From Eubacteriales bacterium (GTDB taxonomy: Bacteria > Bacillota > Clostridia > Lachnospirales > Lachnospiraceae): a stretch of DNA of 58,194 bases. Made by a program: the position numbers and the translations under genes. A model generated the notes under the pieces. It did no database searches. It was not told the origin of the DNA and saw only the letters and a list, made by a program, of their open reading frames with translations. This document shows positions 1 through 58,194 of this stretch, piece after piece. The stretch spans positions 1 through 58,194 of the forward strand of contig JAUNGC010000025.1 of NCBI GenBank assembly GCA_030524745.1. The letters are read 5' to 3'. Positions within the stretch are counted from its first letter, which is position 1; every line of letters begins with the position of its first letter.

Positions 1-3000
1 CGCCCGCGGTTTCCGTACCGTTTCCTGTTATCGCAACAAAGTTATCCTCATAATACACCACGCTCGCAGGCATCACCTTCACTTCGCCTTCCATGACCGG
101 GGTCGCCAAAGCGGCGTTTAAAGCTTCATCATCCGTTCTGTCGTTCTGCGTTACTTTAACGCCGTAGTAGAAGGTATCGACACTATCCATGAACTTCGTA
201 GGTTCGTAAATCACCTGCAGGTTATTATCAATCGCTCCGGTATAACTTGCGGCGCCATTTGTCATGTCAAGCTTCTGTTCTGTTCCCGCATCGCCATAAG
301 GAAGAAGGTAATCGTCAGAAACATCCGCCGTCCCATTATTGTTTCTTCTGTTCCTGGCAAGTCCGACAAAAGCCGCCGACGCGCCGTCTCCTTCATTTGA
401 CAGTACCGCGCCCTTCAGCAAACCGTTCGTGTTATCCGCATCGTCAGCGGTCAGGTCTGCTTTCAGGCCGTAATCCAGAACATAGATCCGATCCTGAACC
501 TGATAGTTATGAACGGTAATGGACGCCGTTTTTCCCTCAACATCCAGCGGAACTGTAAAGATATCCGTACCGGATTGCTTTGAACTATAGGACAGTACCT
601 TCTCCGTCGCCTTTGATACATGCCCCAGCGTCGTGTCCTGATCCACGCTTCCCAGATTTGCCTCCTGAGTCTCCGGTTCCCCCGTAACAGGATTTACCGG
701 CTCGCAGGAGAAGGTCGCCGTCTCGGTTCTGTCTGCCGTACAATATCTGAAACCGATTTTACCCGTATTGCCATTGGCAAGATTTTCCGCCGTCAGATAG
801 ACAAGAATATAAACATAGTTATCACCCACGTTGCCGATAACGTCATTTGCATATTCCACCTGCGCTTTGCCTTTCGGAACATAGAAATATCCGCTGCCGC
901 TTTCCGGCGCGCCAACCGGCGCCAGATAGCTGTCATTGGCGTCCGTCTTTACCGTAGAGCCGCCGACCGTGGCAATCTGACTGTCGTTCACATACAGGCT
1001 CACCGAGTTCAGGCCAATATCTCTGGCATCGGTCGCTTCCGGTCCGAGCGCCTTAAAGGTAATCAGATTCCATCCTTCCGCAAACTGGAATAGTTCGCCG
1101 TTATCCGCCGTAAATATAGTCGGATTTTCCACAACGCTTCCCCATGTCGTGGAAGCAAAAGCATCCGCTTCATTCCCCGCGGCATTATAGGTCTTCTTCT
1201 CAGCCCCGCCGGGAAGAGTTGTGATAGTCGGATTGACCGGTAATGTGGTCGTCTGTCCAACCTCCGCATAGAATACATACGCGTTCGATGTGACGACAGT
1301 CTTTACCAGTTCGGATTTCACATCAACTTCCGTTCCGTTCAGACTGGTAATTTCCGCCTGATTTTGCAGCAGGTCGCCATTTTTCGCGCTGCCTGCAACC
1401 TTCATTTTTACGCTGTATATCACCGTCGCCCCGATATCGAGATTGCTTCCGTTAATCGTAAGAGAATGCGTGGCCGCATCATAGCAGCCGCCAAGATCAT
1501 TCGAGCCTTCCATGCAACTGACAAATTCCGCATTTTCCGGCAGCGCATCCTTGATTGTATAACTGTTAAGACTGGTTGTCCCGTTATTTCTGAGGGTAAT
1601 CGTATATGTTAATTCTTCGCCCGGTTCAACAGACGTTTTATCAACAGTCTTATGAATGGTGGCGGCCTCGCCCAGCAAATATACCTGCGTCAGATAAAGA
1701 TAACGGGAATTACGGCTTTTTTCATCCTCTGTCTTTCCGTTTTTCACATCGTCAAATAAGAACTTAACGCTGCGAAAGCCGTTGAATCCTTCCAACGTGG
1801 TGAGATCAAAATAGACCGTCTGATATTGCGCCTCAATATAGTGGGCGTCAATCTTCTCGCTTTCCGGCTCTGTTGATTTCACGAAATCGCTCAGGCGGAC
1901 GTCAGTCAAAACATTATTAATGTCCACTAACTGAACCTTCGTATTGAGAACGGTATCATCATAGGTCGCCGTTCCCAATGTCAGAACCAGCCAGTGCGCG
2001 TTCAGATCTTTCGTCCCTCTCAGTTCCGCGTCCGTCTCATGAGGTTTAAACGCGGAATCCTTCGAAGTCGCGCTGAATTGATCGTCACGATACTTAATCT
2101 GCAAAGCGTCCGTATTGGACGTATAGTTGTTTACAATATTGGCGTCCGAAGTGGACATAGTCCATAAATGCCAGTCGTAGTCCTCCGAAATATTAGCGCC
2201 GGACTGCGCCTCTTCTCCCGTTCCCGAATTATTCGCCCTGGAACGTATAAACGGCAGATAGTTGCTGTCGTACTCATCCTGGAGATAGGTGCCGTTCTTC
2301 ATATTGCTGGTATATTTAAAAGGACTGAAATCGTGATTATTCCCATCGCTGCAGAGAATCTCCACCTGCGCGATCAGCATGGACCCGCTGTGTCTCAGTT
2401 GTGTGCTGCCGCCCTCATATTCTGAAGTGCGGTCAAAAGCAAATTTAATTCCCTGTGCATACGCGCTGCCATGGAGTTTCGCTTTAAAAACATAATTTCC
2501 ATCGTTATCAGTGCCGTCCCAATACAGGCAATTGGTATTCCCATTATCATGTCCATCCGCTTCCTGCACCCAGATCTTGTCATAGATTGCGCCGGAGGGT
2601 CCGACCAGATAGATCGTCAGATGAGACATCGCATCATCCAGGGTATTATCGCCGCAGTCTCTGACGCGGAGCGTCAATTCATTTTTCTCTAAAGAGCCTT
2701 CGAAACTGCCGCCCCATCCAACGATAGTATAAGAACCGTCCGTATAACCTTCTCCGAACAGCTTACCTGTGGAAGGAATATTATTGACATTGTCTCCGCT
2801 ATAATCGATTCCCGGATCAACCGGCTCAGTTATCGGCCAGTCTGTATAGTAGCCGCTTTCCCAGTCTATGGACAGCACGCCGGGATTTTTGGGGGAACCA
2901 TACTCCTGATATACATAATTTTCCAGATTATAAATACCGCCGTCCGTCGAAGAATACAGCGTCAGCGTATTGTCCACACTGGGATTCGCACGGTTCCCCG

Positions 3001-3836
3001 GTAAATCGTCACGGTACACATCGATATCCGTCGTGCCGAAGGATGCCGTTTCACCCGCTGCGTCAAAGAACCATTTTGCGCCTGCCGGAACCTCCTGAAT
3101 ATAAGAGGTGTTCATCACAACGTTCGGAACCGGCACCACTCCGGGAAGCTGGGCTGCTCTCGGCGCCGCCCGGCGCGTCACAGTCTTTTCCACCGTCGCA
3201 ATAATTTCAATAGTGCTGCCGGCTTCTGCAACAGCTTCCGTCAGGTCGGCCTCCACAAGCGTATAACCATCAGGAACAACCTCTATAATGTCGTCTTCCG
3301 TAAAGGTATACGTCTCGCCTTCCGCAATCTCTCTCTCAATCGTGGCCTGTGTTCCTTCCAGCACATTCCCTTCTTTATCCTGGAAAATCACTTCCGCGAC
3401 AGCCACGAATTGCTGCTCTTCTGCTTCATCCGTTGAATCTCCGGCGTTTTCATCTTCGCCGATGATTTCTTCATCCTCTCCGTTTTCGCCGGTCGTATCT
3501 TTGATATCTCCGTCTTCACCGGCGGTATCATCCTCATTTCCGCCTTCGTCTGTTGCATCTTTGGTATTCTCATCCTCTCCGGTGATACCATTTTCCTTTC
3601 CGCTTCCGCCGGTTGTATCTTTGGTATCTTCGTTTTCATCGGCCGGATTTCCAATTTCGCCGTTTTCCTCTCCGGCGCCGCCCGTCTCATCGCCCAAAGC
3701 GGCGTTGTTCATGCCGACGTTCACAATACCGTCCGACGGTCCCGCCGCCAATACGGTAAAACCGCTGCCGGTCCCAATAAAGGCGGCCGCAAGCAGAATC
3801 GCAATGGTTTTATGTAACCTTCTCCATTTTCCCATT
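1..3836 (-). CDS. Large secreted DUF11-containing surface protein (3' end outside window)
   Basis: The start is the ATG at 3836, preceded by GGAGGG 8 bases upstream; about 1,278 codons are open and the frame runs off the left edge. A Sec signal peptide (MGKWRRLHKT, then a hydrophobic stretch ending LAA) covers roughly residues 1-31. Residues about 45-140 are a low-complexity acidic linker built from degenerate Gly/Glu/Asp/Thr units such as GEDENTKDATDEG. A small beta domain and an RRAAPRAA stretch follow, and then long extracellular beta-rich sequence. Around residues 720-835 there is a clear DUF11-type repeat (HKTVDKTSVEPGEELTYTI, with VSCMEG later), the Ig-like fold common in Gram-positive surface proteins and pilin-like adhesins. 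No sortase motif or SLH domain is visible, but the C-terminus is missing. The gene lies downstream of the LuxR-type regulator at 4036-6435. A role in glycan or host-surface attachment is inference. Confidence 0.85.
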
Positions 3837-3979
3837 ACTTTACCCTCCATCCTTTTTAATCATAACTGCCTCAGTCTTCTGAATAGTCGTATATCAAGTA
3901 TATCATCACCGGTTTAACGTCGCGCCATTCTAAAGTAGTATATATTCAGGTCATTTTCATGTTTTTTACCTTTTTCGGA

Positions 3980-4024
3980 TATAGTAAGGCCGCTGCGCAA
4001 AATGTGCACAGCGGCCCTACTATA
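3980..4024. terminator. Strong stem-loop between LuxR regulator and surface-protein gene
   Basis: An almost perfect inverted repeat (TATAGTA-GGCCGCTG on the left, CAGCGGCC-TACTATA on the right, small loop) lies 12 bases past the regulator stop. The T-rich run follows the stem on the plus strand (cttctttttt), while the minus-strand side is A-rich. It is therefore not a textbook terminator for the minus-strand regulator gene and may act as an mRNA-stabilising or attenuating hairpin. Confidence 0.6.
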
Positions 4025-4035
4025 TCCCTTCTTTT

Positions 4036-6435
4036 TTATCGTGTCAGAATCCCCAGCATTTTCCCTTTGCGAATCGCCTGTACACGATTATTGACTCCCA
4101 GCTTTTTATAAATATTATAGATATGTTTTTTTACCGTAGTCAGTTCAATATTCAATTCCCGGGCGATTTCAGAATTTGCATATCCGCGTTCCACATATTG
4201 CAGAATAACGGCTTCGGTCATTGTCAGTTTTTCCCCGGCGTCTTCGTTTTCCAGCCTTTCAAACGGATAACGGGAAGCGTTCCTGCGAACCGCCCGTGTC
4301 AGCACCTTCATATAGTTTTCAAACGAAACCCCTACCACGTTACCGTAGTAATAGCTGCGTTTTCCTGCCCTGGCTTTTCTCGTTCCGCTTCCTGTTCCGA
4401 AAGTAACGGCGTTATATTTGTCGATCAAATTCTTTCCGCTATTTCCAAACAGTCCAAATATACCGACATAACGAAACTGATCCGCTGTCGCCATCGCCAC
4501 ATTCAGCAATTTCAACGCCTGCGTTTCCTCCTCCATTGCAAAAGCCGCCACCGCCTGTCCGATGCAGCATTCCGTCCGGAAACGATACAGCTTATGCTTA
4601 TTGTAATATTCGCCCAGCCGCCCAAACAGCATATACGCTTTTTCACACTGTTTGACAAACAGATAATTCCTCGCTTTATTTAAAAGATAATAGCAGTTAT
4701 GCCGGTCGATCTGGCGGTAGTTTTCCGAATCGTTGCCAAGCAGCAGTTTGTAATCTGCGCCGGCCTCCCTTCTCCAGATATCGTAACAAATTTTCAGCGT
4801 TGTCACATTCCATTCCATAACAGATATGTCCCGGGCTGTCAGAGAACGATAATATTCTTCCGCCAGTTCCTCATAGCCCGTAATCGCCGCGCCGCGCATA
4901 AAAAGGTTGCAAAGCAGGCCGAATAATATTTCCATCCTGTCCGCCGGCATCCTTTCATCCATCACAAGAAAAGGCGTTATTTTTTTAAACGCTTCCTCCA
5001 TCCGGTTGCTTTCCATCAGATATTCCGCTTCTGCAAGCGTAAAAAGGTCCCGTTGTTCCGGCTCAAAGATCTGATTCCACTGCTGCCTGTAACGCTCTGT
5101 TTCATTTTTTCTGCAGCAAAACAGTTCCGATAGATCCCTGCCTGTGCATAAGCATCCCGGCATCGCGCAGTTGAACGAAAAAAGCCGGAAGGTTCCTGAT
5201 TGTTCCGCCACCGCCTGCGCTTCGTTCAGCCACTCCCGGGCGGACTTCTCCGGAAAATAATAGAGCATATTCAGATAAAACAGACCTGCTTTTCCCTCCG
5301 CCGCCTTCTCCTTTCCGCAACGCCGCCGAAAGACGCTGATAATTTTCTCCGCCTCTTCAAATTCCCCGTCGTCCAGCAAAAGCATCCCTCTTAAGAACAG
5401 CGCTTCATCGCTCTCTTCTTCCCACATCGAAAAGTCCAGCCAGGTTTTCAGTTCCTGGTGACTCGTATCCCAAAACAGTGTTTCAAACGCTTCTGTCATA
5501 CACGCTCTGTGCTTTTCCGCATTACCGCCTCTGTAGTAGTAATCCAGCGCTTCCCGGTACCGTCCCTCTTTTCTCATCCGGTCCCCGGCGTTTTCCAGGT
5601 TTTTCACAGTTTCGACAGCGCCGACCTTCTCCTGCAGCAGAAAATCTTTCCAGAATTTCCGGAACACATATTTTCCCTTTTCCGTATGCTCCATCAACTG
5701 CAGATCCGTCAGGCTCTGTATATCCCAGAGATTCTCTTCCTCCCCGCCGCTTTCCGGTATATAGGATAAAACAGCCAGCTTTTTACACAATTTCTGTTGT
5801 TCTTCGGACAATTCGCTCCATATATTTTTTTCGATATACCCTATCAGCAGAGGATTTTTCATAAAATGCGCGGCTCTGGGCCTTACCGCTTCCTGCTCCA
5901 TCACATAAAACACGATTTTCAGAATGGACGGCCATCCGCCGCTCCACTGATAAAGCTGCTCCGCCTGATCCCGGTTCAGGCGGATTTTGCTTTCCCGCGC
6001 CGCCTCCAGAATTTCCCTGCGGTCCAGCATCAAACGGGGACCGTCAAGTTCCTTCATCCGTTTCTGCCAAAGGTAAGGAAAAAAAGCGGCCTGCGGCTTC
6101 CGACGGCTTGCAAAAAGGAGTTTTCCGGACTTTATCTCATTTTCCATCAAATCCGCCAGTCTCCGGCACATTTCTTCCTCCACGCGTTCAAACTGATCTG
6201 CCAGAAGAATCGTTTCCCGCCGCAATGCATCTTCCTCCAGGAACCGCAGCAGGCGCTTCTGCTCCTCTTCCTTTTCCATATTCAAATACAGGCATTCCTT
6301 TCCGCTGCTGCGGGCCCACTCTTCAAATTGTTTCAAAAGCGTGGTTTTCCCCGTTCCCGCCGCGCTGCACAGATACAGATACGGATATTCTTCCAGCCGG
6401 GAGATCAGTTCCCGGAGATTTGCGTTTATCTTCAT
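4036..6435 (-). CDS. MalT-like large ATP-binding LuxR-family (LAL) transcriptional regulator
   Basis: A 799-residue protein. A Walker A motif (SAAGTGKTT, residues 24-32) lies at the very N-terminus, followed by a STAND-type NTPase region with the Walker-B-like stretch ETILLADQFERV. A long helical, TPR-like middle follows (repeated ALDYYYRGG/AEEY-type helices). The C-terminal LuxR HTH covers about residues 735-790 (LTMTEAVILQYVERGYAN, then ARELNIELTTVKKHI). Its size and order match the MalT/LAL class, whose founding member senses maltotriose; no ligand can be read here. The start ATG at 6435 has a modest GAGG site. It lies between the secreted beta-helix gene and the DUF11 surface protein, so either is a plausible target. 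That link is inferred from position only. Confidence 0.85.
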   Translation of the reverse strand: MKINANLRELISRLEEYPYLYLCSAAGTGKTTLLKQFEEWARSSGKECLYLNMEKEEEQKRLLRFLEEDALRRETILLADQFERVEEEMCRRLADLMENEIKSGKLLFASRRKPQAAFFPYLWQKRMKELDGPRLMLDRREILEAARESKIRLNRDQAEQLYQWSGGWPSILKIVFYVMEQEAVRPRAAHFMKNPLLIGYIEKNIWSELSEEQQKLCKKLAVLSYIPESGGEEENLWDIQSLTDLQLMEHTEKGKYVFRKFWKDFLLQEKVGAVETVKNLENAGDRMRKEGRYREALDYYYRGGNAEKHRACMTEAFETLFWDTSHQELKTWLDFSMWEEESDEALFLRGMLLLDDGEFEEAEKIISVFRRRCGKEKAAEGKAGLFYLNMLYYFPEKSAREWLNEAQAVAEQSGTFRLFSFNCAMPGCLCTGRDLSELFCCRKNETERYRQQWNQIFEPEQRDLFTLAEAEYLMESNRMEEAFKKITPFLVMDERMPADRMEILFGLLCNLFMRGAAITGYEELAEEYYRSLTARDISVMEWNVTTLKICYDIWRREAGADYKLLLGNDSENYRQIDRHNCYYLLNKARNYLFVKQCEKAYMLFGRLGEYYNKHKLYRFRTECCIGQAVAAFAMEEETQALKLLNVAMATADQFRYVGIFGLFGNSGKNLIDKYNAVTFGTGSGTRKARAGKRSYYYGNVVGVSFENYMKVLTRAVRRNASRYPFERLENEDAGEKLTMTEAVILQYVERGYANSEIARELNIELTTVKKHIYNIYKKLGVNNRVQAIRKGKMLGILTR

Positions 6436-6465
6436 TCCAAAACCTCATTGTATTTTATGAGAAAA

Positions 6466-6493
6466 GGGCGGCAGGGGAAGTCCCCGCCGCCGT
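6466..6493 (-). terminator. Rho-independent terminator of the secreted beta-helix gene
   Basis: A GC-rich stem (GGCGGC with GGGGA against TCCCC with GCCGCC) lies just downstream of the stop at 6509 and is followed on the minus strand by CTTTTCTC. Confidence 0.75.
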
Positions 6494-6508
6494 TAACATA
6501 TTTCTCTG

Positions 6509-8839
6509 TCATTCCAAAATCGTCAGATTATTTGTATCAAAATTCTCAGAGGCGTGATAATTTGATCCCCGACATCCATAGCTGTTATCATGTCCGCTGC
6601 TCTGCGTCGCCGAAGGCCATGAACCGGGTACCGCATCCAGATGCGTAAACTGGCAATGGGCAATGCTCTGCAGCGTGTTCAGATCCGTCACTTTCGTATT
6701 GCCATAGGTCAGATTCTGTATTTTCACGTTGGTAACGCTGCCTCCCCATTCGCTGTTCAGAATCCTGACGCCGGGCGCCTTGCCGGTATCATTCTTCCAG
6801 GACGCAACCTGAATATTTTTAAAAGTGATATCGTATATGCTGCCGCGGGCATTTCCGTTTGTGGACCAGCTTGAAGCCGTGCCGGGCAATTCGCCGCCGA
6901 GAACATTGGTGATATCGATGACAAGCGGCCAGCCGTCGCCGTTTACACCATCGCCGCCATTGTTGCCCATTTGAGCGTCTTCCACAGCGATATTCTCCCA
7001 GGTAACCGCATAAATCTGCGCATTGTCCATATTATGGATGCTCATTGCGGGTTTATGGAACGCATGTATTACTGTGGAGTTTTTGAAGACCGCATTATAG
7101 ATTCGCGGATCTCCCACGCAGCCGTACTTATTCGTTTCCGCGCCGATTTCCATGGCCTGCGCCAGATCGGACCAGAACACACAGCGATCCACAGTGACAT
7201 CATGGGTATTCCCACCGGAATACTGATTCTTCAGAACAACGCAGTCGTCCCAGGTCCGGATATAGGAATTGGTAATCGTGATCCAACTGGAACCCTGGAT
7301 GGAAATACCGTCGCTGTTGGAGCCGGACGCGATAATATGGAAATAGTCAAACGTGATATTTGACTGTCCCTGCATTTGTACTTCCCAGGAAACATCATGC
7401 GTATTGAGCAGCGTAATGCCTTCGATTTTTGCGCCGCTGTATGCCGATGTCGCCGGCGCGTTGCCGTTATTAATTACGACGCCGCTTCCATAAACATGTC
7501 CGCCAAAGCCGGGCACGCCGACCCAGGCTTCTCCCAGACCCACGTAGGTATCCCCCGTATAGCCGTTCACATTGCTATTGTGCCACTCGCTATAAGGCGG
7601 GTTCACAAATAACTGCAGGGCGCCTGTGGATTTTCCGTTAAATTCCACGGTATAGTTGCCGCACTCCGTAACATCAAACTGAACATACTTTTCTCCGTTT
7701 TCCGCTACAATTTTCGCAGTAATTCCGGAAGACAACGGACGGACGACGGCGCTGGAAACGTCGCTGGTCATTTTAATACGGACCGTCGCGCTTTTTCCCG
7801 TCTCTTCCTTCAGTTCAAAAATAGTGGTCGGCGTCGTATCTTTCCAGCGCCAATCCCAATAGCGGGCATTGTTGACCTCTGTCAAAAATACGGCGGAAGT
7901 CTGGTTATTTACCGTAACGGCAATATTTTGCGCCATGCTCAGATTGCTGTAGGCGTTGGCTGCCGTATAGACTGTCGCACCGCCGTCAGGGCCCTCCGGA
8001 ATCTCCAAAGACGGCGCCTGTCCGACCGTTATCGTTTTGGTAAGATAATTGTTGCCGGTATTGACGTCGCCTGTGGCATTAGTGCCGCTGTCGTCGACAT
8101 ACGCCGTCACGGTATGACTCCCGGGCGCTCCCGCGGTCCACTCGGTCTGGCCCGTCGCAGGAAGATAACTTCCCCCTACCGAAACCACCACGGACTGGCC
8201 GGGATCAATCCCCTGCTTTTGTTCATCGCTCCAGTAAAAGCCTTCCGAAGCGCAGTTCTTGCCGGCCGCCTCATTATCGACGTAGAATCTGACGCCGTGT
8301 TTGACATCATTGGAACGCACATCTCCCTGATTGGTTATCACCGCTTTAAAAGCAACCTGGTCGCCCGTCACAGGGTTTGCAGGTTCCCATATGATATCCG
8401 AAACAACAAGATCGATTCCGTTCACCGGATCGACAGGCGGCTTTGTCCCGCCTTCCTCCTTTCCCCGGACCAGGGTTCTGTTGTTATTCGACCAGTTATC
8501 ATCCTCCGAAATAACCACCGTATAATAGTGAACGTCCTCATCATCCAGAACAATGGCCGCCGTTGAGGTAACTTTCACCCGCTTTCCGGCCATCACCGAT
8601 ACGCGCACCGGTCCTTCCACTCTCTTGCCGTCCCTGTAAAAGGAAACGTCGGAACCGGCATTGCCGGAATAGCCGTATAGCGTCGCCGTAACGGTGCTGT
8701 CTCCATTGGCCGTCACGCTGATCACACCGGCGTCGCTCCCTGCTGCCTGTACTATCTTTGGTTTTACGTTAAACCATGTCAGCACTGTTAATGCCAGCGT
8801 CAGGAACATGCCGGCAGCATATCTTTTTCGTTTTTTCAT
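6509..8839 (-). CDS. Secreted CARDB plus right-handed beta-helix glycoside hydrolase-like protein (clan GH-N type, GH28/GH49-like)
   Basis: The start is the ATG at 8839 (MKKRKRY), with GGGGA 7 bases upstream; the upstream in-frame ATG at 8854 has no ribosome site. The product is 776 residues: signal peptide about 1-33 (hydrophobic core MFLTLALTVLTWF, then QAAG), a beta-sandwich, and a CARDB-like domain near residues 140-260 (IDLVVSDIIWEPANPVTGDQ). A second beta-sandwich at about 275-420 precedes a parallel beta-helix. The helix carries NSDGI at about residue 509 and WDDCVVLKN at about 530. The Asp-to-AspAsp spacing of 21/22 is that of GH28 catalytic acids, but the GH28 GHG histidine is replaced by a DLAQAMEIGAET segment. 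The N-terminal sandwich and helix arrangement resembles GH49 dextranases. It shares these motifs with 9816-11384. Probable function: extracellular endo-acting glucan hydrolase, substrate unknown. It has its own promoter and terminator. Confidence 0.75.
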   Translation of the reverse strand: MKKRKRYAAGMFLTLALTVLTWFNVKPKIVQAAGSDAGVISVTANGDSTVTATLYGYSGNAGSDVSFYRDGKRVEGPVRVSVMAGKRVKVTSTAAIVLDDEDVHYYTVVISEDDNWSNNNRTLVRGKEEGGTKPPVDPVNGIDLVVSDIIWEPANPVTGDQVAFKAVITNQGDVRSNDVKHGVRFYVDNEAAGKNCASEGFYWSDEQKQGIDPGQSVVVSVGGSYLPATGQTEWTAGAPGSHTVTAYVDDSGTNATGDVNTGNNYLTKTITVGQAPSLEIPEGPDGGATVYTAANAYSNLSMAQNIAVTVNNQTSAVFLTEVNNARYWDWRWKDTTPTTIFELKEETGKSATVRIKMTSDVSSAVVRPLSSGITAKIVAENGEKYVQFDVTECGNYTVEFNGKSTGALQLFVNPPYSEWHNSNVNGYTGDTYVGLGEAWVGVPGFGGHVYGSGVVINNGNAPATSAYSGAKIEGITLLNTHDVSWEVQMQGQSNITFDYFHIIASGSNSDGISIQGSSWITITNSYIRTWDDCVVLKNQYSGGNTHDVTVDRCVFWSDLAQAMEIGAETNKYGCVGDPRIYNAVFKNSTVIHAFHKPAMSIHNMDNAQIYAVTWENIAVEDAQMGNNGGDGVNGDGWPLVIDITNVLGGELPGTASSWSTNGNARGSIYDITFKNIQVASWKNDTGKAPGVRILNSEWGGSVTNVKIQNLTYGNTKVTDLNTLQSIAHCQFTHLDAVPGSWPSATQSSGHDNSYGCRGSNYHASENFDTNNLTILE
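8760..8775. promoter_or_regulatory. Intragenic LacI-type operator candidate
   Basis: GGTTTTACGTTAAACC is one base from a perfect 16-bp palindrome. Its 12-bp core differs by one base from the TTTAACGTTAAA sites at 21462 and 21556. It lies about 70 bases inside the secreted beta-helix gene, within signal-peptide codons, downstream of the promoter at 8914-8942. It could act as a roadblock or looping site, or be chance. Confidence 0.45.
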
Positions 8840-8913
8840 ATGGATTCCCCACATTCACAAGTATTTTAACCTATTCTCCTGCATCGCCTGCGGTTAGGTT
8901 ATTTATCTTATTA

Positions 8914-8942
8914 ATATTAATATATTATCACGTTGAATTCAA
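8914..8942 (-). promoter_or_regulatory. Sigma-A promoter of the secreted beta-helix gene
   Basis: On the minus strand TTGAAT and TAATAT are separated by exactly 17 bases, about 75 bases upstream of the ATG at 8839. The rest of the 348-base gap 8840-9187 is AT-rich and holds only this promoter and the terminator at 9070-9097. Confidence 0.65.
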
Positions 8943-9069
8943 TATTTTTTATAAATTTCGTTTTTCATAATCTTTATTTCTCATCAATTTGCCCAATTTT
9001 GACTTTATTAATCTGAAGTTCTGAATCATATTTTGTTCTCCGGAACTTCCCGCGCGCTTTTTGAGAATA

Positions 9070-9097
9070 AAAAAAGCATCGGATCCGATGCTTTTTT
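9070..9097. terminator. Bidirectional terminator (perfect 28-base palindrome)
   Basis: A perfect palindrome with six A, then GCATCGGA, then TCCGATGC and six T. It has a U-tract in both directions. It ends the pgmB-beta-helix-F5/8C operon about 90 bases past the stop at 9188. Confidence 0.9.
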
Positions 9098-9187
9098 CGT
9101 AAATCACATATCTTTCCCACTCATAGCGCCGCTTTTCCGGCCTTTAACGGGTCCGGCAGAAAATAATGCGCAAAATATGCCGAATAT

Positions 9188-9805
9188 TTACCCGTAAATT
9201 TCAAACTCCGCCACCTGACCGCCGCCCGCGCCGGTATTGGACGTAAACTTAAGCTGCACATACTGCGCCGCCGTTTCGTCAAATTCCAGAATCACTTCAT
9301 TGTTCCGGTCCGGGGTAAATTCATAGGCGGCCGAAGGAATCAGTTCGGTAAAGTTTTCCCCGTCGCTGCTGATTTCCACGGAAAATTCCTGCGTCCGGTT
9401 TCCCCAGCGGGTGTCCGGGTTTAAGCAGACCCGGATCGCATGAAAACTTTTTTCTTCCTTTAAGTTAACCGTAAGGTAGTTGGGATAGCTATCCTTTGCG
9501 CCTTCCCAATAGGATACGCCGTCCGCTTTACCGTCGATCGCTTTTCGGGGCGTGTAGCTGTCCTGAAAGCTGCTGGACTCAATTTTGCCTTCCAGCGCCA
9601 GATTTTCTCCCTCTGGCAAGACGGACACGTATTCTTCTGCGAGAAACGCCTCATGTTCCATCGCTTCCGTCTGTTCGGGCGCTTCCACCACGGTCACCGT
9701 GCCGCCCGTTACAGCCTTCTGCGTCAGGTTTTCCCTTTGGATCAGGAAGCTGACGACCGCTGCAACCGCCAATACCAGGATCGCGATTTTACGAATTTTA
9801 CTCAT
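9188..9805 (-). CDS. Membrane-anchored F5/8 type C (discoidin/CBM32-like) domain protein
   Basis: A 205-residue protein with start ATG 9805 and a strong AGGAGGG site that overlaps the stop of the upstream gene. Residues about 6-22 (IAILVLAVAAVVSFLI) form an uncleaved signal anchor, followed by a spacer. Residues about 65-205 form an F5/8C beta-sandwich (NLALEGKIESSSFQ, AIDGKADGVSYWEG, EFSVEISSDGENF, YVQLKFTSNTG, EFEIYG). These domains commonly bind sugars (CBM32, CBM47-like). There is no catalytic domain. Ten bases separate it from the membrane-anchored beta-helix gene, so the two are translationally linked, and it is probably a cell-surface glycan-binding partner of that enzyme. It is the last gene of the pgmB operon. 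Confidence 0.8.
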   Translation of the reverse strand: MSKIRKIAILVLAVAAVVSFLIQRENLTQKAVTGGTVTVVEAPEQTEAMEHEAFLAEEYVSVLPEGENLALEGKIESSSFQDSYTPRKAIDGKADGVSYWEGAKDSYPNYLTVNLKEEKSFHAIRVCLNPDTRWGNRTQEFSVEISSDGENFTELIPSAAYEFTPDRNNEVILEFDETAAQYVQLKFTSNTGAGGGQVAEFEIYG

Positions 9806-9815
9806 ACCGTCCCTC

Positions 9816-11384
9816 CTATTTCGTATAGCTGATGCTTAAGTTCTGCGTCGTCTGGCCGTCAATGAGGAAATCGCCTTCTTCAAAATCCGTGATCTCTTTA
9901 CCCAGAATTTTCAGATTCTCAATCGTCACGCCGTCCACCATATGTTCTGCGTCAAAGCCCTTGATGCGGGACTGTACTTCCCTGCCGCTTAAAACTTCCA
10001 CATTTTTAATGGTGATGTTCTGAATCTGTCCTCTTTCCTTTGTAGAGGACCAATTGGTGTTCTGGGCGATGTTAATGTCGATCAGATAAGGCATTTCATC
10101 CCCGTCTCCGCTGCCGATCTCTTCATTTTCCACCGTGATATTTTCAAATGTGATATCGTGCACCAGCGCGTCGTCCGCATTATGTACGGAGATGACCGGC
10201 TTGTGGAAGTTGTTCAGCACTGTAATATTCCGGAAGGAAATATCCGACATCTCCGCATCCGGCTGTTCTCCTTTATTCGTCTCATAACCCACTTCCATGG
10301 ACTGGGCCAGATCGGTCCAAAGCTGCATATTGGTGAAGGAAATGTTCCGGCTGTTTCCGTCGTAATTTTTCACCACCAGAGAATCGTCCCAGCTTCTGAC
10401 AAAGCAGTTTTTCACTTCATAGTTCTGGCAGGACTGCAGCGTGATTCCGTCGCCGTTGGGGCGCGGAGAAATGATCTTTATGCCGTCGATGACGCCGTTT
10501 TGGGAATCAAACGCCTGACATACCCAGGCGTTGGCGTTTAATACGATCAGGTCGCTGATCTTTACATTTTCACAATGATCGAACTTCAGCGGAATGCTGG
10601 CGGAAACGCCCTTCCAGCCCGCAAACTGAGAGCCGTCGATAATCCCTCTGCCCATAACGGTGATATCTTTCGCGTAATTTGCATTGATGATCCCGTGTAC
10701 GACGGCGCCGCCGCTCACATACAGCGTGTCTCCGTCTTCCAGCATGATATTTTCGATGTTCCATTCGCCCGGTCCGATATAAATTACATTTTCATCCTCC
10801 GGATCCACCGTATTTTCTTCCGGCGGATATGCGAAAATGTGCAAGGCGCGTTCCGGAGAGCCGTCAAAGGTGAGGGTATAGGTATCAGGCTCGGTAATCA
10901 CAAATGTCACCGTATGGTTTTCCCGGTCGATCTGCGGCTCGATTCCGTAAGATACCGGACTGATTTTCACGCTGTCCAGCGTCCGGTCCGGCACTGTTAC
11001 CTGAATTTTTACCGCTCCCTCAAAAGAAAAATAAGTGACCGGCGTCCGGGATATCAGCGGCAGATAATTGTTCGTCCAGGTTCTCGAATGATTGACATTG
11101 GTATCATAAACATAACAATCCTGTCCGTTCACCGTTACGGTCGTATCCGTGCAGTGAAGCAGGGAAAAATCCCGGTCCGTTTCGGGAGCCGCCGCCAAAT
11201 CTTCCGCCGTCGCATCCCGCAGCGTTTTGGGGCCTTCATATAATACGAGCTTTGCCTGATTCAACATTTCCGCCTCCTCATTTTTTGCCCGATTGCCAGA
11301 CGCTGTGATCCAGACTGCGCCAATCACAACGATCAATATTACAATTAATATGGTTTCCACAATTGCACGATATCGATTTTTCAT
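9816..11384 (-). CDS. Membrane-anchored beta-helix glycoside hydrolase-like protein (GH28/GH49-like)
   Basis: A 522-residue protein with start ATG 11384 after GGAGAA. The N-terminal hydrophobic helix (residues about 10-28, ETILIVILIVVIGAVWI) lacks an obvious cleavage site, so it is likely a signal anchor facing outward. A beta-sandwich covers about residues 60-190 (VTYFSFEGAVKIQVTVPDR), followed by a right-handed beta-helix with YIGPGEWN, TLYVSGGAVVHG and GRGIIDGSQFAGW. The catalytic-type motifs NGDGI at about 311 and WDDSLVVKN at about 332 have the 21/22 spacing. The DLAQSMEVGYETNKG segment matches the paralogue at 6509-8839, and both lack the GH28 GHG histidine. It is encoded between pgmB and the F5/8C protein. 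Likely a surface-tethered glucanase trimming polymer close to the transporter; the polymer is not identified. Confidence 0.75.
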   Translation of the reverse strand: MKNRYRAIVETILIVILIVVIGAVWITASGNRAKNEEAEMLNQAKLVLYEGPKTLRDATAEDLAAAPETDRDFSLLHCTDTTVTVNGQDCYVYDTNVNHSRTWTNNYLPLISRTPVTYFSFEGAVKIQVTVPDRTLDSVKISPVSYGIEPQIDRENHTVTFVITEPDTYTLTFDGSPERALHIFAYPPEENTVDPEDENVIYIGPGEWNIENIMLEDGDTLYVSGGAVVHGIINANYAKDITVMGRGIIDGSQFAGWKGVSASIPLKFDHCENVKISDLIVLNANAWVCQAFDSQNGVIDGIKIISPRPNGDGITLQSCQNYEVKNCFVRSWDDSLVVKNYDGNSRNISFTNMQLWTDLAQSMEVGYETNKGEQPDAEMSDISFRNITVLNNFHKPVISVHNADDALVHDITFENITVENEEIGSGDGDEMPYLIDINIAQNTNWSSTKERGQIQNITIKNVEVLSGREVQSRIKGFDAEHMVDGVTIENLKILGKEITDFEEGDFLIDGQTTQNLSISYTK

Positions 11385-11426
11385 GAATTTTCTCCGTTCT
11401 CAGGCATATTTGAATCACTTTTGTAC

Positions 11427-11451
11427 GGTCTGCGCAGTAAATGCGCAGACC
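11427..11451 (-). terminator. Intercistronic hairpin between pgmB and the anchored beta-helix gene
   Basis: A perfect 10-bp stem, GGTCTGCGCA against TGCGCAGACC with a 5-base loop, sits in the 93-base gap and has no T-run on the minus strand. It is more likely an mRNA processing or stability element that sets unequal expression than a full terminator. Confidence 0.55.
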
Positions 11452-11477
11452 TGCCTGTCTGTTACGCATATTTTCCG

Positions 11478-12128
11478 TTACGCGTTTAAAATGGTATCCC
11501 AGTCCACGTGATCCGCCAGATCCTTCGCGCAGTAGTCCGCTCCCATGGTCTGGTAAAGAGGCCCGACCGCCAGGGATTTCATGCCGCCCGCTTTCGCCGC
11601 GTCGATGCCCGCCTGAGAGTCTTCCACAACGAGACATTCTTCAGGGGAGAGTTCCAGTTTCTTTGCCGCCACCAAAAACACTTCCGGATCGGGTTTGGAC
11701 TTTGTGGTATCCAGACCGCAGCTTATTTTATCAAACAAACTTAAGATTCCTGTTTTTTCCAGAATAACAGGCGCATTTTTGCTGGCGGAACCAAGTCCTG
11801 TCAATACGCCTCTTTCATGCAGCATCAGCAGCGTTTCCCGCGCGCCCGGCAGCAAATCGTTTTCGGTCAATGTATCCAGCATTTTCAGATAATAGTTGTT
11901 CTTCCTCGTTGCCAGTTCCGCCTTTTCCTCATCCGTGTAGGTCTTATCGCCCTTTTCCAGTACCACTTCCAGGGACGCCATACGGCTCACGCCGCGCTGT
12001 CTCTTATTATCTTCTTTCGTGAACGCTGTAATGCCCAGTTCTTCTGCAAGCTGCTTCCAGGCAAGATAGTGCAGTTCATCCGTTGATACCAGCACCCCAT
12101 CCAGGTCAAAAATTACTCCTCTTATCAT
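11478..12128 (-). CDS. pgmB: Beta-phosphoglucomutase (HAD superfamily)
   Basis: The start is the ATG at 12128 (MIRGVIFDLDGVL), chosen because AGGAGG lies just upstream; a longer reading to 12200 lacks a ribosome site. At 216 residues it has the usual family length. HAD motifs: DLDGVLVSTDELH at residues 8-20 (nucleophile Asp, general acid/base Asp two residues on), cap domain with KQRGVSR, GSASKNAP, SKPDPEVFL and VVEDSQAGIDAAKAGG. It converts beta-glucose-1-phosphate to glucose-6-phosphate in the cytosol. This is the expected partner of inverting GH65 phosphorylases, two of which lie at 13.4-18.0 kb. It is divergent from the LacI regulator and shares a palindromic operator region with it; it is first in an operon with two surface proteins. 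Confidence 0.93.
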   Translation of the reverse strand: MIRGVIFDLDGVLVSTDELHYLAWKQLAEELGITAFTKEDNKRQRGVSRMASLEVVLEKGDKTYTDEEKAELATRKNNYYLKMLDTLTENDLLPGARETLLMLHERGVLTGLGSASKNAPVILEKTGILSLFDKISCGLDTTKSKPDPEVFLVAAKKLELSPEECLVVEDSQAGIDAAKAGGMKSLAVGPLYQTMGADYCAKDLADHVDWDTILNA

Positions 12129-12240
12129 TTCTTTTCCTCCTGCTATCCCGTAACAGATCCGATCCGCAAAACTGTTACTAAATTTATTTTTTTCTTGCAT
12201 TTTATCCTTGCGGCAGGATTCATTTTCCCCTATAATAGTT

Positions 12241-12269
12241 TTGACGTTTAATGTTAAACTTCCTATAAT
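12241..12269 (+). promoter_or_regulatory. Promoter of the lacI-type regulator gene
   Basis: TTGACG at 12241-12246 and TATAAT at 12264-12269 are separated by 17 bases. The operator palindrome fills the spacer, so the regulator should repress itself. On the opposite strand a weaker TATTAT -10 near 12232-12237 could serve pgmB. Confidence 0.8.
12246..12259. promoter_or_regulatory. LacI-family operator in the lacI/pgmB divergent promoter
   Basis: GTTTAATGTTAAAC is a palindrome with one central deviation and is one base from the perfect copies of TTTAACGTTAAA upstream of the binding-protein gene. Its position between -35 and -10 fits repression of both divergent genes. Confidence 0.75.
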
Positions 12270-12310
12270 TTCACCTATTTTTAAAACATTTTTCTGAGAG
12301 GTTTTCTATC

Positions 12311-13327
12311 ATGGTTACAATCAAAGATCTCGCCAGCTACACCGGTGTGAGTTGCACCACAATTTCCAATGTCATACACGGCCGGAGCAATCGTGTTTCT
12401 CCCGAAACCATTGAAAAAGTGAATGCCGCGATAGAAGAACTGGGTTATACCCCCAATATGTCAGCGCGTTCTCTCGTTTCCAAGTCTTCCAAAGTGGTGG
12501 CTTTCATCAATCACGTGATCATCCGCGAAGGCACAAATGTGACGGAAGACCCGTTTCACTCCTCCACCATCGGTATGATCGAACACAAGCTTCGCCAGAA
12601 TGGTTATTATCTGATGCTGCGTACGATCAGCACGCCGGAAGAACTGATTCATTTTTTACAGAACTGGAGTATCGACGGTCTGTTTCTGACCGGTATTTTT
12701 CACGATACCTTTTACGAGGCGCTTTCCACCTTCCGCATTCCTACCGTGCTGATCGACAGCTATGTTCAGCAGAAGCGGTTTTACAATATCGGCCTGGAAG
12801 ACTTTAATGGCAGTTATCTCGCAACCTCCCATCTCATCGAGAAGGGGCATCGCCGCATCGGATATGCTTCTCCCTTTTTCCGGGACGGCGGCGTGCTGCA
12901 GGAACGTTTTCTTGGATACAAGGCCGCTTTGACCAAGCATGGCATTCCCTTTGATGCCTCCATCAATTTTGAATACGAGATGGACAGCATGGAAGCGCTT
13001 CAGACGGCCGCGGACGATATTCTCACGCATCCCGATATCACCGGCATTGTCGCTTCCGCCGACCAGATGGCCGCCGGCATTATGGCAGGTCTGCATAAAC
13101 GCGGCGTCCGGATTCCGGAAGATATTTCCATTGTGGGATTCGACGATATTTCTCTGGCCCAGATGGTTTATCCCCAGCTCACGACAATCCATCAGGACAT
13201 GCATACGAAAGCGCAATATGCGGCCGACACCATGCTGCAGCTTCTGGATCGTTCCAAACCGGCCAGCAGAAATGTCATTCTTCCGGTCCATCTGGTGGAA
13301 CGGGACAGCGTAAAATCCCTGCTATAA
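12311..13327 (+). CDS. LacI/GalR-family transcriptional regulator of the glucan-use locus
   Basis: A 338-residue protein with start ATG 12311 after GAGAGG. The N-terminal LacI helix-turn-helix occupies residues 1-50 (TIKDLASYTGVSCTTISNV, then hinge-helix region NMSARSLVSKSS). A periplasmic-binding-protein-like effector domain follows to the end (FLTGIFHDTFYEAL, ISIVGFDDISLAQM, PQLTTIHQD). It is divergent from pgmB and convergent with the GH65 gene at 13410. The palindrome in its own promoter recurs at the transporter operon, making this the most likely regulator of both. The inducer is probably an imported oligosaccharide or a phosphorolysis product, but this cannot be read from sequence. Confidence 0.92.
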   Translation: MVTIKDLASYTGVSCTTISNVIHGRSNRVSPETIEKVNAAIEELGYTPNMSARSLVSKSSKVVAFINHVIIREGTNVTEDPFHSSTIGMIEHKLRQNGYYLMLRTISTPEELIHFLQNWSIDGLFLTGIFHDTFYEALSTFRIPTVLIDSYVQQKRFYNIGLEDFNGSYLATSHLIEKGHRRIGYASPFFRDGGVLQERFLGYKAALTKHGIPFDASINFEYEMDSMEALQTAADDILTHPDITGIVASADQMAAGIMAGLHKRGVRIPEDISIVGFDDISLAQMVYPQLTTIHQDMHTKAQYAADTMLQLLDRSKPASRNVILPVHLVERDSVKSLL

Positions 13328-13344
13328 CATGTTTTCATCAGAAC

Positions 13345-13363
13345 GTGCGCCTGTCGGGCGCAC
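13345..13363 (+). other. Small GC hairpin after the lacI gene
   Basis: GTGCGCC and GGCGCAC form a 7-bp stem with a 5-base loop, just ahead of the main terminator at 13376-13412. It may be a tandem terminator element. Confidence 0.45.
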
Positions 13364-13375
13364 GCATCGGATAAG

Positions 13376-13412
13376 CCCCGCTCCGCTCAATACGGAGCGG
13401 GGCCTGTTTTTA
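13376..13412. terminator. Terminator between convergent lacI and GH65 genes
   Basis: A 10-bp perfect stem (CCCCGCTCCG / CGGAGCGGGG) with a 7-base loop is followed on the plus strand by a T run that reaches the stop region of the GH65 gene. It ends the lacI transcript and probably also the opposing transporter operon. Confidence 0.85.
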
Positions 13413-15596
13413 ATCTATTTTTTCAACTTTCACATCTTCGCCCGAAATATTGACGTAATACCGTTCTCCTCCGCTGCACACATAGAAGCGCATTCCGCTC
13501 CAGTCCCCGGGCAGTCTGGGATTTACCCGGATGCCGTTCTCCGCAAAGGATACGCCTCCGAAGCCTTCCACCGCGATCATATAGGCTCCGCCCGCCGCCG
13601 CAGGATGGGTTCCGCCGATGTAAATCAGCCCGGCCCATTCTTTTCCGCCTTCTACCAGATCGGCTTTTGCGGACTTAATGAAGAACGGATATGCCTTCTG
13701 GGGCATGCCGCATTTGCAGGCCAGCATCGCGTACATGCTCGCGCTCAGGGAAGAACCGTGTTCCGTTCTGGGTTCATAATAGTCCCAGTTGGCCTTGAGC
13801 ACTTCCGGCGGGTACTCGTCGGAATAGAGATTCAGCATCGCCACCACGTCGGCCTGTTTAATGACCTGGGTGTGGGTCGCAACGCCGTAAGCGCCGCCCC
13901 AGTATTCCTTTTCATGCAGCAGCCTGGAACGCACCGTATCGATGGAACAGTCTTCCAGCTTTCTGTATCCGTCAAACTGCTCGATCACATTGTCGTCTCC
14001 CGGTTCGGGAATATAAAGATTCTCCGCCGCATCCGCAAATTTGCCCGCCAGTTCTTTCACCGGATACAACGCAGAAATGCTTTCTGCCGCATCCTTTCCA
14101 TAGGAATCCAGATTGTTCAGAATATCCGCCGCCGACTGCAGCGTCATCTTCGCCATCCGGTTGGTATAGCCGTTGTTGTTCACCCGCTCATGATATTCGT
14201 CGGGACCGATCACATCATGCAGTTCATATTCTGTGCCGGCAACTCTCTTTAATAACAGACTGTAATAGAACTTCGCACATTCAATTACGGTTTTTAAACC
14301 GCCCTCTTTTAACAGGCTGTCATCTCCCGTGATTTTCGTATAGCGCATGATACCGTATACAATCGCGGCGGAAATGTGGATCTGTTTATCTTTAAAGAAG
14401 GTTCTCATCGGCCTTCCTGTGAAAACATCCGTCACATTATAATCGGAGCAGGCGTCATAGCCGCCCTCCTGGCTTTCCCAGGCATAAAACGCGCCGTCCA
14501 GCCCGTAGTCTTTCGCCTTTTTGATCGCGCCTGACAGAGTGTCCACGCGATAGCGCAGCAGCGTATGGGCAACCGCCGGTCTGGTAAACAGGAAATAATC
14601 CAGTATGAACATTTCCGTATCCCAGAAAACAGCGCCTTTATAGGTCTGTCCCGAAAGTCCCCGCGCCGGAATGGACATGCTTTTCGCATGACGGGGCGCG
14701 ATGGACTGCAGATGATAAAGGGAATAATTCAGCGCCTTCATCGCGTCCTCGTCGCCGTCGATCTCCACAGCCCCATACTTCCATATCTCTTCCCAGGACG
14801 CTTCCTGCACGCGCTTCGCCGCTTCATAGCCTTCCCGTTCAAAGCTGTCCAGCAGTTCGTCTGCCTGCGCTTTGGAAAAGTCATCATCCTGGCTTGTAAA
14901 GACAACGATCGCCTTTTCAATGGTGTAATCCCGGTCCTTTTCTGTCACGAGACTGAAATGGTGCATCAACCGCCTGTCTGCCTCTTCCGTTTTGCTTTCC
15001 TTTGGAAAATCCGCCCTGACCGTTTCTTCCACGCAGACGGTCGCCCCTTTTTCATGGGTGACGCCTTCCATCACAAGGCGGCCGTTTTCGCAGCGCCCTG
15101 CCAGACTGTCAAAATGGGGACCGTTGATTTCCCACATATGGCCGTCAATTCCGGTAAACAGTTCCACTTCCGCATGAAAATCCGCCCGTACCGTATAGCG
15201 CATGGCGATTCTGTGGACATTCTCATGATCCGCAAAGCGTTCCGACGTAACCGTCACTTCTCCCCGTTCCGTCTTCCAGACCGTTTTTCTATGACAGATG
15301 CCATGACGGAAATCCAGCCTCATTTCATGTTCTTTCATCTCTCCGTCCTGTGCCAGAAGCGTTTTGCCGTCCACACAAATATAAGTATAAATACCGTTGG
15401 GCGCATTGATCGGTTCTCTCCATGCATCTCCCACCTGGTCAAAGATCCCTGCCAGATTCACCGCCGGCAGTTCTTCCGCAGTATATTCCTCCAGCGCGCC
15501 TCTGACGCCCAGATAACCGTTGCCGACCAGAAATCTGTTTTCCAGCGCGGTGATCTGCTCCTTTTTAAACCCTTTCTGCAAAACTTCCCAATTCAT
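13410..15596 (-). CDS. GH65 glycoside phosphorylase (kojibiose/maltose-phosphorylase type)
   Basis: A 728-residue protein with start ATG 15596 after AGGAGC. The order is GH65 N-terminal beta-sandwich (ENRFLVGNGYLGVRGALEEY), (alpha/alpha)6 barrel and small C-terminal beta domain. WDTEMF in the barrel and GPDEYHERVNNNGYTN near residues 463-478 mark the active site, with the Glu of DEYH (about 466) as the general acid. GH65 phosphorylases are cytosolic inverting enzymes that split alpha-glucosides with phosphate to beta-glucose-1-phosphate; linkage preference (trehalose, maltose, kojibiose, nigerose and others) depends on acceptor loops I cannot assign. It is the last gene of the transporter operon, 66 bases behind the second GH65 gene. 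No signal peptide is present, as expected. Confidence 0.9.
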   Translation of the reverse strand: MNWEVLQKGFKKEQITALENRFLVGNGYLGVRGALEEYTAEELPAVNLAGIFDQVGDAWREPINAPNGIYTYICVDGKTLLAQDGEMKEHEMRLDFRHGICHRKTVWKTERGEVTVTSERFADHENVHRIAMRYTVRADFHAEVELFTGIDGHMWEINGPHFDSLAGRCENGRLVMEGVTHEKGATVCVEETVRADFPKESKTEEADRRLMHHFSLVTEKDRDYTIEKAIVVFTSQDDDFSKAQADELLDSFEREGYEAAKRVQEASWEEIWKYGAVEIDGDEDAMKALNYSLYHLQSIAPRHAKSMSIPARGLSGQTYKGAVFWDTEMFILDYFLFTRPAVAHTLLRYRVDTLSGAIKKAKDYGLDGAFYAWESQEGGYDACSDYNVTDVFTGRPMRTFFKDKQIHISAAIVYGIMRYTKITGDDSLLKEGGLKTVIECAKFYYSLLLKRVAGTEYELHDVIGPDEYHERVNNNGYTNRMAKMTLQSAADILNNLDSYGKDAAESISALYPVKELAGKFADAAENLYIPEPGDDNVIEQFDGYRKLEDCSIDTVRSRLLHEKEYWGGAYGVATHTQVIKQADVVAMLNLYSDEYPPEVLKANWDYYEPRTEHGSSLSASMYAMLACKCGMPQKAYPFFIKSAKADLVEGGKEWAGLIYIGGTHPAAAGGAYMIAVEGFGGVSFAENGIRVNPRLPGDWSGMRFYVCSGGERYYVNISGEDVKVEKID

Positions 15597-15662
15597 AATG
15601 ATGCTCCTTATATAATCCGGAAATTTGTTCTTTACACAAATCTCTCTCTATTGTCGAAGATT

Positions 15663-17966
15663 TCAGCTCAGCCACTCCGCCGGTATGCGGATTTTCTTTG
15701 CCGCACCGTCAACCGTGACGACCTCTCCGTAAAGGATAAGGGATACGTCGTTTCCGTTCACCGTCCGGATCGTTACATGCTCCGCATCCACCCGAATCAC
15801 CAGAACGTCGCCGCCCCAGTGCAGACGGAAAGAATAACTTTCCCATTCCGCAGGAATCGTCGGGTTCAGCGCCAGACCATCGCCGTCGGAGCGCAATCCG
15901 CCGAAGCCATATACGATATTCATCCATGCCGCGGCGATCGACGTGGTATGAATGCCTTCATTTGTATTTCTGTTGTAATTATCCAGGTCCATTCTGGTGG
16001 CAAAACCGAAGAAATCGTACGCCTCTCTTCCCTTTTTAAGCTGGCTTGCCAGAATGGAATGCACCGACGGCGAAAGCGAACTTTCATGAATACATCTGGG
16101 TTCATAGTATTCATAATTGTTGCGCAGTTCTTCCATCGTAAAGGAACTGTTAAACAGAAGCATCAGCATCAGCACATCCGGCTGTTTAATCATATCGTTT
16201 CTGTAAATATGGTCATAGGACCAATGGCTGTAAAGCGGGAAATCCTCCACCGGAATCGCATCCACATCCACATGAGGCAGATCAAAGAATCCGTCGTTCT
16301 GCTCATAAAGTTTTCGTTCCGGATCATAAGGAATATACATCAATTCCGCCATTTTGGCCCACTCGGAAACTTCCTGCTCTTTCAATCCAACCTTTTTGGC
16401 CACCGCCGCATATTCCGCCGGACATTCTTCTTTCATCTGACTGATTTGTCCGATTGTATACAGGAAGGTGAATCTGCCCATATAGTTGGTGTAACAGTTA
16501 TGATTTACCATCATCTGGAATTCATCCGGTCCCATAACGCCATAAAATCCGTATTTGCTGCCGTCATTGGAATAATCTCCTCTGGTCGCCAGCATTCTGG
16601 AAATCTCAATGAGCATTTCCAAACCGCATTCCGCCATGAAACCGGTATCCCGGGTCATTTTTTCATAAAACCACACGCCATATGCCACCGCTGTGGAAGC
16701 CTGCAACTGCAGGCTGGCATGCTGCCACAAATTGCAGCATTCTCTACCGGATATGGTAGCAATCGGGTAAAACGCGCCTTCACAATCAAGGGCTTTCGCT
16801 CTTTCCTTCGCTTCCGGCAGGGTTTTGTATCTGAAATACAGAAGGTTTTTCGCGCCTTCCAGATCGTTAAACAAAAAGAATGGCAGGCAGTATGTCTCCG
16901 TATCCCAGAAAGCATTACCGTTGTATGCTTCGCCTGTCAGTCCCTTGGCGCCGATGTTGCTGCCCTTGACTGCTCCGTGATAAGTCTGGAAAAGCTGGAA
17001 AATACAGAAGCGGATTCCCTGCTGGTTTGCAGGATCGCCCGAAATCTCAATGTCGCAGTTTTTCCAGATTTCAGCCCACCATGCGGTATTGTCCGTCACC
17101 AGAGTATCAAAATCCACAGCGTTGAGCAGCCCCGCCGCTTCCTTACAATCTTTTGCGAACCGCTCTTTTTCCTTCTCCTGACGGCGCACCTGATTGCACA
17201 CGCTTCGGGTAATCGTGTATGTTTTGCCGGGCTGCATTGCAATCTCATAAACAGCCGTAATCTTCTTTTCCTCTTCGCAGTCTTCCAGCCAGATCAGATC
17301 TTCGCCCGAAATAGCCGCTTCGGAATAAACCTGCTGGTCCGTCTGCTCAGTTTTTGCCTGAATAAAAAGATGCCCGTCTCTGCGTCCCTTGTCTTCACAA
17401 ACCCAGAAATTGTGATGCGCATTTTCATGAATGCCGGAGAAATCCAGTCCCAGCTTCACCGTCGCCTTTCCCTCAAAATCTTCGGAAGTGAGCGTAATGC
17501 GCTGCGCGCCCAGGTTGACCTGCTTCATGGATAAAATTCTTTCCATGCGGACTCCGATTTTCTTTCCCTCTTTTGTCTTCCACACAAAAGAACGGGTCAG
17601 CAGGCCGTTTTTCATATTCAGCGTGCGGTTAAAATCACAGAAACTGCTTTCCGCCAGATCCAGTCTTTCTTCCCCCGCCCGGATCTGAGTATCCAGCCAG
17701 TTCACCGCATTTACCATAAATTCCGTGAAATTGACAATTCCTTTATAGCTGGAATTTCCTTCCCGCTTTCTTTCATAGATGCCGTTGAAATAACTGCCGA
17801 TCAGTTTATCCTTGCTGTAGCCCTCTTCCATGAAGCCGCGGACGCCCATGTATTCGTTTCCCAAAGAGAAAATGGATTCCGCCACCTTCGCATGCGCAGG
17901 GTCAAACCCTTCTTCCACAATCTCCCAGGGGTTTTCTTTAAAGTATTGATCTGCTATTTTTGCCAT
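15663..17966 (-). CDS. GH65 glycoside phosphorylase, divergent subtype (possibly nigerose/alpha-1,3-type)
   Basis: A 767-residue protein with start ATG 17966 after GAGGGG. It has full GH65 architecture: LGNEYMGVRGFMEEG at residues about 32-46, WDTETYCLPFF in the barrel, GPDEFQMMVNHNCYTNYM with the probable catalytic Glu near 482, and ESSLSPSVHSILA. The active-site signature differs from the neighbouring GH65 (DEFQ rather than DEYH), so the two paralogues probably act on different linkages or chain lengths. I associate this longer DEFQ subtype with clostridial nigerose and alpha-1,3-oligoglucan phosphorylases, but from recall and with low certainty. It yields beta-glucose-1-phosphate for pgmB. 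It follows the permease gene by 58 bases in the same operon. Confidence 0.88.
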   Translation of the reverse strand: MAKIADQYFKENPWEIVEEGFDPAHAKVAESIFSLGNEYMGVRGFMEEGYSKDKLIGSYFNGIYERKREGNSSYKGIVNFTEFMVNAVNWLDTQIRAGEERLDLAESSFCDFNRTLNMKNGLLTRSFVWKTKEGKKIGVRMERILSMKQVNLGAQRITLTSEDFEGKATVKLGLDFSGIHENAHHNFWVCEDKGRRDGHLFIQAKTEQTDQQVYSEAAISGEDLIWLEDCEEEKKITAVYEIAMQPGKTYTITRSVCNQVRRQEKEKERFAKDCKEAAGLLNAVDFDTLVTDNTAWWAEIWKNCDIEISGDPANQQGIRFCIFQLFQTYHGAVKGSNIGAKGLTGEAYNGNAFWDTETYCLPFFLFNDLEGAKNLLYFRYKTLPEAKERAKALDCEGAFYPIATISGRECCNLWQHASLQLQASTAVAYGVWFYEKMTRDTGFMAECGLEMLIEISRMLATRGDYSNDGSKYGFYGVMGPDEFQMMVNHNCYTNYMGRFTFLYTIGQISQMKEECPAEYAAVAKKVGLKEQEVSEWAKMAELMYIPYDPERKLYEQNDGFFDLPHVDVDAIPVEDFPLYSHWSYDHIYRNDMIKQPDVLMLMLLFNSSFTMEELRNNYEYYEPRCIHESSLSPSVHSILASQLKKGREAYDFFGFATRMDLDNYNRNTNEGIHTTSIAAAWMNIVYGFGGLRSDGDGLALNPTIPAEWESYSFRLHWGGDVLVIRVDAEHVTIRTVNGNDVSLILYGEVVTVDGAAKKIRIPAEWLS

Positions 17967-18024
17967 GTCGTTCCCCTCGCCATATGTACTATACTCTATT
18001 GCGTTTTGTTCTTTTCCTATGCCG

Positions 18025-18903
18025 TCATCCTTTTACCGCGCCGGCCGCAGCGCCGTCCGTAATCTGTTTCTGGAAAATCACAAACAGAATGGTCGGCGGG
18101 ATGATGGCAAACAGGCAGGCCCGCAGCACGCTTACCGCATCGGTGGGCGTATCCTTGAACGCGAACAGCTTAACCATAACCGTCTCATATCCGGAACCGT
18201 TCAGTACCAGATAAGGAAGCAGGAAGTCGGACCATGCGGCCGTCACCGCGAAGATCACCACAACCATAATGATAGGCCGGGACATCGGAAGCACAATCTT
18301 GGTGAATACCTTCAGAATGCCGCAGCCGTCCAGCCGGGCCGCTTCCATCAGTTCGCCGGGCAGACCTTCAAAGAATTCCTTAAAAAGCACGATATAAAAT
18401 GAATTCGCGCCGAATGCCAGCCATAAAGGCCAGAAAGTTTTGTTCATACCGAGGGAATTGACATTCTTAAACACCGCAATGATGTTCGTTGTAGCGGGAA
18501 TCAGCAGACTCCACATTACCAGGTTTGTGACGAATTTGTACCCTTTCGGTTTCAGAATTGCCAGCGCATAAGCCAGCAGGCCGTTGAAAATGACCGCCGC
18601 CACCACGCTGCCTGCAACGGAGTACAGGGAATTCCGATAAAACTTCATGAATTTCAACTGATCCCAGGTCTTTTTCAGCTTGGAAAAATCCAGTTCCGAC
18701 GGCAGAATCGACACCTGCGTATTAAATTCCTTAATATCCTTAAAGCTTGCCAAAAATACCCATACAACGGGAAACAGACAGGCAATGACAATCAGGAAAC
18801 AGATCACCATAATCGCAATCGCCAGAACTCTGACGGAGGTGGAATGCATATCATAGCCGCGGATTACACCGTCTTTTTTTTCATTATATTTATCAAAAAA
18901 CAT
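18025..18903 (-). CDS. CUT1 sugar ABC transporter permease (MalG/AraQ-like)
   Basis: A 292-residue protein with start ATG 18903 after AGGAGG. About six membrane helices are visible (VLAIAIMVICFLIVIACLF, then VVAAVIFNGLLAYALAIL and others). The EAA-type cytoplasmic loop is ELMEAARLDGCGILKVFTKIVLP (given in pieces: EAARLDGCG, then FTKIVLP), where the ATPase docks. It pairs with the permease 15 bases upstream. No ATP-binding gene lies in the operon, so a shared MsmX-type ATPase elsewhere in the genome is expected. It imports the oligosaccharide bound by the lipoprotein at 19959-21428. Confidence 0.92.
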   Translation of the reverse strand: MFFDKYNEKKDGVIRGYDMHSTSVRVLAIAIMVICFLIVIACLFPVVWVFLASFKDIKEFNTQVSILPSELDFSKLKKTWDQLKFMKFYRNSLYSVAGSVVAAVIFNGLLAYALAILKPKGYKFVTNLVMWSLLIPATTNIIAVFKNVNSLGMNKTFWPLWLAFGANSFYIVLFKEFFEGLPGELMEAARLDGCGILKVFTKIVLPMSRPIIMVVVIFAVTAAWSDFLLPYLVLNGSGYETVMVKLFAFKDTPTDAVSVLRACLFAIIPPTILFVIFQKQITDGAAAGAVKG

Positions 18904-18918
18904 ATCCCTTTCCTCCTA

Positions 18919-19800
18919 TCAGTCTTCTTTGGAAGCGGTAACCTTCATGTATATGCCGCTCAATACAATCAGGATCAGGGCAACCATGACGGAAAGCGCC
19001 GCGCCGCCTGCGAAGTCGAAGTCGCGGAACGCATAACGATACTGCAGCATCAGCAGAGAAATGCTGGCGTTGTTCGGTCCGCCGTTCTTTAACAGCATGG
19101 GCTCCTGCAGAATCTGGAACACGGAAATCACCTGCAGAATCAACAGCGTTTTTGCAAGACCAAACACGCTCGGCAGGGTGATGTGGCGAATTCTCTGCCA
19201 GATCGTCGCGCCGTCGATCGTGGCCGCTTCATAAAGATCAGGGCTGATATTACTGATATTTGCCATATAGATCAGGGCAGTGGAGCCTGCGCACTTCCAT
19301 GTCATCGTCACAATAATCAGCGGAATTGTCCAGTGCGTATTATTGAGCCACTGCAGGGGCTCGATGCCGATCTTGCCCAGCAAAATGTTCAGAACGCCGG
19401 TGGGACCGGGGGTGAAGAAATAGTTCCAGATCCAGATCGTTGCAATACTGGGCACGATATTGGGGAAATAAATTCCGGTGCGGAACAGTCCTTTAAAGTG
19501 CACCGTCTCCGAAATCAGAATGCCCAGGATGATCGGTACCAAAAAGCCGATGATTAAGGACCAGAACGTGTACGAAAATGTATTTTTAAACGCCGCGGAA
19601 AAATCCGGGTTTTTCAAAACCCTGGCGTAATTTGCGAGTCCAACAAAATCTTGCGTCTGATATCTCACTGTCGTGTACAAAGACAGTCTTATGTTCTCAA
19701 AAAACGGTTCCCAAATATAGAAAGCAAACAATACGAGCGTAGGGAGCATGACCAGCCATCCCATCAGATCCCTCTTTTTAAATTTGGTTTTTGTCTTCAT
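18919..19800 (-). CDS. CUT1 sugar ABC transporter permease (MalF/UgpA/LplB-like)
   Basis: The start is the ATG at 19800 (MKTKTKFKKRD), 9 bases after GGGAGG; a GTG at 19809 lies inside the ribosome site and is rejected. At 293 residues it has about six membrane helices and an EAA loop, YEAATIDGATIWQRIRHITLP (key part EAATIDGA), for coupling to an ATPase. Typical GW..MLPTLVLFAFYIWEPF entry helix. It is the second gene of the operon, after the binding protein and an intercistronic hairpin. Confidence 0.92.
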   Translation of the reverse strand: MKTKTKFKKRDLMGWLVMLPTLVLFAFYIWEPFFENIRLSLYTTVRYQTQDFVGLANYARVLKNPDFSAAFKNTFSYTFWSLIIGFLVPIILGILISETVHFKGLFRTGIYFPNIVPSIATIWIWNYFFTPGPTGVLNILLGKIGIEPLQWLNNTHWTIPLIIVTMTWKCAGSTALIYMANISNISPDLYEAATIDGATIWQRIRHITLPSVFGLAKTLLILQVISVFQILQEPMLLKNGGPNNASISLLMLQYRYAFRDFDFAGGAALSVMVALILIVLSGIYMKVTASKED

Positions 19801-19842
19801 TGCGGACACCTCCCTTTTGATTTTTTTCTTTGTAATCTTAAC

Positions 19843-19882
19843 ACTGCCTGCCGAAAGTCCCTTTCGGTTCCCGGCAGGCAGT
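19843..19882 (-). terminator. Intercistronic hairpin between binding protein and permease genes
   Basis: An 11-bp stem (ACTGCCTGCCG / CGGCAGGCAGT) encloses a smaller CCGAAA/TTTCGG hairpin, and no run of T follows on the minus strand. Such structures commonly protect the upstream binding-protein mRNA and lower permease expression. Confidence 0.65.
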
Positions 19883-19958
19883 CTTTGAAGTTTATTTCAT
19901 TTTACTTTACGTCGTCCGGTTCCGTTCCGGTTGTGAAACGAAAATCCTTTTGTCCGGT

Positions 19959-21428
19959 TTATTCGCCGTCCAGAAGCGCCTGATAGTTGTCGTTAGCGGT
20001 CTGCATCAGAGCAGCTACGTCAGCGTCTTTGTCAGTGATAACAGCCTGCAGAACCTTTGTCAGTTCAGCGTACATATCCTGCGTTAAGCCGGGCTCTTCC
20101 AGTCTCAGACCGTCAGAAGAGGTAGCGTCGAAGTAACTCTGGTACAGAGCGGTATCAACATTGCCGTACTCTTCGATGATCTTAGCTTCAGCATCCAGAA
20201 CATCCTGGTCTACCCAGCAAGGGAAACGAGGAATAACCGGAACGCCTTCTGCATTCTTGTTCTGCGCGTCAGCTTCCATACCAGCGATTGCATCGTCGGT
20301 TGCAACAGGAGCCTTGCCCATCAGTTCAAGGTAATCTAAAGCTGCATTGATTTCAGCGGATGTAGCGTCTTTGGAGAACATGTAAGGCGTGCCGCCGTAC
20401 AGAGAATACTGTCCGCCAGGGCCTGCAGGGATAGCGGTCATAGCCAGTTTGTCAACAGGCAGTCCGTTAACCTGTGTAGGCTGGTTAACTGCGTCGTTAG
20501 CTGCAATGTACATAGCTGCTGCGCCGGTGCCTAACTGTGTGAAGCCCGTGCCCCAGTCTTCGCTTGTAGGATCTGCTGTCAGCACATCATAATCCCATTT
20601 CAGAGATTTTACATATTCCATAGCCGCGATAGCTTCATCGGAAGCCAGGTTAGCCGTGAAGGTTCCGTCTTCGTTCTCTGTGCACAGAGTTGCGCCGAAT
20701 GCCCAGGCGATGTTGGAGAAGTGCCAGCCGCCTGCATTGTCCTTAGCCAGTAAGCAAAGGCCTGCTGCGCCGGTTGCATCCTTGATTGTCTTAGCGGTTT
20801 CAGCCAGTTCTTCCCATGTGGTAGGAGCGATCGGATAACCGTTCTCATCAACAAGGCCAGCTTCTTCAAACAGTTCTACGTTCAGCATCAGGCCAAGCGC
20901 ATAACCGTCACGCGGAATACCGTATACTCTGCCGTTCTCGTCGGAAAGCAGCGCTTTGATGGAAGGGTTCATGGAATCCAGCCAGCCGCGAGCGTCCAGT
21001 TCGTCTGTGATGTCAGCTACTGCGCCGTTGCGGATCAGCTTCTGAGGTTCTGTGAACCATGTTTCAAAAATGGTAGGTACGGTTCCTGCCTCAACCATCG
21101 GCATGAATGTATCTGTGGAATATTTGTAGTAAGCGGGCACGCATGTTACGTTAGGATCAATCTCCGCCATCTTTGCAACGAAGCCTTCGTGCATTTCGAT
21201 GTCTGCTGTCAGAGTATCCTCCGGCCAGATGCCGAGTGTAAGAGTGACAGGTTCGTCAGATGCTTCTTCAGCAGGAGCTGCCTCGTCTGTTGTTTCTGCG
21301 GGCGCCGCTTCTTCGGTAGCTGCCGCTGCGGGCGCTTCAGAAGCTGCGGGCGCTGCTGTGTTGCCGCATCCGGCAAGCATGGATGCCATAACTGCGGTAC
21401 ACACTGCAATACTTAATGCTTTTTTCAT
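19959..21428 (-). CDS. Sugar ABC transporter substrate-binding lipoprotein
   Basis: A 489-residue protein with start ATG 21428 after a GGGG site. Lipoprotein signal MKKALSIAVCTAVMASMLAGC has lipobox LAGC, giving a membrane-tethered protein. Residues about 23-60 are an Ala/Glu/Pro-rich linker, then a family-1 extracellular solute-binding fold (LTLGIWPEDTLTADI, WFTEPQKLIRNG, YGIPRDGYALGLMLN, GTGAAAMYIAAND). It is the first gene of the operon with two permeases and two GH65 phosphorylases, so the ligand is probably an alpha-gluco-oligosaccharide. Codon use differs slightly from its neighbours (many GCT/GCA), typical of highly expressed binding proteins. Two perfect operators precede it. Confidence 0.93.
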   Translation of the reverse strand: MKKALSIAVCTAVMASMLAGCGNTAAPAASEAPAAAATEEAAPAETTDEAAPAEEASDEPVTLTLGIWPEDTLTADIEMHEGFVAKMAEIDPNVTCVPAYYKYSTDTFMPMVEAGTVPTIFETWFTEPQKLIRNGAVADITDELDARGWLDSMNPSIKALLSDENGRVYGIPRDGYALGLMLNVELFEEAGLVDENGYPIAPTTWEELAETAKTIKDATGAAGLCLLAKDNAGGWHFSNIAWAFGATLCTENEDGTFTANLASDEAIAAMEYVKSLKWDYDVLTADPTSEDWGTGFTQLGTGAAAMYIAANDAVNQPTQVNGLPVDKLAMTAIPAGPGGQYSLYGGTPYMFSKDATSAEINAALDYLELMGKAPVATDDAIAGMEADAQNKNAEGVPVIPRFPCWVDQDVLDAEAKIIEEYGNVDTALYQSYFDATSSDGLRLEEPGLTQDMYAELTKVLQAVITDKDADVAALMQTANDNYQALLDGE

Positions 21429-21461
21429 AGTTTTTCCCCTTTCATGAATCTGGTTTTTAGA

Positions 21462-21473
21462 TTTAACGTTAAA
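21462..21473. promoter_or_regulatory. LacI-family operator, promoter-distal copy
   Basis: Perfect palindrome TTTAACGTTAAA, 34 bases upstream of the binding-protein ATG and 94 bases centre to centre from the second copy, a distance suited to looping by a tetramer. Confidence 0.8.
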
Positions 21474-21555
21474 CTTATTAAACGCAATGCTCCGGTTTTC
21501 TTGGTTTTACTTTAAACGTCACATTTTTTTGAAGTTATTTATGTTTTTTTGTAGG

Positions 21556-21567
21556 TTTAACGTTAAA
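21556..21567. promoter_or_regulatory. LacI-family operator at the transcription start
   Basis: Perfect palindrome TTTAACGTTAAA immediately downstream of the -10 box at 21571-21576, a position that blocks initiation. Confidence 0.85.
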
Positions 21568-21570
21568 TTA

Positions 21571-21599
21571 ATATTATCACCCAAAACGTAATAAGTCAA
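21571..21599 (-). promoter_or_regulatory. Sigma-A promoter of the transporter/GH65 operon
   Basis: On the minus strand TTGACT and TAATAT are spaced by 17 bases, followed at once by the operator at 21556-21567. This lies in the 412-base gap 21429-21840, which holds two operators, this promoter, an AT-rich inverted repeat and the terminator of the neighbouring operon. Confidence 0.85.
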
Positions 21600-21617
21600 T
21601 GCATCCACAAAAATAAA

Positions 21618-21651
21618 AATTGACAAAAATAATTTATAATTTTTGTCAATT
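21618..21651. repeat. AT-rich 13-bp perfect inverted repeat upstream of the operon promoter
   Basis: AATTGACAAAAAT and its exact complement are separated by 8 bases, some 20-50 bases upstream of the -35 box. It could be an activator site (for example for the LuxR-type regulator at 4036-6435), or a bidirectional AT-rich terminator. The sequence does not decide. Confidence 0.6.
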
Positions 21652-21753
21652 TGTCACGAAAGAAAATTTTGTTTTTTGCCTGCTAACCATATATTGTATC
21701 CGGGAAAACCGCCCTCTACAATTCAATATCTTCAGACCGCGGTTCCGGCCAGT

Positions 21754-21790
21754 ACGGTCTGAAAGCGGGTAAAACATGCTTTCAGACCGT
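21754..21790 (-). terminator. Hairpin downstream of the isomerase operon
   Basis: A perfect 13-bp stem (ACGGTCTGAAAGC / GCTTTCAGACCGT) with an 11-base loop, about 50 bases past the stop at 21841. No U-tract follows, so termination efficiency is uncertain. A further AGACCGCGG element close by repeats part of the stem. Confidence 0.6.
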
Positions 21791-21840
21791 CTCCCATACC
21801 CGGCCTTTAACGCCGGCGGCGCGTCGCCGTCCCCGAAATT

Positions 21841-23325
21841 TTAAGCGAAAGGATTCTCCGTGGGATATCTCATCCCCTTTGGCTGGTTGAAGTTAATATC
21901 TTCCGTCGGAACGCCGATATACTTGAATACTTCATACAGAGCCTTCCCGTAATGGCCGAATGCGACCGCTCCGTGATGAGGATAGTTCTTTTCAATGAGC
22001 ACATGTCTGTAAAAACGTCCCATTTCCGGTATTGCGAATACGCCGATGCCTCCGAAGGATCTGGTCGCCACCGGAAGCACCTCTCCGTGCGCGATATAAG
22101 CGCGCAGCTTGCAGTCTGCCGTGGACTGCAGGCGGTAAAAGGTGATGTTGCCGGGAACGATGTCGCCTTCCAGCGTGCCGTTCGTCACTTCCACGGGAAG
22201 AGACCTCGCCATAATCATCTGATTCTTCATGCTGCAGAACGCGAGTTTCTTAGAGCAGGTATTGCCGCAATGGAAGCCCATAAAGGTATCCTTGTGCGTA
22301 TAATCAAATTTGCCCCGGATGGATTCCTCATACATATCATCCGGCACGCTGTTATTGATATCCAGCAGCGTAACGACATCGTCGCTCACCGCAGCGCCGA
22401 TGAACTCGCTTAAGCATCCGTAAATATCCACTTCACAGGAAACCGGAATGCCCATGCCGGTAAGGCGGCTGTTCACATAGCAGGGAACGAAACCGAACTG
22501 CGTCTGGAAAGCAGGCCAGCATTTGCCCGCAATGGCAACGTACTCCCGATATCCTTTATGCGCTTCCACCCAATCCAGCAGCGTCAGTTCATACTGCGCC
22601 AGCTTGTTTAATATCTCCGGCTTCTGATTGCCCGCGCCGAGTTCCTCTTCCATTTCCTTCACTTTCGCAGGAATTCTTTCGTCTCCCTCATGCTTATTAA
22701 ACGCTTCAAACAGGTCCAGTTCGGAATTTTCCTCAATTTCAACGCCAAGGTTATAAAGCTGTTTGATCGGCGCGTTGCATGCCAGGAAGTTGAGCGGTCT
22801 GGGACCGAAGCTGATGATCTTCAGACTCTTAAGCCCGATGATTGCCCGCGCGATCGGAACAAATTCCGCAATCATATCCGCGCACTCCTGCGCAGTTCCC
22901 ACCGGATACTCGGGAATATAGGCCTTTGTATTGCGAAGCTTTAAGTTATAGCTGGCATTGAGCATGCCGCAGTAAGCGTCGCCGCGGCCGCCGACCAGAT
23001 CGTTCTGCGTTTCTTCCGCCGCCGCGATAAACATGACCGGTCCGTCAAAATGCTTCGCCAGAAGCGTTTCTGCGATTTCAGGGCCAAAATTGCCCAGGTA
23101 TACGCATAGTGCGTTACAGCCGGCCTGCCTGACGTCTTCCAGCGCCTGCACCATATGGATCTCGCTCTCCACGATACAGATCGGACATTCATAAATATCC
23201 TCCGCATCATATTTTGCCCGATAAGCTTCTGTCAGGGCTTTTCTTCTGTTAACGGACAGCGTTTCCGGGAAACAGTCGCGGCTTACCGCAACGATTCCGA
23301 TTTTCACTTTCGGCAGATTGTTCAT
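21841..23325 (-). CDS. L-fucose/L-arabinose isomerase-family sugar isomerase
   Basis: The start is the ATG at 23325 (MNNLPKVKIG) with AAGGAGAG upstream; the open frame continues upstream to 23517 but without a start signal. The product has 494 residues. It shows an isomerase-type N-terminal alpha/beta domain (VAVSRDCFPETL, CVYLGNFGPEIAE, MFIAAAEE) and the L-fucose isomerase C-terminal domain (GFVPCYVNSRLTGMG, CEVDIYGCLSEF, DTFMGFHCGNTCS, FGHYGKALYEVFKYIG), with Glu, Asp and His available for metal binding. It should interconvert an aldose and a ketose in the cytosol. It is the last of three genes after a xylulokinase-family kinase and a DUF4867 protein, suggesting a pentose or deoxyhexose route to a ketose phosphate. 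The exact sugar is not determined. Confidence 0.85.
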   Translation of the reverse strand: MNNLPKVKIGIVAVSRDCFPETLSVNRRKALTEAYRAKYDAEDIYECPICIVESEIHMVQALEDVRQAGCNALCVYLGNFGPEIAETLLAKHFDGPVMFIAAAEETQNDLVGGRGDAYCGMLNASYNLKLRNTKAYIPEYPVGTAQECADMIAEFVPIARAIIGLKSLKIISFGPRPLNFLACNAPIKQLYNLGVEIEENSELDLFEAFNKHEGDERIPAKVKEMEEELGAGNQKPEILNKLAQYELTLLDWVEAHKGYREYVAIAGKCWPAFQTQFGFVPCYVNSRLTGMGIPVSCEVDIYGCLSEFIGAAVSDDVVTLLDINNSVPDDMYEESIRGKFDYTHKDTFMGFHCGNTCSKKLAFCSMKNQMIMARSLPVEVTNGTLEGDIVPGNITFYRLQSTADCKLRAYIAHGEVLPVATRSFGGIGVFAIPEMGRFYRHVLIEKNYPHHGAVAFGHYGKALYEVFKYIGVPTEDINFNQPKGMRYPTENPFA

Positions 23326-23435
23326 GATTGTTCTCTCCTTCTTTATTGTATTCCTTTGAATCGCTATTATTTCCATTCGCTGTTCATCCCCCGGTATACA
23401 AGGGGACACTCGCCCCGAACCGTGAGATTTGCCAT

Positions 23436-24053
23436 TTAGCGTAAACTGAGATTCTCTCCTGTGAGTCCCATAGGACTCCCCTGCGGCAGTCCACCCTCCG
23501 GATGCCCCAACAGCCATTTATTCTTCGCGGTCAGATGACCGTCTTCTCCGCCCCGGTGCGCAGCATCCAGCGGCAGATTCGTATCCTTAGGCAATACGAT
23601 CACACAGCGGAAGCCTTTTTCTTCGATATGACAGGGCGCATAATGCAATGTGGTCGCATACAGTTCCACGGCCGTGCCGGCCGGAATGCGGAACGTCTCC
23701 ACCTTTGCGGTGTCATAGGTAAAATCTTCCGTAATATCCTGCTGGCATCCCAGCATAACCGCCAGATCGTTCACTGCAATGTCAATTTCGGAACTTCGGT
23801 GATATTCCAGCGCATTCAGCTTCACATTGTGGCCGTTGCAATATCCCACCTGAATGGGCAGTTCGCCATAGGTCTTCACCCTGAGTTCTTCAAACGCCGG
23901 CACCGCTTCCAGGATATCCACGGAAGGTTCATACACCACATCCTCCGGCACCGGTGTCTCCTCCATCTTTGCAAGCAGTTCGGAAAAATCAATGCCGCTG
24001 ACAATCCTGCCATACTTTTGAAAAGCGGGGTCAGTCACTTCCAGAATTTTCAT
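23436..24053 (-). CDS. DUF4867-family protein (cupin-like, sugar-metabolism associated)
   Basis: A 205-residue soluble protein with start ATG 24053. I recognise it as DUF4867-like from its length, its cupin-like beta pattern (YHRSSEIDIAVNDLAVMLG, FRIPAGTAVELYATTLHYAPCHI, GFRCVIVLPKDTNLPL) and its place between a sugar kinase and a sugar isomerase. His and Glu residues in HYAPCHIEE could bind a metal. It may be a sugar-phosphate isomerase, epimerase or lyase acting in the same pathway. No function is established by the sequence, and family assignment is from recall. Confidence 0.75.
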   Translation of the reverse strand: MKILEVTDPAFQKYGRIVSGIDFSELLAKMEETPVPEDVVYEPSVDILEAVPAFEELRVKTYGELPIQVGYCNGHNVKLNALEYHRSSEIDIAVNDLAVMLGCQQDITEDFTYDTAKVETFRIPAGTAVELYATTLHYAPCHIEEKGFRCVIVLPKDTNLPLDAAHRGGEDGHLTAKNKWLLGHPEGGLPQGSPMGLTGENLSLR

Positions 24054-24110
24054 GTTCTTTATCCTCCTTTTCCTGATAACAGCTAAAAGCCCGCAAAGCG
24101 TGATCTTCTG

Positions 24111-25580
24111 TCATTTTATGTTCGGAAACAGTTTCTTCACAGCCGGATAAATCTGCTGAAACTGCCGGTAACGCGCTTCATACTTCGCGGCCAGTTCGGG
24201 TTCCGGCTCCACCGTATCCACCACTTTCACCAGTTTTTTGGCCGCCTCTTCCACGGTTGCGTACTCGCCGCACGCCACAGCCGCCAGCATCGCGCCGCCA
24301 TATCCCGGCCCTTCTTCGCTCTCTATCACGTCCACCTTTACGTTCATCACATTGGCAATGATCTTCTTCCACAGCGGGCTTTTGGCACCGCCGCCGCAAA
24401 TCTTCGTTCTTTCTATGGAAATGCCCAGCGACCTGGCAACCTCGAACGAATCCCGCAGCGCAAAGGCAACGCCCTCCAGCACGGCCTGCGTCATGTCGGC
24501 TCTCGTGGTGTCCATGGTCATGCCGATGAAGGCGCCTCTCGCATCCGGATCGTTATGCGGGGAACGTTCTCCCATCAGATAAGGAAGGAAATACACATGG
24601 TTTTCACCCAGTTTTGTGATCGTTTCCTGTTCCTTCGCGTAGTCCTTCGTGCCGATAATATCTTCCATCCACCACTTATTGCAGGAAGCGGCGGAAAGCA
24701 TACAGCCCATCAGATGATAATGGCCGTCGGCATGCGCAAAGGCATGCAGCGCGTTGTTTTTGTCCACGCCGAACTTTTCAGACGATATAAAAATCGTACC
24801 GCTCGTTCCCAGCGAAATATTGCACATGCCCTCGCCCACGGTTCCGGTTCCCACCGCGGCAGCCGCATTGTCCCCGGCCCCCGCCGCCACCTTCACATGA
24901 TCGGAAAGCCCCAGTTCTTCTGCCGCTTCGGGGCGCACAACGCCGACCGTCTCATAGCTTTCAAAGATCGCCGCAAGCTGCTCTTCCTTCACGCCGCAGA
25001 TTTCGCACATTTCTTTCGACCAGCAGCGGTTCTTCACGTCAAACAGCAGCATGCCGGACGCATCGGAGACGTCCGTGCAATGCACGCCGGTCATCTTATA
25101 GGCCAAATAGTCCTTAGGCAGCATGATTTTGGCAATTCTCTTAAAGTTTTCCGGCTCATTTTTCTTCACCCACAAAAGCTTGGGCGCCGTAAATCCGGTA
25201 AATGAGATATTCGCCGTATAAGCGGACAGCGTTTCTTTCCCTATCGCCTGATTGAGATAATCATTCTCTTCCGAAGTTCTTCCGTCGTTCCACAGAATCG
25301 CCGGCCGGATCACGCGGTCCTCGCTGTCCAGAATCACCAGACCGTGCATCTGTCCCCCGAAGCTGATGCCCGCCACCCGGCCTGCGTCAAATCCCGTCAG
25401 CAGTTCTTTCATGCCTGCAATTGTCTGCGAATACCAGTCTTCAGGATTCTGCTCGGACCAGCCGGGATTGGGAAAGTACAAAGGGTACTCTTTGGATACC
25501 ACATTGGCAATTGTCCCGTCCGCCTCCATCAAAAGAAGCTTCACCGCCGATGTGCCCAGATCAATACCGATATAATACAT
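24111..25580 (-). CDS. xylB: Xylulokinase-family carbohydrate kinase (FGGY)
   Basis: A 489-residue protein with start ATG 25580. Two FGGY domains: N-terminal IGIDLGTSAVKLLLME (residues 4-19), GISFGGQMHGLVILD and ILWNDGRT; C-terminal GAGDNAAAAVGTGTV, NISLGTSGTIFIS and KICGGGAKSPLWKKI (nucleotide site). MHGLVILD with WNDGR is typical for XylB, which phosphorylates D-xylulose to D-xylulose-5-phosphate; related ketoses cannot be excluded because the partner isomerase is of fucose/arabinose type, not xylA. First gene of a three-gene operon, divergent from the regulator at 25904. The promoter lies at 25689-25717. Confidence 0.85.
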   Translation of the reverse strand: MYYIGIDLGTSAVKLLLMEADGTIANVVSKEYPLYFPNPGWSEQNPEDWYSQTIAGMKELLTGFDAGRVAGISFGGQMHGLVILDSEDRVIRPAILWNDGRTSEENDYLNQAIGKETLSAYTANISFTGFTAPKLLWVKKNEPENFKRIAKIMLPKDYLAYKMTGVHCTDVSDASGMLLFDVKNRCWSKEMCEICGVKEEQLAAIFESYETVGVVRPEAAEELGLSDHVKVAAGAGDNAAAAVGTGTVGEGMCNISLGTSGTIFISSEKFGVDKNNALHAFAHADGHYHLMGCMLSAASCNKWWMEDIIGTKDYAKEQETITKLGENHVYFLPYLMGERSPHNDPDARGAFIGMTMDTTRADMTQAVLEGVAFALRDSFEVARSLGISIERTKICGGGAKSPLWKKIIANVMNVKVDVIESEEGPGYGGAMLAAVACGEYATVEEAAKKLVKVVDTVEPEPELAAKYEARYRQFQQIYPAVKKLFPNIK

Positions 25581-25632
25581 ATCAGTCTCCTTTCCGTCCG
25601 CTCTAAAGCTTACGATGAAATATCACATGTAC

Positions 25633-25644
25633 GTGCACGTGCAC
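25633..25644. promoter_or_regulatory. Operator copy 1 of the xylB regulator
   Basis: GTGCACGTGCAC, a perfect 12-bp palindrome, 53 bases upstream of the kinase ATG and downstream of its promoter. An identical copy lies at 25806-25817. Confidence 0.8.
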
Positions 25645-25688
25645 GGAAATGTCCGCAAAAACATTCGCGCAGACACGTCTTTGTTTTC

Positions 25689-25717
25689 ATCATAAGCGCT
25701 TTGAAATTGAAAATCAA
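25689..25717 (-). promoter_or_regulatory. Promoter of the xylB operon
   Basis: On the minus strand TTGATT and TATGAT are 17 bases apart. The spacer contains AAGCGCTT, a possible catabolite-repression core. It lies within the 323-base gap 25581-25903, which is filled by two operators and two divergent promoters. Confidence 0.75.
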
Positions 25718-25805
25718 GAATTGTTTTTATTTTCGGAACTTTCACCAATTTCACGGATTTTTTTGTTATTTTGCGGCTCCTGTTTTGTGCAGATTCCCAT
25801 TTTTC

Positions 25806-25817
25806 GTGCACGTGCAC
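25806..25817. promoter_or_regulatory. Operator copy 2 of the xylB regulator
   Basis: GTGCACGTGCAC, identical to the copy at 25633-25644, 173 bases centre to centre, about 20 bases upstream of the regulator's -35 box. Confidence 0.8.
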
Positions 25818-25837
25818 ATTTCTCTCGTTTCCCTTCA

Positions 25838-25866
25838 TTGACTTGCAAATTCTGCTATGCTAAAGT
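25838..25866 (+). promoter_or_regulatory. Promoter of the LacI-type regulator gene
   Basis: TTGACT and TAAAGT are separated by 17 bases and lie about 38 bases upstream of the ATG at 25904. Confidence 0.75.
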
Positions 25867-25903
25867 AAAAAAAAAGAGCAGCAGCAAAAGACAGGAGACC
25901 GAC

Positions 25904-26920
25904 ATGGCAACCATGAAAGAAATTGCAGACCTGGCAGGCGTATCCCGCGGAACGGTGGACCGGGTTTTGAATAACCGGGGCTGCGTCAATCCCGCCACCG
26001 CAGCCCTTGTCAGGGATATCGCCCGGCAGTTGGATTATAAGCCCAACCGCGCAGGAATTGCTCTCGCGGCACAGCGGAAAAATTTAAAACTCGGCGTTTT
26101 GCTTTTCGATACGGGAAATCGTTTTTTTGAAGATGTATGGAACGGGGTTTTTGAGAAATCGGAAGAACTTGCAGGCTATAACTGCACGGTGCTCGCCAGA
26201 AAGGTTGGCTTTTCCGCTCCCGAACAAGCGGATACCATTGCCGAACTGGAAAGCGGCGGAATCAACGGCCTGGTTCTCTCGCCTTTCAACGATGCGCTGA
26301 TTGCAGAACAGATAAACCGCCTCGCCGATAAGGGAATACCGGTCATCACCACGAACACGGACATCTATCACTCCCGGCGCATCGCCTTTGTGGGCAGCGA
26401 TTTTTACCGCTGCGGACAGACTGCCGCCGGCCTTATGCGTCTGATGACAAACGGCAATACCAATGTCGGCATTATCACAGGTTCTTCCCAGGTACTCTGC
26501 CACACTGACAGAATCAAGGGCTTCTGCGACAACATCTCCGCCAACTATCCGCATATCCGGGTGGTGGAAACCATTGAAAACAGCGACGATGAATTTGAAA
26601 GCTACGATAAAACGCTGGACCTTCTCACCCGCCATCCGGAATTGAACGCGCTTTATTTTACGGCGGGCGGCGTTTACGGGGGCTGCCGGGCCGTGCTTTC
26701 CTCCGGACGGAAGGACATCCGCATCATTGCCTACGACACGATCCCCACCACGCGGGAACTGGTGGAACAGGACGTGATCTGCGCCACTATCTGCCAGCAG
26801 CCCAGCATTCAGGGTTCCCGGCCGCTGCAGCTTTTGTTTGACTATCTGATGACCGGAGAGAAACCGGAGAAGGAATTTTACTACACGGCAGTGGATATCC
26901 GGATCAAAGAAAACCTTTGA
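25904..26920 (+). CDS. LacI-family transcriptional regulator with sugar-binding domain (RbsR/XylR-type)
   Basis: The start is the ATG at 25904 (MATMKEIADLAGVSRGTVD) with AGGAGA 7 bases upstream; the longer open frame upstream is not coding. At 338 residues it has a LacI HTH (residues 4-24 and hinge KPNRAGIALAAQRKN) and a ribose-binding-type effector domain (GVLLFDTGNRFFEDV, GINGLVLSPFNDALIAEQ, IPVITTNTDIYHSRRIAFVGSD, GIITGSSQVLCHTDRIKGF, CATICQQPSIQG). It probably controls the divergent xylulokinase operon through the two GTGCACGTGCAC sites and itself through the nearer one. Confidence 0.9.
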   Translation: MATMKEIADLAGVSRGTVDRVLNNRGCVNPATAALVRDIARQLDYKPNRAGIALAAQRKNLKLGVLLFDTGNRFFEDVWNGVFEKSEELAGYNCTVLARKVGFSAPEQADTIAELESGGINGLVLSPFNDALIAEQINRLADKGIPVITTNTDIYHSRRIAFVGSDFYRCGQTAAGLMRLMTNGNTNVGIITGSSQVLCHTDRIKGFCDNISANYPHIRVVETIENSDDEFESYDKTLDLLTRHPELNALYFTAGGVYGGCRAVLSSGRKDIRIIAYDTIPTTRELVEQDVICATICQQPSIQGSRPLQLLFDYLMTGEKPEKEFYYTAVDIRIKENL

Positions 26921-27003
26921 AATTCTTGAAGTCATACGAAAAAACCGCTACAATAAGGGGAAACCGGCATCGGAATCATTTCATATCATGAAGGAGATAC
27001 ATT

Positions 27004-29136
27004 TTGAAGCTGAATACACAGATATATAACCTGGGGGAACCCATATCCGCCGCGCCGATGGGAATCATCGAAGGATTTCCGGTCCGGCCCGGCATGTTCG
27101 ACCTTCACGGCGCGACCGCGCTCTCCATCGGCGTAAATTTCACCGTACATACCCATTCCGGCACTTCCTGCACGCTTTTGCTGTTCCGCCGCGGCGCGGA
27201 GGAGCCTTATGCCAGGCTTCCCTTCCCGGAAGCCTATAAAATCGGCGACGTCTATTCCATGATCGTGTTCGGTCTGAATATCGAAGAATTTGAATATGCG
27301 TATCAGATCGACGGCCCTAATCTGCCGGAAGAAGGACTCACATTCGACGCGAAAGCGGTTTTGCTGGATCCATATGCAAGGGCCGTGGCAGGGCAGCGGG
27401 AATGGGGCGAGAAGAAAAAGGGCAGCTATCATGCCCGGGTCGTAAGAGACAGCTTTGACTGGGGCGATATGCCGCAGTCCAGCCGGGAGATGAGCGATCT
27501 GGTCATCTATGAACTGCACGTGAGAGGATTTTCCTATCATCCTTCTTCCGGTGTAACGCACAGAGGCACCTTTGCAGGTCTGAAAGAAAAGATTCCCTAT
27601 CTGAAAGAGTTGGGAATCAATGCCGTGGAGTTGATGCCGATTTTTGAATTTGATGAAACCATGAATTCCCGCGAGGTGAATGGTCAGAAACTTCTGGAAT
27701 ATTGGGGCTATAACACGGTCGGTTTTTTTGCTCCCAACACCAGCTATACTTCTTCCCCGGAGCACAATCAGGAAGGGACGGAATTAAAGGAACTGATTAG
27801 AGCGCTGCATGAAAATGGAATCGAAGTCATTCTGGATGTGGTTTTCAATCATACGGCAGAAGGCAATGAAAAAGGCCCCACCTTTTGTTTCAAAGGCTTT
27901 GACAATAACATTTATTATATGCTGACTCCCAACGGAAACTATTATAATTTCAGCGGCTGTGGCAATACGTTGAACTGCAATCATCCCATTGTCCGGCAGA
28001 TGATTCTGGAATGTCTGCGCTATTGGACCGTCAACTACCGGGTAGACGGATTCCGGTTTGATTTAGCGAGCATTCTGGGCCGCCATGAAGACGGTTCTCC
28101 GCTGAACAATCCGCCCCTTCTGGAACTTCTGGCCTATGATCCTGTTCTGAGCAATGTAAAGCTGATCGCAGAAGCCTGGGATGCGGGCGGTATGTATCAG
28201 GTGGGAAGCTTTCCCGCAAGCAAGCGCTGGGCGGAATGGAACGGCAGATACCGCGACGCCCTGCGCGGCTATTTAAAGGGAGATTGCTGGCAGGCGTGGG
28301 ACGCGGCCTGGAGCATTTCCGGTTCCGGCGATCTCTACGGCGGTTTTTATGCCGATCACAACAACAACTATGCCGGATACAATTCCTGCGTCAATTTCCT
28401 GACCTGCCATGACGGCTTCACGCTGTATGACCTTTATTCTTACAACGAAAAGCACAATGAAGCAAACGGCTGGAACAATACGGACGGCTCCAACGATAAT
28501 AAGAGTTGGAACTGCGGCGCAGAGGGCGCTACTTATGATCCGGAGGTCCTGCAGTTGCGCTACCGGATGATCCGCAACGCCTGCGCCATCCTCATGTGCA
28601 GCCGCGGAACGCCGATGTTTCTGGCAGGCGATGAATTTGGCAATACGCAGTTTGGCAACAACAACAGCTACTGCCAGGACAATGAAACCTCCTGGCTGGA
28701 CTGGAACCTTCTGAATAAAAACCGGGAACTTTTCCAGTTCTTCCAATTTATGATCGACTACCGTCACAAGCATCCCGTGATACGCAAAAAACTTCCCGAC
28801 GCGGTCTGCGGCATGGAACCGTTGCACACCCATAATACAGACGCAAAGGATATGACGATTCCCAGAGATGCACGAACGCTTTCCGTCAGCTTTGCCGGAT
28901 ATAACAAGGATACGGGAAAAGACGATCTGGTATACGTCTCCGTCAACACGCACTGGCAGGATGTGACGATCACGCTGCCCGGTCTGAATCACAGAGGCGC
29001 CTGGTATTTAAGCGTCAATACCTGGGGCGACGGACAGGGGCGCTATTTCTATCACGAGGGAGAAGAAGTCCGCATTGACCATGAATTCATCATGCGGCCC
29101 CGCAGCGTCGCCGTGTTTACCGGGCGGGAATTTTAA
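27004..29136 (+). CDS. glgX: Glycogen debranching enzyme / isoamylase-type GH13 (GlgX-like)
   Basis: A 710-residue protein starting at a TTG (27004) with a strong AAGGAG 7 bases upstream. N-terminal CBM48-type domain (residues about 20-110, FTVHTHSGTSCTLLLFRRG), GH13 barrel with YELHVRGFSYHPSSG, VVFNHTAEG, DGFRFDLAS (nucleophile Asp near 352), IAEAWDAGG (acid/base Glu near 389) and LTCHDGFTLYDL (Asp near 469), and a C-terminal beta domain. It hydrolyses alpha-1,6 branches of glycogen or limit dextrins in the cytosol; no signal peptide. GlgX and type I pullulanase or isoamylase are hard to separate by eye; I prefer GlgX/isoamylase for RFDLASILGR. It is monocistronic and ends in a large hairpin. 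Confidence 0.88.
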   Translation: MKLNTQIYNLGEPISAAPMGIIEGFPVRPGMFDLHGATALSIGVNFTVHTHSGTSCTLLLFRRGAEEPYARLPFPEAYKIGDVYSMIVFGLNIEEFEYAYQIDGPNLPEEGLTFDAKAVLLDPYARAVAGQREWGEKKKGSYHARVVRDSFDWGDMPQSSREMSDLVIYELHVRGFSYHPSSGVTHRGTFAGLKEKIPYLKELGINAVELMPIFEFDETMNSREVNGQKLLEYWGYNTVGFFAPNTSYTSSPEHNQEGTELKELIRALHENGIEVILDVVFNHTAEGNEKGPTFCFKGFDNNIYYMLTPNGNYYNFSGCGNTLNCNHPIVRQMILECLRYWTVNYRVDGFRFDLASILGRHEDGSPLNNPPLLELLAYDPVLSNVKLIAEAWDAGGMYQVGSFPASKRWAEWNGRYRDALRGYLKGDCWQAWDAAWSISGSGDLYGGFYADHNNNYAGYNSCVNFLTCHDGFTLYDLYSYNEKHNEANGWNNTDGSNDNKSWNCGAEGATYDPEVLQLRYRMIRNACAILMCSRGTPMFLAGDEFGNTQFGNNNSYCQDNETSWLDWNLLNKNRELFQFFQFMIDYRHKHPVIRKKLPDAVCGMEPLHTHNTDAKDMTIPRDARTLSVSFAGYNKDTGKDDLVYVSVNTHWQDVTITLPGLNHRGAWYLSVNTWGDGQGRYFYHEGEEVRIDHEFIMRPRSVAVFTGREF

Positions 29137-29156
29137 CCGCTGTTTCGCAATGCCAA

Positions 29157-29221
29157 ACAAAGCGCAGATACAGAAATGATTTCTGTCTGATGACAAAAAT
29201 ATTTCCGCATCTGCGCTTTGT
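29157..29221. terminator. Large compound hairpin between convergent glgX and DUF5722-like genes
   Basis: An outer 13-bp perfect stem (ACAAAGCGCAGAT / ATCTGCGCTTTGT) encloses an inner perfect hairpin (ACAGAAAT / ATTTCTGT at 29170-29186). It sits between two convergent genes and probably stops both. It lacks a long U-tract. Confidence 0.7.
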
Positions 29222-29241
29222 CATATCCAATCCGATATCTG

Positions 29242-31092
29242 TCACCCGCCGGTCACTTCGCTCCAACTGCTGATTCCGATAATAGATTTCGCAAATTCCG
29301 TATAACTCTCCGAACCGGGACCGTCGATATTTTTGTACACCTCATAGGCGTACTTATGCTGACCGCCCTGATAGGAAAGTCCCAGCGCCAGTCCCTGCGC
29401 AACCTCTTCGGCGGCATCGGTCTGTCTGGAAAGAATGAGCGCGTCAATATAAGGATTGTTCGACGCGGCATAGTACGCATAAGCGATCGCAGCAGCCTGA
29501 TTCGTTTCTCCTTTGGCTGAAGAATATCCCAATTCACTCAGAATCACCGGACGCACTTCCCCGTCCGCCGTCAGCATTTCAGGACGCTGCAGGAAGTCCG
29601 TTATGACATCGATATTCTCCATCGTCACGATCGAGGTGTCCTCTGTGTCCAACACCAGATTTCTGATTTTGGAGGAAGAATTCCAGAAGGTCGTGTTCTC
29701 CAGCGGATACGCGTAAGGATGATGGGCCAGTCCCCAGTCGATATTTCCTTCCGCCGTCACAATCCGGTTGATCGTTTCCAGCATATCCTTCACATCATAA
29801 TTTCTGTTGTTACTTATATTGCGGTCCCACTGCTGGTCCATAGAAACGTAAATCCTTGCGTTTGCATTCATGCTCTTGATGCTGTTATAAAATACCCGGA
29901 CCGCATTGGCATATTCTCTCGAATAGGTTTCCAGATCCACCTGCTGCATATAATTCCAGTCCGTACGGACATTGACCTCATTGCCAACAATCCAGTTCAT
30001 GACCGTTCCATGTTCGCTGTCCCGATAGCGTTTGGCAAGAAAAGCGCCTACCGCAGCCATCGTCTGAATGCCGTCCTCTTCCGCCGTATTGAATGCATAA
30101 TAATGGGCGGAGCCATCTCTGGAGAGCGGATGGATGAGTTGAGGCTGCGCACTGCTCTTATTATTCAGCAGAATCGCTGAGATCGTTATGCCCTTTTGGG
30201 TGAGGATGCTGAATACATGATCGTATTCCGCAATCCGCTGTCCGTTGAAGGCATAGTTTTTTCCGTTATAAGTATAGTGAATCGTGGGATAATTGCCGTT
30301 TGTCGTCTCCCCGAGAATGTTGGAAATGGGGATATTATAGGCGGCATGTTTCACGCCCAGATCATCCAGCTCACCGCCGGTAAGTTTCAGCGGGTCCACC
30401 AGAATTCCTTTAATGGAACTTGTTGTCGGAAATGCCGCCGTATACGCCGCTAACGCCTCCGGATTGGTAATATACTGCGGTTCACACAGCGCCACATATT
30501 CTCCGTTCAGTTTCACCGCCACCACAAATTTGGAATACAGCCTGGAATCCGCCTTATTCTCGTTCACACTGGCCTTCAGGGTGAATTCTTTCGCCTTGCT
30601 TACAGAATCAATATAGTCCCCCTCCTGATTCAGTTCCGTATCATACATTTTCATCTCAAAAAGATAAAAATTATCGTCGTCGCTGACGGGTTTTTCGTCT
30701 ACGTTCGCCTTCAATTCAAACCAATCGCTTCCAGCGCGCACTTCACAGGATTCCACATGTACAAACCCCTCCCGGTTCGCATCCGTCAGTTCCACAAGGA
30801 TTTCCGGTTCTTCAGGCAGCGTCTCTGTTTCCCGTTCCGCATCTTCCGTTTCTGCCGGCTGTATTCTTTCTTCGGTTTGCATTTCAACCGTTTGAGCGGT
30901 CTCTACCTGCGCCGTCTGGCTCATACGCTTTTCCATGGAAAATGCCCACCATATCCCGCCTCCGGCCGCGCAGACCGAAACTGCCACAATGATAACAGAA
31001 ATAAGCGCCAGTTGTCTGGTTCCCAATTTATGGACCGCTCTTCGTGCGCCCGTTAACCGATTCTTCTTTTTATTGCTTGCCTTTCTCTTCAA
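29242..31092 (-). CDS. Membrane-anchored DUF5722-like TIM-barrel glycosidase-like protein
   Basis: I choose the TTG at 31092 (reads KRKASNKKK after the start) because GGGGG lies 8 bases upstream; another TTG at 31128 adds 12 residues. About 616 residues: a basic N-terminus (KRKASNKKKNRLTGARR), one membrane helix (LALISVIIVAVSVCAAGGG), an acidic Glu/Thr linker, an Ig-like beta domain, then a TIM-barrel-like domain with NWIVGNEVN and VILSELGYSS. These are the placements of acid/base and nucleophile glutamates in clan GH-A enzymes. I assign it to DUF5722 from recall of this pattern. It should sit on the outer membrane face and act on a glycan, but no activity is established by the sequence alone. 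Confidence 0.7.
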   Translation of the reverse strand: MKRKASNKKKNRLTGARRAVHKLGTRQLALISVIIVAVSVCAAGGGIWWAFSMEKRMSQTAQVETAQTVEMQTEERIQPAETEDAERETETLPEEPEILVELTDANREGFVHVESCEVRAGSDWFELKANVDEKPVSDDDNFYLFEMKMYDTELNQEGDYIDSVSKAKEFTLKASVNENKADSRLYSKFVVAVKLNGEYVALCEPQYITNPEALAAYTAAFPTTSSIKGILVDPLKLTGGELDDLGVKHAAYNIPISNILGETTNGNYPTIHYTYNGKNYAFNGQRIAEYDHVFSILTQKGITISAILLNNKSSAQPQLIHPLSRDGSAHYYAFNTAEEDGIQTMAAVGAFLAKRYRDSEHGTVMNWIVGNEVNVRTDWNYMQQVDLETYSREYANAVRVFYNSIKSMNANARIYVSMDQQWDRNISNNRNYDVKDMLETINRIVTAEGNIDWGLAHHPYAYPLENTTFWNSSSKIRNLVLDTEDTSIVTMENIDVITDFLQRPEMLTADGEVRPVILSELGYSSAKGETNQAAAIAYAYYAASNNPYIDALILSRQTDAAEEVAQGLALGLSYQGGQHKYAYEVYKNIDGPGSESYTEFAKSIIGISSWSEVTGG

Positions 31093-31177
31093 ACCAAAAC
31101 CCCCATAATGCAAACAGAAAATATACAAGGCGTATTTTCTGCCGTTATGAACCTACATCGACTGCAACAGCCTTATT

Positions 31178-31207
31178 ATTATACCATCCCGGCAAAATAG
31201 AAAGCAA
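31178..31207 (-). promoter_or_regulatory. Extended -10 promoter of the DUF5722-like gene
   Basis: On the minus strand TTGCTT is 18 bases from TATAAT, and TGG precedes the -10 box (extended -10). It lies about 85 bases upstream of the chosen start. Confidence 0.75.
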
Positions 31208-31271
31208 TGCGTATTTTGTCATGAAGTTGTAATAATTCATCGCCCCAAAAACAGCTAAATGTATAAAACAC

Positions 31272-31323
31272 AACAGTCCAGACAGGTTTACGCATTCTGC
31301 GCAGCCCCGCCTGAACTGCTGTT
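31272..31323 (-). terminator. Terminator of the amino-acid transporter operon
   Basis: An imperfect stem (AACAG, CAG, CAGG against CCTG, CTG, CTGTT) with an internal GCGCAG loop, about 45 bases past the stop at 31370, followed on the minus strand by TGTTTTATAC. Confidence 0.6.
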
Positions 31324-31369
31324 ATAACATCATATTTATATTCCGTTCATTTCATGACCGGCGCCGTAT

Positions 31370-32116
31370 TTACAGCACTTTTGCCAGGAAATCTTTCAGC
31401 CGTTCGTCCTTCGGATTTCCAAACAGTTCCTGCGGCGGCGCATCTTCCCGGATATTGCCGTCCGCCATGAACACCACGCGGCTTGCGACCTCCCTGGCAA
31501 ATCCCATCTCATGGGTCACAATTACCATGGTCATTCCCGCTTTGGCGAGATCGCGGATCATATCCAGCACCTCGCCCACCATTTCCGGGTCCAGCGCGGA
31601 AGTCGGTTCGTCAAAAAGCATCACGTCCGGCTCCATCGCCAACGCACGGACAATGGCAATTCTCTGCTTTTGTCCGCCGGACAGACGGTTGGGATATTCA
31701 TTCTTTTTATCCGCAAGTCCGATCCTTTCCAGAAGTTCAACCGCTTTTTTCTCCGCTTCTTCTTTCGTCATCAGCTTCAGATGGACCGGAGCCATCATAA
31801 TGTTCTCCATTACGGTCTTATGAGGAAACAGGTTAAAATGCTGGAAAACCATTCCCATCCTGCGGCGGTGCAGATTGATATCCACCTTTTTATCCGCAAG
31901 ATTGATTCCTTCAAAATAAACCGCTCCGGAAGTGGGAGTCTCCAACAGGTTCAGGCTTCGCAAAAAGGTCGACTTACCGGAACCGGAAGGACCGATAATG
32001 GCCACCACTTCCCCTTTACTGATATCCAGACTGCAATGGTCCAGCGCTTTTACCGTACCTCCGTTATATTCTTTTACCAGATCTACGACCGAAATCAGCT
32101 TATCTTTGGTCCCCAC
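31370..32116 (-). CDS. glnQ: Polar amino-acid ABC transporter ATP-binding protein (GlnQ-type)
   Basis: A 248-residue protein starting at GTG 32116 with GGAGG 7 bases upstream. Walker [11 protein letters not shown]-loop [10 protein letters not shown], signature [16 protein letters not shown], Walker [15 protein letters not shown] and the H-loop VTHEMGFA are all intact. It energises amino-acid uptake with the permease it overlaps by 17 bases and the binding protein at 32849. Typical PAAT family. Substrate unknown; the adjoining threonine/serine dehydratase hints at hydroxy-amino acids. Confidence 0.93.
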
Positions 32117-32804
32117 GTCTCATCCTCCTCTCGATCGCTTCGATGATCTTGCTGGCCGGATAGTTGATGCAGAAATAGATCATGGCAGCCACAACATAAG
32201 GGCCAAGCGTAATATATGTGGTAGCGGCGACGGTTTTGGCCGCCCACATGAGTTCCATCATGCCGAGCATGGAGCAAATAGAAGATTCCTTCACCATCGT
32301 GATGAGTTCATTCGCCAGCGCGGGCAAAACATTTTTGACCGCCTGCGGAAGAACCACCATAAACATGGCCGCCGAAGACGACAGTCCCAGACTGCGGGCC
32401 GCCTCCGTCTGTCCGGCGTCCACCGCCAGAATGCCAGCTCTGAAAATCTCCGCAACATATGCCGCGCTGTTGAGCGAAAGCGCCACTACGCCGGGCACGA
32501 ACATCGCTATGTTGATAAATCCGAATATGTATACCGTAGGCAATCTGAAAAAATTGAACAGTCCGAAATAGATCAGCGACAACTGTACCAACAGCGGCGT
32601 CGCGCGGAACACATCAATATAAAGTCCCGACAAAAAACGGACAACCTTATTTTTACTCAGCCGCAAAATTGCCAAAAGCATCGCCGGAATGATCGCCAAA
32701 AGCACCGCGCAGACCGACAGCAGCAGCGTATACTCGATGCCCTGCACAAACATCGTCCAGTATTTCGGTAAAAAAGTAAAATTGAAAAAACTTGTAGTCG
32801 ACAT
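32100..32804 (-). CDS. Polar amino-acid ABC transporter permease (HisM/GlnP-type)
   Basis: A 234-residue protein with start ATG 32804 after AAGGAG. About five membrane helices and the PAAT EAA loop ([24 protein letters not shown]; key residues EAARSLGLS). The C-terminus overlaps the ATPase gene by 17 bases, consistent with translational coupling. It is a homodimeric permease in most relatives, as no second permease gene is present. Confidence 0.92.
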
Positions 32805-32848
32805 ATTTGCTCCTTAGCCTGCAGACGTTACCTGACCGCAAACATCAT

Positions 32849-33646
32849 TTATTCAATCGCCTGGTCGCTGATCGCGTCAGCCTCTTCGATCCACTTATCC
32901 ACAGAGCCGTCGCTCACCGCTGTTCCGATCGTTTTGTTAAAGGATTCCAGCAGGCCTTTCGGATCGCCTTTCTGCACAGCCACCACATAGGGAGCCGCTT
33001 CGCCCAGGGAAATATCCGAAATCACCATATCTTCGTTGGTTTCTGCGTACTGCATTGCAACCGCGCCGTCCAAAACGATCGCATCACATTTGTCATACTG
33101 CAGATTGTTCACCAGATCCATTACGCTGGAAAGAGCCAGCAGCGTGGCATCCGGCATATCGTTCGTCACGATATCCGCTTTGGTCGTACCGGTCTGCGCG
33201 CCCACCGTCTTTCCTGCCAGCGCTTCGATAGAAGTATATTCGTCCTTCTTATCCGCTTTCACCAGAATCATCGGCGGATAATCCGTATAATACGGATCGG
33301 AAAAATCTGCAACCTTCGCTCTTTCCTCATTCACCTCAACCGCTGCGATTACCATATCAATTTCGCCCTTCTGTAAAGACAGCATCAGGTTATCGAAACT
33401 CATATTCACAACTCTCAATTCCTTATCCATGTCTTCTGCCAGCTTCTGGGCCACGGAAATATCAATTCCCACATACTGCTGGTTTCCTTCCTCATCCAGA
33501 ACGATGAACTCGAAGGGCGGATAATCCGCAGATGTCCCCAGAACCAGTTCGCTGGATGTTTCCGCGCTGCTTCCGCATGCGGCCATACAGCCTGCCATTG
33601 CGACAACGGTCAGCGTTGCCATCAGTTTTTTCCACATTTTTTTCAT
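32849..33646 (-). CDS. Polar amino-acid ABC transporter substrate-binding lipoprotein
   Basis: The start is the ATG at 33646 (MKKMWKKLMATL) after AGGAGG; the upstream ATG at 33667 would place the ribosome site inside the gene. At 265 residues it carries a lipobox at MAAC (Cys about residue 24), then an SBP family-3 fold (LGTSADYPPFEF, VGIDISVAQKLAEDM, FDNLMLSLQKGEIDMVIAA, FSDPYY, VGAQTGTTKADIV). It delivers an amino acid to the permease/ATPase pair downstream. 78 bases behind the dehydratase gene. Confidence 0.92.
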   Translation of the reverse strand: MKKMWKKLMATLTVVAMAGCMAACGSSAETSSELVLGTSADYPPFEFIVLDEEGNQQYVGIDISVAQKLAEDMDKELRVVNMSFDNLMLSLQKGEIDMVIAAVEVNEERAKVADFSDPYYTDYPPMILVKADKKDEYTSIEALAGKTVGAQTGTTKADIVTNDMPDATLLALSSVMDLVNNLQYDKCDAIVLDGAVAMQYAETNEDMVISDISLGEAAPYVVAVQKGDPKGLLESFNKTIGTAVSDGSVDKWIEEADAISDQAIE

Positions 33647-33724
33647 TTTCTCCTCCTCTTCCGCCACGGCCTCGTAACCGTTCAGCGTTGTTTTTATAGT
33701 AAAGGCGGTGACTGCCTTCCTATT

Positions 33725-34702
33725 TCAACTCCTATGATATTTTCCGAATTCCTCTGCCAGAATTCTGTTATCCGCATTGCCCCCGGTGATGACCAGGGCG
33801 ATATTTTTTCCCGGGATATGCTTTCCATACTGCAGCATCGCTGCGATCGGCACCGCTCCCGCCGCTTCCGCCACGATCTTTTCCTGCATGACGGCGTGCA
33901 ACATTGCCCGGCGGATCATCTCTTCCCTGACTTCCAGGGCATCATCTATCCAATCCCGCATCTCGAACGCAAGCTTTCCGATTCCGCCCACCATCGCTTC
34001 ACAGATCGAGTCTTCGCTCGGATACTCATGATATAGCTTCCGCTCCCGCACGGAATCCGGCCAGGCCCGGCAGGCTTCCGAATAGAGAGGAATCACCCTT
34101 ACCTTCGGATTGATGTTCTTTGCCGCTACCGCAATTCCGGTACACAATCCTCCGCCGCCGACCGGCGCTAAAATCGTATCGATCTGTGGATTCTGCTTCA
34201 GAATTTCCAGCCCCACGGTTCCCTGTCCCGCGTAAATCGCGGCATCCTCATCCCATCCGTCGATAAACCGGAATCCTTTTTCCCTGATATATTGCATGCC
34301 CAGAGCGTCCGCTTCGTCAAAGCATGACCCCATCAGAAGCACTTCGGCTCCATAATACCGGATCTTCTCAATCTTGCTTTGGGGCGTATTTTCCGGCACA
34401 ATGACCGTCGCGGGCTTCATCCCCAGAAGCTTCGTCACATAGGCGACCGCAATCCCATGATTGCCGGAAGAAACCGCCGCCACGCCTTCTTTTCGCTCCT
34501 CTTCCGATAATAATAATATCCTGTTCAGCGCGCCCCTGATCTTAAACGCCCTGATCGGCTGCTGACATTCCAGCTTTAAGTATACATTCTGACTGTCATT
34601 GCTTAAATAAAGAGACTTCTCCAACGGAGTCTCGTGCAAAAAGGGGCTGATGCGCTCCTGCGCCCGCCGAATATCCTCAAAACGCAACTGATCCTGCGCC
34701 AT
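33725..34702 (-). CDS. Threonine/serine ammonia-lyase (PLP fold type II)
   Basis: The start is the ATG at 34702 (MAQDQLRFEDI), 6 bases after GGAGG; the upstream ATG at 34723 lacks a site. At 325 residues it has KLECQQPIRAFKIRGALNR, where the Lys of FKIRGA binds PLP; SSGNHGIAVAYV; VPENTPQSK; and APVGGGGLCTGIAVA for the phosphate. No C-terminal ACT regulatory domain is present, so it resembles catabolic, non-isoleucine-feedback TdcB or serine/threonine dehydratases. Upstream of the amino-acid transporter, it probably breaks down imported threonine or serine to 2-oxobutyrate or pyruvate plus ammonia. Confidence 0.88.
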   Translation of the reverse strand: MAQDQLRFEDIRRAQERISPFLHETPLEKSLYLSNDSQNVYLKLECQQPIRAFKIRGALNRILLLSEEERKEGVAAVSSGNHGIAVAYVTKLLGMKPATVIVPENTPQSKIEKIRYYGAEVLLMGSCFDEADALGMQYIREKGFRFIDGWDEDAAIYAGQGTVGLEILKQNPQIDTILAPVGGGGLCTGIAVAAKNINPKVRVIPLYSEACRAWPDSVRERKLYHEYPSEDSICEAMVGGIGKLAFEMRDWIDDALEVREEMIRRAMLHAVMQEKIVAEAAGAVPIAAMLQYGKHIPGKNIALVITGGNADNRILAEEFGKYHRS

Positions 34703-34759
34703 CTCCCACCTCCGCAAAATCATATGTACCTCATGAAACTCAAATCAGACAAAAAAACA

Positions 34760-34799
34760 CAGCAGGGGCGGTAACGTTATGATTTCAGCGCCTTTGCTG
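34760..34799 (-). terminator. Terminator ahead of the dehydratase gene
   Basis: The stem CAGCA-GGGGCG / CGCCTT-TGCTG (with G-U pairs) is followed on the minus strand by GTGTTTTTTTG, a good U-tract. It would end transcripts coming from the repeat element or the DsbA gene further right. Confidence 0.65.
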
Positions 34800-34927
34800 C
34801 GTTTCAAGAGCTTTATCCGTCATATGGCATACATAAATATAAATAATTTTTGTATATTCTACAGGATTTTTCCCAAAACTTCAATACCAACCTTCAACTT
34901 TTGTGAATTTTTTTGCACTGATAGCAC

Positions 34928-35226
34928 GCCGCTTCCGCCGCCACAAACCCGCCGGGCAGCCTCCCTCCGCCACCGGGCAGGCATTTTCGCTATTCCGATA
35001 TTCCAAACGGGAAATTCCATCCAAAGTTCCGGGGCGTTCCAAACTGACGCATGGCACGTAAACTCGCCGCGAATCCATGATTCGCGCCTCAGACAGTACG
35101 TGTCATGCGTCAGGAACGTCCCGAAACTTTGGGGAATTTCTCCGTCCGGAATATAAGTCATAGCTGCAAACGCCTGCCCGGTGGCGGAGGGAGGCTGCCC
35201 GGCGGGTCCGTGGCGGCAAAAGCGGC
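34928..35226. repeat. 299-bp imperfect palindrome (two 148-bp arms)
   Basis: The arms 34928-35075 and 35079-35226 are inverted copies around the core CGCGAATC-CAT-GATTCGCG at 35068-35086. The outer GC-rich part is almost identical (for example GCCGGGCAGCCTCCCTCCGC in both), and the inner part is diverged with small indels. No convincing coding sequence, ribosome site or transposase is present; short open frames across it are low-complexity and look like accidents. The gap 34703-35427 is filled by this element, a third decayed copy and the terminator at 34760. It is probably a non-autonomous repeat (REP/MITE-like) or a structured RNA. Confidence 0.8.
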
Positions 35227-35261
35227 TGGCGACTGGCAAAATAAGAGTTTATGCATCGGAT

Positions 35262-35375
35262 CGCAGTCCGGAACGGAATGACGTTTTGGCCGGAATTTCC
35301 CGGTTTGAATATAGGAATGGAAAAAATACCTGTGCACCCCGGGGCTTGCGGAAGGACCGGGCGGCAGGTCCCGGA
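35262..35375. repeat. Decayed third copy of the repeat arm
   Basis: The core at 35292-35333 (GGAATTTCCCGGTTTGAATA, then AGGAATGG and AATACCTG) matches the reverse complement of the left arm (GGAATTTCCCGTTTGGAATA, then CGGAATAG and AATGCCTG). The flanking GC-rich half (GACCGGGCGGCAGG) is only loosely similar. Same orientation as the right arm. Confidence 0.55.
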
Positions 35376-35427
35376 CAGAACCGGAAGGCACAGGGCACAG
35401 TGACCAGGAGGACGCAACACCCCGGCC

Positions 35428-36075
35428 TTAGTTACAGCCGTCAGGGCCGCAACAGAAGCCGCCCTCATCCGAACCTTCAGCCTGCTGCGTCAGGATAGCG
35501 ACCATTTCTTCCTTCGTATAAGTCTGCAGGGCGATTTTCTTTCCATTAATATATATAGAAGGAATCCCTCTGACCTTCAGCACGTCTTTTGAATAGGAAA
35601 CCTCTTCTTTTTCCTGCTTCGTCCAGGTTCCTGCAAGAAGCGCATTCCGGTATTCTTCCGGGTCCAGACCGATTCTCTTCGCCAGTTCTGTCAGCACTTC
35701 CGGATCTCCGATATCTTTTTCCTCCATAAAGTATGCCCGGTACATCAGATCACTGTATTCCTCTCCCAGTCCTTTCTCCCGCGCAAAATACCAGCCTTCA
35801 AAAGCCAGTCTGGTGTACGGGCGCGGAACGACTGCGGGCGGCAGCTTCATATCCAGGCCAAGCTGTTTTGCAGGCTCTGTCAGAATTTGATAGCGGGCTT
35901 TCCGCGTTTCATCGTGGTAAGTGTCCACCCGCTCCTTCGGTTCTTCCGTCAGTTCCAGCGGCTGTATCAGAATTTCCGCTTCCATGCCGGTTTCCAAAAG
36001 CGCCTGACGCAGCGCTTCCTTCGCCACCAGGCAATAGGGACATACAAAATCCGTTACAAATAAAATGTTCAGCAT
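35428..36075 (-). CDS. DsbA-family thioredoxin-fold oxidoreductase (FrnE-like)
   Basis: A 215-residue protein with start ATG 36075 after AAGGAG. Thioredoxin fold with the redox motif CPYC at residues about 12-15 (VTDFVCPYCLVAKEAL), a helical insert and a cis-Pro segment RGIPSIYINGKK. The C-terminal tail GGFCCGPDGCN adds three cysteines, which is unusual and could bind a metal or serve as an extra redox site. There is no signal peptide, so it acts in the cytosol, as FrnE-type proteins do. It follows the UvrD-like gene by 57 bases and may belong to the helicase operon. Confidence 0.85.
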   Translation of the reverse strand: MLNILFVTDFVCPYCLVAKEALRQALLETGMEAEILIQPLELTEEPKERVDTYHDETRKARYQILTEPAKQLGLDMKLPPAVVPRPYTRLAFEGWYFAREKGLGEEYSDLMYRAYFMEEKDIGDPEVLTELAKRIGLDPEEYRNALLAGTWTKQEKEEVSYSKDVLKVRGIPSIYINGKKIALQTYTKEEMVAILTQQAEGSDEGGFCCGPDGCN

Positions 36076-36132
36076 AGTTTTCTCCTTTCAGGCAAAAAGA
36101 GCCGCCCCTGCCATAACTTCACACTGTAAAAA

Positions 36133-38169
36133 TCACAAAACCTCTGTCAGCTTTGTGAACGCTTTAATGAATTCCTTTACACCGTAATTTTCAAATTCCA
36201 CGGTGATCTTTGTATCCTCTTCCTTCCGCACGATTCCGACTCCGTAATGATCGTGGCGGACACGCTTTGCGGCCGATGGCGTTTCCGGCTCTTCTATTTG
36301 TTTTGTCTCCCGTATTTCTGTCTGCTGCGCTTCTGGAATCTGCGCGCTCTTTTTCTGCTTCGATTCCTGCACCGCCCGCCGCAGAGCGGCAAGATCCGCC
36401 GTTTCCTTTGTCTTTTGATCCTCCCGGTCCAGCAAATGCTCCGGAATCATGTCCAGATACCGGCTCGCGCCCGACACAGCCCTCGCCTGAGCAGGATTGG
36501 TATACCAGGAAAGTTCCAGGTAATCCCTGGCCCGCGTAATGCCGACAAAGAAAAGACGGCGCTCCTCTTCCTCTTCTTCAAAGGTCTTACTCTGCAGCGG
36601 GATCAACCCGTAATTCACTCCGATGATAAAAACGCAACGAAACTCCAGTCCTTTGGACGCATGCAGCGTCATCAGCCGCACCGCATCCTCCTGCTCCTTT
36701 GCTTCCTCCTGTAAAAAGTTCACACCGTAAAGCGCCGCAGAATTTAAAAACGCTCTCAGACCGGGCAGAAAATCCAGATTTTCCCGGCGCACGTATTCCA
36801 GAATCTGTCTGCAAAAGGAAAGAATCTGCTCTTTTTCCTCCGAAAAGGCGGCGGAAGAGGGTTTCAGCGCGGCATCCAATTCAAAGTAGTCATAGATATC
36901 CTGCGGCTCCCATCCTGCGCAGGAGGGCCGCTGCCCTGCCCATTGTTCAAACCCCCGCATTTTATCGGAAAGTCCGGGCGCCGTCCCGTACTGCCTATCC
37001 GCCAGCACTGCTTTTTCGATGAAGCGGTCCTGCCTGTTGCAGGAAAAACGCAGCACCTTTACAAACCAGGCCAGGGCGGGCAGATCTGACAGCGTTTTTT
37101 TCACCGTCGCCGTACAGGGAATCCCATGGCGCGCAAACACCTTTTCCAGCAGTTCCGACTGCGTTTGCAGCCGATAGAAAACCGCAATCTCCCGGTAAGC
37201 GATTCCTTTCTCTTTCAGTCCGGCGATCCGCTGCGCCAGATATTCCGCTTCCGAAAAAGGATCATAATGATTCTTTACATGAATCCGCTCTCCCTCTCCC
37301 CTGGTTCCCAAAAGGCGGTCTCCGCTCTGCTGAAAACAACGGGCGGCTTCCAGAATGCAGCCCCCGGACCGGTAATTGACAGGCAGCGTCAGTTCTCTTG
37401 CGCCAAATTGGCGGGCCAGCAGAAAGAAAATATTTTCCTCACTTCCCCGCCAACTGTAAATCACCTGATTGGGATCCCCCACCGCAAACAGCCGGGTATG
37501 CTCGCCCATCAGCGCCTCCATCAGTTCCAACTGCTGTTTGTCGCTGTCCTGCACCTCGTCCACAATAATCCAGTCGGGATGCTCTTTTACCAGACGGGTA
37601 CAGGCGCTGATCAGATCCGAAAAAGAAAGCTTATTCTGCCGGATTTTCTCTTCCTGCAGCAATTCAAACAGCCGGAATAAATCGTCCCGGTAACGGCTTG
37701 TTTCCTTTCCCTGCTGCCAGCCCCTCTTCTCCTGCTCCAACCTCTTTTTGAGCCGGTTCGGATATTTGACCTTCAGCTTATGCGCCGCAATCAGCGACTC
37801 CGCAATGCTCAGTTCTTCCTCCGGATCGATCACCGTAAAGTCCTTCCGGTACCCCAGTTCTTCCACCGGCAGCCGGTCCCGCAGCAGACGAAGCGCGACG
37901 CTGTGAAACGTGCCGAAGCCAAAAAGCGCCGCCGCATCCGGGACGCAAAGGCGCTGCCGGATTTCATCCGCCGCCTTATTCGTAAAGGTGAGCACCACCA
38001 TCTTTTCATAGAGTACCCCTTTTTGATCATGCAGGTACAGAACCTTTTCCACAAGAACCGTCGTCTTGCCGCTTCCCACATTCGCCTTTACCAGACAGGC
38101 CTTTGATTCATCCAAAACCGCCTCTTTCTGATATTCATTTAGAGATTTCCAAATACCATCCGGCTCCAT
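36133..38169 (-). CDS. UvrD/Rep-family superfamily 1 DNA helicase
   Basis: A 678-residue protein with start ATG 38169 that directly abuts the stop codon of the MrfA-like gene (TAG ATG). Motifs: Walker A VGSGKTTVLVEK (residues about 31-42), TFTNKAADEIRQRL, Walker B IIVDEVQDSD (DEVQD in place of the more common DEFQD), GDPNQVIYSWRG, VNYRSGG, LMTLHASKGLEFRCVFI and FVGITRARDYLEL. The C-terminus has a UvrD/PcrA-type tail (HYGVGIVRKEEDTKITVEF). It is a 3'-5' helicase likely used in repair. Close coupling to an MrfA-like helicase suggests the two work in one repair route. Confidence 0.9.
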   Translation of the reverse strand: MEPDGIWKSLNEYQKEAVLDESKACLVKANVGSGKTTVLVEKVLYLHDQKGVLYEKMVVLTFTNKAADEIRQRLCVPDAAALFGFGTFHSVALRLLRDRLPVEELGYRKDFTVIDPEEELSIAESLIAAHKLKVKYPNRLKKRLEQEKRGWQQGKETSRYRDDLFRLFELLQEEKIRQNKLSFSDLISACTRLVKEHPDWIIVDEVQDSDKQQLELMEALMGEHTRLFAVGDPNQVIYSWRGSEENIFFLLARQFGARELTLPVNYRSGGCILEAARCFQQSGDRLLGTRGEGERIHVKNHYDPFSEAEYLAQRIAGLKEKGIAYREIAVFYRLQTQSELLEKVFARHGIPCTATVKKTLSDLPALAWFVKVLRFSCNRQDRFIEKAVLADRQYGTAPGLSDKMRGFEQWAGQRPSCAGWEPQDIYDYFELDAALKPSSAAFSEEKEQILSFCRQILEYVRRENLDFLPGLRAFLNSAALYGVNFLQEEAKEQEDAVRLMTLHASKGLEFRCVFIIGVNYGLIPLQSKTFEEEEEERRLFFVGITRARDYLELSWYTNPAQARAVSGASRYLDMIPEHLLDREDQKTKETADLAALRRAVQESKQKKSAQIPEAQQTEIRETKQIEEPETPSAAKRVRHDHYGVGIVRKEEDTKITVEFENYGVKEFIKAFTKLTEVL

Positions 38170-40836
38170 CTATTCCTCTTCCTGTTTTCCCAGTTTCCGT
38201 TTCAGCCGTTCCTGCGCCATAGCGCTGCTGGACGTATCCTGCGCCGCCCGTATCTTTAAAGCGGTCTGCGCCGGACAGTCCGTATAAAACCGCAGCACAT
38301 TCAGCAGGCTCTGCCGGTTTGTGCTCTGGGACGCCCACTTTTCATAAAACTGATTGCCAACCGTCAGTTCCAGCACATTTTCAGAAACCTGCACCCCGGC
38401 AACGGTTCCGAAAAAGGCGCTGTTTGTCTCCCCGTTTTTCTTCAGACACTCCACAAAGGCGTCCCATTCCTGTTCCAGCTTCCCAAAGGAGAACGCCTTC
38501 TTCACTCTGGGCAGCGGCGGTTTTTGCCACGCTTTGACATCCCTGGGCGCTTCCCGTTCTTTTTGAAAATTCTGCAATCCCCACAGCACCATTTTCTTAT
38601 CCAGCTTATAATCGCCCACACAGGCGGGACAGCCGTCCGCACAGCTGCAGTTTTCCACCATCCTTACCGCATTCTGCAAAATCTGCTCCAGCATCCCGTA
38701 AATCTTCTCCGCGTATCCCAGGCCGCCCACATATTTATCATACAAAAACAGAGAAACCGTTTCCTGATCCTCTCCGTCCCAAATCAGCGCATTGTTGGAT
38801 ACGATGGCATCGATGTCGTCCTGCGCCGTCATCGTCACCATCATCGCGGCATTTTTAATCGCACTGCACAGCCCTTCAAAGTGATTGTTCAGCACGAATT
38901 CCCCGTCCTGATAGCGCTGCAGAAGGCTCCGGTAGACGCGCACCACATTTTCCGGAATCGTAATCCAGCAGCCTTCCGTATCATATGCCTTGGACAGCGG
39001 TTCTGCAAGCTGCACATTTCCCAGATTCTGATGATTGTGAAACTGCAGCTTTTTATACATGGAGATCACTTCATTTACATGGATGTCCCCAAAGGATACG
39101 TGAACGCGTCCCAGATCCGTTTCTTTTAATTTCCGTAAAATGCGGGTCTCCTGCGTTCCTGCCGGAACCGTATAATAATTCCCGTTAAAAGGAATCGCCT
39201 GCGCCGCTCTCGCCGTTGTATCCAGCTTCGTCACCTCATACAGCACGCCCTCATGCAGATAAACCGCACCCGGATGCAGTTCCCGGTAAGCCTGCATCTC
39301 GTCCATCTCGGTAATCGCTTTTCCGCTCTCCACAAGCAGCAACTGATAGCGGCTCTGGTCAATATTTCGCAGAGAAAAATCTCCTGCCGGAAACGCGCCG
39401 CCCGACCAGGCGAACCGCCCCTGAACGTCTTTTAATTCCTCCGCCGACAAAAGCACCGGAATCACCTCTCCCAGATCCGGAAACAGCGCGATATCGTCCA
39501 ATGTCAGCGGCATTTCCGCGGCCGCTGCCCTGATATGGGAAAGCTGGATCTGCAGATTATCCTTGTCCACAATCGCATACTCGCTTTCCTTTTCCAGAAG
39601 CCAGTCGGGATCGATAGCGATATACTGGTCAAAGGGCGCATTTTCCAGAATCAGATAATTGGTACAGCCATTCCCGTTCCTTCCCGCCCGCCCCGTCTGC
39701 TGCCAGAAGGACGCGCGGCTGCCGGGATATCCTACGATGACGGTGGTATCCAGCTTCCCGATATCGATGCCAAGTTCTAAAGCATTCGTGGAAACCAGTC
39801 CGGAAAGCTGCCCGGAAATCATTTTCTGCTCGATTTCCTTCCGTTCCTGCGGCGTATAACCGCCCCGGTACCCGGCGATCCGCTCTTCCAAACCTTCCCC
39901 CAAAAAGCCTGCGGCCTGCAGCTTATCCCTGGATTCCTTCAGCACCACTTCCACATTCCTGCGGGAACGCGCAAAGGCAATGAAATGTCTTTCCTTCTCC
40001 ACCAGCGCCGGAATCAGTTCCGTTGCCACTGTCAGAGACGAAACCCGCCCATACTCCTGCCCGTTCTTTCCCAGAATGGCGGGCGGCTGCAAAAACACAT
40101 ATTCCCTTTCAGCGGCGGGCGACCCGTCCCGGCTCACCTGCATGAACTCCTGTCCGCAGATAGTCTCCGCCAGTTCCACCGGATTTGCAATCGTCGCGGA
40201 ACTGCACAAAAACTGCGGTTTCGCATGATAATAGCCACACACCCGAAAGAGCCTGCGAAATACGTTCGCCAGGTGGGAGCCGAACGCACCCCGATAGGTA
40301 TGCAGTTCGTCCACCACCACAAACTTTAAGTTGGAAAAAATAAAATCAAAGCCGAAATTGCTGTGATTGGGCAAAAAAGAACCGTTGAGCATCTCCGGAT
40401 TCGTCAGTATAATATTGGCGCTCTTTCGGATCCTGCTGCGTTCTGCCGGCGGCGTATCCCCGTCATAAACGCCCGCCGAGATGCGCCCCGGTCCGAAATA
40501 TTCCAGCACCGGCCGAAGCGCCCGGAACTGATCGCCCGCCAGCGCCTTCGTAGGATAAATAAAAATCGCCCTGGTCAGCGGATTTTTCAAAATTTCCTGC
40601 AGCACAGGCAGCAAAAAACTCAGCGTCTTGCCGCTGGCCGTGGAAGTCGTAATTACCACATTCTTTCCGGCCTGTACCATCGAAAACATCTCCGCCTGAT
40701 GGCGGTAAAGCGAAGAAATGCCGCTCTCGCGTAAATAACCGCATACCTCTTCCTCCATGCCTTCCGGATAATCTGCATATTCCGCCATACGGGCAGGAAT
40801 TTTTCTCCTGTATATTTCCAAATCTCTTAATTCCAT
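38170..40836 (-). CDS. MrfA/YprA-like DEAD/DEAH-box helicase with DUF1998 zinc-binding C-terminus
   Basis: The start is set to ATG 40836 (MELRDLEIYRRK) because GAGGGT lies 4 bases ahead of GGAT-ATG. The upstream ATG at 40872 has no ribosome site and overlaps a TATAAT -10 box. At 888 residues it shows motif I TTSTASGKTLSFLLP, TKALAGDQFRAL, VVVDELHTYRG (DELH), SSATIANP, VSTNALELGIDIG and QTGRAGRNG. Near the end, CSCADGCPACVGD gives the four-cysteine site of DUF1998, as in Bacillus subtilis MrfA (mitomycin repair). It is a 3'-5' repair helicase by family. The exonuclease partner MrfB is not encoded here; a UvrD-like helicase takes its place. Confidence 0.88.
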   Translation of the reverse strand: MELRDLEIYRRKIPARMAEYADYPEGMEEEVCGYLRESGISSLYRHQAEMFSMVQAGKNVVITTSTASGKTLSFLLPVLQEILKNPLTRAIFIYPTKALAGDQFRALRPVLEYFGPGRISAGVYDGDTPPAERSRIRKSANIILTNPEMLNGSFLPNHSNFGFDFIFSNLKFVVVDELHTYRGAFGSHLANVFRRLFRVCGYYHAKPQFLCSSATIANPVELAETICGQEFMQVSRDGSPAAEREYVFLQPPAILGKNGQEYGRVSSLTVATELIPALVEKERHFIAFARSRRNVEVVLKESRDKLQAAGFLGEGLEERIAGYRGGYTPQERKEIEQKMISGQLSGLVSTNALELGIDIGKLDTTVIVGYPGSRASFWQQTGRAGRNGNGCTNYLILENAPFDQYIAIDPDWLLEKESEYAIVDKDNLQIQLSHIRAAAAEMPLTLDDIALFPDLGEVIPVLLSAEELKDVQGRFAWSGGAFPAGDFSLRNIDQSRYQLLLVESGKAITEMDEMQAYRELHPGAVYLHEGVLYEVTKLDTTARAAQAIPFNGNYYTVPAGTQETRILRKLKETDLGRVHVSFGDIHVNEVISMYKKLQFHNHQNLGNVQLAEPLSKAYDTEGCWITIPENVVRVYRSLLQRYQDGEFVLNNHFEGLCSAIKNAAMMVTMTAQDDIDAIVSNNALIWDGEDQETVSLFLYDKYVGGLGYAEKIYGMLEQILQNAVRMVENCSCADGCPACVGDYKLDKKMVLWGLQNFQKEREAPRDVKAWQKPPLPRVKKAFSFGKLEQEWDAFVECLKKNGETNSAFFGTVAGVQVSENVLELTVGNQFYEKWASQSTNRQSLLNVLRFYTDCPAQTALKIRAAQDTSSSAMAQERLKRKLGKQEEE

Positions 40837-40870
40837 ATCCACCCTCGAATCTCTGTCGAACTTTTGTTCC

Positions 40871-40879
40871 ATTATAACA
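40871..40879 (-). promoter_or_regulatory. Extended -10 promoter of the helicase operon
   Basis: TGTTATAAT on the minus strand is an extended -10 box (TGnTATAAT) with only a weak -35 (ATGCAG, 17 bases away). It overlaps the apparent ATG at 40872, supporting the downstream start at 40836. The gap 40873-41245 otherwise contains the terminator at 41049 and a short hydrophobic open frame of doubtful status near 41110-41215. Confidence 0.65.
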
Positions 40880-41048
40880 GATCATACCCGATTCTGCATC
40901 TGTTATTGATGCAAATTCTTTTCCGATTTCTTCATTTTCTCTTCAGAAATTTTAAGACCAATTTTATTTCTCTGACACAAAATGAACACATTTTCCCGGT
41001 ATTATTGTTTTCAGATAGATGAACAACTCACTATCTCCCCCCTCATAA

Positions 41049-41097
41049 GAAAAATAAGAAACGGCTGTCGTAACCCGATAGCCGTTTCTTATTTTTC
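41049..41097. terminator. Bidirectional rho-independent terminator
   Basis: Two 22-base arms (starting GAAAAATAAGAAACGGCT and ending AGCCGTTTCTTATTTTTC) with one mismatch pair and a 5-base loop. The A/T-rich outer part supplies U-tracts on both strands. It lies downstream of the ABC-2 exporter operon. Confidence 0.88.
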
Positions 41098-41245
41098 CGG
41101 ATTCGCACTATTTTCTGTTTCTGCTAAACAAAAATTTAAGAAGCGTTGTTAGCGCTCCCAATCCCAGCGCCAGAACAATTCCGTTTTTTAATTCCTCCCT
41201 GAAAATCAGAACACCAATCTATCATGCTATAAATAGCTGATCTTT

Positions 41246-42034
41246 CTACGCCGCCAGATCCCGCTTCCGGTACACAAACGCCGCCATGCACGCGCAAAAT
41301 GCCGTCACGCAGACGCTGACCGCCAGCATTTTGCCGTCCACGCTTCCTGCCGAAAAAATATCCGTCGCATTGGAAAAATAGTAAGGCGTCACATATTTCA
41401 GCCCTTCGATATCCGGCACGATCCTGCACATCAGATCCATCATATACAATAAAACCGAAAAACCCAGCGCCGCCCCGATCTGCTTTCTCTTAAAGAAAGC
41501 GGAAGCCAGAAAACAGATGCTTCCCACCTCCAACTGCATCAGCATCTGCGCGCCATGATAAAGCGTAAACGCTTTTCGGTCCGGCATTTCTCCCGCCGCC
41601 GCAAAGCCCGCCAGTATCCAGATCACGCAAATGAGGTTGAACAGGAAAATCAGCAGCGCCATGGCCGCATATTTCCAGCCGATAATATACCCTCTTCCCA
41701 GCGGCAGGGTATTTAAAAATTCCGAAGTATGCCCTTCTTCCTCTTTTGCTACGATGGCTGCCCCTGTCATGGCCGCAAACATGGCCCCGCCGATGGCAAA
41801 CATCAGCGCCACTTCTGCGGCATAGAATCCATTCATCGTGCTGACGCTTAAACGGTCCAGACCGAGCGCCGTGGAAAAAGCGCCCATCTGGGCGTAGGCC
41901 CCGGCCATCTGCTCCATGGATTCTTCCAGACTTTCAAATAAAAGAATACAGCCAAAGCAGGCAAATCCGATACAGAGCGTCCAAATCAGCAGGGCTTTCC
42001 GGTTCTGCCCGATTTCATGCTTCAAAAGCGTCAT
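41246..42034 (-). CDS. ABC-2 type transporter permease
   Basis: A 262-residue membrane protein with start ATG 42034 after GGAGGAAAAGG, overlapping the ATPase gene by 4 bases. Six hydrophobic segments are visible (ALLIWTLCIGFACFGCILLF, ALMFAIGGAMFAAMTGAAI, and others up to AVSVCVTAFCACMAAFVY). The GHTSEFLNTLPLGRGYIIGWKY segment is typical of bacitracin/lantibiotic-type ABC-2 permeases. It forms an exporter with the ATPase next to it. Last gene of the LytTR-DUF3021-ATPase-permease operon. Substrate (drug, peptide or lipid) not determinable. Confidence 0.88.
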   Translation of the reverse strand: MTLLKHEIGQNRKALLIWTLCIGFACFGCILLFESLEESMEQMAGAYAQMGAFSTALGLDRLSVSTMNGFYAAEVALMFAIGGAMFAAMTGAAIVAKEEEGHTSEFLNTLPLGRGYIIGWKYAAMALLIFLFNLICVIWILAGFAAAGEMPDRKAFTLYHGAQMLMQLEVGSICFLASAFFKRKQIGAALGFSVLLYMMDLMCRIVPDIEGLKYVTPYYFSNATDIFSAGSVDGKMLAVSVCVTAFCACMAAFVYRKRDLAA

Positions 42035-42870
42035 ACCTTTTCCTCCGTTTCATAATAATGCATGAAAAGTTCTTCCAGCGAAGGCTCTTCAATTAACACG
42101 TCCTCTAACTCCATTCCGTCCAGCCGGCGTATGAGTTCCTTCATATTTCCGGCATGGGTGAATTTCTGCTCCTGTCCGTTTATGCGGACTTTCACAAGAC
42201 GCAGGTCCGATTTCGCCAGATTTTCCACCGAATCCGCCCGGACCAGCTTTCCTTCCTTAATCATAGCGGCATTTTTACAATACCGCTTCACTTCCGAAAG
42301 CACATGAGAGGATAAAAAGCAGGTTGTTCCCTGCCGGTTATACTCCTGAATCAAACGGAAAAACGCTTCCTGCATCAGCGGGTCGAGACCGGAAGTCGGC
42401 TCGTCCAGAATCAAAAGTCTCGGACGATGCTGCATGGCGCAGACGATGCTGACTTTCTTGCGGTTTCCCAGAGACAATTCTTCTATTTTCTTTTCCCGGT
42501 CCACCTCCAGCAGGCCGCATATCCGGTCCGCCTCTTTACGGCAGTCCAGCTTTCTCGCCCGCGCGGCAAACGCAATCACGTCTTTTACTTTCATGGACGG
42601 ATAGAACATCGCTTCCGACGGCATATAGCCCACCTGGCGCAGAATTTCGTTCTGCTGTTTTTTCACATCCATTCCCAACAGCCTGATTTCTCCCGCCTCA
42701 AAGCGCAGCATGCCGAGCATGCTTCGGATTGTGGTGGATTTTCCCGCTCCGTTCGGCCCCAAAAAGCCAAAAATATCTCCCTCTTTGACCGTCAGAGAAA
42801 TTCTGTCCACCCCTCTGTGTTTGCCGTAGGTTTTCGTCAAATTACAGATTTCAATGGCATTGTCACTCAT
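42031..42870 (-). CDS. ABC exporter ATP-binding protein (BcrA/CcmA-like)
   Basis: A 279-residue protein with start ATG 42870 after AAGGAGG, overlapping DUF3021 by 8 bases. Walker A GPNGAGKSTTIRSML, Q-loop YMPSEAMFYPSM, signature LSLGNRKKVSIVCAM (an LSLGN variant rather than LSGGQ), Walker B LLILDEPTSGLDP and H-loop SSHVLSEVKRYC. C-terminal accessory region after residue 220. It works with the ABC-2 permease at 41246. Confidence 0.92.
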   Translation of the reverse strand: MSDNAIEICNLTKTYGKHRGVDRISLTVKEGDIFGFLGPNGAGKSTTIRSMLGMLRFEAGEIRLLGMDVKKQQNEILRQVGYMPSEAMFYPSMKVKDVIAFAARARKLDCRKEADRICGLLEVDREKKIEELSLGNRKKVSIVCAMQHRPRLLILDEPTSGLDPLMQEAFFRLIQEYNRQGTTCFLSSHVLSEVKRYCKNAAMIKEGKLVRADSVENLAKSDLRLVKVRINGQEQKFTHAGNMKELIRRLDGMELEDVLIEEPSLEELFMHYYETEEKV

Positions 42871-43324
42871 GTTTTCCCTCCTTCTTAAATTCGGTCAGCA
42901 GCTTATTGAGATTTTGCGTATCGATCATCCGCTTCACTTTATTACACAGAAAAATGCAGCCATAGCACAAAAGCATATATGCCAGATAAAGCAACGTCGC
43001 CGGCGCGCTCCTGTCGAACCACTTAAAAAGCCAGGATACGCCCGTATACAGACAGGCGCAGAGTAAAATGCTGGCGGCTTCCCTTTTTCCCAGCCGGTCC
43101 GCCTCATCGAAGTTGCGGAATAAGTAAACCTGCAGATATCCCATGGCATATGCCGTCAGCACCATTTCCCATAAAACGGCAACGCTGGCAAAGTAATTTT
43201 TCTGCACGAGAAGACAGGCGCTGTAAAAAAACACAATGCAGGAAAAATAGAGACATGCCTTATATTCTATGCTGATCTCTGCGCTGAGATATTTTCTCAG
43301 CTTCCTCTTTGTTTCACTCTTCAT
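42863..43324 (-). CDS. DUF3021-family membrane protein
   Basis: A 153-residue protein with four membrane helices (CLYFSCIVFFYSACLLV, VAVLWEMVLTAYAMGYLQVY, AASILLCACLYTGVSWLF, ATLLYLAYMLLCYGCIFLC) and basic ends. Its size and place just behind a LytTR gene (11-base overlap) are those of DUF3021 proteins. In known LytTR regulatory systems the membrane partner inhibits the cognate LytTR protein; this is likely here but not shown by the sequence. Confidence 0.85.
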   Translation of the reverse strand: MKSETKRKLRKYLSAEISIEYKACLYFSCIVFFYSACLLVQKNYFASVAVLWEMVLTAYAMGYLQVYLFRNFDEADRLGKREAASILLCACLYTGVSWLFKWFDRSAPATLLYLAYMLLCYGCIFLCNKVKRMIDTQNLNKLLTEFKKEGKHE

Positions 43325-43766
43325 CCTCTGTTCCTCCTTTCAGAATCCGGCGAAGCTGCTTTGCATATCGCCGGGAAATCATGACCTGCTCTCCGTTTTC
43401 CATGGTCGCCCGGATCCGGTTCCCCGGCTCGCTTTTCAGATAATGTATTTTATAAATGTTGAGCGCCATCGACTTGGAACAGCGGAAAAATCCCCTTCCT
43501 TCATAATACACCGCCAGTTCTCCCAGGCCCGCCGAAACCCTGCATACCCGATCGGCCAGATAGGCAAACGTGACGCCGTCCACGCTTTCCAGATACAGGA
43601 TCTCTTCCGGCGTCAGAAGAAACTGCTTCCCCTCCGCAAAGGCGCTGATCCGCTGCTCCATACCGCGTACAATCCGGGCAAGAGACCTGATCTGTTCATT
43701 CATCTCCCGGTATTGGATAATCACTTCGTCCTCACCCTGACGGATTTTGTTCATCGTCAATTTCAT
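43314..43766 (-). CDS. LytTR DNA-binding domain regulator
   Basis: The start is set to ATG 43766 (MKLTMNKIRQGEDEV), matching usual family length (about 150 residues); the frame continues to 43853 without a start signal. The ribosome site is weak (GCGGG). No receiver domain is present, only an N-terminal helix and a LytTR domain (about residues 45-145: LLTPEEILYLESVDGVTFAY, YYEGRGFFRCSKSMALNIYKI, ENGEQVMISRRYAKQL). With DUF3021 it forms a LytTR regulatory pair that should control this operon, including the ABC exporter. Confidence 0.88.
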   Translation of the reverse strand: MKLTMNKIRQGEDEVIIQYREMNEQIRSLARIVRGMEQRISAFAEGKQFLLTPEEILYLESVDGVTFAYLADRVCRVSAGLGELAVYYEGRGFFRCSKSMALNIYKIHYLKSEPGNRIRATMENGEQVMISRRYAKQLRRILKGGTEDEE

Positions 43767-43829
43767 TTTCAATACCCGCTTTCCGGCTCGCCGCCATAAA
43801 TCAAAACCGATTGTTTTGCACTTTACGAT

Positions 43830-43843
43830 TTGGCAATCGCCAA
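43830..43843. promoter_or_regulatory. Palindrome upstream of the LytTR operon, candidate autoregulatory site
   Basis: TTGGCAATCGCCAA, 5-bp perfect arms around AATC, about 64 bases ahead of the LytTR start. LytTR proteins usually bind imperfect direct repeats, so its role is uncertain. Confidence 0.35.
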
Positions 43844-43946
43844 CGCCATGCACTCACTATACACTGTCCCGCCCCAGTCCGGCAAGCGCGCAAACGTCAA
43901 GCTGCACTTTTGGGGAGATAAGCGGTTTCCATGCGCATCCCCCGGA

Positions 43947-44003
43947 GGGCTTTTTTATGCGCCAGGAAATCCGGCGGAATTTCCTGGCGCATAAAAAAAG
44001 CCC
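43947..44003. terminator. Very long hairpin 1 of a tandem pair (24-bp stem)
   Basis: Arms beginning GGGCTTTTTTATGCGCCAGG and ending CCTGGCGCATAAAAAAAGCCC (one extra A) surround an 8-base loop. It shares its last CCC with the next hairpin. A/T runs within the stem would give U-tracts in both directions. It lies in the 324-base gap 43767-44090. Confidence 0.75.
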
Positions 44004-44034
44004 TTGTCAGGAACCATAAGATTCCTGACAAGGG
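44001..44034. terminator. Hairpin 2 of the tandem pair (13-bp perfect stem)
   Basis: CCCTTGTCAGGAA / TTCCTGACAAGGG with an 8-base loop, 57 bases past the stop at 44091. On the minus strand it precedes hairpin 1 and is followed by a T-rich run (GGGCTTTTTTT), so it is a good terminator for the small membrane protein gene. Confidence 0.8.
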
Positions 44035-44090
44035 ATACCCTGCTTATTGTATCGTCCTTATAAAGTCCGTCCGACGGACACTTTTTTGTA

Positions 44091-44420
44091 TTACTCCAAT
44101 ATTTTCCTGTTATAGCGCTGTCTCTTACGATATTCCTGACCGCCCATATTCATCCTGCGGTATTCCTGCATGCGCTGTTCCTTCCGGATCACCGCTTCGT
44201 CTACACCGTTCATCCGATACCCTTTCAGGATCTGCGCCAGCATGATCTGTACATATCGCATTCCGTGCGCAAGCGCAACATCGATCCGCATCAATCCCAG
44301 CAAGAGCATGTGATATGCCTTACTCCCGAAACGCTCTTCCGGCTCCTTATCCTGCGCCAGATAAGCGATTATCAACAAAAGAAAAACTGCTACCAAAAAG
44401 ATAATCATAGGTCCCTTCAT
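44091..44420 (-). CDS. Small membrane-anchored hypothetical protein
   Basis: The start is ATG 44420 (MKGPMIIFLVAVFLLL) after GAGGG; the frame to 44498 is not needed. 109 residues: one N-terminal membrane helix (residues about 5-20, IIFLVAVFLLLIIAYLA), then a soluble tail rich in Arg, Met and Gln (EYRRMNMGGQEYRKRQRYNR). Not recognised. It stands alone between a LysR gene and the tandem hairpins, both flanks on the same strand. Confidence 0.7.
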   Translation of the reverse strand: MKGPMIIFLVAVFLLLIIAYLAQDKEPEERFGSKAYHMLLLGLMRIDVALAHGMRYVQIMLAQILKGYRMNGVDEAVIRKEQRMQEYRRMNMGGQEYRKRQRYNRKILE

Positions 44421-44594
44421 ATTCTCACCCTCTTTTCTTCCATGACTCGTTAACGGGGAACCTGTTTTCCTTATGTATCTGCTTTTATTGTATCTCATTT
44501 GGTATTAACAGTCAACTTCTATTCGATACGGCAAAAAAAATTGTGCAATTTCAACATCTCATACTACCTTTGTGCTTTCCCACAGTCGCCGTCC

Positions 44595-45482
44595 CTATGA
44601 AAACTCTCTGCTCACACAATACTGCAGCACCGTTTCCATCTGCGGGGAAACCCATTTGCTGCGGTGATAAAGAAGCTGTTTCCATACCTCAATTTCAAAG
44701 TTCTTCACATTCAACCGAACCATTTTGCCTGCTTTTACGTCCTGTTCCGTTACATAGTCCGGCAAAAACGAAAGGCCCACTCCCTGTTTCACAAGGGAAC
44801 AGATCAACTCTGCGCTTCCGATTTCCAGAACCGGCTGAATTTCCAGCGACATTCCTGCCAGCTTTTCATCCAGCAGACGGCGGTAACTCATCCCTTTTTC
44901 CGTCAGAATAAACGGCTGCCGTATCAGGTCCCAAACGGATATTTCTGCGTTCCGGCTCAGCGCGCACTCCGTATCCGCCACAAAATGTACGCCCATCTTT
45001 TCTTCCTTCACAATAATATATTCCGCATTATAAATATGATTATCCAGCGTCAGAATAATGTCCGCCTCGTTATGATTTATGAGCCGGAACATCTCTTCCG
45101 TTCCGGCCGCAATGATTTTGAGCGTAATGGCCGGATACCGTTTCCTGAAATCCGGGAACTTTTCACTCAGTAAGGAATCGCATAAAGAGTCCGCCATTGC
45201 CAGACGGACATGCCCTTTCACTTCTTTTTCCTCCTGTACGCTGTCCTTCAGTTCCTGCTCCAGCCTGGTGATCTGATGCGCATATTCCAGCACGCCCCGC
45301 CCTTTCTCTGTCAGCGCCACCGTATGACGGATCCTCTCAAAGAGCGGGAAATGCAGTTCCTCTTCCAGTTGCCTGATCTGAAAAGACACTGTCGACTGGG
45401 AATAGCCCAATGCCGCCGCCGCTTTCGTGAAGCTGTTCAATTCCGCCACATGAATAAAGGTGATCAGATTTCTGATATCCAA
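44595..45482 (-). CDS. LysR-family transcriptional regulator
   Basis: A 295-residue protein starting at TTG 45482, 6 bases after GGAGAG. N-terminal winged HTH (residues 1-60, NLITFIHVAELNSFTKAAAA and YSQSTVSFQIRQLEEEL), linker helix, and a substrate-binding effector domain (GHVRLAMADSLCDSLL, GVGLSFLPDYVTEQDV). Divergent from the AGCS symporter at 45643, which it most likely regulates. The effector may be an amino acid such as alanine or glycine; inference from context. Confidence 0.9.
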   Translation of the reverse strand: MDIRNLITFIHVAELNSFTKAAAALGYSQSTVSFQIRQLEEELHFPLFERIRHTVALTEKGRGVLEYAHQITRLEQELKDSVQEEKEVKGHVRLAMADSLCDSLLSEKFPDFRKRYPAITLKIIAAGTEEMFRLINHNEADIILTLDNHIYNAEYIIVKEEKMGVHFVADTECALSRNAEISVWDLIRQPFILTEKGMSYRRLLDEKLAGMSLEIQPVLEIGSAELICSLVKQGVGLSFLPDYVTEQDVKAGKMVRLNVKNFEIEVWKQLLYHRSKWVSPQMETVLQYCVSREFS

Positions 45483-45534
45483 GTTATGCTCTCCTTAATC
45501 GTTTTTTTCGATCTAATATATTATATTTATTAAT

Positions 45535-45563
45535 TTTACAGATGCTTACATCTACTATATACT
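45535..45563 (+). promoter_or_regulatory. Promoter of the AGCS symporter with overlapping inverted repeat
   Basis: TTTACA and TATACT are spaced by 17 bases. Between them AGATGCTTACATCT (45540-45553), a 5-4-5 inverted repeat, is a candidate LysR site. Confidence 0.65.
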
Positions 45564-45642
45564 AAATATCAGAGAAGTACAAATATCATTTTGAAAAAAC
45601 ATGCCGCAATACATGAATTGTACGAAAGAAAAGGAATCTGCC

Positions 45643-47061
45643 ATGCATACGCTGTTTTCATTCTATCAATCTATAAAATCCGGGTTTATGTACGTCTATC
45701 AGCTATTATGGGGAGATCTCATCACCATCCCTCTGCCGGGCGGAAGCGGTCTCGGCCTTTCCCTGCTCATTCTGCTTTTGATTCCGGCCGGAATTTATTT
45801 TACCGTCCGGACGCGTTTTCTTCCCTTCCGGCTCTTTCCGGATATGCTCAAAACAATGGCGGAGAAAAAAAACTCCTCTCATAAAAATTCCATTTCCGGT
45901 CTGCAGGCGCTTATCATCGCCACCGCCACGCGGGTCGGCATGGGCAACCTGGTGGGCGTAGTCGCCGCTATTTCCGCAGGCGGCGCAGGAGCCGTCTTCT
46001 GGATGTGGGTTACCGCCCTTTTGGGATCTTCCACCGCTTTTATTGAGGCAACGCTGGCGCAGCTCTATAAAGAAAAAGATCCTCTTTACGACGGCTACCG
46101 CGGCGGTCCCGCATACTATATTCATCATTTTTTTATCAAGAAGAAAAGCAAACACAGACGCAGCATCATCGCTGTTTTGTTCGCCCTGTCCGGCCTGCTG
46201 TGCTGGTGCGGCATCAGCCAGGTAATTTCAAACTCCGTTTCTTCCGCCTTTGAAAACGCCTTTCAGATTCCGCCCCTTTATACTACCGTCATTTTAGTGA
46301 TTCTGGCTGCGGTCATCGTGCTTCGTAAAAACGCAACCGTAAAAGTTCTGGATATTATGGTTCCCATCATGGCAGGCTGCTATTTTCTGCTCACAGTGTT
46401 CATTATTATCACAAATGCCGGAAAGCTTCCCGCCGTTTTCCAGCAAATATTCGCAGAAGCATTCGGCCTGCGTCAGATGGCGGCCGGGGGCTTTGGCGCC
46501 GTTCTCATGAACGGTATCAAACGCGGCCTTTTTTCCAATGAAGCCGGTTCCGGCTCCGCGCCATGCGCGGCAGCCGCGGCAGACATCGATCATCCGGTTA
46601 AAGAAGGGCTGTTGCAATCCCTGGGCGTATTCATCGATACGATCGTGATCTGTACCTGTTCTGCCATGATCATGCTCCTGACGCCCGCCGCACTGACCCA
46701 GGGGCAGAGCGGTATGGACCTACTGCAGTCCGCTATGCGTTACCATATGGGGGATTTCGGCGTGATCTTCATTGCGCTGATCTTATGGCTGTTCAGCTTT
46801 TCTACCTTTATCGGTATCCTGTTCTATGCCCGTTCAAATGTCGCTTATGTTTTCGGAGATAACTGGCTTTCCCAGACCCTCTATAAGCTGCTCTGTCTGG
46901 TAATGCTCTTTATCGGAGGTCTGGAAGCCTATACGTTCGTCTGGGATCTCGGCGATATCGGCATCGGACTGATGACAATATTCAATATGATCGTTCTGAT
47001 CCCCATGTCGGGTCAGGCAATCAAAGCGTTAAAGGAATATGAAAAAAACAAAAAGACATAA
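45643..47061 (+). CDS. Alanine/glycine:cation symporter (AGCS/AlsT family)
   Basis: The start is ATG 45643 (MHTLFSFYQSIK) with AAGGAA upstream; the earlier ATG at 45601 has no site. 472 residues and about ten membrane helices. Family signatures: PGGSGLGLSLLILLLIPAG, ATRVGMGNLVGVVAAISAGG, FWMWVTALLGSSTAFIEATL, NGIKRGLFSNEAGSGSAPCA and HPVKEGLLQSLGVFIDT. It imports alanine or glycine with Na+ or H+. Likely controlled by the divergent LysR protein. Confidence 0.92.
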   Translation: MHTLFSFYQSIKSGFMYVYQLLWGDLITIPLPGGSGLGLSLLILLLIPAGIYFTVRTRFLPFRLFPDMLKTMAEKKNSSHKNSISGLQALIIATATRVGMGNLVGVVAAISAGGAGAVFWMWVTALLGSSTAFIEATLAQLYKEKDPLYDGYRGGPAYYIHHFFIKKKSKHRRSIIAVLFALSGLLCWCGISQVISNSVSSAFENAFQIPPLYTTVILVILAAVIVLRKNATVKVLDIMVPIMAGCYFLLTVFIIITNAGKLPAVFQQIFAEAFGLRQMAAGGFGAVLMNGIKRGLFSNEAGSGSAPCAAAAADIDHPVKEGLLQSLGVFIDTIVICTCSAMIMLLTPAALTQGQSGMDLLQSAMRYHMGDFGVIFIALILWLFSFSTFIGILFYARSNVAYVFGDNWLSQTLYKLLCLVMLFIGGLEAYTFVWDLGDIGIGLMTIFNMIVLIPMSGQAIKALKEYEKNKKT

Positions 47062-47072
47062 AGGATTCTCCA

Positions 47073-47106
47073 AAAAGAAAAGCCCGCAAAACGGGCCTTT
47101 TCTTTT
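47073..47106. terminator. Bidirectional terminator after the AGCS symporter
   Basis: AAAAGAAAAGCCCG and CGGGCCTTTTCTTTT form a 14-bp stem with a 5-base loop and U-tracts on both strands. It lies between convergent genes (AGCS and GH13_20). Confidence 0.88.
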
Positions 47107-47150
47107 CCCAAAACCGGATTCTATGACCGCCGGCAGCGACCGGACGGCTC

Positions 47151-48902
47151 CTATATTCTCCTGATTAAGGTTCCTTTTTCATTCAATTTTCCATCCGCAA
47201 AATTTCTGCTGTAAAGCACCTCGCCTTTTTCGACAATCTCTATCGCCCGGCGCCCGCAGTTTAAAAGCACCTCTATCCGGTTTCCGGCATCATCCAGCCG
47301 AATGTATTCCACGCAGCGCGGATCGGAAATTTCATTCGGGAAGTGGAAATACAGGCTGTGCAGGCAATCCTCTTTGCACCGCAGGCGAATCAGCTTCTTT
47401 ATATCATCCGTCCTGTCTTTCCATGTCCCTTTTTCAATTTCGTCCCACGGCATACACCTTCTGCAATCCGGATCATGCGCCCCATCGAGCGCGATCTCCG
47501 TTCCGTAATAAATACAGGGACTGCCCGGCATGGAGAACAGCACCGCAAGCTGCTGGAAAAATATATCCAGATCCTTCACCCTGTGAATGAGCCGTTCCGT
47601 GTCATGGGAATCCAGAAGGTTGAATATTACATTGTTATTTTGCTGCATATACATCGTATAGCAGCGGTTTATCATATACTCAAAATCTTCTTTCGTCAGA
47701 CTTTCATCCAGGAAAAAGTCATTGATACTCTCCATCAGCGGATAATTCATGACAGAATCATATTCGTCCCCCAGCAGCCACTGACTTGCGTCATGCCAGA
47801 TTTCACCCAGCAGATAAATATCCGGCTTGATCCGCTTTAAGCGCTGCCGAATCCGCTTTAGGAATTTGTGAGAAACTTCATTGCCCACGTCAAACCGCAG
47901 ACCGTCCACATCAAATTTTTCCACCCACCAGCAGCAAATGTCGCCGATATACTCAATCACCTCGTCATTGTTTGTATTGAGTTTGGGCATCTGGGCATAA
48001 AAAGCAAACGAATAAAATTTCCCGTCCCTTGTGTCAAACCGCTTCTGGTCAAAGGGCCATTCGTTAATCATAAACCAGTCATAGTAGCGGGAATCAGGTC
48101 CTTTTTCCAGCACATCCAGCCACGGCGCAAAATGAGGGCCGCAATGATTAAAGACGCCGTCCAGCATGACGCGGATTCCCTTCCCGTGCGCTTCCTGCAC
48201 CAGCTTTGAAAAATCCGCCTCGCTGCCGAAGGAAGGATCGATTTTCTGGTAATCCTTCGTATCGTATTTGTGATTGGAATCCGCTTCGAAAATAGGATTC
48301 AGGTAAATCCCCGTAATCCCCAGATCCGCCAGATAGGAAAGACGGCTGCGGATACCGTTTAAATTCCCGCCGAACCGCTGCGCGTTCGTGACCGGTCCGC
48401 TTTTCCATTCGGAAATTCCTTCCGGCCTTTCTCCCTGCTCTTCTCTGCAGAAACGGTCCGGGAAAATCTGATACCAGACAGTAGAATTCACCCAATCCGG
48501 CGTCACATTGACGTCCGCCGGATTCATCCACGGCACCGTGAAAAACTGCAGAATTTTTCCATCCATCTGCAGTTGCTCTTCCGTCAGAAATCCGTTTTCA
48601 AAATAATACCAGACTTCGTCCGCCGTATGGAGTTCAAAATAATATTTACATCTTTTAAAGGCCGGCTTTAACGTGGTCGTCCACCAGATCTGATTTTTCA
48701 GTCTCTTTTTGAAGGGAATCTCCTCCCGTCTGCCCGACCATGACTCCGCGCCTCCCAAAATACCGTTTTCAAACGGATCTCCATAGTGCAGGAAAACCCG
48801 ATTCACATCATATCCGGTCTTTAAGTTCACAATCAGGTCTTCCTGGTTTAAGGCATAACTCATCTGTTCCGTTGTTTTGTGATATACTCCGTTAAATTCC
48901 AT
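47151..48902 (-). CDS. Neopullulanase/cyclomaltodextrinase-like GH13 subfamily 20 enzyme (1)
   Basis: The start is ATG 48902 (MEFNGVYHKTTEQMSYALN) 6 bases after GGAGG. 583 residues with the N-terminal CBM34-type domain (about 1-120), GH13 barrel and C-terminal beta domain. Motifs: VFNHCGPHF, DGLRFDVGNEVSHKF (nucleophile Asp near 337), LLGEIWHD (Glu near 366) and LLDSHDTERL (Asp near 432). Such enzymes are cytosolic dimers hydrolysing cyclodextrins, pullulan and short maltodextrins. It lies downstream of a paralogue at 49049-50773 with a 146-base gap that contains a weak operator-like site. Confidence 0.9.
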   Translation of the reverse strand: MEFNGVYHKTTEQMSYALNQEDLIVNLKTGYDVNRVFLHYGDPFENGILGGAESWSGRREEIPFKKRLKNQIWWTTTLKPAFKRCKYYFELHTADEVWYYFENGFLTEEQLQMDGKILQFFTVPWMNPADVNVTPDWVNSTVWYQIFPDRFCREEQGERPEGISEWKSGPVTNAQRFGGNLNGIRSRLSYLADLGITGIYLNPIFEADSNHKYDTKDYQKIDPSFGSEADFSKLVQEAHGKGIRVMLDGVFNHCGPHFAPWLDVLEKGPDSRYYDWFMINEWPFDQKRFDTRDGKFYSFAFYAQMPKLNTNNDEVIEYIGDICCWWVEKFDVDGLRFDVGNEVSHKFLKRIRQRLKRIKPDIYLLGEIWHDASQWLLGDEYDSVMNYPLMESINDFFLDESLTKEDFEYMINRCYTMYMQQNNNVIFNLLDSHDTERLIHRVKDLDIFFQQLAVLFSMPGSPCIYYGTEIALDGAHDPDCRRCMPWDEIEKGTWKDRTDDIKKLIRLRCKEDCLHSLYFHFPNEISDPRCVEYIRLDDAGNRIEVLLNCGRRAIEIVEKGEVLYSRNFADGKLNEKGTLIRRI

Positions 48903-49005
48903 AACGCCTCCCGCCTTCCTGCGCGTATACTCGCCGCAGGATATACCACTATTATAGATTTCGGGCAATCACATCGTAAATATTAAGATTTTCAGTTCCA
49001 TGTCA

Positions 49006-49017
49006 ATTAACGTTTTT
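49006..49017. promoter_or_regulatory. Weak operator-like TTAACGTT site between the GH13_20 genes
   Basis: ATTAACGTTTTT keeps the 8-bp palindromic core TTAACGTT of the LacI sites in the glucan locus but loses the right outer half. Upstream of the gene at 47151-48902. Confidence 0.3.
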
Positions 49018-49048
49018 TGTACTTCTGATATTGCCGCCCGCACCGGCA

Positions 49049-50773
49049 TCAATTCTTTATTTCAAATACATATGCTTCATATGGCTTCATAAACCCGGAA
49101 AATACTTCTCCCCGCAGGACGTCTCTCGCTCCTGCATATTCGGGCAGCCCGGCTTCTCCGTCTTTTGCATGAAAACAGATGGCCAGCTTCTCATCTCCCA
49201 ATTCTTTTGTAATAAGCAAAAGTCCTTTCTCATCATCCGTTACGGAAGCGGTCACAACGCCTTCCGTAATGCAGGCGTATTCCTTTCTGGCCTTAATCAG
49301 TCTGCGATACCACTGAAATACATCCTGATCCTGATATTTCTCATCCCATAACATCCCGCGCCGGCAATCCGGATCGGGACCGCCCGCCATTCCCAGTTCA
49401 TCTCCATAATATATCACCGGCATACCCGAAAGCAGCATCTGCAGAGCCGCTGCCAGCTTCAGCTTTTCTTTATTTCCGCCGCACATATGTAAAAACCTGG
49501 CCGTATCATGGCTGTCAATCAGGTTCCACAAAACGGGAAACACCTTTGTATGAACATTTCCGCGCAGATATCCGATATTGCCCCAAAACCGGGACGGACT
49601 GATACTTTCCTTCGCCACAAAATCAATGACGGAAAAATGGAAGGAATAGTTCATAATGCTGTCCCACTCCTCTCCATCCAAAAAGTCCTCCGCGCAATGC
49701 CAGACTTCCCCCACAATGAGCGCTTCCGGGTTGAGCGCCTTCATTTCCCTCCGGAAGTTTCTCCAGAATTTATGGCTGATTTCATCCCCCACGTCCAATC
49801 TCCAGCCGTCGATCTTACATTTTTCAATCCAATAACGTCCGACCTGAATAAAATATTCCTGTGTTTCGGGATTCAGCAGATTTAATTTGGGCATCCCTCC
49901 AAAATAAGCAAAACTCTTATAATTGGGTTTTTCTCCCCATTTCCATTTCAGCGGAAAGCCGTCCGGATAATACCAGTCCTTATATGCCGATTTTTCCTGC
50001 TTTTCCATCAAATCAGCAAAGGCAAAGAATTCCGGCGAAGTATGGTTGAACACACCGTCGAGAATAACCCTCATTCCCATCCCGTGCGCACGCTCGACTA
50101 AATTTTTTAAATCCTCTTCCGTCCCGAAATCCGGATCAATTTTATAATAATCAATGGTATTATATTTATGAGTGGAATTCGATGCGAACACCGGGGTCAG
50201 ATAAAGCACGTCCACCCCCAAATCCCTGAGATATTCCAAGCGTCCGATAATGCCTTTTAAGTCTCCGCCAATATCTTCTCTTGCGCCGATCGGAGCCTGA
50301 TACCACTTATCCTCTTCAACGAATTTACTGCTTGCAAATCTTGACGGGAAAATCTGGTAGACGATCCTGTTTTTGGCCCAGTCAGGAATTTCAAACATCT
50401 CCTCCTCCCGCAGATTCTGCGGGCAGTCAAACATGCGGTCCGTATCCTCCACCGGCCCGGAAAAGAATTCCTGATTGCTGTAATAAGAAACCATCCCGGC
50501 CCTGTCCGTCAGTTCAAAGTAGTACCTCAGGCAGATCACATCTATTTCAATTTCAGCTTCATAATAATCGCACCAGCAGTCGCTCGCCGCCTTTCTCATT
50601 TCGACGGTCCGCCTCGTATCCAGCATTTCCACTTTGATATACTTATCCTGATAATGCAAAACAACCTTCTGCATATCATCTTTTTTGACCTTCAGCCGAA
50701 TCAAAAATCTGCCTTTTTTAAGCGCATAACAGTATTTCTTGTTCACGTCATGATAAATTGCTGAAAATTCCAC
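49049..50773 (-). CDS. Neopullulanase/cyclomaltodextrinase-like GH13 subfamily 20 enzyme (2)
   Basis: A 574-residue protein starting at GTG 50773 with GGGGAG just upstream. Same architecture as its neighbour: CBM34-like N-domain (about 1-115), VFNHTSPEFFAF, DGWRLDVGDEISHKF (Asp near 326), IVGEVWHCAEDF (Glu near 354) and LIDSHDTARFL (Asp near 418), PVIYYGDELGMAGGPDPDCRRGM. It is the first of two GH13_20 genes on this strand. Without a signal peptide, both act on imported maltodextrins. The paralogues are clearly diverged, so different chain-length use is likely. Confidence 0.9.
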   Translation of the reverse strand: MEFSAIYHDVNKKYCYALKKGRFLIRLKVKKDDMQKVVLHYQDKYIKVEMLDTRRTVEMRKAASDCWCDYYEAEIEIDVICLRYYFELTDRAGMVSYYSNQEFFSGPVEDTDRMFDCPQNLREEEMFEIPDWAKNRIVYQIFPSRFASSKFVEEDKWYQAPIGAREDIGGDLKGIIGRLEYLRDLGVDVLYLTPVFASNSTHKYNTIDYYKIDPDFGTEEDLKNLVERAHGMGMRVILDGVFNHTSPEFFAFADLMEKQEKSAYKDWYYPDGFPLKWKWGEKPNYKSFAYFGGMPKLNLLNPETQEYFIQVGRYWIEKCKIDGWRLDVGDEISHKFWRNFRREMKALNPEALIVGEVWHCAEDFLDGEEWDSIMNYSFHFSVIDFVAKESISPSRFWGNIGYLRGNVHTKVFPVLWNLIDSHDTARFLHMCGGNKEKLKLAAALQMLLSGMPVIYYGDELGMAGGPDPDCRRGMLWDEKYQDQDVFQWYRRLIKARKEYACITEGVVTASVTDDEKGLLLITKELGDEKLAICFHAKDGEAGLPEYAGARDVLRGEVFSGFMKPYEAYVFEIKN

Positions 50774-50846
50774 CTTTACTCCCCGCTTTCCCCGGATATC
50801 CGTATCTGCGGAATTTTTCGTTCCGCCCCTTACATTTCCATTTTAT

Positions 50847-50858
50847 TATAACGTTAAA
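50847..50858. promoter_or_regulatory. Operator candidate upstream of the GH13_20 pair
   Basis: TATAACGTTAAA differs by one base from TTTAACGTTAAA found at the glucan transporter operon. It lies 74 bases upstream of the GTG start at 50773. Confidence 0.55.
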
Positions 50859-50914
50859 AGGGGCCCTGTACAATCAAAAAAAGCCTTTATTCTGATTCTT
50901 ATTTCCTTCACATT

Positions 50915-51766
50915 CTATTCCAGATATGCCGCAAGAATCCGCTGCGTTTTCAAGGAATCTTCATGAAGTAATATTCCCGCCTGTTCAAGGTAATCCATCA
51001 CAAGCTGTCTGTTCTGAACCGCTGCAGCATAATCGTCTTCTTTAAACGACAATTCCGTAAGATATGTCGTTTCACCTGACGTCTTATTCGTTATCGGCCA
51101 GATTTCAACAACGATATCAATTCCGCTGATATCCCCTTTATACTTCAGATAAGTAAGCGGTCCGCACTTTTTTCCTTCTTCAATAGTATCCGTTCCCCAA
51201 TTATCATATAGCCAGTTTTCTTCTTTCCCCGGCATATTACTTTTCAGAATATCGATGGCGTCACCTTTTTTGGGCAGTTCCAAATCATCATATCCCTTAT
51301 TCGACGCTTCCTTGTTCCGGCTCAGGCTCAACGTCATTTTCTCATATCCCCAATCCACTTCCGCCTCATAATTAGTATCGGAAATATCAAAGCCCTCCTG
51401 ATTCGCCAGCGTCAAAGCCGCCTCAATGTCTCCATCACTGATGGAATAGCGCTTTTTATATGTAAGTTCAAATTCATCCGCATCCTCTTTTACCCGGATT
51501 CTGTTATACCAGCCCTGTTCTGAAAAGTCATATTCAGCCGTTTCGATATACAGCACGCTAATCTTATCATAGCTTTTTCCCGTATTGAATAAATTTCTAT
51601 AATCCTTTTTCAATTCATCATCGCTGTTTAATACCATATCCGAATTCAGTAAAAACTTCAACTCATAGTCCGGTATCATGTTTTCCTTAGCCTGCACCGG
51701 CAATAACTGCAGCGCCAACAGGCATGCCGCTTCAAACAGCAATATCATTTTCCTGATTTTTTTCAT
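50915..51766 (-). CDS. Secreted CYTH-like domain protein in an ABC-transporter operon
   Basis: The start is ATG 51766 (MKKIRKMILLFEAACLLALQ), 7 bases after GAGGAG and overlapping the permease stop by 4 bases. 283 residues with a signal peptide ending VQAKE. The mature part resembles the CYTH triphosphate-tunnel fold: DYELK (a DxExK version of the ExExK signature), VLYIETAEYDFSEQGWYNRIRV and FELTYKKRY (the YFDT/LRxR/xxTxK strands), and later VVEIWPITN and YLTELSFKEDD. CYTH proteins bind or hydrolyse phosphorylated substrates with divalent metal; most are cytosolic. A secreted copy translationally coupled to an importer is unusual. It may release or capture a phosphorylated ligand. No Cys lipobox. 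Confidence 0.7.
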   Translation of the reverse strand: MKKIRKMILLFEAACLLALQLLPVQAKENMIPDYELKFLLNSDMVLNSDDELKKDYRNLFNTGKSYDKISVLYIETAEYDFSEQGWYNRIRVKEDADEFELTYKKRYSISDGDIEAALTLANQEGFDISDTNYEAEVDWGYEKMTLSLSRNKEASNKGYDDLELPKKGDAIDILKSNMPGKEENWLYDNWGTDTIEEGKKCGPLTYLKYKGDISGIDIVVEIWPITNKTSGETTYLTELSFKEDDYAAAVQNRQLVMDYLEQAGILLHEDSLKTQRILAAYLE

Positions 51767-53436
51767 TTGCTTTCTCCTCTCATTTTCCGGTTCATGATCA
51801 CGTTCATGACCAGAAGCGTCGTCGTCGTAAGTAAAACGCACAATACTGCCATCGCCATCCCCAGAGAAACACTTCCCTGCTCAAATTCCCGGTTGATATA
51901 AGTAGAAACCACCAGCACATTCGGCGGAGCGATCAGGCTCGCCGTCACCAGTTCCCGAAACGCGATGATAAAAATCATCATCCAGCCGGACAGGATTCCC
52001 TTTGCAATCATCGGAAACGTGATCCTTCTGAATACATAAAAAGGATCTCCGCCGAAAGTTCGTCCCGCCTGAATGAGATTATCGTTAATCTGCGTATAGG
52101 CCGAGGTCACATATTGAAACGTATACGGAATATAGAGGACCACATAGGCAAGAACCATGATCCCCATTGTATTGTACAGGGGGATCACCTTATAAATGAC
52201 ATTCCAGAACAGCATGATGCCGATGATCAGAACAATGCCGGGCAGCATTTCAGGCAAAAGGCTGATTCCTTCCACCACCTTTTTCAATCCGCCTTTTGCC
52301 CGCCTTACCGCCAGCACCACGACAGTGCCCAGCACAGAACAGAGCGTTGCGGAGGATACTGCCAGAAAAATGCTGTTCTTAATCGCATTGATGCTTTTTC
52401 CTGTTGTAAACAGCTCCGCATAATGCGCAAGCGTAAAGTTCCCGGCAGTCAGCCCATAACCGCGCAGGTTGATGAGAGAGGTTGCAATAATGGAAAAATA
52501 CGGAATCCCAATCGCTGCAATGAATACCAATATAATCCACAAAACGGCTGCCGCCAGGCCTGCTCCCGGAAGCTTCGTCTGCACCCGCCGTGTACCCTTT
52601 CCGCTCACCAGACGATAACTGGTTCTGTTTGTGATATGATTCTGCAAAAGCCACAGCATCATGCAGATGCCGATCAGAATCGCCGACAGGCCGGCGGAAC
52701 GCCCGAAGTCGACCGGCGCCGTGGTGGAATAACGGTGAATATTCGTAGTAAAAACATAAAATCCGATCCTTCTTCCGAACGTATACGGCGTGCCATATTC
52801 AGACAATGTTTTTACAAACACCAGAAGCGCGCCGATTGCATAGTTTCCGGTGAGCAGCGGCGCAAAAATCTTCCGCAGGCGCATACCGAATCCGGCGCCG
52901 AATACCGCCCCGCTTTCCTCCAGACTGGCCGGGATATTGAGCATGGCATTTTTCAGCATCGTCATCAGAAATGGAAACACATGCAGGCTCATCACCAGTA
53001 CAAGCCCCCAAAAGCAGAAAAATCCTTCCGAAAAACTTCCCGTCCACGGAAACATCTGCTGAAAAAGTCCTCTTTTCTGCATGAACACAATCCAGCCCAT
53101 AGACGCAATATAAGGCGGCGTCATAAAAGGAATCAGAAAAATGATATCCAGCCACGCGCAACGGGCCAGCTGCGTCCTGGATAAAATATATGCCGTCGGC
53201 GCTGCGATCAGGGTGGAGCAAAGCACAACGTATATCCCCAGTATCAGAGAGTTTGCTATCGTCTGTACATTTTCACTGTCTGCAATGATCGTCCATGCCC
53301 GATATAAGTCAAGGCGGCCATCCGGGATGACCGCCCTCGCAAATATCATAGCCAGCGGACAGACGATTAACACAGCCAGAATGACAAACAGCATGATCAA
53401 AATGCCGTTGTTTTTCCAAACCGATGCTTGTTTCAT
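51763..53436 (-). CDS. AfuB/FbpB-type ABC transporter permease (two fused permease domains)
   Basis: A 557-residue protein with start ATG 53436 after GGAGG. Around twelve membrane helices in two homologous halves, each with an EAA loop: residues near 155-185 (ASLEESGAVFGAGFGMRLRK) and near 455-485 (NLIQAGRTFGGDPFYVFRR). This fused form is typical of Fe(III), sugar-phosphate and phosphonate importers of the AfuABC/FbpABC type. It is flanked by its binding protein upstream and the CYTH-like protein downstream. Confidence 0.9.
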   Translation of the reverse strand: MKQASVWKNNGILIMLFVILAVLIVCPLAMIFARAVIPDGRLDLYRAWTIIADSENVQTIANSLILGIYVVLCSTLIAAPTAYILSRTQLARCAWLDIIFLIPFMTPPYIASMGWIVFMQKRGLFQQMFPWTGSFSEGFFCFWGLVLVMSLHVFPFLMTMLKNAMLNIPASLEESGAVFGAGFGMRLRKIFAPLLTGNYAIGALLVFVKTLSEYGTPYTFGRRIGFYVFTTNIHRYSTTAPVDFGRSAGLSAILIGICMMLWLLQNHITNRTSYRLVSGKGTRRVQTKLPGAGLAAAVLWIILVFIAAIGIPYFSIIATSLINLRGYGLTAGNFTLAHYAELFTTGKSINAIKNSIFLAVSSATLCSVLGTVVVLAVRRAKGGLKKVVEGISLLPEMLPGIVLIIGIMLFWNVIYKVIPLYNTMGIMVLAYVVLYIPYTFQYVTSAYTQINDNLIQAGRTFGGDPFYVFRRITFPMIAKGILSGWMMIFIIAFRELVTASLIAPPNVLVVSTYINREFEQGSVSLGMAMAVLCVLLTTTTLLVMNVIMNRKMRGESK

Positions 53437-53494
53437 ATGTCCTCCAAATCTGAAACACCAAATACGTGTTTCATATGTCTGCTTCTGTCAGAAA

Positions 53495-54619
53495 TTACTG
53501 ACACAGCTTATTCAACTCTGCTGCCGTATCCATCGCCTCGTTTAACATGAGGTTCCAGTCCGTAGGGATCTGGGGAATCTCTTCCAGGTTCGGGCGCTTA
53601 TCAGACTTGATATCGCTGCGCCCGGGCAGCAGATATGCATCCACTACCAGCGCCTGCGCTTCATCGCTGAACAAAAAGTCCACAAATGCTTTCGCATTTT
53701 CCACATTCGGGCTCGTATTCATGATCATGGCAGGACGGGGATTCACTACCGTTCCCGTTGCCGGATAATACATCGCAATCGGCTCACCCTTATCTATGGA
53801 AGAATATGCGTTATAATCCACACCTGCGATTAAAATCCCCTTCTCTCCTGTCGTAACGGCTTCCAGCGCAGCCGAATTGGCGCCCGGAACCGTCAGCCCG
53901 TTGTCCGCCCAGGACCGCAGAATATCCTGTCCGTTTTCCACTCCTGTCACAAATCCTGCAAGGAAATCTTTGCAGGAACCGGATTTTTCTCCGTCCGGAA
54001 TTGCAATATCATCCTTATACCGGCTGTCCGCAAGTTCTTCCCAGTCGGCGGATACTTCCGGATAAATTGCGGTGTTGTAAATAACGCCTACTGCAGATGC
54101 GCTGTAGCCGAACAGCATACTGTCCTCATCGATCCAGCCATCCACGATGTTGTCTGCTTCCGCCGGAGCATAACTCATCAGCTGCCCCGTTTCTTTCATG
54201 CTCAGCCCATCGGACCAGGATGCCAGAATTACCACATCCGCTACCGGGTTGGATGCTTCTGCCTCCAGGCGGGCCAGGATTTCACCTGTCGTCCCCTGAA
54301 ACTGCTCCACTTCCACACCGGTCTTAGCGGTAAATGCTTCTGCAATCTTGTCTGCAAGACCTGCCGGACTGGGCATATAAACTGTAACCTTGCCGGATAA
54401 TGCGGTTTCCTCATCTCCCGCATTGCTCTGGTCTGCGGCGGACTGTTCCTCCGAACTTTCCCCGGCTGTCAGTTCTTCCGCCGCCGGTACGCTTTCTTCT
54501 TCCGCAGCCGCCTCTTCGTTCTGCGGCTGTGCCGTTACTTCTGCGCCAGCCTGGCCGCAGGCGATCATACTGAACGCCATGCACCCTGCCATTGCCAATG
54601 CTGCCATACGTTTTTTCAT
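53495..54619 (-). CDS. AfuA/FbpA-type ABC transporter substrate-binding lipoprotein
   Basis: A 374-residue protein with start ATG 54619 after GAGGAG. Lipoprotein signal with lipobox MIAC (Cys near 21), an acidic Glu/Ala/Ser linker to about residue 75, then an extracellular binding fold (KVTVYMPSPAGLADKIAEAF, FQGTTGEILARLEAEASN, DVVILASWSDGL, SAVGVIYNTAIYPEV, MYYPATGTVVNPRPAMIMN). Relatives bind Fe(III), hexose phosphates or 2-aminoethylphosphonate. No Tyr pair typical of FbpA iron ligation is obvious, so a phosphorylated ligand is as likely as iron. Second gene of a four-gene operon. Confidence 0.88.
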   Translation of the reverse strand: MKKRMAALAMAGCMAFSMIACGQAGAEVTAQPQNEEAAAEEESVPAAEELTAGESSEEQSAADQSNAGDEETALSGKVTVYMPSPAGLADKIAEAFTAKTGVEVEQFQGTTGEILARLEAEASNPVADVVILASWSDGLSMKETGQLMSYAPAEADNIVDGWIDEDSMLFGYSASAVGVIYNTAIYPEVSADWEELADSRYKDDIAIPDGEKSGSCKDFLAGFVTGVENGQDILRSWADNGLTVPGANSAALEAVTTGEKGILIAGVDYNAYSSIDKGEPIAMYYPATGTVVNPRPAMIMNTSPNVENAKAFVDFLFSDEAQALVVDAYLLPGRSDIKSDKRPNLEEIPQIPTDWNLMLNEAMDTAAELNKLCQ

Positions 54620-54633
54620 TCTTTCTTCTCCTC

Positions 54634-55587
54634 TTAGATTGAAATAATTTGTTTTGGATCTATGTATACGGTCTGTTTTTCGCCGGTCCCGATTTTCCTA
54701 CCGGTATGGAACATCCACGTAACATTCTGAAAAGATACCATCACCTCGTAAGCGTCACCAAGGTATTGGACGCTGCTTACAGGCAGATCATAAGAAAGGA
54801 AACCTTCCTTTTTCTCCAGCGTCATCGCCTCCGGCCGGAACAGCTCCGTCTTTCCCATCCAGTTGGATTTTCCGACAAATCTGGCCACGAATTCTGTCGC
54901 CGGGTGATTATAAATATTCTCCGGCGTGTCATACTGCTCGATAACGCCTTTTCGCAATACGGCAATCCGATCGCTCATGCTCATCGCCTCTGTTTGATCA
55001 TGGGTTACAAATACCGCCGTAATCCCCAATCCGGAAACAAGACGTTTTAATTCATGTCTCATCTCCTCCCGCAGGATCGCATCCAACGCGGAAAGCGGCT
55101 CATCAAACAGAATGCAGGAGGGTTCGATCACGATCGCTCTCGCAAATGCCACTCGCTGCTGCTGACCGCCGGAAAGCTGATGCGGATAGCGCTGCGCATA
55201 TTCGTCCAACTGCACGGCATGAAGCGCTTCTTTCACTCTCTCTTCCAATCCGGCCATCTTTTTCTGTGCCCTGAGCCCAAATGCTACGTTTTCAAAAACT
55301 GTCATGTGCGGCCAGAGGGCAAAATCCTGAAAAACAAACCCCAGCCCTCTTTTTTCCGGCGGAACGTTTATCCCTTTTTCGGAGGAAAAAACACAGCGGT
55401 CATCCAGATAAATTTCGCCCCCATCCGGTGTTTCCAACCCCGCCGCCATACGCAGCAGCGTCGTTTTCCCGCACCCGGAAGGCCCCAAAAGGGTGGTAAA
55501 CGTTTTGTCTTCGATGAAAAGATCCAGATCCCGGATCGCAAAAGCTCTGTCATAACTTTTATTGATATGTTTAAAGTTTATAACCAT
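54634..55587 (-). CDS. AfuC/FbpC/PotA-type ABC transporter ATP-binding protein
   Basis: The start is ATG 55587 (MVINFKHINKSY), 8 bases after AGGAG; the GTG at 55596 lies inside the ribosome site. 317 residues. Walker A GPSGCGKTTLLRMAAG, Q-loop FQDFALWPHMTV, signature LSGGQQQRVAFARAI, Walker B CILFDEPLSALDA, H-loop VTHDQTEAMSM, and a C-terminal TOBE-like beta region (SNWMGKTELFRPEAM, QYLGDAYEVMVSF). First gene of the AfuABC-CYTH operon. Confidence 0.92.
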   Translation of the reverse strand: MVINFKHINKSYDRAFAIRDLDLFIEDKTFTTLLGPSGCGKTTLLRMAAGLETPDGGEIYLDDRCVFSSEKGINVPPEKRGLGFVFQDFALWPHMTVFENVAFGLRAQKKMAGLEERVKEALHAVQLDEYAQRYPHQLSGGQQQRVAFARAIVIEPSCILFDEPLSALDAILREEMRHELKRLVSGLGITAVFVTHDQTEAMSMSDRIAVLRKGVIEQYDTPENIYNHPATEFVARFVGKSNWMGKTELFRPEAMTLEKKEGFLSYDLPVSSVQYLGDAYEVMVSFQNVTWMFHTGRKIGTGEKQTVYIDPKQIISI

Positions 55588-55683
55588 TTCCTTCACTCCT
55601 TCTAAATCAGGAGTTTATCATTTCAACCTTTAGTTTTGATTTGATTCGTGTAAATGCAGGGTAAAATTTTCCAAACAAAAAAA

Positions 55684-55705
55684 GAAGCAGCGCTATGGCT
55701 GCTTC
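55684..55705 (-). terminator. Terminator of the duplicated small membrane protein gene
   Basis: An 8-bp perfect stem GAAGCAGC / GCTGCTTC with 6-base loop, flanked by A7 and T6 runs; on the minus strand a U-tract follows directly. It also works on the plus strand. Confidence 0.88.
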
Positions 55706-55729
55706 AATTTTTTGCCGAATCTCTCTTGA

Positions 55730-56098
55730 CTATTTCAGTCCCTTAATAAAAGGAATGAGACATAGAAGAAGCACAATTCCTACAAGACCGATCACGATGC
55801 CGATGACCATCTGGCTCCATACCATGGTCAGACACATTCCAACGCCCAACAGCAATGCGCCCGCAAGCCCGATCAGCGTCGCCCCGACCGTTTTTCCGGA
55901 AGGTCTGATCGGCGCTTTATTCTCCATCCTTCTCCAGATGAGTACCGTAATCAGCAAAACGATGACTCCGATCACTCCCATAATAACGCCCTGCCGGAAT
56001 GCATTCCATTCCGTAATCAGCGCCATACACATTCCCAACGCAAACAGGATACCTCCTACCGTTCCCAGAACCATTGCTACAAATGTACTCTTTTTCAT
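55730..56098 (-). CDS. Small four-helix membrane protein with internal duplication
   Basis: A 122-residue protein with start ATG 56098 after GGCAGG. Two halves each contain two membrane helices with similar sequences (GTVGGILFALGMCMALI and GLAGALLLGVGMCLTMV, then GVIMGVIGVIVLLITVLIW and IGIVIGLVGIVLLLCLI), joined by a basic loop (RRMENKAPIRPSGK). I cannot name a function. Monocistronic. Confidence 0.75.
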   Translation of the reverse strand: MKKSTFVAMVLGTVGGILFALGMCMALITEWNAFRQGVIMGVIGVIVLLITVLIWRRMENKAPIRPSGKTVGATLIGLAGALLLGVGMCLTMVWSQMVIGIVIGLVGIVLLLCLIPFIKGLK

Positions 56099-56303
56099 TA
56101 CAGTTACCTGCCTTTCTCCCCCTCAAGGGGCATATATTTTATTTTGACAGCCTTTGAAAAAACAGTTGACCGCCTCCGTCTGATAAATGGATCATAGCAT
56201 TCCTCTGTTTATGCAATGTTTGTGTTTTGTTTGAGAAATATTAATTATGCCTTACTTTGCCACATTTTTCACAAACAATGCATCTCCAAACACGCCAAAA
56301 AAA

Positions 56304-56333
56304 CCGACAAATATTCTGAAAAATATCTGTCGG
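56304..56333 (-). terminator. Terminator of the EamA transporter gene
   Basis: A 12-bp stem (CCGACAAATATT / AATATCTGTCGG, one mismatch) with 6-base loop is followed on the minus strand by T7. The gap 56099-56364 shows nothing else. Confidence 0.88.
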
Positions 56334-56364
56334 CTCTCTATTCTATTCAGGCATGGCTTATTAT

Positions 56365-57228
56365 TTAAGTCAGCATCACAAGCGTTCCTGCAACAATCAT
56401 AAATAATCCCAGCGCAGACTTCCCTGTCAGCTTTTCATGAAATACAATATAAGAAAACGCAATTGTTACGAGAATACTCAATTTGTCAATTGGCACCACC
56501 AAGCTGGCCGGGCCTTCCTGAAGAGCTTTATAGTAACACATCCAGGAGGCTCCTGTGGCGAGTCCCGACAAACAAATAAATACCAGTTCTCTTCGCGGGA
56601 CCTCCCTGACAGTATGCTGCTTGCCTGCAACAAACACCACAATCCAGGCCATAAACAATACTACCACTGTCCGTATTGCAGTCCCCAGATTTGATTCCAC
56701 TCCGGATACGCCAATCTTTCCCAGAATAGAAGTCAAACTGGCAAATATTGCAGAGAATACCGCATATAGAAGCCATGATTTCCCCCTTTCCTGTCCTGCC
56801 GCAATCTGCTCTTTCTTTTGAATCATCATCCAGGTTCCAACCCCAATTGCCAGCACGCCTGCCGCTTTTGACCATGACATACTTTCTCCCAAAAACAGAC
56901 AGGCCAGTAAAATTGTAAGAACCGTACTGCTTTTGTCAATCGGCGCCACTTTATTCACATCTCCGATCTGCAACGCCCTAAAATAGCACAGCCAGGAAAC
57001 TCCCGTGGCAAGACCCGACAAAATCAGAAATAAATATGTTTTTGCGTCAATCTGAGAAATCATACGATGCGATCCCACCATAAAAACCATTGCCCAGGAA
57101 AATCCCCAAACTACAATGGTACGTATCGCAGTCGCAACATTAGAATCTGTTCTTTTTATGCCGCATTTTGCAAGAATTGATGTAATCCCAGCAAATAATG
57201 CGGAGCCAAACGCATACACTATCCACAT
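56365..57228 (-). CDS. EamA/DMT-family transporter
   Basis: The start is ATG 57228 (MWIVYAFGSALFAG), after AAAGGAGGGG; a reading from 57258 would swallow the ribosome site. 287 residues and ten membrane helices in two EamA halves that are strikingly alike (LFAGITSILAKCGIKRTDSN and IFASLTSILGKIGVSGVESN; ATAIRTIVVWGFSWAMVF and GTAIRTVVVLFMAWIVVF). It is a drug/metabolite superfamily permease, substrate unknown. The DNA is more AT-rich than the rest of the window. Confidence 0.9.
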   Translation of the reverse strand: MWIVYAFGSALFAGITSILAKCGIKRTDSNVATAIRTIVVWGFSWAMVFMVGSHRMISQIDAKTYLFLILSGLATGVSWLCYFRALQIGDVNKVAPIDKSSTVLTILLACLFLGESMSWSKAAGVLAIGVGTWMMIQKKEQIAAGQERGKSWLLYAVFSAIFASLTSILGKIGVSGVESNLGTAIRTVVVLFMAWIVVFVAGKQHTVREVPRRELVFICLSGLATGASWMCYYKALQEGPASLVVPIDKLSILVTIAFSYIVFHEKLTGKSALGLFMIVAGTLVMLT

Positions 57229-57319
57229 AGTTTCAACCCCTCCTTTTGCATATGCCACAGATCAGCTATCACAATATTGAAAAAAACGCAAGCAGCATAT
57301 TTACCAACTAACATTAAAT

Positions 57320-57793
57320 CTACAAATTGGATACATGCATATTATTATTTTTTACTCCCGAAACTCCGATCCATAACCCCAATGACATAAAGTATGATTT
57401 CAGGGTTTCGCTTTCCCGTACTACATCGTCTGGAAATATTTTGCCGTCAATCAGTTGTTCCAGCAAATTTTTCATGAACAATATAAGCTGGTCATAAATA
57501 TTATTTTCAACAATGATATTCTCTCTGCCATTTAAACTTCTGCTTAGCCAGCCCGTCCACTCAAAATCTATTACCGCAAACAGACAATCGGTACACAATA
57601 TCGAACCGTATGACGCCACTGTTCACAAAAATTTCCCGTATTCGGTAAAAGTCAGCGTATCTCTATGCGGTACCACAATTCTATCCTCTTGCAGAATACT
57701 ATTGAAATAACTGATTCGTACGCCATTTGCATTAAAAACAGCAACTTCACCAGTTGCAATTGATCGGACCTTATCGCTCTCTTTTGTGACCAT
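57320..57793 (-). pseudogene. Hypothetical gene interrupted by an in-frame TGA
   Basis: A start ATG at 57793 with GGAGG 10 bases ahead opens a frame (MVTKESDKVRSIATGEVAV, ending EYGKFL) that meets TGA at 57623-57625 after 56 codons. The same frame then continues for another 101 codons (TVASYGSILCTDCLFAVIDF, WTGWLSRSLNG, ending NNMHVSNL) to the stop at 57320. One base change would restore a protein of about 157 residues. It is either a nonsense-mutated pseudogene or, less likely, TGA readthrough. No known family recognised; AT-rich. A separate downstream translation from GTG 57619 is possible but has no ribosome site. Confidence 0.6.
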
Positions 57794-57904
57794 AGTTAAT
57801 GATCCTCCCTGTAATCACTTCATAAAACATTAAATCAACCGAATCGTTTAAAACTAGCAGAAAAAAGTCTGATCCCAAAAGATGGTGCAAAAAAAGGATA
57901 ACAA

Positions 57905-57928
57905 AAAACCCCGGAAAATCGGGGTTTT
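57905..57928 (-). terminator. Terminator of the tRNA operon
   Basis: CCCCG / CGGGG stem with A4/T4 extension and a 6-base loop, directly after tRNA-Cys; the minus strand continues with T6. Confidence 0.85.
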
Positions 57929-57931
57929 CAG

Positions 57932-58002
57932 AGGCGCGAGCCGGATTTGAACCGGCGATAAGGGTGTTGCAGACCCGTGCCTTACCACTTGGCTATCACG
58001 CC
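57932..58002 (-). tRNA. tRNA-Cys (anticodon GCA)
   Basis: A 71-base cloverleaf: acceptor GGCGTGA / TCGCGCC, D-arm GCC...GGC, anticodon loop CTGCAAC, T-arm GCCGG-TTCAAAT-CCGGC, discriminator U; CCA not encoded. The top pair of the anticodon stem (27-43) is a C-U mismatch and position 38 is C. Confidence 0.93.
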
Positions 58003-58035
58003 ATATTCTATTATATGCTTTCGCATTTCAAAAAA

Positions 58036-58107
58036 TGACTCCGACGGGAATCGAACCCGTGTTACCGCCGTGAAAGGGCGATGTCTTAACCGCTTGACCA
58101 CGGAGCC
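58036..58107 (-). tRNA. tRNA-Glu (anticodon TTC)
   Basis: A 72-base cloverleaf: acceptor GGCTCCG / CGGAGTC, anticodon stem-loop TCGCC-CTTTCAC-GGCGG, T-loop TTCGATT, discriminator A; CCA not encoded. 33 bases from tRNA-Cys, same operon. Confidence 0.93.
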
Positions 58108-58141
58108 TTATTAGCTGAGAAGCCTTACGGTCTTCATCTAA

Positions 58142-58194
58142 CTCCCCCTGTTGGACTCGAACCAACGACACTTCGGTTAACAGCCGAATGCTCT
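58142..58194 (-). tRNA. tRNA-Asn (anticodon GTT), 5' end outside window
   Basis: The 3' part is present: anticodon loop within TCGGCTGTTAACCGA, T-arm GTTGG-TTCGAGT-CCAAC, acceptor AGGGGGA, discriminator G. The D-arm lies partly and the acceptor 5' strand fully beyond the right edge. Confidence 0.88.

Follow-up and report, generated by a model that had tools for sequence, protein, structure and literature searches.

The genes between positions 6509 and 21599 of the window, the 58,194 nucleotides of DNA analysed from a gut-type bacterium, probably form a LacI-controlled catabolic regulon for an α-1,3-linked glucan or nigero-oligosaccharides. α-1,3-Glucan is a rare glucose polymer of fungal walls and dental plaque. 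A preliminary description had proposed an α-glucan utilisation system with GH65 phosphorylases and β-phosphoglucomutase (PgmB) as partners; this reading is well supported, and phosphorylase orthology together with a GH31_u1-like gene of one Treponema MAG narrowed the linkage to α-1,3. All parts named there were recovered, gene by gene, by Pfam and TIGR01990 matches, with signal peptides and membrane anchors judged by eye:

6509..8854, minus strand: bhCARDB, CARDB plus β-helix protein of 781 aa (Pfam CARDB and GH28), second putative α-glucanase
8761..8774, plus strand: operator-like copy in the bhCARDB gene, at its 5' end, differing from GTTTAACGTTAAAC by one mismatch
9188..9805, minus strand: F58C, F5/8 type C domain protein of 205 aa (Pfam F5_F8_type_C, 4.8e-21), putative surface glucan binder
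9816..11384, minus strand: bhTM, two-domain β-helix enzyme of 522 aa (Pfam GH28), putative surface endo-α-1,3-glucanase
11478..12200, minus strand: pgmB, β-phosphoglucomutase (β-glucose 1-phosphate to glucose 6-phosphate; TIGR01990)
12241..12269, plus strand: predicted LacI promoter TTGACG-17-TATAAT, a consensus match only, overlapped by operator-like GTTTAATGTTAAAC
12246..12259, plus strand: operator-like GTTTAATGTTAAAC, between LacI and pgmB, in the spacer of the predicted LacI promoter
12311..13327, plus strand: LacI-family regulator (Pfam LacI and Peripla_BP_3), divergent from pgmB
13375..13403, plus strand: terminator-like hairpin in the gap where LacI and GH65A converge, 11 pairs, 10 of them GC
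13410..15596, minus strand: GH65A, GH65 phosphorylase, likely orthologue of Cphy_3313 (nigerose phosphorylase)
15663..17966, minus strand: GH65B, GH65 phosphorylase, likely orthologue of Cphy_3314 (α-1,3-oligoglucan phosphorylase)
18025..18903, minus strand: perm2, CUT1-type permease (profile matches)
18919..19809, minus strand: perm1, CUT1-type permease (profile matches)
19959..21428, minus strand: SBP, solute-binding protein (Pfam SBP_bac_1; lipoprotein signal by eye)
21461..21474, plus strand: operator-like ATTTAACGTTAAAC, upstream of SBP
21504..21517, plus strand: degenerate operator-like copy GTTTTACTTTAAAC with two mismatches, between two good copies upstream of SBP
21555..21568, plus strand: operator-like GTTTAACGTTAAAT, just downstream of the predicted SBP promoter
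21571..21599, minus strand: predicted SBP promoter TTGACT-17-TAATAT, a consensus match only

The genes make up not one operon but two catabolic transcription units plus LacI: SBP–two permeases–GH65B–GH65A, and pgmB–bhTM (membrane-anchored)–the anchored F5/8C gene, with the secreted CARDB/β-helix paralogue in addition. A shared LacI-type operator motif does join the genes, which look like one LacI regulon. This palindromic motif, derived from the sites of this locus, is common to the locus genes and, within the genome, confined to this locus: the 3.57-Mb genome held three exact matches, all in this locus, and none for the reversed control. With at most one mismatch, 126 matches were obtained in 61 of 79 related loci, against one control match. 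Terminator-like hairpins were as frequent in shuffled sequence (17 sites found versus 17.3). LacI may bind the motif and, in the presence of a presumed inducer, would leave its operators in front of SBP, between LacI and pgmB and within the start of the bhCARDB gene. Among the 79 related loci, a count that took in the twelve window proteins only revealed near bhTM the F5/8C gene in 75, GH65A in 63 and pgmB in 57. The first two frequencies argue that the grouping is not due to chance; the position of pgmB beside the surface enzyme, earlier regarded as notable, is present here, but not peculiar to this genome. GH65 matches were absent in 14 of the 79 loci, three of them at least 19 kb long (L065, L072, L116), the others shorter or cut; in L037 and L038 distant bhTM relatives adjoin GH43 and GH38 genes, not GH65.

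The phosphorolytic half of the system is known chemistry. The pgmB product reached 226 bits with the TIGR01990 equivalog (cut-off 189.4) and is thus a β-phosphoglucomutase. GH65A and GH65B are distinct, and each matches the N, m and C domains of GH65 in Pfam. In GH65 phosphorylases a Glu serves as general acid, and Lys, His and two Ser form the phosphate site, according to the accessible text of PMC8626586. Glu, Lys and both Ser were invariant in 53 GH65A and 52 GH65B sequences, and the His was present in 53/53 and 51/52, respectively; by their three domains and active-site residues both proteins are GH65 phosphorylases. The specificity fingerprint of the α-1,3-oligoglucan phosphorylase ChGP is FAITQA at CsKP positions 64, 392, 394, 402, 416 and 585 (PMC8537180). 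GH65B agrees in F, A, I and Q (4/6) and differs at 402 (N) and 585 (S); the alignment has gaps around position 416, which was assigned by eye. GH65A has E, E, Q, S/T, F/Y, which agrees with none of the five motifs given in the text of that paper.

Cphy_3313 and Cphy_3314 of Lachnoclostridium phytofermentans ISDg are tabulated as nigerose phosphorylase and α-1,3-oligoglucan phosphorylase (PMC8950772). Judged by position only, GH65A and GH65B are likely their orthologues, and gene position supports this strongly. In L. phytofermentans KNHs2131 (locus L046) a PF03632 search found two GH65 genes only, the adjacent pair of this operon. Its contig C3 is collinear with the ISDg locus tags, at 1.5-1.6 kb per tag on both sides: a GH28 gene at 454 kb fits tag 3217, bhTM at 595 kb tag 3310, GH65A at 599 kb tag 3313, GH65B at 602 kb tag 3314, and the cellulase genes GH9 (684 kb) and GH48 (686 kb) tags 3367 and 3368. 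In the ORF list GH65A and bhTM are separated by LacI and pgmB alone, as tags 3312 and 3311 require. Six GH28 matches were obtained in KNHs2131, whereas ISDg has five listed GH28 tags, none of which fits the match at 263 kb on C3.

A Treponema MAG (L072) carries a GH31_u1-like gene in place of the GH65 pair. For this GH31 gene, close to bhTM, the best PDB hit is LlGH31_u1 (755 bits), and its promoter holds a perfect copy of the operator-like motif between -35 and -10. LlGH31_u1 is, in the accessible part of PMC9061262, an α-1,3-glucosidase strictly specific for nigero-oligosaccharides. GH31_u1-type genes occurred in 11 of 61 relatives' genomes, the regulon link coming from the one MAG. Given the phosphorylase orthology and this GH31 gene with the same motif, α-1,3-glucan or nigero-oligosaccharides, not dextran, are the most likely substrate.

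SBP and the two permeases, of the MalFG/UgpAE type, constitute a CUT1 ABC importer. As noted before, the stretch from 6509 to 21599 showed no gene for an ABC ATPase. The genome has three OB_MalK-type ATPase genes outside this locus, and a MalK-type ATPase encoded there may energise this importer.

The anchored enzyme bhTM had been called GH49-like, which is right at the level of the fold, over both domains, but not of Pfam, which gives GH28. The GH28 profile (PF00295) scored 48.4 bits (gathering score 22.9) and, at E up to 1, matched 48/48 rows of bhTM relatives; GH49 (PF03718) matched 3/48 (best E 0.044) and bhTM itself not at all, so that it is not filed as GH49. The best PDB sequence match was the exo-polygalacturonase 3jur, and the best NCBIfam rows were polygalacturonase and rhamnogalacturonidase models, far under their cut-offs (53.6 bits versus 600). 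N-x-D and D-D motifs are common to bhTM and GH28 in sequence alignments. Gly-His-Gly and Arg-x-Lys are further active-site motifs of GH28; these stretches, the latter downstream, were not seen in the bhTM sequence alignments. In the structure model (pLDDT 94.3, pTM 0.91), bhTM combines a β-sandwich with a right-handed β-helix, the two-domain fold of GH49. Seven of the top eight Foldseek rows were isopullulanase or dextranase chains of GH49 (3wwg, 1wmr, 6nzs, 1ogm), with 14-21 % identity; their alignments cover 421-427 residues over both domains, those of GH28 rows about 295. By VIA Z the top row was a GH28 exo-polygalacturonase (35.1, helix only), with isopullulanase at 33.7, less than 2 behind. 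The candidate catalytic residues D312, D333 and D334 were invariant in 48/48 alignment rows. The N-terminus has a hydrophobic stretch by eye and is a helix in the model.

The paralogue bhCARDB is secreted, as judged by eye from its signal peptide, and 31-36 % identical to bhTM relatives; D515, D536 and D537 were invariant in 10 and 26 rows. Its model (pLDDT 71 only) presents a β-sandwich and a β-helix with early coils shortened and poorly modelled; the best folds were isopullulanase 3wwg and dextranase 6nzs, with GH87 a weak Foldseek match. Pfam scans of bhTM and bhCARDB gave no match to GH87 or GH71, the families to which α-1,3-glucan degrading activity is so far limited according to the accessible text of a 2025 paper (PMC12394665). 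We predict bhTM to be an α-1,3-glucanase outside both. F58C has a hydrophobic N-terminal stretch (by eye) and may bind α-1,3-glucan.

In the proposed pathway, bhTM and bhCARDB would cut α-1,3-glucan in endo fashion outside the cell to nigero-oligosaccharides, with the anchored F5/8C protein aiding the surface cutting. The importer, presumably powered by an ATPase encoded elsewhere, would take these up; inside the cell GH65B would shorten them, GH65A would convert nigerose and phosphate to glucose and β-glucose 1-phosphate, and PgmB the latter to glucose 6-phosphate. Splitting with phosphate would save energy. On balance we lean towards a wider reading: bhTM and its secreted paralogues may be a third α-1,3-glucanase family, which would stand between GH28 and GH49 within clan GH-N and be concealed by the name 'GH28 pectinase' in Clostridia, as well as in one Treponema MAG or more. 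Combined with phosphorolysis, it may offer Gram-positive bacteria a widespread route to the α-1,3-glucan of fungal walls or biofilms.

Some observations count against these readings. The orthologue Cphy_3310 was purified, and the carbohydrate esterase Cphy1687 reportedly increases its activity on homogalacturonan (PMC4230839). Activity on uronic acid polymers only had been named beforehand as evidence against an α-glucan system, and this report agrees with it in part. Petit et al. entered Cphy_3310 as rhamnogalacturonase, and bhTM is GH28 by sequence. To be set beside these are the GH43/GH38 neighbours, the single MAG behind the GH31_u1 link, the 14 loci lacking GH65, the two fingerprint differences of GH65B, the extra GH28 of KNHs2131 and the poorly modelled helix start of bhCARDB.

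Isopullulanase and dextranase act on α-1,4 and α-1,6 bonds. As they are the nearest two-domain folds, bhTM might cut such bonds in a branched or alternating glucan, e.g., nigeran or alternan, leaving only the α-1,3 bonds of the pieces to the GH65 pair. Loci L060 (a Blautia MAG operon) and L058 encode an extra GH13 protein whose closest matches are maltodextrin glucosidase and neopullulanase, as a mixed α-1,3/α-1,4 glucan would need, but the gene was found in only 2 of 87 loci searched, and we consider a mixed-linkage substrate unlikely. It is likewise rather improbable that bhTM is an exo-acting or debranching α-glucosidase or a binding protein, in a locus that mainly scavenges ready-made nigero-oligosaccharides freed by other organisms, an explanation that overlaps with the preferred one because it keeps the α-1,3 reading. 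The anchoring of bhTM close to the membrane, not secreted, would suit scavenging, as would genome G036, in which no second close relative of bhTM was found (of two matches, the second aligns over a short segment, at 30 % identity); the three invariant Asp, the secreted paralogue with its operator-like site and the several secreted bhTM paralogues of genome G019 argue against it. Very improbable is a true GH28 polygalacturonase or rhamnogalacturonase grouped with α-glucoside phosphorylases for a glucosylated pectin side chain or by regulatory accident, for which the GH28 profile in all 48 rows, 3jur and the homogalacturonan report speak. Against it are the two-domain GH49-like architecture, the GH28 stretches not kept in the alignments, a GH31_u1-like gene replacing the GH65 pair in L072, and partners that, within the twelve window proteins counted, are α-glucoside, transport and regulatory genes.

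If bhTM cleaves α-1,3-glucan, the pectinase label of a set of genes has to be revised, and Clostridia from gut, rumen and digesters have a defined means of using bacterial mutan or the walls of fungi as food; α-1,3-glucan biofilms could then be attacked with a new surface enzyme. Two phosphorylases so far known from work in vitro only would become parts of one pathway.

The system was called undescribed before, which is correct only in part. Judged through KNHs2131, Cphy_3310-Cphy_3314 of L. phytofermentans are orthologues with an identical gene order, but they have been studied apart, the phosphorylases in vitro and Cphy_3310, in a plant-polysaccharide study, as a pectinase; our literature searches found no paper joining them into an α-1,3-glucan system, and the open-access literature searched held no description of the surface enzyme's proposed role or the whole system. 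The accessible text of PMC9061262 describes for the Cphy_1874 locus of L. phytofermentans a nigerose phosphorylase, a putative GH87 endo-α-1,3-glucanase, the GH31_u1 Cphy_1877, an ABC transporter and LacI. As far as this text shows, the logic of endo-enzyme, importer, nigerose-splitting enzyme and LacI is alike, but that locus employs GH87 and GH31_u1 where the present one has a GH28/GH49-type enzyme, an oligoglucan phosphorylase and pgmB. The branched-dextran system of Flavobacterium johnsoniae (PMC10316084) also places a GH65, FjGH65A, in an α-glucan system; in the accessible text of PMC8626586 this enzyme of a member of the Bacteroidota is hydrolytic and α-1,2-specific, whereas the present locus encodes phosphorylases. 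GH49 isopullulanases and dextranases share with bhTM the β-sandwich and right-handed β-helix, but bhTM has a membrane anchor and is expected to cleave α-1,3 rather than α-1,4 or α-1,6 bonds. GH28 polygalacturonases share the β-helix sequence profile, and bhTM differs by its extra N-terminal domain. With the α-1,3-glucanases of GH87 and GH71 bhTM would have the reaction in common; GH87 is also a β-helix in the accessible text of PMC12394665, but bhTM resembles GH49 and GH28 more than GH87 or GH71.

The gene list of the preliminary description proved correct gene by gene, and the locus is laid out as follows; its anchors and signal peptides are by-eye calls.

19959-21428, minus strand: solute-binding protein (SBP)
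between SBP and GH65B, minus strand: two permeases
15663-17966, minus strand: GH65 phosphorylase GH65B
13410-15596, minus strand: GH65 phosphorylase GH65A
12311-13327, plus strand: LacI regulator
11478-12200, minus strand: beta-phosphoglucomutase (pgmB)
9816-11384, minus strand: beta-helix enzyme bhTM, anchor judged by eye
9188-9805, minus strand: F5/8 type C protein (F5/8C), anchor judged by eye
6509-8854, minus strand: CARDB/beta-helix protein bhCARDB, secreted, signal peptide judged by eye

The gene for LacI is divergent from pgmB and convergent with GH65A, thus the locus consists of two catabolic transcription units plus LacI. Promoter-like sites (25 versus 18.7, sd 5.0, in shuffles) and terminator-like sites (17 versus 17.3) were used as positions only. 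No ATPase gene was seen within the locus; three OB_MalK-type genes are present in the same genome, all outside the locus. A LuxR-type regulator with a STAND-like ATPase part and a MalT-like layout, encoded just downstream of bhCARDB (window 4036-6435), might add a second control layer over the locus. A third GH65 gene of the genome is located beyond the locus (G000:C45:121725-122798). The window also carries a separate sugar locus (21841-26920) with an L-fucose isomerase C-domain protein, DUF4867, an FGGY kinase and a divergent LacI, as well as a protein of 628 aa (29242-31128) that contains a complete domain of unknown function, DUF5722.

The locus probably serves the utilization of alpha-1,3-linked glucan or nigero-oligosaccharides. 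The genes were mapped to the Cphy_ tags of Lachnoclostridium phytofermentans strain ISDg by gene position via strain KNHs2131 of that species (L046), where a GH65 family search revealed two genes, the adjacent pair of the operon. Tag spacing predicts the GH9 and GH48 cellulases (Cphy_3367, Cphy_3368) some 60-85 kb beyond the GH65 pair. With the pair at 599-602 kb, the two were observed at 684 kb and 686 kb, and each tag corresponds to 1.5-1.6 kb in either direction. Among the six GH28-type genes of KNHs2131, only bhTM is on the contig of the GH65 pair within 100 kb, one at 454 kb is consistent with Cphy_3217, and one at 263 kb matches none of the five ISDg GH28 tags listed. Collinear tags and spacing thus make Cphy_3310 the likely counterpart of bhTM, Cphy_3313 that of GH65A and Cphy_3314 that of GH65B. 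The entries in a review table are nigerose phosphorylase for Cphy_3313 and alpha-1,3-oligoglucan phosphorylase for Cphy_3314 (PMC8950772). GH65B agrees in 4 of 6 positions with the fingerprint FAITQA of ChGP, reported as a confirmed alpha-1,3-oligoglucan phosphorylase (PMC8537180). GH65A and GH65B both retain the general acid and the residues of the phosphate site, as defined in PMC8626586; the residue counts were restricted to ORFs that align over more than 650 residues with an identity of 40 % or higher. KP/GGP enzymes are relatives of GH65A, which retains the W-E pair. Kojibiose was rejected as substrate of GH65A, whose fingerprint reads E-E-Q-S/T-F/Y instead of EEAPxx and whose orthologue is listed as a nigerose phosphorylase. 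The "kojibiose phosphorylase" 6w0p was set aside as a guide for GH65B, the name being the depositor's label. Since the two GH65 genes map to alpha-1,3 enzymes, dextran was dropped as main substrate and retained within a mixed-linkage alternative.

Searching with a profile built from bhTM and its close relatives yielded 234 confirmed relatives (contigs, one genome per species). The 79 loci compared derive from the best 80 of these 234, so the sample is tilted to close relatives. Genes were counted by tblastn with the twelve window proteins, and those proteins only, because the ORF picker had missed genuine genes in favour of antisense ORFs where loci were GC-rich. The 79 loci, many of them cut by contig ends, contained bhTM (79), F5/8C (75), LacI (66), GH65A (63), permease-2 (59), permease-1 (57), pgmB (57), GH65B (56) and SBP (48); among the 43 loci that span 19 kb or more the counts were 41 for F5/8C, 40 for both permeases, 39 for GH65B, 38 for GH65A and 30 for pgmB. 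The order SBP-permease-permease-GH65B-GH65A-LacI-pgmB-bhTM-F5/8C recurs in L. phytofermentans (L046), Kineothrix alysoides (L043), records of Anaerocolumna (L053, L096), Herbinix (L048, L049) and Mobilisporobacter (L066), and others. One locus (L080) has GH65A without GH65B, and tblastn found neither GH65 in 14 of the 79 loci, three of them at least 19 kb long (L065, L072, L116). Two matched stretches (L077, L078) were left out for stops or frame, leaving 77 usable; the alignment of bhTM relatives (A3) has 48 rows, namely the window, 44 of these 77 chosen for spread, and L035, L036 and L038. Conservation of the motifs WDD and W[TS]D[LF]AQ is partly built in, both having been among the relative-search patterns. 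A MAG labelled Anaerolineaceae (L052) carries the operon without a pgmB match, its proteins 49-64 % identical to those of the window, either by horizontal transfer or as a mis-binned contig. Four Lachnospiraceae MAGs of the Mgla series (L042, L045, L050, L070) have two bhTM genes, the second behind a LacI gene. In L060 (18113-20050) and L058 (11344-12069), whose permeases are only 25-29 % matches to those of the window, the operon is followed by a GH13 gene that resembles a maltodextrin glucosidase. Proteins without Pfam family and with secreted-looking N-termini, possibly new glucan binders, occur near bhTM in loci where no GH65 was found (L083:5777-6463, L084:6619-7917, L087:3818-4669, L065:12111-13373).

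The intergenic stretches of the locus share the palindrome RTTTAAYGTTAAAY.

12246: copy between LacI and pgmB
21461 and 21555: copies upstream of SBP
21504: degenerate copy between the 21461 and 21555 copies
8761: one-mismatch copy within the 5' end of bhCARDB

The motif was derived from the locus sites and matches them exactly by construction. In the 3.57-Mb genome the exact motif occurred in three places (five strand matches), all at the locus, versus 0 for the reversed control pattern. With up to two mismatches the window had 14 strand matches versus 2.4 in shuffles, two of them distant (57306 and 57822); the scan found no copy near two adjacent GH13 proteins with N-terminal alpha-amylase domains (47151-50773). 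An automated shared-word search between the SBP and LacI upstream regions left 6 qualifying loci and was replaced by a direct count, which gave, with up to one mismatch, 126 matches in 61 of 79 loci versus 1 for the reversed pattern. Of these matches, 33 flank LacI on its 5' side and 21 precede SBP; the script assigned no class to the other 72, many of which lie immediately upstream of bhTM in loci of the more remote clade. LacI is inferred to bind the palindrome, with GTTTAACGTTAAAC as putative target sequence.

Independent support for the alpha-1,3 reading comes from the Treponema MAG locus L072, where tblastn found no GH65 near bhTM and a GH31 gene adjoins LacI. Its best PDB match is 7wj9 with 755 bits, the next different protein reaching 160 bits; 7WJ9-7WJF and 7WLG represent LlGH31_u1, described as an alpha-1,3-glucosidase strictly specific for nigero-oligosaccharides (PMC9061262). 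Upstream of this gene the motif occurs without mismatch in the spacer that separates TTGACA from a TATAAT-like -10, and this shared motif places the GH31 in the regulon of bhTM. No second such locus was found among the 79, and genes resembling GH31_u1 are frequent, being present in 11 of 61 genomes of the relatives.

Contrary evidence concerns the beta-helix enzyme. Cphy_3310 was purified by Boutard et al. 2014, who state that the esterase Cphy1687 raises its homogalacturonan activity; alpha-1,3-glucan is not among the growth substrates listed there (PMC4230839). Petit et al. 2013 present it as a rhamnogalacturonase, constitutive on glucose, fucose and rhamnose (PMC3557285), and a Dictyoglomus paper applies a pectinase label to a protein 47 % identical to it (PMC5167688). 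More distant bhTM relatives adjoin GH43 and GH38 genes, thus the wider family is not uniform. One genome (G019) has several unlinked relatives (L033:9164-11926, L034:8962-12708, L034:12979-16524, L035:9550-10896), three of them large, with CARDB, ricin-type or F5/8C domains. A GH87 fold was absent from the 50 VIA rows shown for bhTM, which is uninformative as to its presence; the low-confidence bhCARDB model matched GH87 weakly (E about 1e-3). On balance we lean slightly towards bhTM-type enzymes as a new alpha-1,3-glucanase family. An exo-acting bhTM, as rival, overlaps with the alpha-1,3 reading, so the likelihoods assigned need not sum to one.

A 2025 paper states that alpha-1,3-glucan degrading activity is limited to GH71 and GH87 (PMC12394665). 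Neither the regulon as a whole nor a "GH28" partner as alpha-1,3-glucanase was found in searches of open-access literature, which misses most subscription journals. For the phosphorolytic half of the system, the chemistry is established and the genome is new.
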